A stretch of 47,077 nucleotides of DNA, taken from the NCBI GenBank assembly GCA_902782465.1, contig CACZNH010000030.1, positions 1 to 47,077 of the forward strand, in the 5' to 3' direction. Below, piece after piece: positions 1-47,077 of this stretch. How positions within the stretch are numbered: position 1 is the first letter of the stretch; the number at the start of each line of letters is the position of its first letter. A program made the translations under genes and the position numbers. The stretch comes from an uncultured Bacteroidales bacterium. Its GTDB lineage: Bacteria; Bacteroidota; Bacteroidia; Bacteroidales; Muribaculaceae. A model generated the notes under the pieces. That model saw only the letters and a list, made by a program, of their open reading frames with translations, was not told where the DNA came from and did no database searches.

Positions 1-93
1 TTCAGCAAATCGAGTAAACTCGTTTGCCTTCAGTTTGCACAAGCTTTCCCGTGCGAAAGCACGGTTATATTACCATGTAGCAATTATGACACA
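1..93. repeat. Right part of a dispersed MITE-like repeat (copy A)
   Basis: Bases 1-73 match 35715-35787 with only three substitutions, and the end TTATGACACA (84-93) matches the terminal inverted repeat of the complete copy at 35577-35809. Two hairpins are visible. One has stem GCAAA/TTTGC (5-9/23-27) plus CGAG/CTCG (11-14/19-22) with loop TAAA. The other has stem CCGTGC/GCACGG (49-54/59-64) with tetraloop GAAA. The left end lies outside the window. It has no coding capacity and is probably a non-autonomous mobile element lying downstream of the C10 protease gene. Confidence 0.75.
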
Positions 94-133
94 GCGCCCT
101 CAAGGCAATTCACTCAAGCTTATGTCTTAACGA

Positions 134-3100
134 TTAGCGCCAAACTTGATTCAGCACGTAATCGATGAGTGTAGTCACATCGTTGATACCCACACTGCCC
201 GAGAGGTCGCAATCGGCACCAGCCTCGTTAACCTCAGTGCCATTCAGGACATGGTCAATCAGTAAGGTGATGTCCAAAATATTCACCGTGCCGTTGCCGT
301 CCACATCGCCACGCAGGCTGACGGGGCCTTCCTCGGCAAGGAGAATCTGCAGCTGGGCATGGGCGCCAACGTTGGGACGCACATTGTTGGCGTAGGCCTC
401 AAAGGCGTTCACCCTGCCCACAGCCTGCTGAATAAAGTGGCTACCCTCGGCATTGAGGAAGTAAGCATCCTCGACCATCTTGCTGGCATATTCGCCCACG
501 GTCATGTGGTAGGTGCCGCTGGTGATGGCAGTGGGATTGGGCTTGACAACAACGTTCTGGGCACTGAAGACGTAGGTCTTGCCACGCATGTCAACACCGT
601 CGGTGCCGCCATCGTAGGGAGCCACGAAATAGGGCACGTTGGCCTCGAGCGTGGCGCCCACATAGTTGGCAAGCAGGTGAGCATCGTCACTGCTGTCTTC
701 CTCCTCATTGAAGTTGCAAATCCACAGACCCTTGGCATCAGTGCTGCTGTGCATCCAGTCGATAGCCTCGCCATCGGCAGTAACGCTGGTAGCGGCAAAC
801 GGCAGCACCATCGTGCTCCATCCGCCTTCCTGGCCTGCATGGCGGCCCTTGGTGAAGGTGCGCTCATAGCTGATGTTGTCGGCCCTGAAGCGGTAGGGTG
901 CAAAGAAATCATAACCATGCTTGAGAACGATATCGCGCTGGGCTACGTTGTTCTGGATGACGTTCTTGGACTCAAGACCGGCGGGAATGTACCTGGTAGC
1001 ATTACCCACATAGAACAGCGTGTTGGGATTCTCGTTGGGAATCAGTGAGGTCAGGTTGACACCCTCCAGACTCACAGCAGCGGCATTCTCGGGAACGCGG
1101 ATGCCGTTATAGGCCTTGTAGCCCATGCGGTTACCGTTGCCATCCCAAACCACCATACCGGGCTGAATGGTGTAATACTTGGACTCGCCGGGATGAACAA
1201 GATTGGTAGTCACCTCGTTCTCGTTGCGGCCATAGATGTTGAGGGCATAGCGTGAGCCATAAGCCAGGTTGTCAAACTCAAAATAGAAAGTCTGGGTCTC
1301 GCCAGCGGGGATAACCACGTTGCTGCTCAGGTAGGTCACCATCGAGCCGTGGTTGTTCTCGTCAACGATGAACAGCGGCGCCAGGATATAGCGGTTGTAC
1401 TCGCCCTCGGTATTGTTGTTGGTGACATCGACCTTGAACTTGATGTGGCTGTCATAGATGACCATGTCCTCGTCGGCGTTCAAAGCGTTGATGTCAACAC
1501 TCAGGTTCATGGGATAGACCGTCGAGCCGGCGATATTCACCGAACCCGTACCGGGGATAGGCTCATACCAATCGCTGTTGTCGTGAGTGGACAGATAAAC
1601 GTTCTTGGTACCGGCATTCTTGGGAGTGAAGTTGAAGGTCACCACCTTGGTGCCGCCTGCAGGTATCTCGGCCTCGACAACCGTGGTGTACTGGCTGTAC
1701 TCATCGAGCTGCTCGTTGCCCACATACAGGTAAATCTTGCCGCTGAAGCGGTCAACGCTGTTGTTCTTCACCGTCGCATAGCACTGCTCGGCCATACCCA
1801 CCTTCTCGCCACCAGCGAACTCAAAGTTGACAGCCTCCAGGTTCTCGATGGGATGGTCGGCAAACGACACCCAATTGCCATCGAAGGTGGCGGCGATGTA
1901 ATAGCGGTCACCCTCAATCATGGGCGTCCAGACATTTGAACCGGGCATGCTGCACACGGGCACAATCTTGTAGGTGCCGCTGGTGATGCCCTCACCGAAG
2001 GTGTAGGTGGTGCTGGTCTGTTGGGGAGGCCAGCAGTCGGTGATGGAGAGGGTGCTCTGGCCGTAATAGGTCTGGGCAATCATCTGTACAAAGTTGTCTT
2101 CGCTGTCATACAGGGCGATGCCGCGCAGATACTTGGTGCCGTCATCGATGTGGTCCTCGGCAGTAACCTTGACGTAACGGTTCTTGGTCAGCTTGAAGGC
2201 ACCGTTGTCGCTGCGCTCAAACCTGCGCGCACCGGTGTAGTACATGTTGTACACGGTCAAGCGGTGGTCAACCTCTTCAGGAACACCCGAATAGCCCGGC
2301 ACGATACCGATGATGGCGGTCTGGTCAATGTTGTAACCCTCGCTGCTGGTTACAGTGGCAACGCCACCGCCGGCATAGGGGTTGAGCACCGACAGTACGA
2401 AGTAGCCGTCTCCCAGGCCACCCCAGCCCCAGTTGATGTGGAAATAATCACCGTAGGCATAGCCGTCGCACACAAACGAGTGTCCGCCACCGGTGCCCGA
2501 GCGTCCGTTATAGATGATGGGACGTCCGGCATACAGTTCCTGATATATCAACTCTTCCCAGTCGGCCTGCTCGTAGTCGCTGCGGTAAACCAGCTTGGCG
2601 TCATAGTTGAAGTAGTCGTTCAAGGCTGTGGGGATATAGGGGTCACTGGTGCTGGAGGCATTGGTACCATACTGCATGTGGGCAGCACAGCCGGCATAGA
2701 GCATGAGCCATGCCACAGCGTCCTTCTCGGCTTCGGTCTCGGCACCTGTGTAATTGTCCTTCATGTTCTCCCAGTCAAAGTAGATGGGATCCAGAGTTTC
2801 GGTATCAAAGATACCATATTCCTCATTATAATAATAGGTAACCTGATAGGATGGTATGGGTTTAGAAATGGTCAACGGGAACTTGTAATAGTTCATGATT
2901 TGAGCCATCGAGGTGGCAACACATCCCGTGTAAGCCAGCTCGCCAATGGTATCACCTTCCTCGGTTATGTCCATGAACTCGGGGCAATGGGTCCAATAGG
3001 GAGCGCCCTGGTCCCAGTGGCTGGTAATCAGCGGCGAGATGCTGTTGCGCGTGGGACGTGGAGCAGAATAACCCTCACCAGTGATGCCCAGCATGTCGAG

Positions 3101-3463
3101 GGCGCTGATCTGCTTGGAATAGTTCTCAAGCCATGCCTTCATGTTGGCCGGCATATTATTGGGGTCGAGCGAACCGCTGTCGGTATAACCCAGGATGGGC
3201 GTCGTGCGGTCGTCACCCGATACAATCACGAAACCTTTCTTACCGACGGTGTTGAAGATATAGTAATTGGATTGTTCGGTCGATAAATGACCATTGTTCA
3301 TCATGCGGGGAGCACTCACTACGGGCTTTGACTGGACGGTCAGGTTCGGGCGGTGCTGTTGCAAGAATTGGGCTGCGGCCTGCTGCGCCTTCTCCGGCGA
3401 GACAGGTGCTGCTATTGCCGCGACAGCAAGCAATAGCGAGGTTAAGAATAAGACTTTTCTCAT
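134..3463 (-). CDS. Secreted C10 (streptopain-like) cysteine protease with C-terminal dockerin
   Basis: This 1109-residue protein starts with a signal peptide (about 1-19), followed by a Spi-type inhibitory propeptide and a C10 papain-fold domain. The catalytic Cys is C181 in the context GCVATSMAQIMNYY; the catalytic His is H328 in GGGHSFVCDGY, followed by INWGWGG (343-349). A long beta-rich middle region probably holds Ig-like modules. The last 59 residues form a dockerin type I pair: DVDGNGTVNILD and then DCDLSGSVGINDV, both Ca-binding DxDxxG-type loops. No cohesin gene is visible in the window. C10 enzymes are secreted as zymogens and cleave proteins; the substrate here is unknown. A promoter-like sequence and a hairpin lie just upstream. 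The family call is firm; the role of the dockerin is open. Confidence 0.93.
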   Translation of the reverse strand: MRKVLFLTSLLLAVAAIAAPVSPEKAQQAAAQFLQQHRPNLTVQSKPVVSAPRMMNNGHLSTEQSNYYIFNTVGKKGFVIVSGDDRTTPILGYTDSGSLDPNNMPANMKAWLENYSKQISALDMLGITGEGYSAPRPTRNSISPLITSHWDQGAPYWTHCPEFMDITEEGDTIGELAYTGCVATSMAQIMNYYKFPLTISKPIPSYQVTYYYNEEYGIFDTETLDPIYFDWENMKDNYTGAETEAEKDAVAWLMLYAGCAAHMQYGTNASSTSDPYIPTALNDYFNYDAKLVYRSDYEQADWEELIYQELYAGRPIIYNGRSGTGGGHSFVCDGYAYGDYFHINWGWGGLGDGYFVLSVLNPYAGGGVATVTSSEGYNIDQTAIIGIVPGYSGVPEEVDHRLTVYNMYYTGARRFERSDNGAFKLTKNRYVKVTAEDHIDDGTKYLRGIALYDSEDNFVQMIAQTYYGQSTLSITDCWPPQQTSTTYTFGEGITSGTYKIVPVCSMPGSNVWTPMIEGDRYYIAATFDGNWVSFADHPIENLEAVNFEFAGGEKVGMAEQCYATVKNNSVDRFSGKIYLYVGNEQLDEYSQYTTVVEAEIPAGGTKVVTFNFTPKNAGTKNVYLSTHDNSDWYEPIPGTGSVNIAGSTVYPMNLSVDINALNADEDMVIYDSHIKFKVDVTNNNTEGEYNRYILAPLFIVDENNHGSMVTYLSSNVVIPAGETQTFYFEFDNLAYGSRYALNIYGRNENEVTTNLVHPGESKYYTIQPGMVVWDGNGNRMGYKAYNGIRVPENAAAVSLEGVNLTSLIPNENPNTLFYVGNATRYIPAGLESKNVIQNNVAQRDIVLKHGYDFFAPYRFRADNISYERTFTKGRHAGQEGGWSTMVLPFAATSVTADGEAIDWMHSSTDAKGLWICNFNEEEDSSDDAHLLANYVGATLEANVPYFVAPYDGGTDGVDMRGKTYVFSAQNVVVKPNPTAITSGTYHMTVGEYASKMVEDAYFLNAEGSHFIQQAVGRVNAFEAYANNVRPNVGAHAQLQILLAEEGPVSLRGDVDGNGTVNILDITLLIDHVLNGTEVNEAGADCDLSGSVGINDVTTLIDYVLNQVWR

Positions 3464-3498
3464 CAGTTATTAATGTTATTAGTTGGTTAATGTAAATC

Positions 3499-3529
3499 AA
3501 AAAAAACTTCCTCCATCAACGAAGGAAGT
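3499..3529 (-). promoter_or_regulatory. Terminator-like hairpin in the leader of the C10 protease gene
   Basis: On the minus strand a 9-bp stem (ACTTCCTTC with GGAGGAAGT, one T-G pair; 3506-3529) with a 6-base loop is followed by a run of T (A-run 3499-3506 on the plus strand). It lies immediately downstream of the predicted -7 box (3531-3538). It is therefore either a 5' end structure or an attenuator of the protease gene. The upstream yitT-type gene has its own, stronger terminator at 3613-3651. Confidence 0.6.
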
Positions 3530-3530
3530 G

Positions 3531-3562
3531 CAAAAATATGTATTTATTTCAAAATATACAAT
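3531..3562 (-). promoter_or_regulatory. Bacteroidetes-type promoter of the C10 protease gene
   Basis: On the minus strand TATTTTTG (3531-3538) fits the -7 consensus TAnnTTTG. ATTG (3559-3562) sits 20 bases upstream, a one-base deviation from the -33 TTTG. The start codon is about 70 bases downstream. Confidence 0.6.
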
Positions 3563-3612
3563 TTTTTGACACAAAAAGTGACATCTTGCGCAAAAAAAAA
3601 TTTAATCCATAG

Positions 3613-3651
3613 CAAAAGGATAGCAAAAACCGATGATTTGCTATCCTTTTG
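3613..3651 (-). terminator. Strong hairpin after the YitT-family gene
   Basis: A perfect 15-bp stem (C plus AAAAGGATAGCAAA at 3613-3627, paired with 3637-3651) encloses a 9-base loop. It lies about 30 bases past the stop at 3683 and is followed by A/T-rich sequence on both strands, so it may work in both directions. Confidence 0.75.
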
Positions 3652-3682
3652 TTTATCGCCTAATAATGTCAGTAGTAGCCTT

Positions 3683-4597
3683 TTATGCAGGATTGGAGTC
3701 GTCGTTCTTCTTCTTCTTGTTGTGAACACGCACCTTCAACTCGTCAAAGCCGAAGCCGTAGACGCCGTTCACATTGCTCTGGGTGATGATGGCCTCGCGG
3801 TCGGTCTCCTTGATGATGCGGAAGATGTTCACGCTCTCATGCTTGCGGCACATCACCAGGACAATCTTCACGGCATCCTTGGTGTACCAGCCCTTGCCGT
3901 CAAGGATGGTGCAGCCACGATGGGCGACGGCAATGATGTTGTCGGCAATCTCCTGCCACTTCTTGCTGATGATGAGGAACTGGACGCTCTGGCGCGTGTT
4001 GTTGATGACACGGTCGGCAGTGACCGAATAGATGACCATGAAAATCAGACCATAGACAATCTTGTCAATCGAGTGGAACAGCAGCCATGACGAGCAGATG
4101 ATGAGCACATCGCAATACATCATCGTGCGGCCGAACGAGATGGTGCTGTATTTGGCAACCATCGCCGCAATGATGTCGGTGCCACCCGTGCTGCCACCGT
4201 GAATAAACACCGTGCCCAAGCCCAAGCCGCAAAGCACGGCACCCAGGATGACATTCATGAAGGTCTGTTGAGCGATAATGGGCGTGGGGAACAACGGCTG
4301 AAGGATGCCGATGAATATCGTCGCTATCGTCGCACCCAGGATGGTGAGAAACACAAACTGCTTGCCCACGCTGCGAAAGGCGATAGCCAGCAGGATGATG
4401 TTGATGACATAGTAGGTAACGGCAACATTGGCTCCCGTCCAGAAGTGGATTAACGATGACAAACCCGTCACACTGCCAATCACAATCTCTTCAGGAAGGA
4501 TAAATGCCGTGAAACCAAAGGCGTAGCAAAACAGTCCTATGGTTATCATCACAAAATCTTGTGCCTGTTTAACGTATTTTCTGGTCTTTTCGGTCAT
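3683..4597 (-). CDS. YitT family membrane protein (YitT_membrane plus DUF2179)
   Basis: The 304-residue product has about five hydrophobic segments in its first 200 residues, including a glycine-rich stretch GLGLGTVFIHGGSTGGTDI typical of YitT proteins. A soluble C-terminal domain (about 215-295, with HRGCTILDGKGWYTKD and MCRKHE) matches DUF2179. Length and architecture are normal for the family. YitT proteins are inner-membrane proteins, probably transporters, with no firmly assigned substrate. The tail NKKKKNDDSNPA is basic and probably cytoplasmic. The gene stands alone between its terminator and a divergent holin-like gene; a possible -7 box TAATTTTG lies at 4629-4636. Confidence 0.92.
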   Translation of the reverse strand: MTEKTRKYVKQAQDFVMITIGLFCYAFGFTAFILPEEIVIGSVTGLSSLIHFWTGANVAVTYYVINIILLAIAFRSVGKQFVFLTILGATIATIFIGILQPLFPTPIIAQQTFMNVILGAVLCGLGLGTVFIHGGSTGGTDIIAAMVAKYSTISFGRTMMYCDVLIICSSWLLFHSIDKIVYGLIFMVIYSVTADRVINNTRQSVQFLIISKKWQEIADNIIAVAHRGCTILDGKGWYTKDAVKIVLVMCRKHESVNIFRIIKETDREAIITQSNVNGVYGFGFDELKVRVHNKKKKNDDSNPA

Positions 4598-4775
4598 AAT
4601 ACTGATGGTGTTTTCGTGTTTCAGGCTGCAAAATTACTGCTAAAAATCGAGATTCCGAGCAACATGAGCGTTTTTCATCCATCAAAGGACATGCAGAACG
4701 AAAAAAGTTGTACCTTTAGGGTGCCCAAAGGCATCACTTGGCACATTACATTATTAATATATACAATAAGACATT

Positions 4776-5123
4776 ATGATTACAAGACTGATTATCTCGA
4801 CGCTGGCGGTACTCATCACCGCGCTCACCCTCGATGGCGTACATGTTGAGCCCTGGTGGTGGGCTGCGATTATTGCCGTCGTCCTCGGTTTCATCAACAC
4901 CTGGATTCGGCCACTGGTCAAGCTGCTCTTGTTACCCATCAACATCCTGACGCTGGGTCTGTTCACCTTTGTCATCAATGCCCTAATGGTAATGCTGTGC
5001 TCATGGCTGCTCAAGCCGCACTTCGAGGTGCAGAACCTGGGATGGGCACTGGCATTCAGTATCGCCCTCACCATCGTAGGATGGCTCTTGCACCTGGTGT
5101 TCCCCAGCAATAAAAAGAAATAA
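4776..5123 (+). CDS. Phage holin family protein (Phage_holin_4_2-like small membrane protein)
   Basis: This 115-residue protein is almost wholly hydrophobic, with about four membrane segments. It carries the pattern seen in the 4_2 holin/YvlD-like family: a helix ending near VEPWW, then GFINTWIRPLVKLLLLPINILTLGLF, a polar turn, and a final helix. These chromosomal proteins are widespread in Bacteroidetes and are not evidence of a prophage; no phage genes are nearby. It ends with a basic NKKK tail. It converges on the thymidine kinase gene across a heptamer palindrome. The family is well supported; the function is unknown. Confidence 0.85.
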   Translation: MITRLIISTLAVLITALTLDGVHVEPWWWAAIIAVVLGFINTWIRPLVKLLLLPINILTLGLFTFVINALMVMLCSWLLKPHFEVQNLGWALAFSIALTIVGWLLHLVFPSNKKK

Positions 5124-5226
5124 TAGGCTTTAGCTTATAGGTATTAGGCGTTAGGGATGCGGATGTCACCTAACGCCTAATACCTAATACCTAATACCTA
5201 AAGCCTAATACCTAAAGCCTAAAAAA
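5124..5226. repeat. Heptamer array with an 18-bp palindrome (array 1)
   Basis: The gap between the convergent holin-like and tdk genes is filled by period-7 units (CCTAATA, CCTAAAG, CCTAACG). The left arm TAGGTATTAGGCGTTAGG (5138-5155) is an exact inverted repeat of 5169-5186, around a 13-base core GATGCGGATGTCA (5156-5168). It could act as a two-way terminator, but there is no T run. Confidence 0.9.
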
Positions 5227-5856
5227 CTACTCGTCCTCAAACTTGATGGCACCGCGGCTGGTGCTCTCGATGCGACGGTTGCGCCAGCAACGGCGGCACA
5301 GGGCGACGTACTTGTCGTCACCGCCAATCTCGACCTGGTTACCGTCGGTGACGATGTTGCCGGTGCTATCGATGCGCGCGTTGATGATGGTCTTACGGCC
5401 GCAGGAGCAGGTGGACTTGATTTCCTCGATGGTGTCGGCAAGTTCAAACAGGCGGCGCGACCCCTCGAACATGTGGCTCTGGAAGTCGGTCCTCAGGCCG
5501 TAGCACACCACGTTCACGCCATAGTCGTCGACGATGCGCGCCAACTGGTCTATCTGCTGCTCCGACAGGAACTGCGACTCGTCGATGAGTATCCAGTCCT
5601 TGACCACCAGCGTGCGCTCAAACAGTTCCTTGAGCATTTCATACAAGTCGGTGTCAGGATAAATCCACGTGCACTTGCGCTCGATGCCGATGCGGGAGCG
5701 GATGACGTTATCCTTCTCGCGGTCATCGATGATGGGCTTCATGCACAGGTATTGCATGCCGCGCTCCTCAAAGTTGTAGGCTTGGGTCAACAGCATCGCC
5801 GTCTTGGCCGAGCCCATTGTCCCGTATTTGAAGTATAGTTTACCTATTCCGTTCAT
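5227..5856 (-). CDS. tdk: Thymidine kinase
   Basis: The 209-residue protein has the type II thymidine kinase layout. The P-loop is GTMGSAKT (12-19), DESQF (92-96) contains the probable catalytic E93, and the lasso/zinc site has four cysteines (C150, C152, C187, C190). It phosphorylates thymidine with ATP in the salvage pathway. YNFEERGMQ and SRIGIERK resemble the E. coli/Firmicutes-like branch rather than the well-known Bacteroides Tdk, whose P-loop reads roughly GSMFSGKT. Here the usual Gly of the SGK motif is Ala, which is unusual for the family. The TAG stop directly adjoins heptamer array 1. A possible -7 box TAACTTTG lies at 5954-5961. The long, GC-rich leader contains an imperfect hairpin near 5914-5933. 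Confidence 0.93.
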   Translation of the reverse strand: MNGIGKLYFKYGTMGSAKTAMLLTQAYNFEERGMQYLCMKPIIDDREKDNVIRSRIGIERKCTWIYPDTDLYEMLKELFERTLVVKDWILIDESQFLSEQQIDQLARIVDDYGVNVVCYGLRTDFQSHMFEGSRRLFELADTIEEIKSTCSCGRKTIINARIDSTGNIVTDGNQVEIGGDDKYVALCRRCWRNRRIESTSRGAIKFEDE

Positions 5857-6031
5857 GTCTTGTCGATAAAATGCTTGGTGTCAGTGTTATGCTTAATGGC
5901 TGGTCCTATTGCAGGGCCTCGCCTTGGCGTGGCCGTCCCATCTAGACCGACAACAAAGTTACAATTTTCCCGTCACTCGCGGGCACATTTTATCCACAAA
6001 AAGTTATTAACATGACGTCAGCCCCACTGCA

Positions 6032-6325
6032 TCAGCAGTTGTAGTCCACACAGGCACGGGCCTCTTTCACCTCGCTGATGATGGCGGCAGCAGCGACATG
6101 GGCGGGATGCTTGGCATAGGTGGCAACGTCGGCCAGCGTGGGCACGATGGCGGTCAGGACGATGTCCCAATCCTCGGCAGGATTCTCGTTCAGGGCAACC
6201 TCAATGCTCTGCAGCACATCAATCTGCTCGGGCAGCGCGTCAAGGGCTGCCTTGAAACGCAGGGCGGTTTCACGGCGCACCTCGTCGCTGCCCTGCAGTT
6301 TAAACATTACAATATGCTTGGTCAT
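6032..6325 (-). CDS. Dabb family protein (stress-responsive alpha/beta barrel)
   Basis: This 97-residue single-domain protein begins MTKHIVMFKL and follows the Dabb (ferredoxin-like alpha/beta barrel) pattern, with a helix KAALDALPEQIDVLQSIEV and a strand DIVLTAIVPTLADVATYAKHPAHVAAA. Members form dimeric barrels; most have no known reaction. The start codon stands three bases from a perfect (TTTTCAG)10 array, so its 5' region is made of repeats. The gene may be read through from the ribosomal operon or from a promoter inside the array. No normal -7/-33 pair is visible. Confidence 0.88.
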   Translation of the reverse strand: MTKHIVMFKLQGSDEVRRETALRFKAALDALPEQIDVLQSIEVALNENPAEDWDIVLTAIVPTLADVATYAKHPAHVAAAAIISEVKEARACVDYNC

Positions 6326-6328
6326 AAT

Positions 6329-6450
6329 TTTTCAGTTTTCAGTTTTCAGTTTTCAGTTTTCAGTTTTCAGTTTTCAGTTTTCAGTTTTCAGTTTTCAGAT
6401 GCGGATGACCAACTTCTAACTCCTCACTCCTAACTCCTCACTCCTAACTA
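6329..6450. repeat. (TTTTCAG)10 tract, core and CTCCTAA array (array 2)
   Basis: Ten perfect copies of TTTTCAG (6329-6398) are followed by the core ATGCGGATGACCA (6399-6411) and then period-7 units of the ACTCCTA/ACTCCTC type up to 6450. The same three-part layout, inverted, is seen at 9156-9238. Confidence 0.95.
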
Positions 6451-6457
6451 AAAGAAA

Positions 6458-6485
6458 ACACCGACCATGTGGAGAAGGTCGGTGT
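6458..6485 (-). terminator. Terminator of the rpsF-rpsR-rplI operon
   Basis: A 9-bp stem (ACACCGACC/GGTCGGTGT) with a 10-base loop is followed on the minus strand by TTTTCTTTT. It lies 25 bases after the rplI stop. Confidence 0.9.
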
Positions 6486-6509
6486 CTTCGTCATTATCAT
6501 GTTGTTTTA

Positions 6510-7112
6510 TTACTCTGCAGCGGGAGCTTCCTCGGCGGGAGCCTCACCCTCAACAGCCTCCTCAGCCTCCTCAGCGCCTTCCTCAGCAGCCTTAGCGGCG
6601 GCGAGGGCAGCCTGGTGAGCAGCCTCCTCGGCCTTGCGGGCAGCGCGCTCTGCGGCGAGCTCCTCGGCGTTCTCGGCGATTACCTCAAAGGGAATCTCGA
6701 CAGCAACTTCCTTGTGCAGACGCACGATACCGGTGTACTTACCGGGGGTCTTGATGCTCTCGTGAACGCTCACGATCTTGCGGTCTACATTGTGACCGGC
6801 AGCGAGCAGAGCCTCGTGTACCTGGTTAGCGCCAACCGAACCGTAGATGGTGCCCGTGGGGCTCACCTTAACGGGGATGGTCAGGAATACACCCTCAAAT
6901 GTCTTGGCAGCCTCCTCGGCGTCGGCCTTCACCTTAGCCAGCTTGTGAGCCTGCTGACGCAGATTCTCGGCGTGAATCTTCAGTGCACTGGGGGTAGCCA
7001 GGATAGCCTTGCCCTGAGGAATCAGATAGTTGCGGCCATAGCCGTTCTTCACTTCCACAACGTCGTTCTTGAAACCAAGATTGACGATATCTTCTTTCAA
7101 TATAATCTTCAT
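6510..7112 (-). CDS. rplI: 50S ribosomal protein L9 with extended A/E-rich tail
   Basis: The N-terminal domain MKIILKEDIVNLGFKNDVVEVKNGYGRNYLIPQGKA is the classic L9 signature, and the C-terminal domain ends near residue 150. It binds 23S rRNA domain V and helps keep the reading frame. At 200 residues it is about 50 longer than usual because of a tail rich in Ala and Glu (about 152-200, AEEAAHQAALAAAKAAEEG and onward). Unusually for this window it has a consensus Shine-Dalgarno AGGAGG (7121-7126) eight bases before the ATG. It is the last gene of the S6-S18-L9 operon and is followed by a clear terminator. Confidence 0.98.
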   Translation of the reverse strand: MKIILKEDIVNLGFKNDVVEVKNGYGRNYLIPQGKAILATPSALKIHAENLRQQAHKLAKVKADAEEAAKTFEGVFLTIPVKVSPTGTIYGSVGANQVHEALLAAGHNVDRKIVSVHESIKTPGKYTGIVRLHKEVAVEIPFEVIAENAEELAAERAARKAEEAAHQAALAAAKAAEEGAEEAEEAVEGEAPAEEAPAAE

Positions 7113-7120
7113 AATAGTTT

Positions 7121-7126
7121 CCTCCT
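7121..7126 (-). promoter_or_regulatory. Consensus Shine-Dalgarno of rplI
   Basis: The minus strand reads AGGAGG, eight bases upstream of the ATG at 7110-7112. Most other genes here have no such site, as is usual in Bacteroidetes. Confidence 0.85.
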
Positions 7127-7143
7127 TTGTGTAATCGGGTTGT

Positions 7144-7431
7144 TTATTTCATCAAGTCGGTCACATAGGGCAGCAATGCCAGATGACGGGCACGCTTAAC
7201 AGCCTTAGCCACGCGGCGCTGGAACTTCAGCGAAGTACCGGTGATGCGGCGGGGCAGGATCTTGCCTTGCTCGTTGAGGAACTTCTTCAAGAATTCGGGA
7301 TCCTTGTAGTCGATGTACTTGATACCGCTGCGTTTGAAACGGCAGTATTTCTTCTTGCGGGTGTCAACTGACAGCGGAGTCAGATAACGGATTTCGCCCT
7401 GATTGTTGGGCCTCATTTGTTCTTGTGCCAT
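7144..7431 (-). CDS. rpsR: 30S ribosomal protein S18
   Basis: The 95-residue protein contains the S18 core [27 protein letters not shown] and the basic helix [20 protein letters not shown]. It binds S6 and 16S rRNA on the small-subunit platform. An N-terminal [20 protein letters not shown] extension is common in Bacteroidetes. It lies between rpsF and rplI, with 31-41-base gaps, in the conserved operon order. Confidence 0.98.
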
Positions 7432-7472
7432 AGTTTTTTACTTCCTAATTAAAAGTTTAACTCGTTGGTTTT

Positions 7473-7907
7473 TTAAGCCTCGGCAGCGGGTGCCTCTTCA
7501 ACTGCGGCGGGAGCCTCAACTGCTACGGGAGCAGCTTCCTTCTCGGCAGCCTCCTGAGCGGCGCGCTCTTCCTGCTTGGCCTTGCGCACGGCGCGACGCT
7601 TGATAGCGTACTCGGCAGCATACTTGTCCAGACGGAAGGTGAGGAAACGGATCACCTTCTCATCGCGACGGAAAGCGGTTTCCAGCTTTGCAACGATGGT
7701 GGGTTCGCCCTCAAACTCAATCAGGGTGTAAAAACCAGTGTTCTTGTTCTCGATGGGATAAGCGAGCTTGCGCAATCCCCAGTTCTCTTCGTTCTCGATC
7801 TTGCCACCATTGTCGGTGAGCACGCTCTTGAACTTTTCTACCGTTTCCTTCATCTGATCATCAGACAAAACGGGAGTCAAAATGAAAACGGTTTCGTACT
7901 TGTTCAT
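7473..7907 (-). CDS. rpsF: 30S ribosomal protein S6 with A/E-rich tail
   Basis: [26 protein letters not shown] is the typical S6 beginning, followed by the RNP-like sheet [14 protein letters not shown] and [18 protein letters not shown]. The last 35 residues (from about 110) are an Ala/Glu/Pro/Val-rich extension like the one on L9 in the same operon. S6 pairs with S18 on the 30S platform. It is the first gene of the operon. I looked for the known S6:S18 leader RNA motif in 7908-7990 and could not recognise it with confidence. Confidence 0.98.
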
Positions 7908-8099
7908 AAATCGTTAAAAATAAGTTGATTAATAATTCCGAATTGGCAATCATTTCCCCCAAATTTTCTCTTATAATTATGAATAACGGACTCTATTGAC
8001 TTTTGTCGTCGATGCTATTCAAATCATATACTGTTAATCTTTTAACAATATATTTGTTAAATTAACGTCATTTTCACGCGGTGGTGTTTTTCTATGATG

Positions 8100-8107
8100 T
8101 ACTTTTG
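8100..8107 (+). promoter_or_regulatory. Probable -7 box of the moxR-bat operon
   Basis: TACTTTTG matches TAnnTTTG, 53 bases before the moxR start. No good -33 element is seen at the expected distance. Confidence 0.5.
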
Positions 8108-8159
8108 CACGTTGTAAAATAGCGAACAATCGACTAGAAACAGAAAAAACAATATTGTT

Positions 8160-9155
8160 ATGGCAGAAACAGTCAATATCAGGGAGTTGAATGACCTGAT
8201 TGCAAGTAAGAGTAATTTCGTGAATATGATTCGCCAGGGTATGGACCAGACCATCGTGGGCCAGAAGCACCTCGTGGACTCGCTGCTCATCGCGCTGCTC
8301 GCCAACGGGCACGTGCTGCTCGAGGGTGTCCCCGGTCTCGCCAAGACCAAGGCCATCAGCACCCTGGCGTCGCTGATTGACGCACGCTTCTCGCGCATCC
8401 AGTTCACCCCCGACCTGCTCCCCGCCGACGTGGTGGGTACGATGATTTACAGCATCAAGAAGGAGCAGTTCGAGGTGAAGAAGGGCCCGGTATTTGCCAA
8501 CTTCGTCCTTGCCGACGAGATTAACCGTGCCCCGGCCAAGGTGCAGAGCGCCCTGCTCGAAGCCATGCAGGAACGTCAGGTGACCATCGGCGAACAGACC
8601 TTCAAACTCGATGACCCCTTCCTGGTGCTTGCCACCCAGAACCCCATTGAGCAGGAAGGCACCTATCCCCTGCCCGAGGCCCAGGTGGACCGTTTCCTGA
8701 TGAAGGTGCTCATCGGCTATCCCAGCAAGAGCGAGGAGAGCGACATCATCAAGATGAACATCGCCCCCGACCCAGTCGAGGTACGCCCCATGGTCACGCC
8801 CGCCGACATCGTTGACACGCGCAAGGTGGTTCAGCAGATCTACATCGACGAGAAGATCCAGAAATATATCGTGGACATCGTGTTTGCCACCCGCTTCCCG
8901 GGCGACTACGGCATGAATGACCTCAAGAGCATGATTTCGTTCGGTGCATCGCCCCGCGCATCCATCAACATGGCATTGGCATCCAGGGCATACGCCTTCC
9001 TGCGCAACCGCGGCTATGTCATTCCCGAGGACGTGCGTGCCGTTTGCCACGATGTGATGCGTCACCGCCTGGGCCTGAGCTATGAGGCCGAGGCCAACAA
9101 CATCACTGCCGACGAAATCATCAGCAACATCCTTGACAAGATAGCAGTTCCCTAA
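8160..9155 (+). CDS. moxR: MoxR family AAA+ ATPase
   Basis: The 331-residue AAA+ protein carries Walker A GVPGLAKT (56-63; Ala before Lys is normal for MoxR) and Walker B VLADE (E120), followed by INRAPAKVQSALLEAMQE and a sensor-type motif ATQNPIEQEGTYPLPEAQ. The C-terminal lid domain has RASINMALASRAYA. MoxR ATPases work as chaperones that load or activate VWA-domain partners. Here it leads the aerotolerance cluster, in the same order as in Bacteroides fragilis. It is followed by heptamer array 3, which begins right after the TAA. Confidence 0.96.
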   Translation: MAETVNIRELNDLIASKSNFVNMIRQGMDQTIVGQKHLVDSLLIALLANGHVLLEGVPGLAKTKAISTLASLIDARFSRIQFTPDLLPADVVGTMIYSIKKEQFEVKKGPVFANFVLADEINRAPAKVQSALLEAMQERQVTIGEQTFKLDDPFLVLATQNPIEQEGTYPLPEAQVDRFLMKVLIGYPSKSEESDIIKMNIAPDPVEVRPMVTPADIVDTRKVVQQIYIDEKIQKYIVDIVFATRFPGDYGMNDLKSMISFGASPRASINMALASRAYAFLRNRGYVIPEDVRAVCHDVMRHRLGLSYEAEANNITADEIISNILDKIAVP

Positions 9156-9238
9156 TTAGTTAGGAGTTAAGAGTTAGAAGTCAGGAGTTAGCATCCGCTA
9201 ACTACTGACAACTGACAACTGAAAACTGAAAACTAAAA
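9156..9238. repeat. Heptamer array with GCATCCGC core (array 3)
   Basis: Units AGTTAGG/AGTTAAG/AGTTAGA lead to TTAGCATCCGCTAA (core at 9191-9198), then ACTGACA and ACTGAAA units. Read on the minus strand it has the same layout as 6329-6450. It fills the whole gap from the moxR stop to the next ATG. Confidence 0.93.
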
Positions 9239-9239
9239 A

Positions 9240-10118
9240 ATGGATACTAATGAGTTATTGCGCAAGGTCCGCAAGATTGAAATCAAGACCAAGGGCCTGT
9301 CGCAGAACATATTTGCCGGCGAGTACCACTCGGCCTTCAAGGGCAGGGGTATGACCTTCAGCGAGGTGCGCGAGTACCAGTATGGTGACGACGTGCGCGA
9401 CATCGACTGGAACGTCACGGCCCGCTACAACCGCCCCTATGTGAAGGTCTATGAAGAGGAACGCGAACTCACGGTGATGCTCCTTGTCGACGTCAGCGGC
9501 AGCAAGGACTTTGGCGCCGTGGGTGTCGCCAAGCGTGAGATGATGGCCGAAATCGGTGCCACCATCGCCTTCTCGGCTATCCAGAACAACGACAAGGTGG
9601 GCGTCATCTTCTTCAGCGACAAGGTGGAGAAATTCATCCCGCCCAAGAAGGGTCGCAAGCACATCCTGCTCGTCATCCGCGAACTGCTCGACTTCCAGCC
9701 CGAAAACACCGGCACCGACATCAACATGGTGCTGGAATACATGACCGGCGCCTTGAAGAAACGCTGCACCACCTTCCTGGTAAGCGACTTCATCGACGAA
9801 CACGACTACAGCAAGGCGTTGTCCATCGCCAACCACAAGCACGACGTCATCGCTGTGCAGGTCTATGACAAGCGCGAGGCACAGCTTCCCGACGTGGGCC
9901 TGATGCGTGTGCGTGACGCCGAACGCGGCACCCTCAAGTGGGTGAACACCGGCAGCAAGCGCGTGCGCGACGCCTATAGCCGCTGGTGGTACAACCAGCA
10001 GCAGATGATGGGCAGCACGCTGCAGCGCTGCAACGTCGACCTGGCGAGTGTAGCAACCGACGAGGACTACGTATCAGCACTGATGGGACTGTTCAAGAAC
10101 CGAGGAGTGAGGAGTTAG
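9240..10118 (+). CDS. DUF58 domain protein (VWA-like) of the Bat cluster
   Basis: The 292-residue cytosolic protein has the DUF58 hallmark SEVREYQYGDDVRDIDWNVT (41-60) and a MIDAS-like DVSGS (84-88) in a VWA fold. DUF58 proteins are encoded next to MoxR and are thought to be its partners. The C-terminus is unusual: the last codons, encoding RGVRS, and the TAG stop lie inside the repeat array that fills the downstream gap. The native end was probably extended or replaced by repeat sequence. No membrane segment is seen. Confidence 0.95.
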   Translation: MDTNELLRKVRKIEIKTKGLSQNIFAGEYHSAFKGRGMTFSEVREYQYGDDVRDIDWNVTARYNRPYVKVYEEERELTVMLLVDVSGSKDFGAVGVAKREMMAEIGATIAFSAIQNNDKVGVIFFSDKVEKFIPPKKGRKHILLVIRELLDFQPENTGTDINMVLEYMTGALKKRCTTFLVSDFIDEHDYSKALSIANHKHDVIAVQVYDKREAQLPDVGLMRVRDAERGTLKWVNTGSKRVRDAYSRWWYNQQQMMGSTLQRCNVDLASVATDEDYVSALMGLFKNRGVRS

Positions 10119-10222
10119 TTAGAAGTTAGAAGTTAGGAGTTAGGAGTTAGAAGTTAGAAGTTCACTTTTCTAGATATTCTAGATTCTCTAGCTTTTCTAG
10201 AGACTAGGGACTAAAAGCTAAA
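10103..10222. repeat. Composite array of heptamers and TCTAG nonamers (array 4)
   Basis: GAGGAGT and AGTTAGA/AGTTAGG heptamers (10103-10160) are followed by nine-base units TCTAGATAT, TCTAGATTC, TCTAGCTTT, TCTAGAGAC (about 10170-10205), then GGGACTA-type heptamers. It overlaps the 3' end of the DUF58 gene. Confidence 0.88.
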
Positions 10223-10226
10223 AATC

Positions 10227-11183
10227 ATGTCACAACATGTGAGACATATCATGATGACTGCCACCCTGCTGCTGGCTACCATGACAGCGGCGCTGGGCGG
10301 CAACGTCACCTTCAAGGCTAAGCTCGACAGCGCCACACTGCTCATGGGCAAGACCACGACCTTGCACCTGGAAATCACCCAGGACAAGCAGGCACGCGGC
10401 TTCTTCCCCAACGAGCAGGCCGACACGTTGAGCGCCATGGTCGAGATTGCCGGACGCCCTGCCGCCGACACCATCGACCTGGACAACAACCGCATCCAGA
10501 TTAACCGTGACCTCATCATCCAGAGCTTTGACTCGGGCCTGTGGGTCATCAAGCCCATCCCCTACGTCATCAACGGCGATACCGCCTTCTGCAACCAGCT
10601 CACCCTCAAGGTGCTGCCCGTTGACGTGAGCAAGATGAAGGACATTCACGACATCAAGCCTGTCGAGGAAGTGCCCTTTAACCTGCTGGACTGGCTCCCC
10701 GACTACTGGTGGGCATGGCTGCTGGCACTGTTGCTGATTGGCGCAGGCATCTGGGCTTACCGCAAGTATTACAAGAAGGGCATCAACCCGTTGAAACCCA
10801 GCAAGAAGCGTCTGCCGCCCTACGAGGAGGCGATGATTAACCTGCAGAACCTCAAGGCTGCCCAACTGTGGCAACGTGGCCAGGAGAAGGAGTATTTCAC
10901 GGGATTGACCGACATCCTGCGCGTGTATATCGACCGCCGTTTCCACATCAACGCTGTGGAGATGACCTCGTCGCAGATTATCGACACGTTGAAAAAGAAC
11001 GACGAAACCAAGGCGGTGAACGAGCAGTTGGAGATGATTCTTGAGGTCGCCGACATCGTGAAGTTTGCCAATGCCCGTCCGCTTGCCGACGACAACGAGG
11101 TGGCCTACCAGCGTGCCGTGAACTTTGTCGAGGCAACCCGCCCTGTTGAACAACTTGAAAAGAAAGAGGAGGTGAAGAAATGA
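10227..11183 (+). CDS. BatD-like single-pass membrane protein of the Bat cluster
   Basis: The 318-residue protein has a signal peptide, best seen if translation starts at M9 or M10 (MMTATLLLATMTAALGG). An Ig-like extracytoplasmic domain (about 25-145) resembles the start of BatD proteins. One membrane helix lies at about 165-182 (WWAWLLALLLIGAGIWAY), followed by a cytoplasmic helical domain ending in a charged tail. Its position between the DUF58 gene and batA is conserved in Bacteroidetes. It overlaps batA by four bases, so the two are translationally coupled. The exact role is unknown; it probably links the periplasmic and cytoplasmic parts of the Bat complex. Confidence 0.8.
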   Translation: MSQHVRHIMMTATLLLATMTAALGGNVTFKAKLDSATLLMGKTTTLHLEITQDKQARGFFPNEQADTLSAMVEIAGRPAADTIDLDNNRIQINRDLIIQSFDSGLWVIKPIPYVINGDTAFCNQLTLKVLPVDVSKMKDIHDIKPVEEVPFNLLDWLPDYWWAWLLALLLIGAGIWAYRKYYKKGINPLKPSKKRLPPYEEAMINLQNLKAAQLWQRGQEKEYFTGLTDILRVYIDRRFHINAVEMTSSQIIDTLKKNDETKAVNEQLEMILEVADIVKFANARPLADDNEVAYQRAVNFVEATRPVEQLEKKEEVKK

Positions 11184-12175
11184 TGAACCTTGCTCATCCA
11201 GGATGGCTGTGGCTCCTGCCCGTGCTGATGATTCCGCTCATCGCATGGTACATCTATAGCCAAGACAAGAACGAACCCGAGATGAACGTGTCGTCAACAC
11301 GCGCGTTCGACGGCCTGGGCACGAGCTGGAAGGTGTGGCTCAAGCATTTTTCTTTTGCACTCAAGCTGGGCGCACTGGCTTGCCTCATCGTCATCCTGTG
11401 CCGCCCGCAGACCAAGGACAGCTGGTCCACCAGCGACGTGGAGGGTACCGACATCGTCCTCGCCCTTGACGTGTCCACCAGTATGCTCGCCAAGGATTTC
11501 TCACCCAACCGCTTCGAGAGTGCCAAGAAGGTGGCCACACAGTTCGTCAGCGGCCGTGACCATGACAATATCGGCCTGGTGCTGTTTGCCGGCGAGAGTT
11601 TCACCCAGGTGCCCATGACGATGGACAACGCCACGCTCGTCAATGCCATCGGCTTAACCGAAATCGGTGCCCTGGAGGACGGTACTGCCATCGGTGACGG
11701 TATCGCCACCGCCATCAACCGCATCCGCGACGGCAAGGCCAAGAGCAAGAGCATTATCCTGCTCACCGACGGTTCCAACAACACTGGCGTCGTCGCCCCC
11801 AACACCGCTGCCGACATCGCCCGCAAGTACGGTATCAAGATTTATACTATCGGCGTGGGCAGCAACGGCACTGCCGAGTATCCCGTAGCCATCGACTATG
11901 CCGGCAACATCCAGTATCAGCGCATGCCCGTGGTCATCGACGAGGCCACCCTGAAGACCATCGCTTCAAGGACGGGCGGCAAGTACTTCCGCGCCACCTC
12001 GGGCAGCGTGCTGCGCAGCATCTTCAAGGAAATCGACCAGTTGGAGAAGACCCACATGGACGTGCAGCGCTTCACCCACACCGAGGACCACTACGAGCCC
12101 TGGGCACTGCTCCTGCTGGGATTGCTGCTGTTGAGCCTGTTGCTCGACTACACATTGTTGAGGCATATCCCATAA
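11180..12175 (+). CDS. batA: BatA, VWA-domain membrane protein
   Basis: The 331 residues start with the typical Bat N-terminal helix AHPGWLWLLPVLMIPLIAW. A second helix (about 57-75) and a VWA domain with MIDAS DVSTS (97-101) follow, then LLTDGSNNTGVVAP and TIGVG. A C-terminal helix LLLLGLLLLSLLLDYTLL closes the protein. In B. fragilis the bat genes support growth after oxygen exposure. It starts inside the stop of the preceding gene. Repeat array 5 begins at its stop codon. Confidence 0.95.
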   Translation: MMNLAHPGWLWLLPVLMIPLIAWYIYSQDKNEPEMNVSSTRAFDGLGTSWKVWLKHFSFALKLGALACLIVILCRPQTKDSWSTSDVEGTDIVLALDVSTSMLAKDFSPNRFESAKKVATQFVSGRDHDNIGLVLFAGESFTQVPMTMDNATLVNAIGLTEIGALEDGTAIGDGIATAINRIRDGKAKSKSIILLTDGSNNTGVVAPNTAADIARKYGIKIYTIGVGSNGTAEYPVAIDYAGNIQYQRMPVVIDEATLKTIASRTGGKYFRATSGSVLRSIFKEIDQLEKTHMDVQRFTHTEDHYEPWALLLLGLLLLSLLLDYTLLRHIP

Positions 12176-12272
12176 GTTAGAAGTTAGGAATTAGGAGTTA
12201 GGAGTTTTTTACGAGAACCAAAAACTAAAAACTAAGGACTAAGGACTAAAAACTAAGGACTAAGGACTAAAG
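12175..12272. repeat. Heptamer array (array 5)
   Basis: AGTTAGA/AGTTAGG units run to a TTTTTTACGAGAACCAAAAA centre (about 12204-12223), then ACTAAAA and ACTAAGG units to within six bases of the batB start. Confidence 0.9.
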
Positions 12273-12277
12273 AAATT

Positions 12278-13366
12278 ATGATCAATTTTGCTCATCCGCA
12301 ATATTTCTACCTGCTGCTCCTGCTGCCCGTGCTGGTGCTGCTGTTCCTGTGGAACCGCCGCGATCGCCACAAGCGTCTGGAGCGTTACGGCAAGCGCGCC
12401 TCTATCGAGCCGCTGATGCCCGAGGTGTCGCGCTACAAGCCATGGATACGCCTGGTGCTGGAACTGCTGTTGCTCACGATGGTCATCGTGGTGCTCGCCC
12501 GTCCGCGTGCCGGCTCCAGCAAGACGACGACCAAGGTGCACGGCATCGAGGTGATGGTCGCTGTTGACGTGTCCAACTCAATGAACGCGTCCAGCACAGA
12601 CAATCCCCAGGACGTGAGCCGCCTGCAGCGTTCCAAAATGATTCTGCAGAAACTCATCGACCGCTTGGAGAACAATAAGGTGGGACTTATCGTGTTTGCA
12701 GGTAATGCCTACATGCAGATGCCCATGACCAGCGACGCTGCCTCGGCCAAGCTGTTCCTGAACGGCATCAACACCAATATGGCACCCACCCAGGGCACCG
12801 CCATCGGTGCCGCCATCAACCTGGCGATGAACGGCTTCTCGCAGAGCAAGAAGTCGCAGAAAGCCATCATTATCATCACCGACGGCGAGAACTTTGAGGA
12901 TGATGCCGTCAGCGCTGCAAAGGAGGCTGCCAAGTTGGGCGTTCAGGTCGATGTCATCGGTGTGGGCTCCACCACAGGCGCTCCCATCCCCATGGATGGC
13001 GGCTACCTGACCGACGACGAGGGTAATCCCGTGACCACCTACCTCAACGAGGAGATGGCACAGAAGATTGCCAATGCCGGCAAGGGCGTCTATATCTCGG
13101 GCACGGCATCAGATGCTGTCTCTACCCTGCAGGAAACGCTCGACAAGCTGGCCAAGAGCGACCTTGCCGCAGTGAGCTACACGCAGCACGACGAACAGTT
13201 CCCCGTGTTCGCCACCATCGCCCTGCTGTTGCTGCTGGGCCTGCTGCTGTTGCTCGAACGCAAGAATCCGTGGCTCAAGAAGTATAATTTCTTTACTAAG
13301 GAAAAGAATCAGAACACTGTCAACCATGAGACTGACAAGAAACAAGATAACACTGACGAGAAATAA
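12278..13366 (+). CDS. batB: BatB, VWA-domain membrane protein
   Basis: The 362-residue paralogue of BatA has an N-terminal helix (YFYLLLLLPVLVLLFLW), a second helix (about 58-74), and a VWA domain with MIDAS DVSNS (97-101). The motif IIIITDGENFEDDAV and a C-terminal helix ATIALLLLLGLLLLLE follow. The two MIDAS motifs sit at the same residue number in BatA and BatB, as expected for paired subunits. Its 3' end overlaps batC by 41 bases in another frame. Its C-terminal KKQDNTDEK tail is polar and probably cytoplasmic. Confidence 0.95.
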   Translation: MINFAHPQYFYLLLLLPVLVLLFLWNRRDRHKRLERYGKRASIEPLMPEVSRYKPWIRLVLELLLLTMVIVVLARPRAGSSKTTTKVHGIEVMVAVDVSNSMNASSTDNPQDVSRLQRSKMILQKLIDRLENNKVGLIVFAGNAYMQMPMTSDAASAKLFLNGINTNMAPTQGTAIGAAINLAMNGFSQSKKSQKAIIIITDGENFEDDAVSAAKEAAKLGVQVDVIGVGSTTGAPIPMDGGYLTDDEGNPVTTYLNEEMAQKIANAGKGVYISGTASDAVSTLQETLDKLAKSDLAAVSYTQHDEQFPVFATIALLLLLGLLLLLERKNPWLKKYNFFTKEKNQNTVNHETDKKQDNTDEK

Positions 13367-14192
13367 CCTGCTCACAGTGGCACTGGCCCTGCTGTTGGCA
13401 TTGGGCACTACCCTACCCTCACTGGCAGCGGACAAGGGTCCCAAGATGACCAAGCAGGAACGCGTGTGCCTGCGCAACGGCAACAAGCTGTATGAGAAAA
13501 AACGCTATGCCGAGGCCGAAGTCGAATACCGCAAGGCCCTGCAGGCCAACCCTGCCAGCGAGAAAGCCCAGTTCAACCTTGCCACTGCTCTCATGCGGCA
13601 GGGAAGCGTGACCTCGCAGGAAAACGATGACAAGAATCCGATGAAACAGGCCGAAGGTCTGCTCACCAACCTTGCCAAGGGCGCTCAGGACAAACAGCTG
13701 CGTGGCAAGGCCTGCTACGACCTGGGCAACATCGCCTACGGCCGCCAGCAGTATGACCAGGCCGTTGAGTTTTACAAGCATGCCCTGCGTTGCAACCCAG
13801 ATGACGACCAGGCACGTCACAACCTGCGCCTAGCCCAGCTCAAGAAGCAGCAACAGGACAAAAACAAGGACAACAAGGACCAGAATCAAGATAAGAATCA
13901 AGACAAGGACCAAAACAAAGACCAGAACAAGGACCAGAACAAGGACCAGAACAAAGATAACCAAGACCAGAATAAGGACAAACAAAATCAAGACAAGCAG
14001 AACCAAGACCAACAGAATCAGGATAAACAGGACCAGCAAAAACAGCAACAGCAGGGCGGCATGAGCCAGCAGAACGCCGAGCAGGTGCTCAAGGCCATGC
14101 AGGACCGCGAGCGTGCCACCCAGCAGCGCATCAACGCCCAACAGGCGCAACAGCAGCGCCACGAACGCCAGCGCACCAACAAAAAGTGGTAA
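13326..14192 (+). CDS. batC: BatC, secreted TPR protein with Lys/Asp/Gln/Asn tract
   Basis: The 288-residue protein has a signal peptide (about 1-35, core LLTVALALLLALGTTLPSLA) and TPR repeats at about 46-165 (NGNKLYEKKRYAEAEVEYRK, then ACYDLGNIAYGRQQYDQAVE). Residues 174-243 are a low-complexity tract of K, D, Q and N made largely from a 12-base DNA repeat encoding NKDQ. A Gln-rich end follows. TPRs suggest it scaffolds the VWA subunits in the periplasm. The start lies within the end of batB; no better start is seen downstream. Confidence 0.92.
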   Translation: MRLTRNKITLTRNNLLTVALALLLALGTTLPSLAADKGPKMTKQERVCLRNGNKLYEKKRYAEAEVEYRKALQANPASEKAQFNLATALMRQGSVTSQENDDKNPMKQAEGLLTNLAKGAQDKQLRGKACYDLGNIAYGRQQYDQAVEFYKHALRCNPDDDQARHNLRLAQLKKQQQDKNKDNKDQNQDKNQDKDQNKDQNKDQNKDQNKDNQDQNKDKQNQDKQNQDQQNQDKQDQQKQQQQGGMSQQNAEQVLKAMQDRERATQQRINAQQAQQQRHERQRTNKKW

Positions 14193-14199
14193 TCCCCAA

Positions 14200-14231
14200 G
14201 CTAAGATCTAAGGTCTAAAGTCTAAAAACTA
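14200..14231. repeat. Short heptamer array (array 6)
   Basis: Four units, CTAAGAT CTAAGGT CTAAAGT CTAAAAA, run straight into the batD start codon. Confidence 0.85.
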
Positions 14232-16043
14232 ATGAAGCGAATCATCAACATAGCAATCCTGCTCTTGTTCGTCATCGCGGCCCAGGCGGCATCGTTTACC
14301 GTCGAGGCGCCGCGCCAGGTAGTCGAGGGCAACAAATTCAACGTCACGTTTGTGCTCACCAACGGTGAGGGCAGTAACTTTGCACCCCCCGAAGTGACCG
14401 GCGCCAAACTCATCTACGGCCCCAGCGTGTCGCACAGCTACAGCTCGTCGTGGGTCAACGGCAAGTCGAGCAGCAGTTCGAGTGAGGAGTACACCATGAT
14501 TTATAAGGCTACCGGAACCGGCAAGTGCCACATCGGCGCGGCATCCATCACTGTCGGGGGCAAGCACTATGCAACCAAGGCCTTCACCATCGAGGTGCTG
14601 CCCTCGGGCAGCAGCCAGCCCAGCCAACAGACGCAGCGCACACCCGGTGCCCCGACGCAATACAGCGACCCCATGACGCAGACTGCCGATAAGGAGGTGA
14701 GCGGTAAGGACCTGTTTGTGCGCATCGAGATGTCCAAGCCACGCGTCTATGAACAGCAGGCGGTTGTGTGCACCATCAAGCTGTACACCAAGTATCAGGT
14801 GTCGCAGTTCATTCCCACCATCCAGCCCTCGTTTGACGGCTTCCTCATTGAGGAAATACCGATGCAGCCCAGCCTCAACAAGGTCGAAACCTTCAACGGG
14901 CAGCAGTATATGGTGGCAGTGCTCAAGAAGTGCATCCTCTATCCCCAGCAGAGCGGCGACCTCACCATCACGTCGGGTAACTATGACGTGAGCGTGGTGC
15001 AGTTCGATACCTTCCGCAGCATCTTCGGCACCATCAGCAAGCCCGTGGAGAAAGACCTTAAGGTCACCAGCAACAAGGCCACCATCCACATTCTGCCGCT
15101 GCCCGAGCCCAAACCCGCATCGTTTACGGGCGCCGTGGGAAAATTCAACGTCACCACCGACGTGAAGCCTGCCACGGGCCTCAAGACCTACAGCGCCGCC
15201 ACCTACCGCTACACTATCCTCGGCACGGGTAACATCAAGTACATCAAGGCGCCCGAAATCAAGTTCCCCGACCAGTTCGACGTCTATGACCCCAAAACCG
15301 ATGTCCAGGTCAATGACGGTGCCGGCGACATGAGCGGCAAGGTGGTGATGGACTACACGTTCATCCCCCAATATGCCGGCGAATTTGACATTCCCGACAG
15401 CGAATTCTCCTACTTTGACCCTGATCAGGGCAAGTATGTGACCATCACCGTTCCCGGACGCCACCTTTCCGTAGCCAAGGGCGAGGGCCAGCCCAGCAAT
15501 CACTACCGCATGAAGAATATGGACATCCGTCCCATCAAGAGCGGTGACCTGGGGCTGAAGAAGTCACACGGCTACATCGTGGACAGCTGGACCTACTGGC
15601 TGTGGTTCCTGTTGCCGCTGCTGGCTGTGATTGCACTGTTGCTGTACTACCGCAAGCAGTTGAAGGAACGTGCCGACGTGCGCCGTATGCGTTCCAAACG
15701 CGCCAGCAAGGTCGCTCAGCGCCGCCTGAAGACCGCCCGCGGCTTTGCCACACGCAACGACCGCAGCGGCTTCTATGCCGAGATGCTCAACGCCCTGTGG
15801 GGCTACATGAGCGACAAGCTGTCGATTCCCGTGAGCGAGCTGAGCAAGGACAACATCAATGCTGAGCTGGAACAGTACGGCATCGACGAGCAGTTGCGCA
15901 AGGCGTCGATGGACCTCATTGACAAGTGCGAGTTTGCCCAGTATGCCCCAGAGCTGGCATCGGGCGACATGAATGCCGTGCTCGACGAGGCAGCCGACAT
16001 CATCGACCGTCTGGAGAGTGTGAAAAGAGGAGTTAGAAGTTAG
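14232..16043 (+). CDS. batD: BatD, oxygen-tolerance family membrane protein
   Basis: The 603-residue protein has a signal peptide (MKRIINIAILLLFVIAAQAA) and several Ig-like extracytoplasmic domains typical of BatD (about 22-440, including VRIEMSKPRVYEQQAVVCTI). One membrane helix lies at about 455-475 (YWLWFLLPLLAVIALLLYY), followed by a basic cytoplasmic helical domain (RKQLKERADVRRMR and onward). Size and layout fit the family. As in the DUF58 gene, the last codons read RGVRS and the TAG stop belongs to the adjacent repeat array, so the original C-terminus has probably been altered by array growth. Confidence 0.95.
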   Translation: MKRIINIAILLLFVIAAQAASFTVEAPRQVVEGNKFNVTFVLTNGEGSNFAPPEVTGAKLIYGPSVSHSYSSSWVNGKSSSSSSEEYTMIYKATGTGKCHIGAASITVGGKHYATKAFTIEVLPSGSSQPSQQTQRTPGAPTQYSDPMTQTADKEVSGKDLFVRIEMSKPRVYEQQAVVCTIKLYTKYQVSQFIPTIQPSFDGFLIEEIPMQPSLNKVETFNGQQYMVAVLKKCILYPQQSGDLTITSGNYDVSVVQFDTFRSIFGTISKPVEKDLKVTSNKATIHILPLPEPKPASFTGAVGKFNVTTDVKPATGLKTYSAATYRYTILGTGNIKYIKAPEIKFPDQFDVYDPKTDVQVNDGAGDMSGKVVMDYTFIPQYAGEFDIPDSEFSYFDPDQGKYVTITVPGRHLSVAKGEGQPSNHYRMKNMDIRPIKSGDLGLKKSHGYIVDSWTYWLWFLLPLLAVIALLLYYRKQLKERADVRRMRSKRASKVAQRRLKTARGFATRNDRSGFYAEMLNALWGYMSDKLSIPVSELSKDNINAELEQYGIDEQLRKASMDLIDKCEFAQYAPELASGDMNAVLDEAADIIDRLESVKRGVRS

Positions 16044-16112
16044 GAGTTAGGAGTTAGGAGTTAGGAGTTAGGAGTTGGCAGATGCCAACTAGGGACTAGG
16101 GACTAGAAACTT
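16028..16112. repeat. Heptamer array with perfect core palindrome (array 7)
   Basis: Seven GAGTTAG-type units overlap the batD stop. They lead into the palindrome AGTTGGCAGATGCCAACT (16073-16090; 8-bp arms), then AGGGACT units. Confidence 0.93.
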
Positions 16113-16118
16113 AAACAT

Positions 16119-16889
16119 ATGAAACGATTCATCATCACCATATTGTTAACCGTGCTGGCGCTGCCCATAGTGGCTGCCAATGCCAACATCGACAAGGCGA
16201 ACCAGGCCTATAAGCAGGAACTCTACAACGAGGCGCTGCAACTTTACCTCCAGGAGGCCAAGGAGACGGGTGTGTCGTCAGCACTGTACTGCAACATCGG
16301 CGACACCTACTATCGCCTCAAGGACAACGTCCATGCCGTTCTCTACTACGAGCGAGCCCTGTTGCTCGACCCGTCGAACAATGACGCACGATTCAACCTG
16401 GAGTTTGTGCGCGGCAAGATGCAGCTGCCCGACGATGCCGGTGAGTCATGGTTCAGCAACTGGGTGGACCAGATGGTGAGCCGCCTGTCGAGCAACGCAT
16501 GGGCCATCATCGCCATCATCACCTTCTTGCTGTTCCTCGCCGGAGTGGCCATCTACCTGTTTATGGACAACGTGCTGATGAGAAAAATCGGCTTTTTTGG
16601 CGGTGCTGTGCTGATTGTGGCCAGCATCCTGGCCAATCTCGCCGCTTTCCACGTCCACAACAAGGCGACGGGCGCCAGCGGAGCCATCATCATGCCCGAA
16701 AAGGTGACCTTAAGCACCGCTCCTCGCGAGCCGCGCGACAAGGAGGAAGAAGCCTTTGAACTGATGCAGGGCACCCGCGTCGAGATTGTCGATTCCATCG
16801 CCGACAAGGCCAGCGGCAAGTGGCTGCAAGTGTCCACCGCAGGCGGCCACAAGGCATGGATTAACGCCACCAACGTCGAAATTATCTAA
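16119..16889 (+). CDS. batE: BatE, TPR and SH3-like membrane protein
   Basis: The 256-residue protein has a signal peptide (MKRFIITILLTVLALPIVAANA) and TPR repeats at about 25-100 (ANQAYKQELYNEALQLYLQE; GDTYYRLKDNVHAVLYYERA). Two membrane helices lie at about 128-148 and 154-178, followed by a bacterial SH3-like domain (about 195-256, GTRVEIVDSIADKASGKWLQ and AWINATNVEII). This is the standard BatE layout. It closes the bat set and is followed by a PAP2 gene 58 bases later. Confidence 0.93.
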   Translation: MKRFIITILLTVLALPIVAANANIDKANQAYKQELYNEALQLYLQEAKETGVSSALYCNIGDTYYRLKDNVHAVLYYERALLLDPSNNDARFNLEFVRGKMQLPDDAGESWFSNWVDQMVSRLSSNAWAIIAIITFLLFLAGVAIYLFMDNVLMRKIGFFGGAVLIVASILANLAAFHVHNKATGASGAIIMPEKVTLSTAPREPRDKEEEAFELMQGTRVEIVDSIADKASGKWLQVSTAGGHKAWINATNVEII

Positions 16890-16945
16890 ACCTAAAACCA
16901 GAAACTAGAGACTAAAAACCAGAGACTAGAAACTAGAGACTAAAC
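16890..16945. repeat. Heptamer array (array 8)
   Basis: Units of the ACTAGAG/ACTAAAA/ACTAGAA type with period 7 fill the gap between batE and the PAP2 gene. Confidence 0.85.
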
Positions 16946-16947
16946 CA

Positions 16948-17610
16948 ATGCTTGACTACTTGATAGACATAGACACTGAAGCCTTATTGGCCATCAACGG
17001 ATTTCACGACGTGTTCCAGGATGCGTTGTGGTGGATGGTGTCTGCCAAGTGGTCATCACTGCTGATTCTTGTCGCCTTATTATGGGTGCTGCTGCACCAA
17101 AACCGCCGACATGCTCTGCTGGTACTCGCAATGCTGGTACTCGCCTTTGTCCTGGCCGACCAAGTATCATCAGGCATCATCAAGCAGCTGGTGGAGCGGC
17201 TCAGGCCCTCCCATGACCCGTCGCTGGGCGATGCCGTCCACATCGTCAACGGCTACCGTGGCGGCATGTATGGCTTTGTGTCGAGCCACGCCGCCAATTC
17301 CTTTGCCATCATCACCTTTATGGCGCTGCTTTTCCGCAACAGGTCACTGACCATCGGCTTGACCGTGTGGGCACTGATGCAATGCTACAGCCGCATGTAT
17401 CTGGGCGTTCACTACCCCGGCGACATCCTGGGAGGAATGGTTGTGGGGCTGCTCACAGGCTGGTTAGCATGGATGTTGATGCGTTGGATTCAGTGGCGCT
17501 GGCGCCTGCCCCAAGGCCACTACACGCGCAACGACGCCATGATCATCCTCTCGTCCATCGCCATCACCCTGCTTGGCCTCGTCACCGCAGCCATTTTCTT
17601 GGTAATATAA
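16948..17610 (+). CDS. PAP2 family phosphatase, membrane-bound
   Basis: The 220-residue integral membrane protein has the three PAP2 phosphatase motifs: K79QLVERLRP87 (KX6RP), V111SSHAANSF119 with H114 (a PSGH-type motif with Ser-Ser), and S148RMYLGVHYPGD159 with H155. It likely dephosphorylates undecaprenyl pyrophosphate or another lipid phosphate at the outer face of the inner membrane. About six helices are visible. It is in line with the bat genes and probably co-transcribed; no separate promoter was seen. Confidence 0.93.
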   Translation: MLDYLIDIDTEALLAINGFHDVFQDALWWMVSAKWSSLLILVALLWVLLHQNRRHALLVLAMLVLAFVLADQVSSGIIKQLVERLRPSHDPSLGDAVHIVNGYRGGMYGFVSSHAANSFAIITFMALLFRNRSLTIGLTVWALMQCYSRMYLGVHYPGDILGGMVVGLLTGWLAWMLMRWIQWRWRLPQGHYTRNDAMIILSSIAITLLGLVTAAIFLVI

Positions 17611-17642
17611 AAAAAAGTACGCCTCACCCGAAAGTGAGACGC
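17609..17642 (-). terminator. Terminator of the tRNA-Met gene
   Basis: On the minus strand a 9-bp stem (GCGTCTCAC/GTGAGGCGT, two G-T pairs) is followed by eight T. It lies 16 bases beyond the tRNA CCA end. Confidence 0.85.
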
Positions 17643-17657
17643 ACCGTATTGCCATTC

Positions 17658-17734
17658 TGGTAGCGGGACTGAGAATTGAACTCAGGACCTCCGGGTTATG
17701 AATCCGACGCTCTAACCGACTGAGCTATCCCGCC
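17658..17734 (-). tRNA. tRNA-Met (anticodon CAT), CCA encoded
   Basis: The minus strand folds as a full cloverleaf: acceptor GGCGGGA/TCCCGCT, D-stem GCTC/GAGC, anticodon loop TTCATAA, T-stem CTGAG/CTCAG with loop TTCAATT, discriminator A and encoded CCA. The G1-T72 wobble and the lack of C1-A72 initiator features point to elongator tRNA-Met; a lysidine-type tRNA-Ile is less likely. The anticodon stem has an A-C pair next to the loop (31-39). Confidence 0.95.
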
Positions 17735-17754
17735 ATAATTTCCAAAAGCGACTG

Positions 17755-17786
17755 CAAAGGTACAACCAATTCCCCAACCCACCAAA
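17755..17786 (-). promoter_or_regulatory. Promoter of tRNA-Met
   Basis: TTTG (17783-17786), 20 bases, then TACCTTTG (17755-17762) on the minus strand is a perfect fit to the Bacteroidetes consensus. It lies about 20 bases before the tRNA 5' end. Confidence 0.8.
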
Positions 17787-17840
17787 TTTTTTCCCAAAAA
17801 TCGTCCAAAAAATATTTTTCGGACTGATTGAACACCCAAA

Positions 17841-17875
17841 AACAGGCTCAGCGGCATGGAGCTGGTGAGCCTGTT
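17841..17875 (-). terminator. Terminator of the efflux operon
   Basis: A 10-bp stem (AACAGGCTCA/TGAGCCTGTT) with a 15-base loop is followed on the minus strand by TTTTTGGG. It lies 34 bases past the stop of the PG0541-like gene. Confidence 0.8.
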
Positions 17876-17908
17876 GGGAAGTGTGTGTGAATCTGCGTTT
17901 GTGGAAGG

Positions 17909-18202
17909 TCAGATGGTGCGCTCGACGGGGAGGACAAAGGCGCGGAGACCCAGTTTGGGGGTCGCCAGGTCCATCCTGTGGAGCTCGTCGAGGACGACGT
18001 CCACACGGCGGTCATCGACTACGGTGAGGATGGCCGAGGCGATAGAGGGCCAGGCATGGGTGCCGTAGTGCGGCTCGCCGGTCTTGCTGCCACGCCCCTG
18101 TACCTCGCGCCAGCTGGTGAATCCGCGGCAGTTGAGCAGATGCAGCATCTCGATAATGCGGTCGTAATAGGCCTCGTCAAAGGCTATAAATATCGCTTTC
18201 AT
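17909..18202 (-). CDS. PG0541-like transporter-associated protein (P-II-like fold)
   Basis: This 97-residue protein starts MKAIFIAFDEAYYDRIIEML and contains WREVQGRGSKTGEPHYGTHAWP, matching the small PG0541 family found next to RND pumps in Bacteroidetes. The predicted ferredoxin-like alternation of strands and helices, with a long loop at about 35-50, resembles P-II signal proteins. It is the last gene of the efflux operon, 87 bases after the RND pump gene. A regulatory or stabilising role for the pump is an inference from location and fold. Confidence 0.8.
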   Translation of the reverse strand: MKAIFIAFDEAYYDRIIEMLHLLNCRGFTSWREVQGRGSKTGEPHYGTHAWPSIASAILTVVDDRRVDVVLDELHRMDLATPKLGLRAFVLPVERTI

Positions 18203-18206
18203 ATTC

Positions 18207-18289
18207 TCTGTTTAGTTTCTAGTTTCTAGTCCCTAATTTCTAGTTGGCGTATGCCCAACTATTATCTAATATCTGATATCTATTAACTA
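18207..18289. repeat. Heptamer array with GGCGTATGCCC core (array 9)
   Basis: AGTTTCT-type units surround the hairpin TAGTTGGCGTATGCCCAACT (18241-18260). ATCTAAT/ATCTGAT units follow, up to the RND stop codon. Confidence 0.85.
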
Positions 18290-21200
18290 TCATTTAGCGT
18301 GCTCCTTGCGGATTTTCTTGCGGGTGCGGCGGATGCCGGTGAGCGCAAAGATGGTGTACATCGTGGGAACGAACAGCAGGGTCATCAGCGTTGACATCGC
18401 CAGACCACCGATAACGGCGATACCCATGGGTCGCCACATCTCACTACCCACACCGGTACCGACTGCCATGGGCACCATACCCAGGATAGTGGTCAGTGAG
18501 GTCATGAGCACGGGACGCAGACGGGAGTGACCGCCGTTGATAACGGCACGGCGGATACTCATGCCACGTTCACGGTTCAGGTTGATGTAGTCGATGAGCA
18601 CAATACCGTTTTTCACCACAATACCAATCAGCATGATGGCACCAATCATCGACATCACGTTCAGGTTGGTGCGTGTCAACAGCAGGATGAGCACGATACC
18701 CGAGAATGCGAACATGATCGAAGTCATGATGATGGCGGGATAGGTGAACGACTCGAACTGACCGGCCATCACGATGTAAACGAGCAGGATGATGAGCAGA
18801 CCCAACGTGGCCAGGTCGCCGAAGGAGTCTTGCTGGTCCTCGTAGCTACCGCTGAGCTGAATCATCACGTCGGCGGGCTTGTCCATCTTGTCGATGAGGG
18901 GCTGGGCTTCGGCGATAATCTCACTCATGGGGCGGTCCTGGACTACAGTCGAGACGGTGATGATGCGCTCACGGTCCTTACGCTCGATGGTGGGCGGATA
19001 GAACTGCTCGGTCACGGTACCCACCTCCTTGAGGCGCACGCCACTGCCCATCGCATTGTAGAGCATGATGTTCTCGATGTCGCTGATGCTGCGGCGGTGC
19101 TCAGGGTCATACATCACCTTGATGTCATACTCCATACCGTCCTCGCGGAAGTAGCTGGCCGTCGTACCGTTGATGCGGTTGCGCAGGGCGGTGGCCGCAG
19201 TGCTCAGGTTCAAGCCGTACAGGGCGAGTTTCTCGCGGTCGAAGTCCACATGATACTCGGGCTGGTAGTCGCTGCGGCTGATGTTGATGTCGGCAGCGCC
19301 GGGCACCTTCTCTAGGATGCGCTTCAGGCGTTGGGCCACGCTATCAGTCTTGGTGAAGTCATAGCCGTAAATCTCGTAGTTAAGCGTGTTCTGGCCGCTC
19401 ATACCGCCGCCACGACCGCCACCCACGTTAACGAGGGCGCGCTTCAACTCGGGATAGTTCTTGAGGTCCTCACGCATCATGCCGGCAATCTCGGTGATGC
19501 CGCGCTTGCGCTCGTTGGCCTTGTTGAGCATGATGTTCATCGAGATGATGTGGCTACCGTTGCTCTGCATCGAGGCAAAGGTGTTGTCACTGCTGGCCTG
19601 GCCGACGGTATAGTTGAAGGACTGGATTTCGGGGTACTTCTCGGTCCACTCCTTGTAGATGCGCTGGCTGACGTCCTTGGCAAGGTCAACACGCGAGCCG
19701 ATGGGCAGCTCGAGCGAGACGCCCAGACGACCGTTATCGTTGGTCGGGAAGAACTCGGTGCCGACGAACTTCATCAGGAAGATGGAGAACACAAACACAC
19801 CCAGGGCAGTTGCTGCCGTAATCCAGCGGTGAGCGACGCACTTGTCGAGCACGCGTGCATAGAAGTCGTCAATCTTGTCGAGCACCTTGAGTATGGGGCC
19901 ATAGACCTTCTGGAAAATCTTGGTGTCACCCACATTGAGGCGCAGCAGTCGGCTACACAGCATGGGGGTCAGCATCAAGGCGCAGATGAGCGAGAGCACC
20001 ATCATGATGGTCACCATCCAACCCAGCTGCTTGAACAGCACACCGGTCATACCCTTGACCATGGTCAGCGGGAAGAACACGGCAATCAGCGTCAAGGTCG
20101 AAGCCATTACCGACAGGGCGACCTCGTTGGTGCCGTTGACGGCGGCCTGCATGGGTGCTGAACCGCGCTCGATGTGTGTAGTGACGTTCTCGAGCACCAC
20201 AATAGCGTCATCGACCACCATACCGATGGCGATGGACAATGCCGACAGCGACACGATGTTCAGTGAATTGCCCGTGGCATACAGGTAGATGAACGAGGCA
20301 ATCAGCGAGATGGGGATGGTCACCAGCACGATGACGGTAGCACGCCAGCGTCCCAGGAAGACGAACACCACGATACCCACGAACAGCAGGGCGAACAGCA
20401 CGGTCTCGACCAGCGAGGCGATGGTGCTGCGGATGTTGTCGCTCGTATCGACGATGTAACCCAACTTGATGTCGCTGGGCAGGTTCTTCTGAATCTTGGG
20501 CAGCTCCTGGGCAATCTTGGTCGAAATCTCTACCGAGTTGGCACCCGACTGCTTCTGCACGATAATCATCGCACCCTTCTGGCCATTGTTGTAGCTCTCC
20601 TGGGCGCGTTCCTCGAGCGAGTCGTCGATGCGAGCCACGTCACGCAAGTGGACAACGCCACCGCTGGGCGACATGCCCACGACCATGGCACCCATCTGCT
20701 GGGGATCGCTGAACTCACCCTGCACACGCAGGGGGTAGGTCTCGTTACCGATGTCAAAGGTACCGCCCGGGATGTTGCGGTTCTCGGCGCCGATGAGGGC
20801 GGCAACGGTCTCGACACTCAGGTTATAGGCCTCCATGCGCAGGGGGTCCAGATAGACGTGGACCTCACGCTTGGGGGCACCGGCGATGGACACCGAACCC
20901 ACACCATCGACACGCGCCAGGGGGTTGGCGACGTTCTCGTCCAGAATCTTGTACAGGCCGGGCATACTCTGGCTGGCCTGCACCGACAGCAGCACGATAG
21001 GAATCATGTCGCTGCTGAACTTGAAGATGATGGGCGTGTTGGCATCGTCGGGCAGCATACTCGACACCATGTCGAGTTTGTCGCGCACATCGTTGGTCAA
21101 CGCCTCGATGTCGTATCCGTATTCAAACTCCAGGGTGACAATCGAGATGTTCTCACGGCTGTTGGAGGTGATGTGCTTGAGGTGCTCCACCGAGTTGAGG

Positions 21201-21409
21201 GCATTCTCAAGGGGGCGGGTCACGTTCTGCTCGATGTCCGATGCACTGGTTCCCGCGTAGCTGGTCATCACCATGATGGTGTTGGTCTCCACGTCGGGGA
21301 ACAGGTCAATGGGCAGACTGCGCAGCGAGAACAGACCCAGCACAATCAGCGCCACGAAGATGAGAATCGTGGTCACTGGTCGTTTTACTGAACTGGAATA
21401 TAAACTCAT
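18290..21409 (-). CDS. RND efflux pump, HAE1/AcrB family inner-membrane transporter
   Basis: This 1039-residue protein has the 12-helix RND layout: one N-terminal helix (VKRPVTTILIFVALIVLGLFSL), a large periplasmic loop, helices 2-6, a second loop and helices 8-12. The proton-relay Asp pair lies in helix 4 (IAIGMVVDDAIVVLENV). It exports hydrophobic compounds by proton antiport in complex with the fusion protein and outer-membrane channel encoded just upstream. Full length, with no break. The gene starts 12 bases after the fusion-protein stop. Confidence 0.97.
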   Translation of the reverse strand: MSLYSSSVKRPVTTILIFVALIVLGLFSLRSLPIDLFPDVETNTIMVMTSYAGTSASDIEQNVTRPLENALNSVEHLKHITSNSRENISIVTLEFEYGYDIEALTNDVRDKLDMVSSMLPDDANTPIIFKFSSDMIPIVLLSVQASQSMPGLYKILDENVANPLARVDGVGSVSIAGAPKREVHVYLDPLRMEAYNLSVETVAALIGAENRNIPGGTFDIGNETYPLRVQGEFSDPQQMGAMVVGMSPSGGVVHLRDVARIDDSLEERAQESYNNGQKGAMIIVQKQSGANSVEISTKIAQELPKIQKNLPSDIKLGYIVDTSDNIRSTIASLVETVLFALLFVGIVVFVFLGRWRATVIVLVTIPISLIASFIYLYATGNSLNIVSLSALSIAIGMVVDDAIVVLENVTTHIERGSAPMQAAVNGTNEVALSVMASTLTLIAVFFPLTMVKGMTGVLFKQLGWMVTIMMVLSLICALMLTPMLCSRLLRLNVGDTKIFQKVYGPILKVLDKIDDFYARVLDKCVAHRWITAATALGVFVFSIFLMKFVGTEFFPTNDNGRLGVSLELPIGSRVDLAKDVSQRIYKEWTEKYPEIQSFNYTVGQASSDNTFASMQSNGSHIISMNIMLNKANERKRGITEIAGMMREDLKNYPELKRALVNVGGGRGGGMSGQNTLNYEIYGYDFTKTDSVAQRLKRILEKVPGAADINISRSDYQPEYHVDFDREKLALYGLNLSTAATALRNRINGTTASYFREDGMEYDIKVMYDPEHRRSISDIENIMLYNAMGSGVRLKEVGTVTEQFYPPTIERKDRERIITVSTVVQDRPMSEIIAEAQPLIDKMDKPADVMIQLSGSYEDQQDSFGDLATLGLLIILLVYIVMAGQFESFTYPAIIMTSIMFAFSGIVLILLLTRTNLNVMSMIGAIMLIGIVVKNGIVLIDYINLNRERGMSIRRAVINGGHSRLRPVLMTSLTTILGMVPMAVGTGVGSEMWRPMGIAVIGGLAMSTLMTLLFVPTMYTIFALTGIRRTRKKIRKEHAK

Positions 21410-21421
21410 AGTCGGGTGTTG

Positions 21422-22435
21422 TTACTTCTTGAGTTGAACTTTGGCACCATCCTGCAAGCGCGATGCACCGGCAATCACCACTTGGGTACCGGCAACAAGG
21501 CCGCCCTTCACCTCGTAACGGTCCTCCAGGCGCTGGCCCAGTTCGACCTCTCGCAGCTCGACCTCGCCGCCCTGGTAAACCCAGACGTAGCGCACGCCCG
21601 AGCCCACCTGCTTCTGCACGGCGCGGTCAGGAACGACAACACTGGTGGTCGTGCCGTAGTTGAAGTTCACGCGGGCAAACATGCCTGTGCGCACCTTGTC
21701 GCTGCGGTTGGTGATGGCCACCTCGACCTGGAAGGTGCGGCTCGTGGCATCGACGGTGGGATGAATCAGGTAAACCTGACCCTGGAAGGTCTCCTCACCG
21801 TAGGTGTCAAACTTCACCGTCACGGGCATGCCGCGCTTCACGTGGGGATACTCGGTCTCGTTGACGTTGACGATGACCTTGAGGGGATTCTGCTGCTCGA
21901 TGGTCAGTACGGGAAGTCCTGCGGGCAGGTCGCCGGCATCATAGTTCTTGGCGGTTACCACGCCGCTCACGGGCGAGGTGAGCACGGTGTTCTCCTGCAT
22001 GGTGCGGATAGCGCGTGCGGTAGCGTCATACTGTGCCTGCAGCTGATCCACAGTCTGCTGCGTGCCGCCGCCGATGTTCACCAACTCGCGGGCACGGTCC
22101 AGTTCGCGCTTCAGGTTGGCTTGCGCAATCTGCTGCTGGGCGATGTTCACGTCGTCCAGAATGACCAGGCGCTGGCCACGGGCCACACGCGAGCCCACGT
22201 CAACGAGGATGCGCTTGATGCGCGCACCGCTGTTCGACGAGATGTTGTTGGTCTTGAACGCCTCAACGGTACCTGTGTACTCGCTGGTCTGTTTCACGGC
22301 TTCCTGGCCAATGGTTACCACCTCGACGATGGGCAGCTCTTCCTTGACCTCGGTCGCCTTCTTGTCGTCTTTGCTGGAACAGGATGCCAGTGCCAGGACG
22401 AGCAATGCAATCGGTAAAAATTTCTTTGTCTTCAT
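21422..22435 (-). CDS. RND periplasmic adaptor (membrane-fusion) lipoprotein
   Basis: This 337-residue lipoprotein has lipobox LALASC with C19. Its regions are in order for an AcrA/HlyD-type adaptor: barrel-sandwich hybrid half (IKRILVDVGSRVARGQRLVIL), alpha-helical hairpin (LKRELDRARELVNIGGGTQQ), second half (LTSPVSGVVTAKNYDAGDLPAG), and beta-barrel and membrane-proximal domains. It bridges the RND pump and the TolC-like channel in the periplasm. Middle gene of the operon. Confidence 0.96.
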   Translation of the reverse strand: MKTKKFLPIALLVLALASCSSKDDKKATEVKEELPIVEVVTIGQEAVKQTSEYTGTVEAFKTNNISSNSGARIKRILVDVGSRVARGQRLVILDDVNIAQQQIAQANLKRELDRARELVNIGGGTQQTVDQLQAQYDATARAIRTMQENTVLTSPVSGVVTAKNYDAGDLPAGLPVLTIEQQNPLKVIVNVNETEYPHVKRGMPVTVKFDTYGEETFQGQVYLIHPTVDATSRTFQVEVAITNRSDKVRTGMFARVNFNYGTTTSVVVPDRAVQKQVGSGVRYVWVYQGGEVELREVELGQRLEDRYEVKGGLVAGTQVVIAGASRLQDGAKVQLKK

Positions 22436-22470
22436 TGATGGATATATTTTGTTTTTTATCTTTCTCTTTT

Positions 22471-22512
22471 AATTCTAGATGCTCTAGATATTCTAAATAG
22501 TCTAGATGGGCT
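22471..22512. repeat. TCTAGAT nonamer repeat between pump genes (array 10)
   Basis: CTAGAT-like units about nine bases apart (TCTAGATGC, TCTAGATAT, TCTAAATAG, TCTAGATGG, GCTAGATTA) lie between the channel gene and the adaptor gene. They resemble the central part of array 4. Confidence 0.75.
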
Positions 22513-22515
22513 AGA

Positions 22516-23856
22516 TTATTCTCTCACATAGTGGGTGTTGCCCAGCACATACTCGAGATCGCTCTCGGCAACCAGGTAGTTATAGATAGCCTGATAGTAG
22601 GCCAGGCGGGCTGCCATGAGGGCATCCTCGGTGTCGCGCAGCTGGATGAACGAGGCGGCACCAATCTTGAAGCTCTTCTGCATGATGTCGTTGGCCTTGA
22701 GCGCCATGGTCACGCCGTTCTCGTTGCTCTCAATCTGCTTGAGGTTCTTGGCGATAGCGTCGTTTTGGGTAGCAACCTGCATGTGGAGGCTGCGTTCCAG
22801 GTTCTCACGCTGCCACTTCATTTCCTCAACTGCGATTTCGGCCTGTTTCTGCTTGTAATAGCGCTGACCGCCTTGGAAGATGGGGAAGGCAAGCGTCAGA
22901 CCCAAACTGGAGGCGCGACTCCAGCGGAAATTCTTGAAGGGGCTGCCGTTGTTCATCGAGTGCCACATCAGGCTGGCACTACCCGACAGGGTGGGATACC
23001 AGGCCATCTTCTGTACATCAAGCGCTTTCTTCAGGTAATCAGTCTGCAGGTCCAACGACTTGAGGTTAGTGTTGTTGGCCAGCGTCGTGTCGGCACCTAA
23101 CGTGTTGTTCAGCGCACGGGCATACATCTCGCCCCTGAAGTCGTCCAACACCTGGCTGGGGGCAATCTCGGTGCGCACATCCATGCCCATGAGCACCTTC
23201 AACTGCAGCATCAAGGCATTGATGGAGTTCTCGGCCTCGAGAATCGAGGGTTCCAAGTTGGTCACGGCAACATTGGCACGCAACACGTCATACTCCGAAG
23301 CTGCACCCAGTTCATATTTCTTCTGGAAAATGTCGGCATTCAGTTTGGCCGTGGCATGATTCTCCTCAATCACGCGCTTGCTGTCCAGAGCCAGCAGCAG
23401 GGAGTAATAGGTTTTCTCGACCTGGTTGACCAGCGACAGTTTGTTGGCGCGCGCGGCTTCCACATTCTGCAGAATCTGGTTCTCGCTCAGCTTGATGGAT
23501 TTCCACAACTGCGGCACAACCAACGGTACAGAAGCCTGGAAACCGCCGCTGTGGTTGTTGTCACTACCCATCTTGATGGCCATGGTACCTGCATCAGTGT
23601 CCATGTACATCGTCTGTAACGACAGGTTGCGGGTGTACTGGCCGGCAAGGTTAATCGTGGGAAACAGTTGGCCTATCACTTCCTTGCGGCTATAGTCCAC
23701 GCGGGTGATTTCCATTTCCTGCACCTTGATGGTGGGGTTCTCGTTGAGCGCAATGCGGATGCACTCGTCGAGTGACAGCTTGAGCTGCGCATGGGCACTA
23801 AAGGCGCCACCGAGCAGCATCAACAGAATAATGTAGAAGAACTTTTTGTTGTTCAT
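22516..23856 (-). CDS. TolC-family outer-membrane efflux channel
   Basis: This 446-residue protein has a signal peptide (MNNKKFFYIILLMLLGGAFSAHAQ) and the two-fold OEP repeat: LSLDECIRIALNENPTIKVQ, long coiled-coil helices (VEKTYYSLLLALDSKRVIEE), and again LGLTLAFPIFQGGQRYYKQK. It forms the trimeric outer-membrane duct of the pump. It is the first structural gene after the TetR regulator, with a 14-base gap. Confidence 0.96.
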   Translation of the reverse strand: MNNKKFFYIILLMLLGGAFSAHAQLKLSLDECIRIALNENPTIKVQEMEITRVDYSRKEVIGQLFPTINLAGQYTRNLSLQTMYMDTDAGTMAIKMGSDNNHSGGFQASVPLVVPQLWKSIKLSENQILQNVEAARANKLSLVNQVEKTYYSLLLALDSKRVIEENHATAKLNADIFQKKYELGAASEYDVLRANVAVTNLEPSILEAENSINALMLQLKVLMGMDVRTEIAPSQVLDDFRGEMYARALNNTLGADTTLANNTNLKSLDLQTDYLKKALDVQKMAWYPTLSGSASLMWHSMNNGSPFKNFRWSRASSLGLTLAFPIFQGGQRYYKQKQAEIAVEEMKWQRENLERSLHMQVATQNDAIAKNLKQIESNENGVTMALKANDIMQKSFKIGAASFIQLRDTEDALMAARLAYYQAIYNYLVAESDLEYVLGNTHYVRE

Positions 23857-23870
23857 TGTATCTTGTAGTT

Positions 23871-24485
23871 TTATTGATTTGGCTGTTGTTGGTTCTCGAG
23901 ATACTCAATCATCTCGATGCCCTTGATGGTGGCAATGCCGCGTAGGAAGCTGATGAACAAGTGGTCAAACAGGTCCTCTTGCTTGAAGCCGTACTTCGTG
24001 CCATTGGGATTCTTGTGAAGCTGGCGCATGGACTGCGAGAACAGGTAGGCGGCAATCTCGGGATTGATGCGCTTGATGACAAGGCCCTCGTCCTGCGCCT
24101 GGCGCAGCACCGAAGCGATGCCGTCAATCACGGTTTTCTCGTTCTCGACATGTTTCTCAAAGATGTCGGGATACAGGCGCTTGATATCGTTGACAAACGC
24201 CATCGATGTGGCCTCATACATCTTGCGGGCACGCTGATAGACCCTGTACATCGCCTCAAAGCAGTTGGACGATGTGCTAAAGATCTCTTTCATCTGCTCA
24301 TTCTTGGCCTCATGCTCGCGGTGGATGCACTCGCCAATCAGCGTGCGCTTGTCAGGGAATGTTTCATATAGGGTACGCTTGGAGATGCCGCAGGCGCGTG
24401 CCACGTCGTCCATCGTCATCGATGCGGGGCCCACGCTCATCAGCATCTGGCTGCATTCCGTCACAATTCGTTCTCTGGTGTCCAT
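23871..24485 (-). CDS. TetR family regulator of the efflux operon
   Basis: This 204-residue protein has an N-terminal HTH (SMTMDDVARACGISKRTLYE) and a helical ligand-binding domain. It is the first gene of the operon and lies upstream of the channel, adaptor, pump and PG0541-like genes. A 28-bp inverted repeat in its promoter is a likely operator, so it should repress itself and the pump until a ligand binds. Length is normal. Confidence 0.93.
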   Translation of the reverse strand: MDTRERIVTECSQMLMSVGPASMTMDDVARACGISKRTLYETFPDKRTLIGECIHREHEAKNEQMKEIFSTSSNCFEAMYRVYQRARKMYEATSMAFVNDIKRLYPDIFEKHVENEKTVIDGIASVLRQAQDEGLVIKRINPEIAAYLFSQSMRQLHKNPNGTKYGFKQEDLFDHLFISFLRGIATIKGIEMIEYLENQQQPNQ

Positions 24486-24555
24486 TATAGTCCTTAGTGT
24501 ATGGTTTTATTGGTATTTTTCACGCACTATATTGTCCAGCGCTTGAAAAACGGTG

Positions 24556-24586
24556 CAAAATTACAGAAAACTTTTAAAACTCCAAA
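24556..24586 (-). promoter_or_regulatory. Promoter of the TetR-efflux operon
   Basis: TTTG (24583-24586), 19 bases, TAATTTTG (24556-24563) on the minus strand is a full match to the Bacteroidetes promoter. It lies about 70 bases before the TetR start. Confidence 0.8.
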
Positions 24587-24593
24587 AGTTTTC
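24566..24593. promoter_or_regulatory. Candidate TetR operator (inverted repeat)
   Basis: GAAAACTTTT (24566-24575) and its exact inverse AAAAGTTTTC (24584-24593) are separated by eight bases. They overlap the spacer and -33 element of the TetR promoter, a typical place for autoregulation. Confidence 0.6.
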
Positions 24594-24643
24594 TTGGTTT
24601 TTCACACCTTTAGCGTGCATTTTTCATTCTATAACAAATAGCA

Positions 24644-24671
24644 AGGGTGGCGCCAGCCTTGACGCCACCCT
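24644..24671 (-). terminator. Hairpin after the second C10 protease gene
   Basis: A 9-bp stem (AGGGTGGCG/CGCCACCCT) with a 10-base loop lies 38 bases past the stop. The following T run is weak (TTGCTATTTGTT on the minus strand). Confidence 0.65.
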
Positions 24672-24708
24672 CACGACTAGGGGTTTATCTCAAGTATGTC
24701 AGGATACT

Positions 24709-27700
24709 TTAACGAATCACCTTGCTGCTCTTGGTGAGGCCACTCTTGTAGCGGGTTACTACGATGTTGACGCCGTCCCAAGGCTGCTTGCTCTGCATAC
24801 CCGACATGTTGACGTAGGTTACCGATTCAACCTCATCGCCGTCGGCGGCAATGTTGGTGATAGCAGTGTCGTGACCGATGTTCAGGCCTACCAGGGTTAC
24901 CTCCTGGGTATTGCTGGTAGCGGTGGTGCCGTCAACATAGTTGGCAACCAGATAGTAGGAGTAGGTTCCACCCTCAACCAGGTTGCTCAGGGTGATGCCC
25001 GTGCTGCCAGCGTCGATGTCGGTGATGACAAAGTCGGTGTTGTCGCCGGTAGCGGTAGCATTCAGGTTCATCGTGCCTGCATAGATGGCGATGTAAGCCA
25101 TATCGGGCGAGTAGCTGCTGTCGGTCGAGTAGATGGTGATCTTGTCACCGGCACTTGCCGTCACGGTCCAGGTCTTGGTAGCACCCTTGGTGAAGGTGTA
25201 GCCAACGGCCGAGGTCTTGGCCGACTTCACGGTGATGTTACCGGTACCATAGCTGCTGTTGGCGCTGGTAATCTGAACGGTGAAGGTAGCATTGCTGTAG
25301 CCCGAGGGAACAGTGAAGGTGATGTTGCCATAGCTTGTGCTCCACCATGAGCTGGAGTTCTTGGTGTAGATGGCGCCGTTACCTGCCTTGACGTTGCTGC
25401 CGCCCCACGGCGAGGTCAGCGTGATGCTGGCGTAGCTGCCGGTGTAGTTGCTGCCGTCGAGGGCACCCAGCAGGGTCGAGGTGGGCTCGTCATCGCCGCT
25501 GGGCTGTGCCGTCAGCGTGCCATAGAGGGTGTAGCTGGATACTGCCGATGCCGATACGTTGTGCGTCCAGTTGGCGGTGAAGCCGGTGCTGGTGATGTTG
25601 GTGGCGGCATTCAGTACGGGCGTAGCCTTAGCGATGGTGGCGTTACCGGTGATGGAAACGGTCTTGCTCGTTGCACCGGTGCTGGCCACGGTGACACTGG
25701 CGGTCTGCGTGCCATAGGCGGTGGGCTGGTAGGTCACGGTCACATTCACGCCGTTGGCGGCATTGGCTGCCGTGATGGTCGTCGGCGAGATGGTGTAAAC
25801 GCCGTTGGCGTCGTTCAGGGTCAGCGTCACGTTGCCGGTCAGGTCGGCGCCGGTTACCTTGAAGGTAGCGGTAGCGGTGCCGTCAACGTTGGCGGTCATG
25901 TTCAGGCTGGTCGGGGTTACCGTCAGGGTCGGGGTAGCTGCGGGCTCCTCGTCCTTGAGGGTAACGCTCTGCTCGTTACTCCAAGCACTCTCGCTGCCGT
26001 CGGTGTAGATGGCCTTTACCTTATAGGTATAGGTTGCACCTGCCGTCAGATTGTTCACGGTGTAGTACTTGTTGGTGATACCGGTGATGGTGCGGTCGGT
26101 AGCGTCGCCAGTCTCGGTAGCATTGAGCGTGGTGTTGCCGGCATATACCTGAATCAGCGACATGTCGGGCGAGTAGCTCGTGTCGGTGGTGGTCAGCGTG
26201 ATGGTCTCGCCAGCGCTGCCGGTAACAATCCAGGTGTAGGTCTCGCCCTTGGCGAAGGTGTGGCCCACAGCCGAGGTCTTGGCCGACTTCACGGTGACGT
26301 TACCCGTGCCATAGGTGCCGGTTACGGTCGTAATCTTGACACTGAAGGTGGCATTGCTGTAACCCAAGGGGATGGTGAAGGTGATCTTGCCGCTCTTGGT
26401 GAAGTAAACGGCGCTGTTACCACCCTTGACGTTGCTGCCGCCCCAAGGCGAGCTCAGCGTGATGGTCTTGTAGCTGCCAGTGTAGTTGGTGCCGTCGATG
26501 GTGCCCAGCAGGGTGGTGCCGGTCGAGGGAGTCGAGCCGCCCTGGCCGTTCACCTGCAGGGTGTAGCTGGCCACGTTGGCGCTGGCGGTCTGGTCGGTCC
26601 AGTCGGCACGGAAGCTCGAGCTGGTGACGTAGCTGCTGTTGGCAGCGCTCATCACGGGAGTGTAGGTCGTGATGGGAGCGGTGGTGGCAGTACCCGTCAG
26701 GCTGACGGTCTTGCTCTCGGCACCGCTGCTGGCGATGGTGATGGTACCCGTCTGGGTGCCCGTAGCGGTGGGCTTGTAGGTCACGGTCACGGTCACGCCG
26801 TTGGCGGCATTGGCTGCCGTGATGGTCGTCGGCGAGATGGTGAATACGCTCGAGCCGCTCTTGGTCAGCGTCACGTTGCCGGTGAGGTCGGCACCGGTTA
26901 CCTTGAAGGTAGCGGTTGCCGTCTCGCCCGTGTAGGCGCTCATGTTCAGCGAGGTGGGCGTTACGGTCAGGGTGGGCGTTGCAGCAGCGGGCTGGGTGAG
27001 GGTTACCTCCTGCTCGTTACTCCAGGCGCTCTGGGTGCCGTCGGTGTAGATGGCCTTCACCTTGTATACAAACGTGCCGCCCTCCTTCAGGTTGCTGACG
27101 GTGTAGTACTTGTTGGTGATGCCCGTGATGGTGCGGCTGGTCTCGCCGCCGGTCTCGCTGGCATTGAACGAGTTGACTGATGCGTCGCCGGCGATGATTT
27201 CAATCTTGCTCACGCTGATGTAGTTGCTCGTGGAGCCGATGGTCACCTTGTCGGTCGATGAGCAGTTGAGCACAAAGGTGTACTCGGTGCCAGTGTCGGT
27301 CAAGGCCTGGGTCTGGGTCTGGGTCTGGCTACCGGTGCCCACGCTGAGGGTGGCGGCGCCATAGTAGCTCGAGTAGTAGGAATAGGCGGTTACCTTGACG
27401 GTCACCTTGCTATAGCCACTCAGGCTGTAGTTGGGCGATACCAGGTTGCCGCCGGTGATGAGCATGCCCGTGTTGGCATACACATAGGTCGAAGCGGTCC
27501 AGCCGGTGCCCAGGTAAGAGGCAATGCTGCCCGACACGTCGGTCAGGTAACCCTCGTCGTTAACGACTTGCGACACGCTGCTCAGGTCGATGCTGGCAAG
27601 CTGCGAGGTGGCGGGAGTGCTGCCCTTCTCGGTCACTTGCAGGGTATAGCTCGACACGTTGGAGCTCGTCGTCTGGTCGGTCCAGTTGGCGCGGAAGCTG

Positions 27701-29259
27701 TTGGTGGTGATGTAGCTGCTGTTGGCGGCGCTCATCACGGGAGTATAGGTCTCCAGGGCGGCTGCGGTGGCGGTACCCGACAGGGAAACCGTCTTGCTGG
27801 TGGCGCCGCTGCTGGCGATGGCGATGCTGCCGGTGTGGGTACCTGCTGCCGTGGGATTGTAGGTCACGGTAACGGTGGCACCGCTGGCGGCTGCGCTAGC
27901 GCTGATGGTCGTCGGCGAGATGGTGTAGGCACCGTTGGCGTCGGTCTTGGTCAAGGTCACGTTGCCGGTCAGGTTGCTACCGGTCACGGTGAAGGTCTTG
28001 GAAACGGTCTGGCCAGCGGTGGTGCTGAAGGACAGCGAACTGGGGCTGACGGTCAGCGTCGGGGTGGCGGTAGAACCGCTGGGCGGCTGGATACCGATAA
28101 CCATCTGCTGATATACGTTGAAGTTGTAGCTGCTGTAGCCGAAGGAGTTCAGCGAGCACCAGGCGTTACCGTCACCACTCCAACCGAAGTTCACGTGGTA
28201 CTTGTTGGTGCTGCTGTTGTAACCATCTACGTTGAAGGCGTGGCCACCGGCGTTGCTGCTCACGGCGCAGAAGACGATGGGACGGCCTGCTGCCATCTCC
28301 TCCTGAATCATAGCAGCCCACTGGCTGTCGGTGTACAGGGTGCTGCCACCGCTGTAGGCGCTGGTCTTCTTCACAAAGCGGGTGGTGCTGCTGTTGTAGC
28401 CGAAGAAAATGAAGGCATCGCGGATGTTGCAGACGCTGTCCACACTCACACCGCTACCGCCGGCAGCGCTCGTGCCGTAGCCCATGCGTTCGGCCTGGCC
28501 CACATAGTGCATCAGCGTGGCGACAGCCGTGCCCTGGGCGGTCGTGTAGCTGCCCGTGTAGCTGTCCAGCATATTGGCCCAGTCAAACGTTACCGAGGGC
28601 AGCGCCGTGTGGGTGTAGCTCTTGGAGCCGTAGCTCGAGTAGCTGATGGTGGACTTGTAGCCGGGGACAGCAGGTGTAGCTGCCGTCGGGTACTTCCAGT
28701 AGTAGAACACCATCGAGGCACTCGTGGCGGGGCAACCAGTCAAGCACTGGTAGCTGCCGAACTTACACTGATTATAATAAGGTGCTTCCTGGTCCCAGTT
28801 GCACGTCAGCAGCGGGCCGTAGGTCGTGGCATTCAACGACGGGGTCCTGAGCGTGTTGTGCGTCGGGACGCCATGCATGCCCGGGTGCTCCTGCAGATAC
28901 ATGATCTGGTCCTTGTACTGGCCCAGCATGTCGCGCAGACCCAGCGGCATGTTGTTCACATCCTTCAGGGGGCGGTCACCCACCATCAGGATGCTCTCGG
29001 CGCGGTCATCACCTGCGATTACCAGGAAGGTAGACGAGGTGTTGAAGATGTAATACACTGGCTGGTTCAATTTCGCATTGCCCAGCTCGGCCTTGAGCAG
29101 CACTGGATTGAGTGCCGCCGGGGCCATTACTCGTCCTGCATACAGTTCATTGGACAGATAGTGCTTAGCTATCTTTTGAGCCGTGGCCTGATCCACAGGC
29201 GCGGCTGTCAACGACACCGCCGTCAATACGGTGGCCATTAAAAGCAAGATTTTTTTCAT
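24709..29259 (-). CDS. Secreted C10 cysteine protease with repeated Ig/Fn3 modules and a sorting tail
   Basis: The 1516-residue protein has a signal peptide (1-19), a Spi-type propeptide, and a C10 domain with C176 (GCPATSASM) and H340 (GGHAFNVDGY) followed by VNFGWSGDG. From about 398 it carries three copies of an ASH-like Ig module (starting TPTLTVSPSS or TPTLTVTPTS). These alternate with Fn3-like modules (SSYTLQV; SAWSNEQ) and beta-sandwich inserts. The last residues (VTYVNMSGMQSKQPW, then IVVTRYKSG) resemble a T9SS-type sorting domain, unlike the dockerin of the other C10 protein. The repeats are very similar at DNA level. A perfect promoter lies upstream. Substrate unknown. Confidence 0.93.
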   Translation of the reverse strand: MKKILLLMATVLTAVSLTAAPVDQATAQKIAKHYLSNELYAGRVMAPAALNPVLLKAELGNAKLNQPVYYIFNTSSTFLVIAGDDRAESILMVGDRPLKDVNNMPLGLRDMLGQYKDQIMYLQEHPGMHGVPTHNTLRTPSLNATTYGPLLTCNWDQEAPYYNQCKFGSYQCLTGCPATSASMVFYYWKYPTAATPAVPGYKSTISYSSYGSKSYTHTALPSVTFDWANMLDSYTGSYTTAQGTAVATLMHYVGQAERMGYGTSAAGGSGVSVDSVCNIRDAFIFFGYNSSTTRFVKKTSAYSGGSTLYTDSQWAAMIQEEMAAGRPIVFCAVSSNAGGHAFNVDGYNSSTNKYHVNFGWSGDGNAWCSLNSFGYSSYNFNVYQQMVIGIQPPSGSTATPTLTVSPSSLSFSTTAGQTVSKTFTVTGSNLTGNVTLTKTDANGAYTISPTTISASAAASGATVTVTYNPTAAGTHTGSIAIASSGATSKTVSLSGTATAAALETYTPVMSAANSSYITTNSFRANWTDQTTSSNVSSYTLQVTEKGSTPATSQLASIDLSSVSQVVNDEGYLTDVSGSIASYLGTGWTASTYVYANTGMLITGGNLVSPNYSLSGYSKVTVKVTAYSYYSSYYGAATLSVGTGSQTQTQTQALTDTGTEYTFVLNCSSTDKVTIGSTSNYISVSKIEIIAGDASVNSFNASETGGETSRTITGITNKYYTVSNLKEGGTFVYKVKAIYTDGTQSAWSNEQEVTLTQPAAATPTLTVTPTSLNMSAYTGETATATFKVTGADLTGNVTLTKSGSSVFTISPTTITAANAANGVTVTVTYKPTATGTQTGTITIASSGAESKTVSLTGTATTAPITTYTPVMSAANSSYVTSSSFRADWTDQTASANVASYTLQVNGQGGSTPSTGTTLLGTIDGTNYTGSYKTITLSSPWGGSNVKGGNSAVYFTKSGKITFTIPLGYSNATFSVKITTVTGTYGTGNVTVKSAKTSAVGHTFAKGETYTWIVTGSAGETITLTTTDTSYSPDMSLIQVYAGNTTLNATETGDATDRTITGITNKYYTVNNLTAGATYTYKVKAIYTDGSESAWSNEQSVTLKDEEPAATPTLTVTPTSLNMTANVDGTATATFKVTGADLTGNVTLTLNDANGVYTISPTTITAANAANGVNVTVTYQPTAYGTQTASVTVASTGATSKTVSITGNATIAKATPVLNAATNITSTGFTANWTHNVSASAVSSYTLYGTLTAQPSGDDEPTSTLLGALDGSNYTGSYASITLTSPWGGSNVKAGNGAIYTKNSSSWWSTSYGNITFTVPSGYSNATFTVQITSANSSYGTGNITVKSAKTSAVGYTFTKGATKTWTVTASAGDKITIYSTDSSYSPDMAYIAIYAGTMNLNATATGDNTDFVITDIDAGSTGITLSNLVEGGTYSYYLVANYVDGTTATSNTQEVTLVGLNIGHDTAITNIAADGDEVESVTYVNMSGMQSKQPWDGVNIVVTRYKSGLTKSSKVIR

Positions 29260-29357
29260 AAGCCGTTAAGTTTAAGATAATCAGTTTAAGTTGATAATCA
29301 GTAATGTGTATGTAAAAAAATTAAGATAATTCTCGTTTTGGAAGGTTTTTTACGCCT

Positions 29358-29389
29358 CAAAGATAATGGCAATTTTTAATATAAGCAAA
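29358..29389 (-). promoter_or_regulatory. Promoter of the second C10 protease gene
   Basis: TTTG (29386-29389), 20 bases, TATCTTTG (29358-29365) on the minus strand is a full consensus match. The leader is about 95 bases. Confidence 0.8.
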
Positions 29390-29506
29390 GATTTCAGCGA
29401 TAATTTCCAATATTTTTCAACGAACGCCTTTTCGGTTTGTTGCATTTCCCCGATTTTTATTACCAAACTCTCAAATCACTCAAACGCCATAACGTCCTCA
29501 ATCATT

Positions 29507-29538
29507 CTTGTCATTATCAAACTTAATGATTACCTTTG
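29507..29538 (+). promoter_or_regulatory. Promoter of the DUF2461 gene
   Basis: CTTG (29507-29510), 20 bases, TACCTTTG (29531-29538) lies 60 bases before the ATG at 29600. Confidence 0.7.
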
Positions 29539-29599
29539 CCCTAACCGTCCTTAACGGGACTACTATTCACATAAAACATAAAACAAATTTGTCTTGATT

Positions 29600-30265
29600 A
29601 TGAAATCTGCCAGCAACATGCATGAGGTATTGGCGTTCCTAAGGGAACTTGCCGTGAACAATGACCGCGCCTGGTTCAAGGCCCGCAAGGACAGGTATGA
29701 CGCACTGCGCATGGCCTGGGAGCAGGACATGGAACGCCTCATCGGGCTGGTAGCTGACTACGACCCGCAGGCGCGCGGCCTCGCGGTGAAGGACAGCGTG
29801 TACCGCATCTACCGCGACATCCGCTTCTCGCACGACAAGCGGCCCTACAAGAACTATTTTTCGGGCGTCATCGGCCGTGGAGGGCGGCACACGGTACAAT
29901 CCTGCTACTATGCCCACTTCGGTGTAGAGGAGCTGATGCTGTGCGGCGGCATCTGGTGGCCCGAGAAGGCCGTGCTGGAGCAGCTGCGGGGGCTCATCGA
30001 TGCCGAGGCCGACGAGTTCCTTGCCATCATCAACGACCCGGCCATCACCTCGCGCTACCGGTGGATGTCACGCTCGCTCAAGACGATGCCCAAGGGCTAT
30101 GACAAGGACCACCCGATGGCCCGCTACCTGAAGATGAAGGAATATCTGCTGGTGATGGAGCTGGAAGAGGACTACTTCGACTGCGAGGACTGGGTGGAAC
30201 GTGCCGCCAGCGACTTACAACCTTTAAAACCCCTGCACGATTTCCTTAATTATGTATTTGAATAA
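29600..30265 (+). CDS. DUF2461 (TIGR02453) family protein
   Basis: The protein (about 221 residues) matches DUF2461: FLRELAVNNDRAWFKARKDRYD near the start, then VYRIYRDIRFSHDKRPYKNYFS (about 67-88) and GGIWWPEKAVLEQLRGLID. The family is widespread in Bacteroidetes, soluble, and of unknown function. I chose the ATG at 29600; an in-frame TTG at 29594 would add two residues only and is less likely. It is transcribed from its own promoter and is not obviously linked to its neighbours. Confidence 0.92.
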   Translation: MKSASNMHEVLAFLRELAVNNDRAWFKARKDRYDALRMAWEQDMERLIGLVADYDPQARGLAVKDSVYRIYRDIRFSHDKRPYKNYFSGVIGRGGRHTVQSCYYAHFGVEELMLCGGIWWPEKAVLEQLRGLIDAEADEFLAIINDPAITSRYRWMSRSLKTMPKGYDKDHPMARYLKMKEYLLVMELEEDYFDCEDWVERAASDLQPLKPLHDFLNYVFE

Positions 30266-30436
30266 ACGTCATTGAGTTACAATCCGTAACATGGGAATTT
30301 GCCAGCAATTTGGCTAAAGTGTCGGCAAATTGTCAGTCAAAGGCGGCAAAACGCGGCATTTTTGCCACCATTTTTGCGCTTTTTGCAACGCGAAACGGAT
30401 TTTTTTGAGGGTAATGGTGTTAATTTCTCAATAAAA

Positions 30437-30469
30437 TTAGACCTATTAAAAAAAATGATAGTATCTTTG
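30437..30469 (+). promoter_or_regulatory. Probable promoter of hppA
   Basis: TTAG (30437-30440, one mismatch to TTTG), 21 bases, TATCTTTG (30462-30469). It would give a leader of about 170 bases. Confidence 0.6.
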
Positions 30470-30522
30470 TGCCCGATTTATCGCGACATCATCAAGCCAC
30501 AAGATGACTGAGAACAAAAAAA

Positions 30523-30585
30523 ACTACGAATTACACGAATTTAGCGAATTTATTAACCTTCAGTGTAATTAGCGTAATTCGTAGT
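30523..30585. repeat. Inverted repeat in the hppA leader, CGAATT-rich
   Basis: ACTACGAATTAC (30523-30534) and GTAATTCGTAGT (30574-30585) are exact inverse copies. The inner bases hold further CGAATT units (ACGAATT, GCGAATT). It looks like a dispersed intergenic element rather than a terminator, because no T run follows. Confidence 0.75.
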
Positions 30586-30647
30586 CTAAAGATTTTAAAA
30601 ACTGAAACAAACAACATAAACTAACAAAATAATTTTCAAGTAAATCT

Positions 30648-33041
30648 ATGAAGAAATCCTTAATTCTCCTGCTGGCGCTGGCTTCGAGCCTCGGAATGAG
30701 CGCCAGTGAAGCCGACCTGGTGATTCCCAGCTCGGTGCATGAGTTCAGCTTCCTTCACGTGGGATTCATAGTTACCATCCTAGGTATGCTGTTCGGCGTC
30801 TATCACTTCATGAAGACCAAGAGCCTGCCCGTGCATCCCGCCATGCGCGAGATTGGTGAGGTCATCTTCAAGACCTGCTCCACCTACCTCAAGCAGCAGG
30901 GACGCTTCCTGGCTATCCTGTTCATCTTCATCGGCATCGTGGTGGCCTTCTACTTTGGCGGCCTGAGCCACATGAAGGTGTGGGAAGTGCTCATCATCCT
31001 GTTATCGACGGTAATCGGTATGCTCGGCTCCTATGCCGTGGCAGCCTACGGTATCCGCATGAACACCTACGCCAACGCACGCATGGCGTTCGCCTCGCTG
31101 CGCCGCGACCCGCTGCGCCTGCTCAATATCCCTTTGAATGCGGGTATGAGCATCGGTGTGATGCTGGTGTGCGTCGAGCTGTTCATCATGCTGGTCATCC
31201 TGCTGCTCGTCCCCTGTGAGCTGGCAGGTGTCTGCTTCATCGGCTTCGCTATCGGTGAGAGCCTCGGCGCCAGTGCACTGCGCATCGCCGGCGGTATCTT
31301 CACCAAGATTGCCGACATCGGCAGCGACCTGATGAAGGTGGTCTTCAAGATTGGTGAGGACGACCCCCGCAACCCTGGTGTGATTGCCGACTGCACGGGT
31401 GACAACGCCGGTGACAGTGTCGGCCCCACTGCCGACGGCTTTGAGACCTACGGCGTGACGGGTGTGGCACTCGTGTCGTTCATCCTGCTGGCCGTGAACA
31501 ACCTCGACATCCAGCGCGACCTGCTCGTGTGGATCTTCTCGATGCGTATCCTCATGGTCATCACCTCGATTGTAGCCTATTGGATCAACAAGGGCCTGTG
31601 CAAGGCAAAATATGCCGGCAATGACACCCTCGATTTCGAGAAACCGTTGACCAGCCTCATCTGGATTGCATCGGCGCTGAGTATCGCCGTGACCTATATC
31701 GTATCCTACTTCCAGCTCGCTCCCGTGGGTGAAATGGTGGGCAACACCAACCTGTGGTGGCAGCTGGCAAGCGTCATCTCGCTGGGAACCCTGGGCGCCG
31801 CCCTCATCCCCGAGATCACCAAGATTTTCACCTCGCCCAAGAGTGGCCACGTGCAGGAGGTTGTCAAGGCCTCGCACCAGGGTGGTGCCTCGCTGAACAT
31901 CCTCAGCGGCTTCGTGGCAGGTAACTTCTCGGGCTTCTGGACCGGTCTGGCCTTCGCCCTGCTGATGTTCGCCGGTTATGCCTTCTCGATTGACATCCCC
32001 GAGACGATGATGGCCTATCCCGCCATCTTCGCATTCGGCCTCGTGGCCTTCGGTATGCTGGGCATGGGTCCCGTGACCATCGCCGTTGACAGCTACGGCC
32101 CCGTGACTGACAACGCCCAGAGCGTCTATGAGCTCTCCCTCATCGAGGAAGTGCCCAACAAGGACGAGGAAATTGAGCGTGACTTCGGCTTCAAGCCCGA
32201 CTGGGAGAAGTCCAAGCACTACCTGGAGGAGAACGACGGCGCCGGCAACACCTTCAAGGCCACTGCCAAGCCCGTGCTCATCGGTACCGCCGTTGTGGGT
32301 GCCACCACGATGATTTTCTCCATCATCCTCGTGATTCAGAAGACCCTCGGCGTGGATCCCGCCCTGCTGCTGAACCTGCTGAACCCCTACACCATCATCG
32401 GCTTCCTGCTGGGTGGTATGGTCATCTACTGGTTCACCGGTGCTTCGACCCAGGCCGTTACCGTCGGCGCCAACCGTGCCGTAGCCTTCATCAAGGACCA
32501 CATCAAGCTCGACCCCAACGCTCCCAAGAAGGCCGACACCAAGTCGTCGGTAGAGGTGGTGAAGATCTGCACCCAGTATGCTCAGAAGGGTATGTTCAAC
32601 ATCTTCCTGGCCATCTTCATCGGTGGCAACAACGCCGTTTCGCTCTTCGTGTCCTACCTCATCTCGATTGCCCTGTTCGGTCTGTTCCAGGCCGTGTTCA
32701 TGGCCAATGCCGGTGGCAGCTGGGACAACAGCAAGAAGGTTGTCGAGGTTGACCTCGACCTCAAGGGCACCGACCTGCACGACGCATCGGTAGTCGGCGA
32801 CACCGTGGGTGACCCCTTCAAGGACACCTCGTCGGTATCGTTGAACCCCATCATCAAGTTCACCACCCTGTTCGGTCTGCTCGCCATGGAGATGGCTATC
32901 AGCGAGAACTTCCGTGAGTTTGCTCCCTGGGTGGGTATCATCTTCGTGCTCGTCGCTATCTACTTCGTATGGCGCTCCTTCTACCGCATGCGCATCGACG
33001 AGAAAATCGACGACATCCTCAACGCCTACAAGAAGGACTAA
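30648..33041 (+). CDS. hppA: Membrane-bound (ion-pumping) pyrophosphatase
   Basis: The 797-residue integral membrane protein carries the M-PPase substrate-site motifs: EDDPRNPGVIADCTGDNAGD, then SYGPVTDNAQSVYE, then VVGDTVGDPFKDTSSVSLNP. It hydrolyses pyrophosphate in the cytoplasm and pumps Na+ and/or H+ outward. The Bacteroidetes form has an N-terminal extension with a signal-like helix, as here. The motif around the potassium-dependence position reads GNTFKATAK, with Lys where K+-dependent enzymes usually have Ala. Ion choice and K+ need cannot be settled by reading. Single gene with its own promoter and terminator. Confidence 0.97.
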   Translation: MKKSLILLLALASSLGMSASEADLVIPSSVHEFSFLHVGFIVTILGMLFGVYHFMKTKSLPVHPAMREIGEVIFKTCSTYLKQQGRFLAILFIFIGIVVAFYFGGLSHMKVWEVLIILLSTVIGMLGSYAVAAYGIRMNTYANARMAFASLRRDPLRLLNIPLNAGMSIGVMLVCVELFIMLVILLLVPCELAGVCFIGFAIGESLGASALRIAGGIFTKIADIGSDLMKVVFKIGEDDPRNPGVIADCTGDNAGDSVGPTADGFETYGVTGVALVSFILLAVNNLDIQRDLLVWIFSMRILMVITSIVAYWINKGLCKAKYAGNDTLDFEKPLTSLIWIASALSIAVTYIVSYFQLAPVGEMVGNTNLWWQLASVISLGTLGAALIPEITKIFTSPKSGHVQEVVKASHQGGASLNILSGFVAGNFSGFWTGLAFALLMFAGYAFSIDIPETMMAYPAIFAFGLVAFGMLGMGPVTIAVDSYGPVTDNAQSVYELSLIEEVPNKDEEIERDFGFKPDWEKSKHYLEENDGAGNTFKATAKPVLIGTAVVGATTMIFSIILVIQKTLGVDPALLLNLLNPYTIIGFLLGGMVIYWFTGASTQAVTVGANRAVAFIKDHIKLDPNAPKKADTKSSVEVVKICTQYAQKGMFNIFLAIFIGGNNAVSLFVSYLISIALFGLFQAVFMANAGGSWDNSKKVVEVDLDLKGTDLHDASVVGDTVGDPFKDTSSVSLNPIIKFTTLFGLLAMEMAISENFREFAPWVGIIFVLVAIYFVWRSFYRMRIDEKIDDILNAYKKD

Positions 33042-33042
33042 T

Positions 33043-33093
33043 TAGGCTTTAGGCGCTAGCCCAACTAAGAACTAAGGACTAAGGACTAAGAAC
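33043..33093. repeat. Heptamer array after hppA (array 11)
   Basis: AGGCTTT and ACTAAGG-type units surround a GGCGCTAGCCC core (about 33052-33062). The array starts at the hppA stop. Confidence 0.85.
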
Positions 33094-33123
33094 CAACAAG
33101 GGCGCGAGCCCCCGTCAATAACC

Positions 33124-33163
33124 GCAAGGCGGCTGGACACCACACAACGTCCAGCCGCCTTGC
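33124..33163 (+). terminator. Terminator of hppA
   Basis: A perfect 15-bp stem (GCAAGGCGGCTGGAC and its inverse) with a 10-base loop is followed by ATTTTAC. It lies about 80 bases past the stop, beyond the heptamer array. Confidence 0.9.
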
Positions 33164-33240
33164 ATTTTACTATCTCTAATTGAATAGCTAGCTCATATGA
33201 TAGGAAGAAAACTAGCCATATAAAAAAATGGCTTCTTTCA

Positions 33241-34362
33241 TTATTCAATCAGTTTTGTCTTTATACCATTTTCCGTGGGGATGAATTCAACATGATCGAA
33301 TGAAGTAACTACAAACTCTCCCTTGTCATCAAACTGAATACTTCCTGTCACACCAGTAAAACTATAACCACTCTTAATTGTGCCCTTAATGCTGTCAAGG
33401 TTGGTCGCGCCTGTCCGCTTCAGAATATCATACAATACTTTGACTGCATCATATCCCTTAAGAGCAAAAAAGGTTGGCTCTTCATTGTATTTTGCAATAT
33501 ATTTCTGAGCCATTTTCTTGTATGACTCATTCTCTTCATGGGTTGAAGGCACTACCATTCTCACACCCACAACATCATTTTGAGCAATCATATTCATATT
33601 CTCGCCATTGAAATTGTCCGAAACATAAAAGCCTGGTGTGAATTGTTGTCTACGAGCTTCTTTTAAAAAGCGACCACCATCATCAGGATAAATGAATAAA
33701 CAAACTGCGTCAGGCTTCTTCGCTTTCATTTTAGCTATAGTAGATATAAAAGACGGTTGATTCCATTTCATGTCGAAAACACCGACCAGATTGAGAGAAG
33801 ATTCTTCAATCATTGACTGAGCCAGGTGGAGCTGCGCTTTGCCCCAAGCATCATTCACATATAAGATTTCAACGTTGTTGACACCTTCTTTTTCCATCCA
33901 TTGGATGATTTCCTGAGATACCGCCGCATCACTTGGCAAGATTCTAGCAAAGTTGCCTTTTCCTTCTTCCACCAGTTCGTATTTGTCATCAAATCCCGAC
34001 AAAATGAACATATCATGGTTGATTGCGTAATTCATGCATTGTTCTACTTGATAAGAGCCTAGCAATTCAACAATATGCTTAATGCCCTTATTATTGGCAT
34101 CAATTAAGCGATTCAATGTCACATCCATCCTATGCTTCGTATCAAAGAACGTAATCTTGACTCTGTCTCCATATTCTTCATAGATATCTTCCACTGCCAT
34201 CATCTGCCCTCTCTGTATCATTTGACCATAGACAGACACTACCCCAGACAATGGCAATAAAGAGCCAAACTCATAAGATTCTTTCTCTTTATGACATAAC
34301 ACAAGAGAAATGACAGCGGCTATGAGCAAAACCGAAATTGCAGGAATGAGATATTTTTTCAT
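33241..34362 (-). CDS. ABC-type branched-chain amino-acid-like periplasmic binding protein (orphan)
   Basis: The 373-residue protein has an N-terminal membrane or signal helix (MKKYLIPAISVLLIAAVISLVLC) and a Peripla_BP_6 type I fold: EFGSLLPLSGVVSVYGQMIQRGQ, then LLGSYQVEQCMNYAIN, VEILYVNDAWGKAQLH and FFALKGYDAVKVLYDIL. The start at 34362 is chosen because the 26 residues before it are Cys/Arg-rich and lack signal character. No permease or ATPase gene is nearby, so it is an orphan; it could be a sensor component or serve a transporter elsewhere. The gene is AT-rich compared with its neighbours, as if acquired. Confidence 0.88.
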   Translation of the reverse strand: MKKYLIPAISVLLIAAVISLVLCHKEKESYEFGSLLPLSGVVSVYGQMIQRGQMMAVEDIYEEYGDRVKITFFDTKHRMDVTLNRLIDANNKGIKHIVELLGSYQVEQCMNYAINHDMFILSGFDDKYELVEEGKGNFARILPSDAAVSQEIIQWMEKEGVNNVEILYVNDAWGKAQLHLAQSMIEESSLNLVGVFDMKWNQPSFISTIAKMKAKKPDAVCLFIYPDDGGRFLKEARRQQFTPGFYVSDNFNGENMNMIAQNDVVGVRMVVPSTHEENESYKKMAQKYIAKYNEEPTFFALKGYDAVKVLYDILKRTGATNLDSIKGTIKSGYSFTGVTGSIQFDDKGEFVVTSFDHVEFIPTENGIKTKLIE

Positions 34363-34544
34363 ATAAACATTATTATTACAGCATCTTCTGCATTGCTGTA
34401 AGCGGATAAGTCGCAAAGTTAAACAAAAGTCTTTAAACAAGCATTATAGTGATATCGCCTTTGATTAAATCATTATTTTGTTTGCTTCGATATAAATTCT
34501 GACTTATTGGGGAAACATGCGAATACTCAATGGCCTTTCAAACT

Positions 34545-34784
34545 TTATTGGAGGAAATCATTACGGCTGAGTGCTTCAGAAATCATCCCAAGGAGTTCTC
34601 GACCAATTTTTTTTTCGCAGAACTCCTTGATATTCATCACTGAGGTATCGTATTGGCTGGAAAGCAATAGGTAGATTTTGCAAAAAACTGTTTTCGGGTC
34701 AAGGTTGATGCAGTGGTTCTCCAGCTTGGTTTTCTCCAGGCTCAGCAGCAAGATGAGGGGGATGCGGTGGTCACCAATCTCATT
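34545..34784 (-). pseudogene. Remnant of an unrecognised gene
   Basis: An open frame of about 80 codons runs from just after a TAA (34785-34787) to the stop at 34545. It encodes EIGDHRIPLILLLSLEKTKL and then NHCINLDPKTVFCKIYLLLS. It has no in-frame ATG near its start, only a TTG at 34751, and begins abruptly as if it were the 3' part of a longer gene. I do not recognise the family. A short real gene with a TTG start is possible but less likely. Confidence 0.4.
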
Positions 34785-34823
34785 TTAGTGAGTTTGAATC
34801 AACATTTTTGGGCCTATAGACCT

Positions 34824-34851
34824 AAAAAAACTCACCGAGGTCATCGGTGAG
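34824..34851 (-). terminator. Terminator of the secreted hypothetical gene
   Basis: The 8-bp stem CTCACCGA/TCGGTGAG with a 5-base loop (34831-34851) is followed on the minus strand by seven T. It lies seven bases after the stop at 34858. Confidence 0.9.
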
Positions 34852-34857
34852 CCTATG

Positions 34858-35466
34858 TTACATCTGAGGAGCGACAACTGTTAATGGCACAAAGTATCGG
34901 TCATAGTCACTAAGTTCTGGCTGCACATTACCATCAAGAACTTCAAGTTGCTGACTCAAGGCTTCCGAGAATCGATTATTCTCGACCTTATAGTCTATCA
35001 TTCTTGTACCGTTAAGTGCGAAACGCACATTTACGATTTTGCCTTGAATAATATCGTTGACCTGTTCACGAGTAACATAAAAGACCAGGTCATCATCAAC
35101 ACCGTGAGATTCTGAACATGAATTGTTAATCTCCTTGACACCCGCACCGACAGTATTAAATTCCAATACTTTACCATTACTTAATGTCAGCAAAACGGGC
35201 TGCGGTTCCACCAAAAGTAGCCTTCGGTCCAGTCCAGACCTAAGTCCTGACAATCTGATAGAATATGCTTTCTCATTACTCCTTTTATCTTCTATTAATC
35301 GCACCTCCAGGTCAAGAGTTTTCTCCGAAAGCACGTCTTCAGAAGGAATTGGAGCAACAACAATATTTGAGGGCATTGGCTTTTTAATAGCCACGTTGCC
35401 CGATTTGCTTTGCGACAACAAAGCAAATGGCATCAACGAGACGATGAATAACACAATTGTTTTCAT
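34858..35466 (-). CDS. Secreted hypothetical protein
   Basis: The 202-residue protein has a signal peptide (MKTIVLFIVSLMPFALLSQS) and a mature part rich in beta-strand patterns (LDLEVRLIEDKRSNEKAYSI; RLLLVEPQPVLLTLSNGKVLEF; GKIVNVRFALNGTRMIDYKV). No known domain is recognised. It has its own -7 box (TATCTTTG, 35496-35503) and terminator, so it is probably expressed alone. AT-rich like the neighbouring binding-protein gene; this block may be laterally acquired. Confidence 0.75.
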   Translation of the reverse strand: MKTIVLFIVSLMPFALLSQSKSGNVAIKKPMPSNIVVAPIPSEDVLSEKTLDLEVRLIEDKRSNEKAYSIRLSGLRSGLDRRLLLVEPQPVLLTLSNGKVLEFNTVGAGVKEINNSCSESHGVDDDLVFYVTREQVNDIIQGKIVNVRFALNGTRMIDYKVENNRFSEALSQQLEVLDGNVQPELSDYDRYFVPLTVVAPQM

Positions 35467-35920
35467 AACACAATACTATTTATAATGATTTTGCGCAAAG
35501 ATATATAATAATCCTCATAAATAATCGCATTCTTTGCAATATTTATACTTTATTTCAATTTTGCAACAAAAATGAAGGTGTGTCATAAATCAACTATATT
35601 CAACATAACCGCCCGTTGGGCTGGAAATTAAACAAATTATATTTAAAATTAAGTATAATGATTAATCTAATTTTAATTTAAAAATTTGCTTAATTTCCCG
35701 AAGCTTGGCGGCACTTCAGCAAATCGAGCAAACTCGTTTGCCTTCAGTTTGCACAAGCTTTCCCGTGCGTTAGCACGGTTATATTACGGAGTCTGAATTA
35801 TGACACACCCCCGAATGTCTTCAAGAAAACGGCAAGAATCGCCCCCTTCAGATAGTGATTTTCTACTTGAAAGATGCCATTGCGAAAAATTTCGCAACGA
35901 AACTTTTCGCAATGGTTAAA
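35467..35920. other. Intergenic region with the MITE-like element
   Basis: These 454 bases hold the promoter of the leftward gene (35496-35503) and the repeat element 35577-35809. The stretch between 35810 and 35920 is short AT-rich sequence with a small repeat of TTTTCGCAA/TTTCGCAA. No gene is seen. Confidence 0.7.
35577..35809. mobile_element. MITE-like element, complete copy (copy B)
   Basis: The left end GGTGTGTCATAAATCA (35577-35592) and right end TGAATTATGACACACC (35794-35809) are inverted repeats matching at 15 of 16 bases. The 233-bp interior is AT-rich, has no gene, and ends with two hairpins (35719-35741 and 35763-35778). Its right 90 bases are shared with bases 1-93. No clear target duplication is seen. 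It is probably moved by a transposase elsewhere in the genome. Confidence 0.7.
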
Positions 35921-36376
35921 TCACTGGTTTTCTTCGGGTTTCCACAGAAAAAGGCCCGAGGCAGTGACCAGTTGTTGGACTAACCCGAGCAGGTCGTTCG
36001 AGGGGTTGTACAGGGTGATGTGGGTGTCGCCTCCGCTGACGGTAATCAGGGTGTCGCCGTCATCGACCAGGATGCACAGGTGCTCGTGGTGCAAGCATTC
36101 GGCCAGCCACGCCACCAGCATAGCCGGGGATGGGTTCTTGACCCATTCCTTGACCGAGCTGCGTTTCACCAGCATGTCATAGTAACAGTTCAACTTCAGC
36201 AGCACATCCGAAAACTGCCAGCGCAGGTGTTTGTGCCGCGGCTCCAGCAGGAAATACTGCTCCACAGCAAAGAACCGCCCTGCCTCACTTTTAGGCGCCC
36301 GCCTCGGCAGCACGTCAACCACCCAACATGGCGCATCCAGCAGCCGTTCAACCGTATTATCAAAATTCGTTTCCAT
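35921..36376 (-). CDS. Conserved hypothetical protein, about 151 residues
   Basis: The protein beginning METNFDNTVERLLDAPCWVV has no recognised domain. It contains YFLLEPRHKHLRWQFSDVLL (mid) and a beta-rich end LCILVDDGDTLITVSGGDTH then ITLYNPSNDLLGLVQQL. It is soluble with no signal peptide. I chose the ATG at 36376 over an upstream one (36421) because the upstream extension overlaps the likely promoter zone of the divergent PASTA gene. It probably belongs to a Bacteroidales-specific family. GC content is like the core genes, so it marks the right edge of the AT-rich block. Confidence 0.7.
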   Translation of the reverse strand: METNFDNTVERLLDAPCWVVDVLPRRAPKSEAGRFFAVEQYFLLEPRHKHLRWQFSDVLLKLNCYYDMLVKRSSVKEWVKNPSPAMLVAWLAECLHHEHLCILVDDGDTLITVSGGDTHITLYNPSNDLLGLVQQLVTASGLFLWKPEENQ

Positions 36377-36430
36377 ATCCAATCGCAAAGGTAACAATTT
36401 TTCTAAATTTGAAAAAAACAACGTGGAGTA

Positions 36431-36461
36431 TTTGCATTGCCGCCGAAAAACACTAATTTTG
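36431..36461 (+). promoter_or_regulatory. Promoter of the PASTA-LDT-rluD operon
   Basis: TTTG (36431-36434), 19 bases, TAATTTTG (36454-36461) is a full consensus match, 28 bases before the GTG start. Confidence 0.8.
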
Positions 36462-36489
36462 CAGATTGTAACTAGAAAAACGAATCACC

Positions 36490-37287
36490 GTGAGCAAGAA
36501 TACAGACAAGAATAAAAGTTTTCGTGACCGCCACCCCATCCTGGTGAATTCAGCACTGATGGCGCTGGCACTTGTTGCGCTGGGCTATATCGCCCTGCTG
36601 TTTATCGACGTCTTCACCTCCCATGGCCAGCAGGTGCAGGTGCCCGATGTGCGCAACCTGCCGCTGGAGAAGGCCATCGAGATTCTCGATGACGCCGGCC
36701 TGCGTTGGGAAATCAGCGACTCGACCACTTTCTACGAGAATTACAAGCCAGGCACCGTCATCGACCAGGACCCCAAGGCAAAGTCCTATATCAAGAAAAT
36801 ACGTATCATCTACCTGAATGTCAACGCCATGCATGCGCCCATCATCCCGCTGCCCAAACTGGTTGACCTGCCGGGACGTCAAGGCGCCGCCATGCTCAAG
36901 GCCATGGGCTTCAAGCACGTGGACATCGACAGTGTGCCCAGCGAACTGGGCGGACTCATCCTGCAAGTGACCGTCAACGGACACAACGTCGCTCCCAGCA
37001 CCCCCGTGAGCGTCAACAGCGTCGTCAAGATTATCGTGGGCGACGGCTCTATCGTGGACCTCAACCCCGAGCAGATCATCGACCCCGAACTGATGGACTC
37101 CATTGACGAGCAGAACTATCAGGAGGCTCAGAAGACCTACGAGGTGGAGATGAAGGCCGCACAAGCCCGCGCCGAACAGGAGCGCCGCAACCAGGAGGTC
37201 CAGGAGAAGAATGACAATAAGAAGGATGACAAAAAATCGTCGGACAAAGACAAGAAAAAAGAGCAAAACAAGGACAAGAAATCCTAA
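36490..37287 (+). CDS. PASTA-domain membrane protein
   Basis: The 265-residue protein starts at GTG. A short basic tail is followed by one membrane helix (about 19-38, NSALMALALVALGYIALLFI). Two to three PASTA domains follow (from VQVPDVRNLPLEKAIEILDD, then PLPKLVDLPGRQGAAMLKAM, to about 190), and the tail is Lys/Asp/Glu/Gln-rich (about 215-265). PASTA domains bind peptidoglycan or its precursors; no kinase or PBP domain is fused. In related genomes this gene is usually next to rluD; here one foreign-looking gene lies between them. Confidence 0.92.
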   Translation: MSKNTDKNKSFRDRHPILVNSALMALALVALGYIALLFIDVFTSHGQQVQVPDVRNLPLEKAIEILDDAGLRWEISDSTTFYENYKPGTVIDQDPKAKSYIKKIRIIYLNVNAMHAPIIPLPKLVDLPGRQGAAMLKAMGFKHVDIDSVPSELGGLILQVTVNGHNVAPSTPVSVNSVVKIIVGDGSIVDLNPEQIIDPELMDSIDEQNYQEAQKTYEVEMKAAQARAEQERRNQEVQEKNDNKKDDKKSSDKDKKKEQNKDKKS

Positions 37288-37305
37288 TATAGAATCCTTA
37301 TTGAT

Positions 37306-37944
37306 ATGGCAAAAAAGAATTTTTACACCAAGTGTGAGAATGCCAATTTTGCAAAGATTCTGGCCGAAAAGGGATATAAGTTCTTCACCAAAGGTTCTTA
37401 TAACCTGAACATTATTGGTGTAAGGTCTGACCAGAGCAGAAAAGTCACTAATCTGTTTGATGATGCCCTTGTTGTGGTGTATAAGACTCCTTCCGGGAAA
37501 TGGCAAAAGCAGATTTATCGCATCACCACTGAACCCGGCTCCTACTACATGGTCAACCACATGATTAACCCCAACGGCACCAGCATTCTTGCTCCTGGGC
37601 AATATCGTGGCTGCTGGGGAATCGGTAAGCATCAAGGCAAATATAAAGCCCTAGTACAAACCAAGCCCGTCACTGTCTATCGAGACAATAACAGGGACAT
37701 GGTGTATGATTTAAAGCCTCAAAAGATTGACGTAGGCCTGTTCGGAATCAATATCCATCGTTCCAATGAGTTTGAGCCAAGGGTTTACGTCAATTCCTAT
37801 TCCGCAGGATGCCAAGTGTTTGCCGAGCCTGAAAAGTTCCAGGCCTTTATGAGGCTTTGTGAATTGCAACGAGAGCATTTCAAGTCCAATAGCTTCACCT
37901 ATACCCTGCTGGACGAGAGTGACCTGAAGTATATGCTCAAATAG
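37306..37944 (+). CDS. Putative L,D-transpeptidase-like / phage-type lysis protein
   Basis: The 212-residue protein has no signal peptide. Its second half contains H151 in FGINIHRS and S166AGCQVF in a Ser-x-Gly-Cys context, the pattern of YkuD-type L,D-transpeptidases (HG..., SxGC). Similar proteins (YRITTEPGSYYMVNHM and VTVYRDNNRD motifs) are known to me from Bacteroidetes phages and lysis regions. The gene is clearly more AT-rich than the PASTA and rluD genes on either side and splits their usual pairing, so it looks inserted. Catalytic activity is an inference from the motifs. Confidence 0.6.
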   Translation: MAKKNFYTKCENANFAKILAEKGYKFFTKGSYNLNIIGVRSDQSRKVTNLFDDALVVVYKTPSGKWQKQIYRITTEPGSYYMVNHMINPNGTSILAPGQYRGCWGIGKHQGKYKALVQTKPVTVYRDNNRDMVYDLKPQKIDVGLFGINIHRSNEFEPRVYVNSYSAGCQVFAEPEKFQAFMRLCELQREHFKSNSFTYTLLDESDLKYMLK

Positions 37945-37969
37945 GGATAAACACAACTACCAAACCATC

Positions 37970-39073
37970 ATGGCACTGGACGACGAACTGCTTGACGACG
38001 AACTCGAGGCAGGCGGCAAGGACGAGATTCAATATGAATACAGCGAGCCCGACTTCACCGAAGACGGGCGGGACTACTGGGAGCACTACCACTATGTGGT
38101 GGAGCCTGGCCAGGTGTTGCTGCGCATCGACAAATACCTGGTGGAGCGCATCAAGGGCACCAGCCGCAACCGCGTCCAGAACGCTGCCGAGGCGCAGTGC
38201 ATCCGTGTTAACGGCCGTCCCGTCAAGAGCAACTACCGCGTCCATCCCGGCGACGTCATCAGCGTGGTCATGGACCGTCCCCGCTATGAGTGCGAAATCG
38301 TCGCCCAGGACATCCCGCTGGACATCGTCTATGAGGACGCCAGCCTGATGGTCGTCAACAAGCCTGCCGGCATGGTCGTGCATCCCGGCCACGGCAACTT
38401 CGACGGTACCCTCGTCAACGCCCTCGCCTGGCACTTCAAGGACAACCCCGACTATGACGTCACCGATCCGCGCCTAGGCCTCGTGCACCGCATCGACAAG
38501 GACACCAGCGGCCTGCTCGTCATCGCCAAGACGCCCAATGCCAAGACCTCGCTCGGCGCCCAGTTCTTTAAGAAGAGCACCAAACGGCAATACATCGCCG
38601 TCGTGTGGGGCGAGATGAAAGAATTGGACGGCACCGTCATCGGCAACATCGGCCGCGACCCGCGCGACCGCGTCCTGATGAAGGTATTCCCCGAAGGTGA
38701 CCAGGGCAAACACGCCGTCACCCACTGGCACACCCTCGAGAACCTGGCCCACGTGGCAGTCGTGCAATGCCAGCTCGAGACTGGCCGCACCCACCAGATA
38801 CGCGTGCACATGAAACACATCGGCCATCCCCTGTTCAATGACGCCCGTTACGGTGGCGACCAAATCCTGCGCGGCAACCGCTCATCCAGCTATGCCCAGT
38901 TCATCCACAACTGCTTCGCCCTATGCCCCCGCCAGGCCCTACACGCCAAGACCCTCGGCTTCGTCCACCCCGAGACCGGCCAGCAGATGGACTTCGACAG
39001 CCCCCTCCCCGCCGACATGGCCGCCCTCATCACCAAATGGGAAGACTACGCCCACAACCTCGCCGGGAAGTAA
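37970..39073 (+). CDS. rluD: RluD-type 23S rRNA pseudouridine synthase
   Basis: The 367-residue protein has an S4 RNA-binding domain (about 49-100, LRIDKYLVERIKGTSRNRVQ) and a catalytic domain with HRIDKDTSG (173-181, catalytic D176). QCQLETGRTHQIRVHMKHIGHP follows. It isomerises uridines of helix 69 or similar sites in 23S rRNA. An acidic 45-residue N-terminal extension is present, as in many Bacteroidetes members. RluA/RluC-like function cannot be excluded. Confidence 0.93.
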   Translation: MALDDELLDDELEAGGKDEIQYEYSEPDFTEDGRDYWEHYHYVVEPGQVLLRIDKYLVERIKGTSRNRVQNAAEAQCIRVNGRPVKSNYRVHPGDVISVVMDRPRYECEIVAQDIPLDIVYEDASLMVVNKPAGMVVHPGHGNFDGTLVNALAWHFKDNPDYDVTDPRLGLVHRIDKDTSGLLVIAKTPNAKTSLGAQFFKKSTKRQYIAVVWGEMKELDGTVIGNIGRDPRDRVLMKVFPEGDQGKHAVTHWHTLENLAHVAVVQCQLETGRTHQIRVHMKHIGHPLFNDARYGGDQILRGNRSSSYAQFIHNCFALCPRQALHAKTLGFVHPETGQQMDFDSPLPADMAALITKWEDYAHNLAGK

Positions 39074-39119
39074 CTCCAAGGGCTAAGATTCCAGAGATCT
39101 CAAACTAAAAATAAATAAG

Positions 39120-39160
39120 CTCACGCCAAGCTGCGGGTATTGGTAGCGGCTTGGCGTGAG
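39120..39160. terminator. Bidirectional terminator between rluD and the DUF4954 gene
   Basis: CTCACGCCAAGC (39120-39131) and its inverse (39149-39160), extended by three inner pairs, form a long stem. On the minus strand it is followed by a T-rich stretch (TTATTTATTTTTAG), so it mainly serves the DUF4954 gene. Confidence 0.8.
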
Positions 39161-39185
39161 GGTTGGTTAATGGTATGTGTCTTGG

Positions 39186-41042
39186 TTACATGTACAGTTT
39201 TTGGTTTTCGAAGTCCACCTCGCGGTCGAGGAGGGTGACGAAGTCGTCGAGGACCTCGCGGTCGATGTCGCCCAGGGTGTACTCGTTCTCGGCGTCCTCG
39301 CGGATGAGGGCAATCCACTCGCGGCGGGCGGTGACGTAGTCCTGATGGACGCGTTCCACGTCTTCCTGGGTCAGTTTATCGATGCCGTAATAGTCCAGAA
39401 TATAACGGTAACTCCAGGACCAGCGCAACTCATTATAATTATTGTCGATATCCTTGAAACGGGCATTGACAGCCTCAATGGTATTGAGCTTGCCGCTGAT
39501 GATGTCGGCGATGATGTTGTCCTCAGCACTCTGCGGCATGAGCAGACCAGCCAGGTCAATCCAGTTACCTTCACCAGCAGTGGTAGTTGGCGGCACAGGC
39601 GCGTGGCGCTTGAGCACGGCACCCATATAGATGCGCAACGCCATGTCATAGTACTTGATGCCCTTGTGCAACAGCGGGGCCTTGATGACATACTCGTGGT
39701 AGTTATAGGTGCTCACCTTGTCGCCGCTTGCAGCACGCAGGTTCTCCAGAATCTTCTTGCCTCGCAACACCTCGCTGATGGTAAAGGGACTGAGCCAGTC
39801 GAAGTTGACCACACTGCGGTGCTCGCCCTTGTAACGCTTGTCGCGCTTGGGCCACTTGCGGATGTCGCGGTACAGGCCCACGGTGGCAAAGTTGCGTCCC
39901 GGTTTCAGGTACATCGTGTCGCCATAGGCAATGAGGTAAGAGAAAGGCAGGTCACGCGTGTCAGGATGATACATCAGCTTGCCGAACAGCACACTGAACG
40001 AGCCGATGTTGGCCGGCAACAGCAGATAGGCACCGCTGGCGGTTTTGCAGCCACGCTCCAGGTAGCCGTAATGCATGGGGCCCATCTTGTAAGCGTGGTT
40101 GCTGAAGTTGGTCGCCGAGCCGGCATTATAGAACGAGTACATGGCACCGATGAGCAGCGAACTCTTGTGGTGGCTCACCGTGAACGGGCCGCAGAAGGCG
40201 GCGCATGCCTCGCCATTGGACATATAGCTGTTGGCAAAGAAGACGCTGCTGGCAGCGGTGAAACCGTTTTCCAAGTGGCAGGACTCGCCGACGAAGCAAT
40301 CAGTCAGTTTGACGCTGCCAATCAGGTGGGAGCCGCCGCTGATGATGGTATTCTCGCAGATGACGCCCGTGCGAATGACGATGGGATTCTCCATCGAGCT
40401 ACTGATGGTGCACTCGCTCAAGCGCGACACACCGCAAATCTGGCAACCGTCGTCAATGACCGCGTTGATGATAACACCAGTATTGACAACACGAACATGG
40501 TTACCAATGGTGCTGCACTCGGGGCGGGAGGCAGCGACAGACTCCGCTACCATACGCCTGATGGCCTCCATCATCGGTTTGTTGTCACCATGCTTCACCA
40601 TCAAAGCCGCGAGTTGGCTACTCAGGTCACTGAGCAACAACAGGTTGCCGTCGCCAACCTCGTTAAGCACCGAGATGGTATGGCCCTGTCCGTAGTTGGG
40701 TGTGCCCTGCGTGTCGATGGTGCTCACGTTGGAGATATAGCAGCCGTCACCGATGGTCACATTGTTCAGGTAGTTGCCGATATTCTCAATCAGGCAGTTG
40801 TCGCCGATGGTCACATTGCGCAGCGTGGCGTTATAGATGCCGCAGTTCTTCACAAAACCATCGGTAATCTCCACCGTTCCGCTGCCGTTGCCGAGTTTTG
40901 CCCAGCCATAGAACTGCACGCGGTGGCAACGGCAGACTTCAAAGTCGTCGGTCACCATCACGTCGTTCCAATCCTGTGCCCAGCAGTCCTTGCCCTTCAG
41001 TATCTCGATTTCTTTTGTAGTCAGGTGTCTATATTCTTTCAT
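39186..41042 (-). CDS. DUF4954 family protein (left-handed beta-helix, acyl/nucleotidyltransferase-like)
   Basis: The protein (about 618 residues) begins MKEYRHLTTKEIEILKGKDCWAQDW. Its first 330 residues contain hexapeptide-like repeats of a left-handed beta-helix (NATLRNVTIGDNCLIENIGN; VTIGDGCYISNVSTIDTQGT; GVICENTIISGGSHLIGSV). The remaining half is helical. DUF4954 proteins occur in most Bacteroidales; the fold suggests sugar-nucleotide or acyl transfer, but no reaction is established. I chose the start at 41042; alternatives at 41057 and 41075 would add a few residues. A -7 box TACCTTTG lies at 41073-41080. Confidence 0.9.
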   Translation of the reverse strand: MKEYRHLTTKEIEILKGKDCWAQDWNDVMVTDDFEVCRCHRVQFYGWAKLGNGSGTVEITDGFVKNCGIYNATLRNVTIGDNCLIENIGNYLNNVTIGDGCYISNVSTIDTQGTPNYGQGHTISVLNEVGDGNLLLLSDLSSQLAALMVKHGDNKPMMEAIRRMVAESVAASRPECSTIGNHVRVVNTGVIINAVIDDGCQICGVSRLSECTISSSMENPIVIRTGVICENTIISGGSHLIGSVKLTDCFVGESCHLENGFTAASSVFFANSYMSNGEACAAFCGPFTVSHHKSSLLIGAMYSFYNAGSATNFSNHAYKMGPMHYGYLERGCKTASGAYLLLPANIGSFSVLFGKLMYHPDTRDLPFSYLIAYGDTMYLKPGRNFATVGLYRDIRKWPKRDKRYKGEHRSVVNFDWLSPFTISEVLRGKKILENLRAASGDKVSTYNYHEYVIKAPLLHKGIKYYDMALRIYMGAVLKRHAPVPPTTTAGEGNWIDLAGLLMPQSAEDNIIADIISGKLNTIEAVNARFKDIDNNYNELRWSWSYRYILDYYGIDKLTQEDVERVHQDYVTARREWIALIREDAENEYTLGDIDREVLDDFVTLLDREVDFENQKLYM

Positions 41043-41072
41043 AGTTGGGTTATGCATGATTGAATGTCGCGG

Positions 41073-41101
41073 CAAAGGTAATGTATTTGCTGTGTATCAA
41101 A
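41073..41101 (-). promoter_or_regulatory. Probable promoter of the DUF4954 gene
   Basis: TACCTTTG (41073-41080) has TTTG (41098-41101) 17 bases upstream on the minus strand, slightly shorter than usual spacing. Confidence 0.55.
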
Positions 41102-41103
41102 GC

Positions 41104-41139
41104 ACAATCCCTATCATTTTAATATTTGATAGGGATTGT
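41104..41139. other. 13-bp inverted repeat between GH125 and DUF4954 genes
   Basis: ACAATCCCTATCA (41104-41116) and its exact inverse (41127-41139) enclose a 10-base AT loop. On the plus strand AAAATCTTTTTT follows. It may end transcription of the mannosidase gene or bind a regulator near the DUF4954 promoter. Confidence 0.7.
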
Positions 41140-41150
41140 AAAATCTTTTT

Positions 41151-41216
41151 TAGGCTTTAGGATTGCGGATACCACCTAAAGCCTAATGCCTAACACCTAA
41201 AGCCTAAAACCTAATC
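41151..41216. repeat. Heptamer array supplying the GH125 stop codon (array 12)
   Basis: CCTAAAG, CCTAATG, CCTAACA and CCTAAAA units lie around ATTGCGGATACCA (41162-41174), with short inverted arms AGGCTTTAGG/CCTAAAGCCT. The stop TAG of the mannosidase gene is the first TAG of the array. Confidence 0.92.
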
Positions 41217-42668
41217 CAAGCAGTGTACAAGCAGGTCGGTCTTACCCTGGTCGATGAGGTGGATGACCAGCTCGCCGAACAGGGTGTTCTGCCAAGCGAA
41301 CCAGGCACGGGTGTAGCGTGTGGGGTCATCCTTGTGGAACGACTCGTGCATGAAGCCCATGCCGGCGTCGGTAGTGAGCAGTTGGCGCATGCACCAAGAG
41401 ATTTCCTCATCGTTGTCGGCGGTGAAGGCCTTCATCATGATGCTCATGGGCCAGATGAGGTTATAGGCCGTGTGGGCACCACCGATGCCCTCACAGGCCT
41501 TGCCCTTGAAGAAGCAGGGGTTGTCCTCGCTCCACACAAAGCGGCGCGTGTTGCGGTAGATGGGGTCATCCATGGGTACGTCGCCCAGATAGCCCATCGC
41601 CAACAGGCTGGGCACATTGGCGTCATCGGCCAGCACGCGGCCGCCCCAGCCGTCCACCTCGTAGGCGTAAATTTTGCCGTACTTGGGATGGTCCACGATG
41701 GCATACTTGTGCAAGGCATCCTCCACCTCCTGGGCCAAGGCGCGGCACTCACCGGCCAGCGCAGTGTTGCGGTTCACCTTCTCGAGGATTTCGCCCGCCT
41801 TGCGCAGCGAGCTCACCGCCATGAAGTTGCTGGGCACCAGGAAAGGCAGCACCGTGGCATCGTCGCTGGGACGGAAACACGACACAATCAGTCCCACTGG
41901 GTTGACGGGAGGTCCCCAGCCATACCATGTGAGCGACGACTTGGCGTCGATGTCGCGGCGCATGAACTTGTACGGTCCCTTGTCGCCGTTCTTGCGCTGT
42001 TGCTCCTTGAAGGTGCGCAGCACAGCCTGCATTGCCTCGACCCATAGGTCACCAAAGATGCTGTCATCGCCCGTGATGAGCCAGTACTCATAGGCGAGCC
42101 TGATGGGATAGCACAACGAGTCGATCTCATACTTGCGCTCGTGCAGCTCGGGCTTCATGTCGGTCAGGTCGCTCTCCCACTGACTGCCCGTCGGTCCGTC
42201 ATTGAAGGCGTTGGCATAGGGGTCGAGCACGATGCACTTCAACTGCCGCAGGATCACGCCGCGCAGCATGTGGCGCAGTTTCTCGTCCTTCTTGGCATAC
42301 TTGACGTAGGGCCACACCTGGGCACCGCTGTCACGCAACCACATCGCGTGGATGTCGCCCGTATAGACAAAGGTGTCGTCCTCACCGTCCTCGTCCAGGC
42401 GGTAATGCACCGTGCTATCAAGCGTGTTGGGGAAGCAGTTCTCAAACATCCACGCCAGGCGCGGGTTGCTCTTGATCTTCTTGAGCACTTCCTGGATGCG
42501 CTTCTCGATGATGGCGCTGGTGAACAGCCGCTCCTCAACGGGCGGTCGTTTGGTGACGTAGGTCGTCGCATCACTCACCACCGTGGTGTAACGCGGATGC
42601 ACGTCGGCAGCGGCAGGCAGCACAGCCACCACCGCCACAATCGTTAATATCAAATGTCTCAATTTCAT
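41211..42668 (-). CDS. GH125 exo-alpha-1,6-mannosidase, secreted
   Basis: The 485-residue protein has a signal peptide (MKLRHLILTIVAVVAVLPAAA) and the GH125 (alpha/alpha)6 barrel pattern: HAMWLRDSGAQVWPYVKYAK, ESDLTDMKPELHERKYEIDS, LTWYGWGPPVNPVGLIVSCF and NPCFFKGKACEGIGGAHTAY. GH125 enzymes remove terminal alpha-1,6-mannose from N-glycans or yeast mannan without a metal ion. Full length for the family. No PUL (SusC/D) genes are adjacent. It has a perfect promoter and its stop codon lies in repeat array 12. Confidence 0.95.
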   Translation of the reverse strand: MKLRHLILTIVAVVAVLPAAADVHPRYTTVVSDATTYVTKRPPVEERLFTSAIIEKRIQEVLKKIKSNPRLAWMFENCFPNTLDSTVHYRLDEDGEDDTFVYTGDIHAMWLRDSGAQVWPYVKYAKKDEKLRHMLRGVILRQLKCIVLDPYANAFNDGPTGSQWESDLTDMKPELHERKYEIDSLCYPIRLAYEYWLITGDDSIFGDLWVEAMQAVLRTFKEQQRKNGDKGPYKFMRRDIDAKSSLTWYGWGPPVNPVGLIVSCFRPSDDATVLPFLVPSNFMAVSSLRKAGEILEKVNRNTALAGECRALAQEVEDALHKYAIVDHPKYGKIYAYEVDGWGGRVLADDANVPSLLAMGYLGDVPMDDPIYRNTRRFVWSEDNPCFFKGKACEGIGGAHTAYNLIWPMSIMMKAFTADNDEEISWCMRQLLTTDAGMGFMHESFHKDDPTRYTRAWFAWQNTLFGELVIHLIDQGKTDLLVHCLD

Positions 42669-42692
42669 AATCTATATTTTTGGTTTCTGCCA

Positions 42693-42723
42693 CAAAGATA
42701 GCAACATTTACCCAAAAGGCAAA
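42693..42723 (-). promoter_or_regulatory. Promoter of the GH125 gene
   Basis: TTTG (42720-42723), 19 bases, TATCTTTG (42693-42700) on the minus strand is a full consensus match, 25 bases before the start codon. Confidence 0.8.
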
Positions 42724-42742
42724 CCCCGTTGAACGAAAAAAC

Positions 42743-42783
42743 CGTCTTGCGGCATCCCGACAAAAGCAGGTTGCCGCAAGACG
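42743..42783 (-). terminator. Terminator after the FISUMP coding sequence
   Basis: A 12-bp stem (CGTCTTGCGGCA with its inverse) and a 17-base loop are followed on the minus strand by GGTTTTTTCG. It lies 38 bases past the stop at 42821. This suggests that the transcript originally extended through the FISUMP part. Confidence 0.85.
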
Positions 42784-42820
42784 CTATAGATGGGTGTTAT
42801 CCCACATAGGGAAAAGATTG

Positions 42821-43393
42821 TTACTGCGAGACGCGCACGGGACGCACGGCAAACCCGTAGCCGCGGTCGTTGCTGCCACTGTACACGTCTCCGGAATTGA
42901 AGTTCAGGCTGCACGCGTAGTACGGGTAGCTAGAGCCGAGCGTGCGCAACCAATAGTTGCCCCATAAGCCCGCGTAGTAGAGCGAGCTGTCGTAGCGGAC
43001 GCCCGCGGCGGGCAAGAACAACGAGTTCCCGTTAGGACCGGTCACCAGGTAGCCGTTCACGCCGTTCTGGGTCGTCCATGTCCAGGTGCACTTGGTCCGC
43101 AATTCTGTCTGTTGGTCATAAGTCGGCATGCGCCAGTTCTCGCCCCAGTTGACATAGGCGGCATCGTCCTCGGGAACCAACTCCGTCTTGTTGTCAACCG
43201 TGCCGTTACTACTATTGGTACAGTACTTCGTCAGCGTGGTATTGGTGCCATTGCACCACTTATAGGTGGACCAGTTATATACATCCTTGGGCTCCACCTC
43301 TCCCCAGGCGAAGTAGTCGCCGTACTCCTCGGGGCTGCTTGCACCCACGTTGCAGGTCGCCCACAGCGTGCCGCTAGTCAGGCCCAGGTCAAC
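42821..43393 (-). pseudogene. FISUMP domain, cut off from the LRR-dockerin gene by an in-frame TAG
   Basis: Directly after the TAG at 43394-43396, in the same frame, the sequence continues VDLGLTSGTLWATCNVGASS and ends RGYGFAVRPVRVSQ. This is a complete Fibrobacter succinogenes major paralogous (FISUMP) domain of about 190 residues, with YGDYFAWGEVEPKDVYNWS, NWRMPTYDQQTELR and LFLPAAGVR. Family members usually read HEYVDLGL at this junction; here it reads HE-stop-VDLGL, so a single base change from a Tyr codon explains the stop. Without the upstream part it has no start or signal peptide; a GTG at 43346-43348 would give a truncated domain. Confidence 0.85.
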
Positions 43394-46300
43394 CTACTCG
43401 TGTGCATCCGAGGGGTCATCGTCCCATGTGCCGCTCAACAGGTAGTCAATCAGGGCAGTCACGTCGGCGATGTTCACGGTGCCACTCTGGTCGCAGTCGG
43501 CGGCTTCCAGGTTGACGCCCGCGGTGCTGCCGTTCAACAGGTAGTCGATGAGGGCGGTCACGTCGGCTATGTTCACATTGCCGTCACCATCCACGTCACC
43601 ACGGACGAAGGTATTCTCGCTCAATGCCACATTGTCCACGGCAAAGTAGTCTCCCTCGGCATTGACACTGCTGTCCTTGGTATAGGTCCACACCAGAGTA
43701 TGGGTGCCAGCGGGCAAGACAACCGAATAGACTTCCCAGTCGTTCTGAATGGCACCATAAGTAAATTGAGACACCCCGTCAACCGAGAAAATACATTTAT
43801 CATAATTGGTGCCTTCGCCCCACGCTTTGTACTCAAACGAGAGGGTGGAGCTACAGGTGGCGGTCACGGTAGCGGTCAGCGACGAGCTGCTGCTGGCAAC
43901 ACCCGCATTGCCCGACTGGCCATAAAGGCGATTACCATCGGTCAACACTGTCCATGGATAATCCCCGGTTGACGAGAAATTGATATTACCACCAGCGATA
44001 TTGAGGGCTTCGTTAAGATAACCGCTACTGGTGATGTCAACCCAGTTGGAGCCATCATACTTCTTGGGATTCCAATACTTGGCCTGTGCTGTGCTCAGGT
44101 GAGAGGCGTTAAACACGTTACCCTCGCTGGTATTATATAGGGCATAGAGGGTGCCTGGGCTGCTGCTGGAGTACGTGGGCAGGCTGTTGACCAGTGTGGT
44201 CATATCTGCAGCAGAGATCTGGTTCTGGTGGCAATAGAGGTGCTTCAAAGCTGTGCAGCCTTGCACATAAAGCGATGTCAGCTTGTTGGAACTGCAATCC
44301 AACCTTTGCAGCTTAGTGTTGTTGTTAACGTTCAGTGCCGTCAACTGGTTGGAATAGCATTCAAGTCTGGTCAGGTTAGTCAATGACGACACATTCAGCG
44401 ACGTCAGTTGATTGTTCCAGCAGATCAGCTGGGTCAACGCCGTGTTATCCGACAAGTCGAGTGACGACAATTTGTTGCTGTTGCAACTGAGCGTCGTCAA
44501 CGCCGGGCAGGAGTAGATGTTGAGGCTTGTCAACGCACTGTTGCCCGAGATTGTGGCGGTGGTCATCGATGAGTTGTTTCGTAGGGAGACAAATGTCAGT
44601 GCGCTGTTGCCCGTGATCGTAGCGGTGGTCAACAACGAATTGGTCTGGGCTTCGACGTGGGACAACTTCGTCTTATTGGTCAGAGTCAGCGAGGTGAGCT
44701 TGTTACTATAACAGTAAAGCTTCTGGAGGTTGTTCATGCTGTTGCAGGCACTCAGGTCAGTCAATGCACAACTAAAGCATTGCAGTTCGGTGATGGCGGT
44801 GCAGTTGGCCAAGCCAGTGATAGTCGCCAAATTGTAATTGTAGCAGCAATTAAGTGTTTGTAGCGCCGTGTTGCCTGTCACGTTCAACGTGGTTAACTTG
44901 TCAAGGGAACAAGTCAGCGCCGTCAGCGCCGTGCAGTTGCGGACATCGAGCGTGGTCAATGCGCTGTTGCTGTAGATGTTGGCGGTGGTCAACGAAGGGT
45001 TATTATAGCAATAAACCTCCGTCAGTTTGCTCTTGTTAGTCAGTGTGAGTTGGGTAATCTTGGTGCCATAACAGTGCAGTTTCTCCAGGTTACTCAGGCT
45101 ATTGCAACCACCCAGGTCGCTGATGCTGGTATTGTAGCAATAGATTTCCTTCAACGCCGTGCATCGATACAGGTCTGTGATATACGGCAGGCTGGAGTTG
45201 CCATAGCAGGACAAGTAATTCAGTGCTGTGCAGCCCGACACGCTGATCGCATTCAGATTGTTATTGGGGCAGTAGAGCGTGGTCAGCACCGGGCAGTTGG
45301 TGCTGGTGAGCGTGGTCAACGCGCTGTTGCCGTAGATGCTGACGGTGGTCAGTTGCGGGTTGTCGTAGCAATAGACCTCGGTCAGTTTGCTCTTGCTGGT
45401 CAGCGTGAGCGAAGAAATCTTGGTGTTAGAGCAGTACAGTGTCTCAAGATTGGAAAAGCTGTTCACGGCATTTAGGTTAGTGATAGCGGTGCTGTAGCAA
45501 TAGATTTTCTTCAACGCCGTACAGTTGTCCAAGCCGGTGATAGATGACAGGTTGCTGTTATCACTACAGCTCAGATAGGTCATTGCCGTGTTGCCTGTCA
45601 CGTTGAGCGTGGTCAGAGAAGAGTTGCCAGTACAGTAGAGGCTCGTCAGCGACGTGCAGTTGCTGCAATCGACGCTGGTGAGATACGATTTATTGCTCAC
45701 TGTCAGGCCTGTCAGCTTGGTGTTGTAGCATCTGAGCAATCTGAGCTTGGAGAGGTTGCTCAGAGCAAGTGAGGTGATGCCCGTTTGGTAGCAGATGAGC
45801 GTCTCCAGGTTGGTGCAGCTGCCGATGCTCAGCGAGGTGAGATTGGTGTTCGGGGCGCAGTCCAGATAGTACAACGCAGTGTTGCTGTTCAGGTTGAGCG
45901 TGGTGAACAAGTTGTTGTAGCAGTAGAGGGTCCTGAGGGCGGTGAGCTTCTCGATGCCCGTCATGTTGCTAATGTCCTTGTCGGCCACGTTGAGCGAAGT
46001 GAGGTTGTTGAGTTCGCTCTGGGTAAGGTAGCCCTTGGGATAAAGCGAGAGCATGGCGTCGCGGAAGTTGACGTCGGGGAAGTTGGTCGAGTTCAGCAGC
46101 AGGGCATAGTTGCTGGTGATAACGATGTCCTTGTTATAGACCTTGCTGCCGCTGACCACGATAGACTCGCTGGAACTGCTAAATACAGCGTCACTGGGAG
46201 AAGCGATGGCATTGCCGTTGGTGAAACTCATACCTTTGATCTGGCGTGTAACAGGATAACTGCTGCTGCCAGTGGCCTTGAGTGTGACATCGCAGCTGCT

Positions 46301-46894
46301 ACCAAAAGACACGTTTTTTAGGCCAAGTAGGGAACTCTGCGCACCAGTGACGATAGCTGTGACATTGTAGAAATTGATATAGTCCGTTGTCGCCGGATCA
46401 GATGAGGTGGCGTTCCAGCTGCCATGCCCGGCGATGGCACCGTTCTTCGGGCCCTTGATGTTGAACGTGCCGGGACCCTGGATCCACAGCGTGGTGTTGT
46501 CACGCACATAGATGGCGCCGTCACCGGTGCTCTCCAAGTTGACGGTCACACCGCTGGCGGCCTCCAGATAGTTGGTGCCGCCGGACTGGTCGCGGATGAC
46601 GCGCCCCTCAGCGGTGAGGTAGCAGGTGCCGACAAACTTCACGGTCAGCCCATTGTTGCTCCTGTTGTGGATGCAGTAGTTGCTGCTGCCGGTGCGGGTC
46701 ATGGTGACGTTGGTCAGCGTTAGCGTGTTGGTCGATTTGGTATAGGTGACCGTGCCGCTCGTGATGCAACTGGCAGTGATGGTTTGGTCTTTGTCACATT
46801 TGACATCGACACCGCCCACGTTGATGGGGGTGGCGGCTTGTGACGCCAGTGTAGCCAGCAGCACCGTCAAGAAAAAAGTCAAGAATCTGTTCAT
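43394..46894 (-). CDS. Secreted leucine-rich-repeat protein with dockerin; truncated before FISUMP
   Basis: The 1166-residue protein has a signal peptide (1-20), an N-terminal beta-rich domain (about 21-260) and a long LRR region (about 290-955). The repeats follow patterns such as LTTLNVTGNTAL and LYCYSNKLTSLTL with Cys in the strand. A choice-of-anchor/MAM-like beta-sandwich follows (about 975-1095, WTYTKDSSVNAEGDYFAVDN). A dockerin pair lies at 1098-1157 (DVDGDGNVNIADVTALIDYL; DCDQSGTVNIADVTALIDYL), then DDDPSDAHE and the TAG. It is a surface or secreted binding protein of unknown ligand. The natural product probably continued into the FISUMP domain. A -7 box TAAATTTG lies at 46981-46988. 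Confidence 0.88.
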   Translation of the reverse strand: MNRFLTFFLTVLLATLASQAATPINVGGVDVKCDKDQTITASCITSGTVTYTKSTNTLTLTNVTMTRTGSSNYCIHNRSNNGLTVKFVGTCYLTAEGRVIRDQSGGTNYLEAASGVTVNLESTGDGAIYVRDNTTLWIQGPGTFNIKGPKNGAIAGHGSWNATSSDPATTDYINFYNVTAIVTGAQSSLLGLKNVSFGSSCDVTLKATGSSSYPVTRQIKGMSFTNGNAIASPSDAVFSSSSESIVVSGSKVYNKDIVITSNYALLLNSTNFPDVNFRDAMLSLYPKGYLTQSELNNLTSLNVADKDISNMTGIEKLTALRTLYCYNNLFTTLNLNSNTALYYLDCAPNTNLTSLSIGSCTNLETLICYQTGITSLALSNLSKLRLLRCYNTKLTGLTVSNKSYLTSVDCSNCTSLTSLYCTGNSSLTTLNVTGNTAMTYLSCSDNSNLSSITGLDNCTALKKIYCYSTAITNLNAVNSFSNLETLYCSNTKISSLTLTSKSKLTEVYCYDNPQLTTVSIYGNSALTTLTSTNCPVLTTLYCPNNNLNAISVSGCTALNYLSCYGNSSLPYITDLYRCTALKEIYCYNTSISDLGGCNSLSNLEKLHCYGTKITQLTLTNKSKLTEVYCYNNPSLTTANIYSNSALTTLDVRNCTALTALTCSLDKLTTLNVTGNTALQTLNCCYNYNLATITGLANCTAITELQCFSCALTDLSACNSMNNLQKLYCYSNKLTSLTLTNKTKLSHVEAQTNSLLTTATITGNSALTFVSLRNNSSMTTATISGNSALTSLNIYSCPALTTLSCNSNKLSSLDLSDNTALTQLICWNNQLTSLNVSSLTNLTRLECYSNQLTALNVNNNTKLQRLDCSSNKLTSLYVQGCTALKHLYCHQNQISAADMTTLVNSLPTYSSSSPGTLYALYNTSEGNVFNASHLSTAQAKYWNPKKYDGSNWVDITSSGYLNEALNIAGGNINFSSTGDYPWTVLTDGNRLYGQSGNAGVASSSSSLTATVTATCSSTLSFEYKAWGEGTNYDKCIFSVDGVSQFTYGAIQNDWEVYSVVLPAGTHTLVWTYTKDSSVNAEGDYFAVDNVALSENTFVRGDVDGDGNVNIADVTALIDYLLNGSTAGVNLEAADCDQSGTVNIADVTALIDYLLSGTWDDDPSDAHE

Positions 46895-46980
46895 AATGAA
46901 AAATGATTTTATTGGTTAATATTGAATTGACGATCTTATAGGGTCTGCACCTCATGATGCCCTCATGGGTTTCTATCCCG

Positions 46981-46988
46981 CAAATTTA
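46981..46988 (-). promoter_or_regulatory. Probable -7 box of the LRR-dockerin gene
   Basis: TAAATTTG on the minus strand fits TAnnTTTG. No good -33 element is seen. The leader would be about 85 bases. Confidence 0.45.
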
Positions 46989-47077
46989 GATATAATTCCC
47001 GATTTATAGACCAGTCGAGATAAAAAAGGTGAACAAATTGCCCCGAACGTAACCATTAGACGGAAACCATACAGAAA

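Follow-up and report, generated by a model that had tools for sequence, protein, structure and literature searches.

The arrays described here bear on the question of why 7-base repeats abound in the tandem DNA of bacterial intergenic regions. Cyanobacterial genomes carry short tandemly repeated repetitive (STRR) heptamers, with several units in one genome. In marine Beggiatoaceae, some cyanobacteria and five Bacteroidetes, TAACTGA direct repeats have been reported (MacGregor 2015, PMC4679880); their forward frame contains stop codons, and, in the available part of that report, 147 of 170 sets point towards a start codon; sets that stop 1 nt short of it make up the largest class. The heptamers of Xanthomonas and Nostoc, GGGAATC and GGGGA(C/T)T (Rehm 2015, PMC4692102), have a polarity as well: immediately downstream of a stop codon, or overlapping it, the G-rich strand is the coding strand, and immediately upstream of a start it is the non-coding one. 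Their length and sequence vary extensively among relatives. The accessible text of this second report also mentions Calothrix heptanucleotides, and both reports, citing earlier work, describe heptamers as over-represented in many bacteria (PMC4679880, PMC4692102). The heptanucleotide elements of Geobacter metallireducens, one class of which comprises 16 sites with the consensus MTYCTGA, have been called putative regulatory elements in the sections of the source at hand (PMC2700814).

Here, we analyzed a 47,077-nucleotide stretch (the window; contig CACZNH010000030.1) from an uncultured gut bacterium of the Muribaculaceae. A preliminary description had listed eleven gaps with period-7 arrays; all 11, the one at 14200 included, indeed hold them, and of the 30 gaps in the window that measure 20 nt or more, a gap-by-gap scan flagged 11, identical to those named:

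5124..5226, no strand: convergent gap; TNAG arm 5127-5154, centre GGATGCGGATGTCAC 5155-5169, CTNA arm 5170-5225; where they adjoin the centre, the arms make a perfect stem of 16 bp or more.
6326..6450, minus strand: gap between minus-strand genes; (TTTTCAG)x10 at 6329-6398 (100% matches in Tandem Repeats Finder), facing the start of the gene at 6032-6325; centre with GCGGATG; stop-side CTAACTC-type arm 6416-6450, the next gene being 59 nt away.
9156..9239, plus strand: MoxR-DUF58 gap; following the stop, an AGTTAGG-type arm 9157-9191, then CATCCG and an ACTGACA/ACTGAAA arm 9198-9239 reaching the start.
10103..10226, plus strand: gap from DUF58 to the next bat gene; AGTTAGA/AGTTAGG arm continuing out of the end of the DUF58 gene, period-9 CTAGA stretch 10166-10201, ACTAGGG/ACTAAAA arm 10197-10224.
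12174..12277, plus strand: BatA-BatB gap; AGTTAGG arm 12174-12201 and ACTAAGG/ACTAAAA arm 12225-12273.
14193..14235, plus strand: BatC-BatD gap; start-facing CTAAGGT/CTAAAGT arm 14201-14235.
16028..16118, plus strand: BatD-TPR2 junction; AGTTAGG arm that encodes the C-terminal RS and the stop codon of BatD, palindromic centre GTTGGCAGATGCCAAC, ACTAGGG arm reaching the start.
16890..16947, plus strand: TPR2-PAP2 gap; start-facing ACTAGAG/ACTAAAA arm.
18203..18289, minus strand: gap between minus-strand genes; start-facing TAGTTTC arm 18209-18243, centre GGCGTATGCC, repeats on the stop side.
33039..33099, no strand: convergent gap; TTAGGCT arm 33039-33059, CCCAA, AACTAAG arm 33065-33092.
41151..41217, no strand: TTAGGCTTTAGG, centre ATTGCGGATACCAC, CCTAAAG arm 41176-41217.

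Tandem Repeats Finder reported period-7 rows at 5168, 6329, 6411, 9204, 10117, 12175, 12216, 16028, 16895, 18213, 33063 and 41175, together with array multiples of 14, 21 and 28. The earlier picture of arrays running from stop to start failed for 3 of the 11 gaps (6329, 33043 and 41151), which are filled only in part, and most gaps are not array-filled, the arms covering 2,522 of 71,718 intergenic bases.

The dominance of period 7 extends beyond the window. In a 447-kb own-genome sample (the window plus positions 1-200000 of each of contigs C1 and C2), 83% of which is coding, 59 of 62 period-7 arrays were intergenic, as against 0 to 6 intergenic arrays for each of the remaining periods from 4 to 13; periods 14 and 21 gave 39 and 27, being multiples of 7. 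Simulated sequence with matching dinucleotide frequencies (400 kb) yielded no period-7 array at a stricter threshold, and the pattern (ACTNANN)x3+ACT matched 484 times genome-wide, overlapping matches counted, versus 4 for its reversed control. A genome-scale family of fixed period and changing unit is thereby borne out. Arrays were present in 41 of 170 co-oriented gaps and 11 of 86 other gaps, a modest enrichment (Fisher p 0.034) that rests on gene calls from a custom codon-usage caller; both findings that would have spoken against such a family, a period 7 no commoner than others and co-oriented gaps free of enrichment, thus failed to appear.

That the unit varies, as first described, is correct; what had been overlooked is that the unit is set by the gene border, that the arms are mirror-oriented and that some arrays share a conserved centre. 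Among 38 adjacent arm pairs, with arms defined by a CTNA/CTAG core that itself favours stop codons, 35 ran TNAG-then-CTNA, none was reversed and 3 were of the same type. In the own genome, 29 arms end -12 to 40 nt from a start (19 lie no more than 4 nt from it in either direction; distances are approximate because gene starts come from the custom caller) and 29 face a stop. For such core-defined arms lying within 40 nt of a border, the seventh base was A in 25/29 start-facing and 3/29 stop-facing arms of the own genome (p 6e-9), in 32/35 and 4/43 of near relatives (p 4e-14; L058, at 86% identity, dropped) and in 15/16 and 2/10 of genus-mates (p 2e-4; 8 of 40 stretches, shorter than 9 kb, dropped). 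All three samples of the genus thus show, close to genes, a final A in most start-facing units but in a minority of stop-facing ones. Own-genome arms farther than 40 nt from a border were unsplit (start-facing, 3 A and 5 not; stop-facing, 2 A and 3 not). Four genomes from two further genera had A as the seventh base in 16/17 start-facing and 9/12 stop-facing arms, so that the seventh-base rule was not seen in these counts, which are biased by a region-selection pattern that demanded A at this place; their arm order was TNAG-then-CTNA in 4 pairs, same-type in 4 and reversed in 0.

The units are also biased towards stop codons and against start codons. When 124 arrays in co-oriented gaps were read in the mRNA sense, without the core definition, 110 contained a stop and lacked a start codon, versus 40.7 for base-shuffled units; the corresponding share among 10,993 non-array gap 7-mers was 24%. 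Antisense units were likewise stop-rich and start-poor (93/124; in genus-mates 15/22 antisense versus 16 sense), so that sense translation alone is insufficient to explain the core, and stop codons as its sole cause are weakened. Outside the genus, start-free units were no commoner than in shuffles (7/13 versus 9.4), after exclusion of L078, which had sat in one far set and belongs to this clade by its 94% identity. Upstream of 64 array-abutting ATG starts from the three samples, A occupied -3 in 73%, versus 45% of 195 other own-genome ATG starts, and an ATG within -28..-1 occurred at 4/64 versus 35/195; A at -6, -12 and -13 was scarcely commoner than upstream of other starts. In Flavobacterium, initiation is promoted by adenines at -3, -6, -12 and -13, according to the accessible part of PMC6847099, and the A-rich start-side units fit initiation that relies on upstream adenines rather than on Shine-Dalgarno pairing.

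Two conserved centres define element classes I and II; one centre was found at 37 own-genome sites and the other at 39, with 0 in reversed controls, and all 60 centre loci inspected were called intergenic. The class I centre is present in 28 of 61 genus genomes and in 0 of 137 genomes of other genera in the family; in 12 of 20 matches, exactly 2 nt separate GCGGATGCC from the first CTNA, and preferred units nevertheless differ among genomes of the genus. Many arrays lack a recognized centre, and one genus-mate (G001) has 204 array matches and neither centre. An Rfam search at the gathering threshold, covering the window and 20 of the 60 centre loci, returned tRNAs only and no known structured RNA family.

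Individual junctions differ between genomes. Among 27 genomes, 19 have BatD and TPR2 overlapping by 4 nt, 7 have the BatD-TPR2 junction filled by an array and 1 has a 17-nt gap there. Trees in which the last (L057) was scored as empty and L031, L033 and L054, which lacked data, were left out require 4 changes, but a single clade is at best weakly rejected (AU p 0.099 for protein, 0.045 for DNA); repeated gain of this array is probable but not firmly supported. Between sister genomes, the heptamers at one junction differ in unit and length. As many genomes of the genus have the same junction empty or differently filled, slippage, dispersal and translational selection become separable here. The earlier preference for a copying mechanism over common descent was half borne out: the centres indicate that related elements have dispersed, and the multiples of 14, 21 and 28, like the differing units at shared junctions, fit slippage in 7-base steps.

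Together, these results favour, with a probability of about 0.55, short dispersed intergenic elements made of a TNAG arm, a centre and a CTNA arm, expanded by slippage and filtered by translation. The arms would grow, shrink and be rewritten by replication slippage in 7-base steps, and copies made from other sites would bring the elements to new gene junctions. Selection on translation would determine the surviving variants: T/G-rich arrays packed with stops would be tolerated downstream of a stop codon, and before a start codon mainly A-rich, start-free and stop-rich units would persist. The net effect would be a punctuation of translation, in which a fused stop-start becomes a clean stop and a clean leader, and a dedicated regulator would be unnecessary. 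No carrier for these elements was found. A further suggestion, that a constant centre fixes the phase of the heptamer arrays while the unit is rewritten differently between species and between stop and start sides, is very unlikely; if true, the centre-phased two-armed element would be a class so far known from one genus, and some process would be actively adding 7-base units from the centre outwards and spreading the elements to new junctions.

The mirror orientation of the arms could also reflect selected hairpins, pairing in RNA or single-stranded DNA with the centre at the tip and acting as terminator, mRNA stabilizer or cruciform. In support of this, 17 of the 35 paired sites give better folds than their dinucleotide-shuffled versions (z < -2), some centres are small hairpins themselves (e.g. 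TTGGC-GGAT-GCCAA), and an inverted partner accompanies 9 of the 30 class II sites, about 50 bp overall. However, right arms taken from other sites pair no worse than the site's own (duplex p 0.35 and 0.55), the own-arm fold is -17.0 versus -16.9 after swapping, and arm lengths are uncorrelated (rho -0.03); with covariation inside sites thus not found in the duplex and fold comparisons, we regard selected hairpins as unlikely. Pure mutational slippage without selection, by which heptamers would expand wherever tolerated and with a random unit, accommodates the turnover between sister genomes, the array multiples and the over-representation of heptamers across bacteria, yet it is quite unlikely and already disfavoured by the border-dependent unit in three samples, the mirror order of the arms, the start-free, stop-rich bias and the conserved centres. 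Very unlikely is a mobile array-writing system, in which a trans-acting enzyme would recognize the constant centre and insert or extend heptamers outward: the genus-restricted class I centre, its fixed 2-nt spacing despite differing units, and the filled and empty junction states suit it, but many arrays are centre-less, the units of a single genome are too variable for one template, and the Y1 transposases on C11 and C13 carry different, GC-rich flanking repeats.

Two candidate machineries were rejected. The GCCTAAC/GTTAGGC motifs of the arrays resemble integron attC sites, in which the two stand in the opposite order to the GTTAGGC-then-GCCTAAC seen here; a TIGR02249 search of the genome for an integron integrase gave 6 matches, none over the cut-off, and weak matches occurred in all 14 control genomes too. 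A RAYT transposase as mobilizer was dismissed as well, the flanking repeats being wrong or absent: no period-7 array lies within about 1.5 kb of the C11, C3 and C1 matches, and a broken copy on C13 is flanked left and right by arrays, which lie beyond the GC-rich repeats that belong to it.

Compared with known systems, the arrays share with REP/RAYT (PMC3733652, as far as the available text goes) dispersed palindromic intergenic repeats and a genome that also encodes Y1 transposases; the difference lies in those GC-rich flanking repeats, unlike the heptamers. Geobacter metallireducens likewise has dispersed element families of four or five tandem heptanucleotides, but with 49 copies of a GC-rich unit that also lies inside genes (PMC2700814, in part). 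In the P6b region of the tRNA-Leu intron of Nostoc, degenerate heptanucleotide repeats pair into a hairpin and vary in copy number, but at a single intron site (PMC3488679, sections at hand). At the level of description, the STRR heptamers are alike in having several units per genome; as for these and TAACTGA, exact 7-base tandem units here are intergenic and far above other periods (59/62 versus at most 6). In our frame TAACTGA reads CTGATAA, which is a unit of the start type, and it is likewise an intergenic heptamer, but the consulted portions of PMC4679880 describe one unit with 2-6 copies per set in that genome, 1 inverted repeat among 170 sets, and neither a conserved centre nor a separate stop-type unit. 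Our commonest start-facing units are CTGAAAA, CTAAAAA, CTGACAA and CTAAGGA, not TAACTGA; CTGATAA is absent from the commonest units listed and occurs as a single terminal unit, e.g. at C1 27754-27781.

The polarity of GGGAATC (PMC4692102, accessible text) is shared: the G-richer strand is coding after stops and non-coding before starts, with sense stop-side G at 0.28 and C at 0.06-0.09 in the own genome and near relatives (0.21 and 0.13 in 7 genus-mate arrays), and sense start-side C at 0.17-0.21 and G at 0.07-0.15. GGGAATC differs in being a G-quadruplex-forming motif with four units preferred, and that text describes no border-dependent unit, centre or empty junction; here, only 2 of 31 distinct consensus units contain GGG on either strand. 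The initial statement that no functional description was known for this group stands in the literature searched, but same-polarity heptamers are described in other phyla in the available parts of PMC4679880 and PMC4692102. The intergenic 7-base repeats look like a variant of an already known sort of repeat, and their border-dependent unit brings the findings in Beggiatoaceae, Xanthomonas and Nostoc under a single polarity rule.

Period-7 tandem arrays occur in eleven of the 30 gaps between genes in the window, contig C30 of a 3.13-Mb genome in 45 contigs, and these are the eleven gaps named in the preliminary description. The features of the window referred to here are the following:

134-3463, minus strand: large peptidase of the C10 family that carries I69 inhibitor-like and dockerin type I domains (Pfam)
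8160-16889: genes for MoxR, DUF58, BatA/BatB-like, TPR and BatD proteins, with several arrays in between
10166-10201 and 22474-22516: CTAGA-based arrays of period 9 (TTTTCTAGA and TCTAGATAG, respectively)

The proposed excess of period 7 was borne out in 447 kb of the own genome, where 59 of 62 period-7 arrays were intergenic and every other period from 4 to 13 gave at most six intergenic arrays; periods 14 and 21 were also present, as multiples of 7. Near relatives (29 loci, 512 kb) carried 83 intergenic period-7 arrays, compared with 13 of period 9, and 32 stretches from genus-mates carried 32, compared with 10 of the next period. In all three samples, only period 7 and its multiples outnumber period 9 among intergenic arrays. 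The suggested enrichment between co-oriented genes proved moderate, with arrays in 41/170 co-oriented and 11/86 other gaps (p 0.034). Intergenic period-7 arrays also occur in other genera (L062, L063, L066, L067, L070 and L080), with different units (AATGCAT, AATTCTT, CTAACGT, TCATTAT and GTTTAAA).

When a gap is read from its middle outward, the units share a core, CTNA (or CTAG), and one strand therefore reads TNAG-arm, centre, CTNA-arm. Among 38 adjacent arm pairs from two samples, 35 followed this order, three were of the same type and none was reversed. The non-core positions vary with the gene border that the arm faces: start-facing units include CTGAAAA, CTAAAAA, CTGACAA, CTAAGGA, CTTAAAA and CTAGAAA, and stop-facing units include CTAAAGC, CTAACTC, CTAACTT, CTAAACT and CTAAAAC. 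Among arms no more than 40 nt from a border, the seventh base was A in 25/29 start-facing versus 3/29 stop-facing arms of the own genome, in 15/16 versus 2/10 of genus-mates, and in 32/35 versus 4/43 of near relatives, whose sites are not independent because they centre on one operon, their units nevertheless differing. This split was absent in 13 own-genome arms lying more than 40 nt from a border. Stop-facing arms overlapped the called gene end in 13/29 (own genome), 18/43 (near relatives) and 5/10 (genus-mates) cases.

Two conserved centres were recognized between the arms, and a recognized centre is missing from many arrays. For the class II centre, GGCGATAGTAATCGTACT, a search at up to two mismatches gave 39 sites in the own genome, nine of them exact (reversed control, 0); the class I centre, GCGGATGCC, combined with two phased cores, gave 37 (control, 0). 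All 60 inspected loci, 30 per class, were called intergenic. A loosely matching partner half lies about 13 nt from 9 of 30 class II sites, and such paired sites form a roughly 50-bp, imperfect inverted repeat that is flanked on both sides by heptamer arms. Within the genus, class I was found in 28 of 61 genomes (one control hit) and class II in 23 of 61, ten of which had at least three hits; single class II hits mean little, since the control gave 10 hits in nine genomes. Class I was found in none of the 137 genomes of other genera among 148 searched in the family, the remaining 11 belonging to this genus. With 0-12 nt allowed, the spacing from GCGGATGCC to the first CTNA was exactly 2 nt in 12/20 hits and 1 nt in 3/20. 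Under a pattern that itself fixes the 2-nt spacing, the favoured unit at class I hits varied by genome, being CTAAAGG in 7/15 (G211), CTAAAGC in 8/14 (G192) and CTAACAA in four of the six listed (G193).

A translational signature independent of the core was sought in 124 arrays from co-oriented gaps (own genome, 39; near relatives, 63; genus-mates, 22). Read in mRNA sense, the consensus unit contained a stop codon in 112 and lacked ATG, GTG and TTG in 122; both held for 110 (35, 59 and 16 per sample), compared with 40.7 expected when bases were shuffled within the unit. The antisense count was 93 (26, 52 and 15), and 24% of non-array gap 7-mers had a stop and no start. Since 7 mod 3 = 1, one stop per unit hits all three frames. 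On the start side, A occupied position -3 in 73% of 64 array-abutting ATG starts from the three samples versus 45% of 195 own-genome ATG starts not adjoining an array; an ATG lay upstream of 4/64 and 35/195, respectively. In a Bacteroidetes model, adenines at -3, -6, -12 and -13 are described as promoting initiation on mRNAs without Shine-Dalgarno sequences (PMC6847099); at -6, -12 and -13, array-abutting starts hardly differed from the others.

The closest named relatives by DUF58 protein are mostly metagenome genomes from rumen or other herbivore gut, labelled Muribaculaceae, Prevotellaceae, Porphyromonadaceae or Bacteroidales. Among genomes with 91-97% identical DUF58 proteins, units and lengths differ at the same junctions, and positive MoxR-DUF58 gaps range from 16 to 193 nt. 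At the BatD-TPR2 junction (27 genomes), the genes overlap by 4 nt in 19, an array fills the junction in seven, and one has 17 nt with two heptamer-like units; in the filled genomes, the last residues and stop codon of BatD come from the array. Trees built from the flanking genes require four changes to account for filling, at least three of them forced by well-supported branches, and rejection of a single origin is not firm (AU p 0.099 for protein, 0.045 for DNA). No filling was seen at the hypC-BatA (30/30 overlapping) or BatB-BatC (29/29) junctions in any measured genome. Several sister genomes carry a short hairpin directly 3' of the stop, ahead of the stop-side array, resembling TCCATTGCGCAATGGA or TTCAAGTTGC-AACTTGAA (TPR2-PAP2 gap: L032, L036, L045, L046, L060; MoxR-DUF58 gap: L039, L044, L046, L052, L053, L059).

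Paired sites folded better than dinucleotide shuffles in 17/35 cases. Pairing between the two arms of a site was not stronger than between arms drawn from different sites, and arm lengths were uncorrelated. Left and right arms can generally pair through their common core, and arm pairing thus looks generic rather than tuned.

Most likely, the arrays are punctuation produced by element dispersal, 7-base slippage and loss of variants that disturb translation. The centre and its two arms would spread as one element among intergenic sites, the arms would lengthen and be overwritten through slippage in 7-base steps, and selection would remove disruptive variants, so that stops remain in all frames behind a gene and the following gene is preceded by an A-rich leader free of starts. 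Of this picture, arm polarity, dependence on the gene border, the centres and the empty or filled junctions are direct observations, from which slippage, dispersal and selection are inferred.

Y1 (RAYT-like) transposase matches lie on own-genome contigs C11, C3, C13 and C1 (L131, L132, L133/L134 and L135); palindromic, GC-rich sequence flanks the copies on C11 and C13, the latter of which is broken by stops and sits between two heptamer arrays. A further dispersed inverted repeat, resembling AGACGCAAAATCTTGCGTCTC, shares gaps with heptamers at C1:12364-12489 and C2:36698-36792, and occurs immediately ahead of a class II centre at L224.

An open-access library with few subscription journals yielded at most two reports on heptamers in Bacteroidetes or Prevotella, on heptamers at start and stop codons, or on tandem repeats in Muribaculaceae. 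One, on Beggiatoaceae, describes a single unit, TAACTGA, that points towards start codons, and also names five Bacteroidetes (MacGregor 2015, PMC4679880); the other describes GGGAATC heptamers in Xanthomonas and Nostoc (Rehm 2015, PMC4692102), which differ between relatives and share the strand polarity of the present arrays. Dispersed heptanucleotide elements are also described in Geobacter metallireducens (PMC2700814). Intergenic heptamers are thus already known, whereas border-dependent units, conserved centres and filled or empty junctions do not figure in the available portions of these descriptions and, on that basis, appear to be new.
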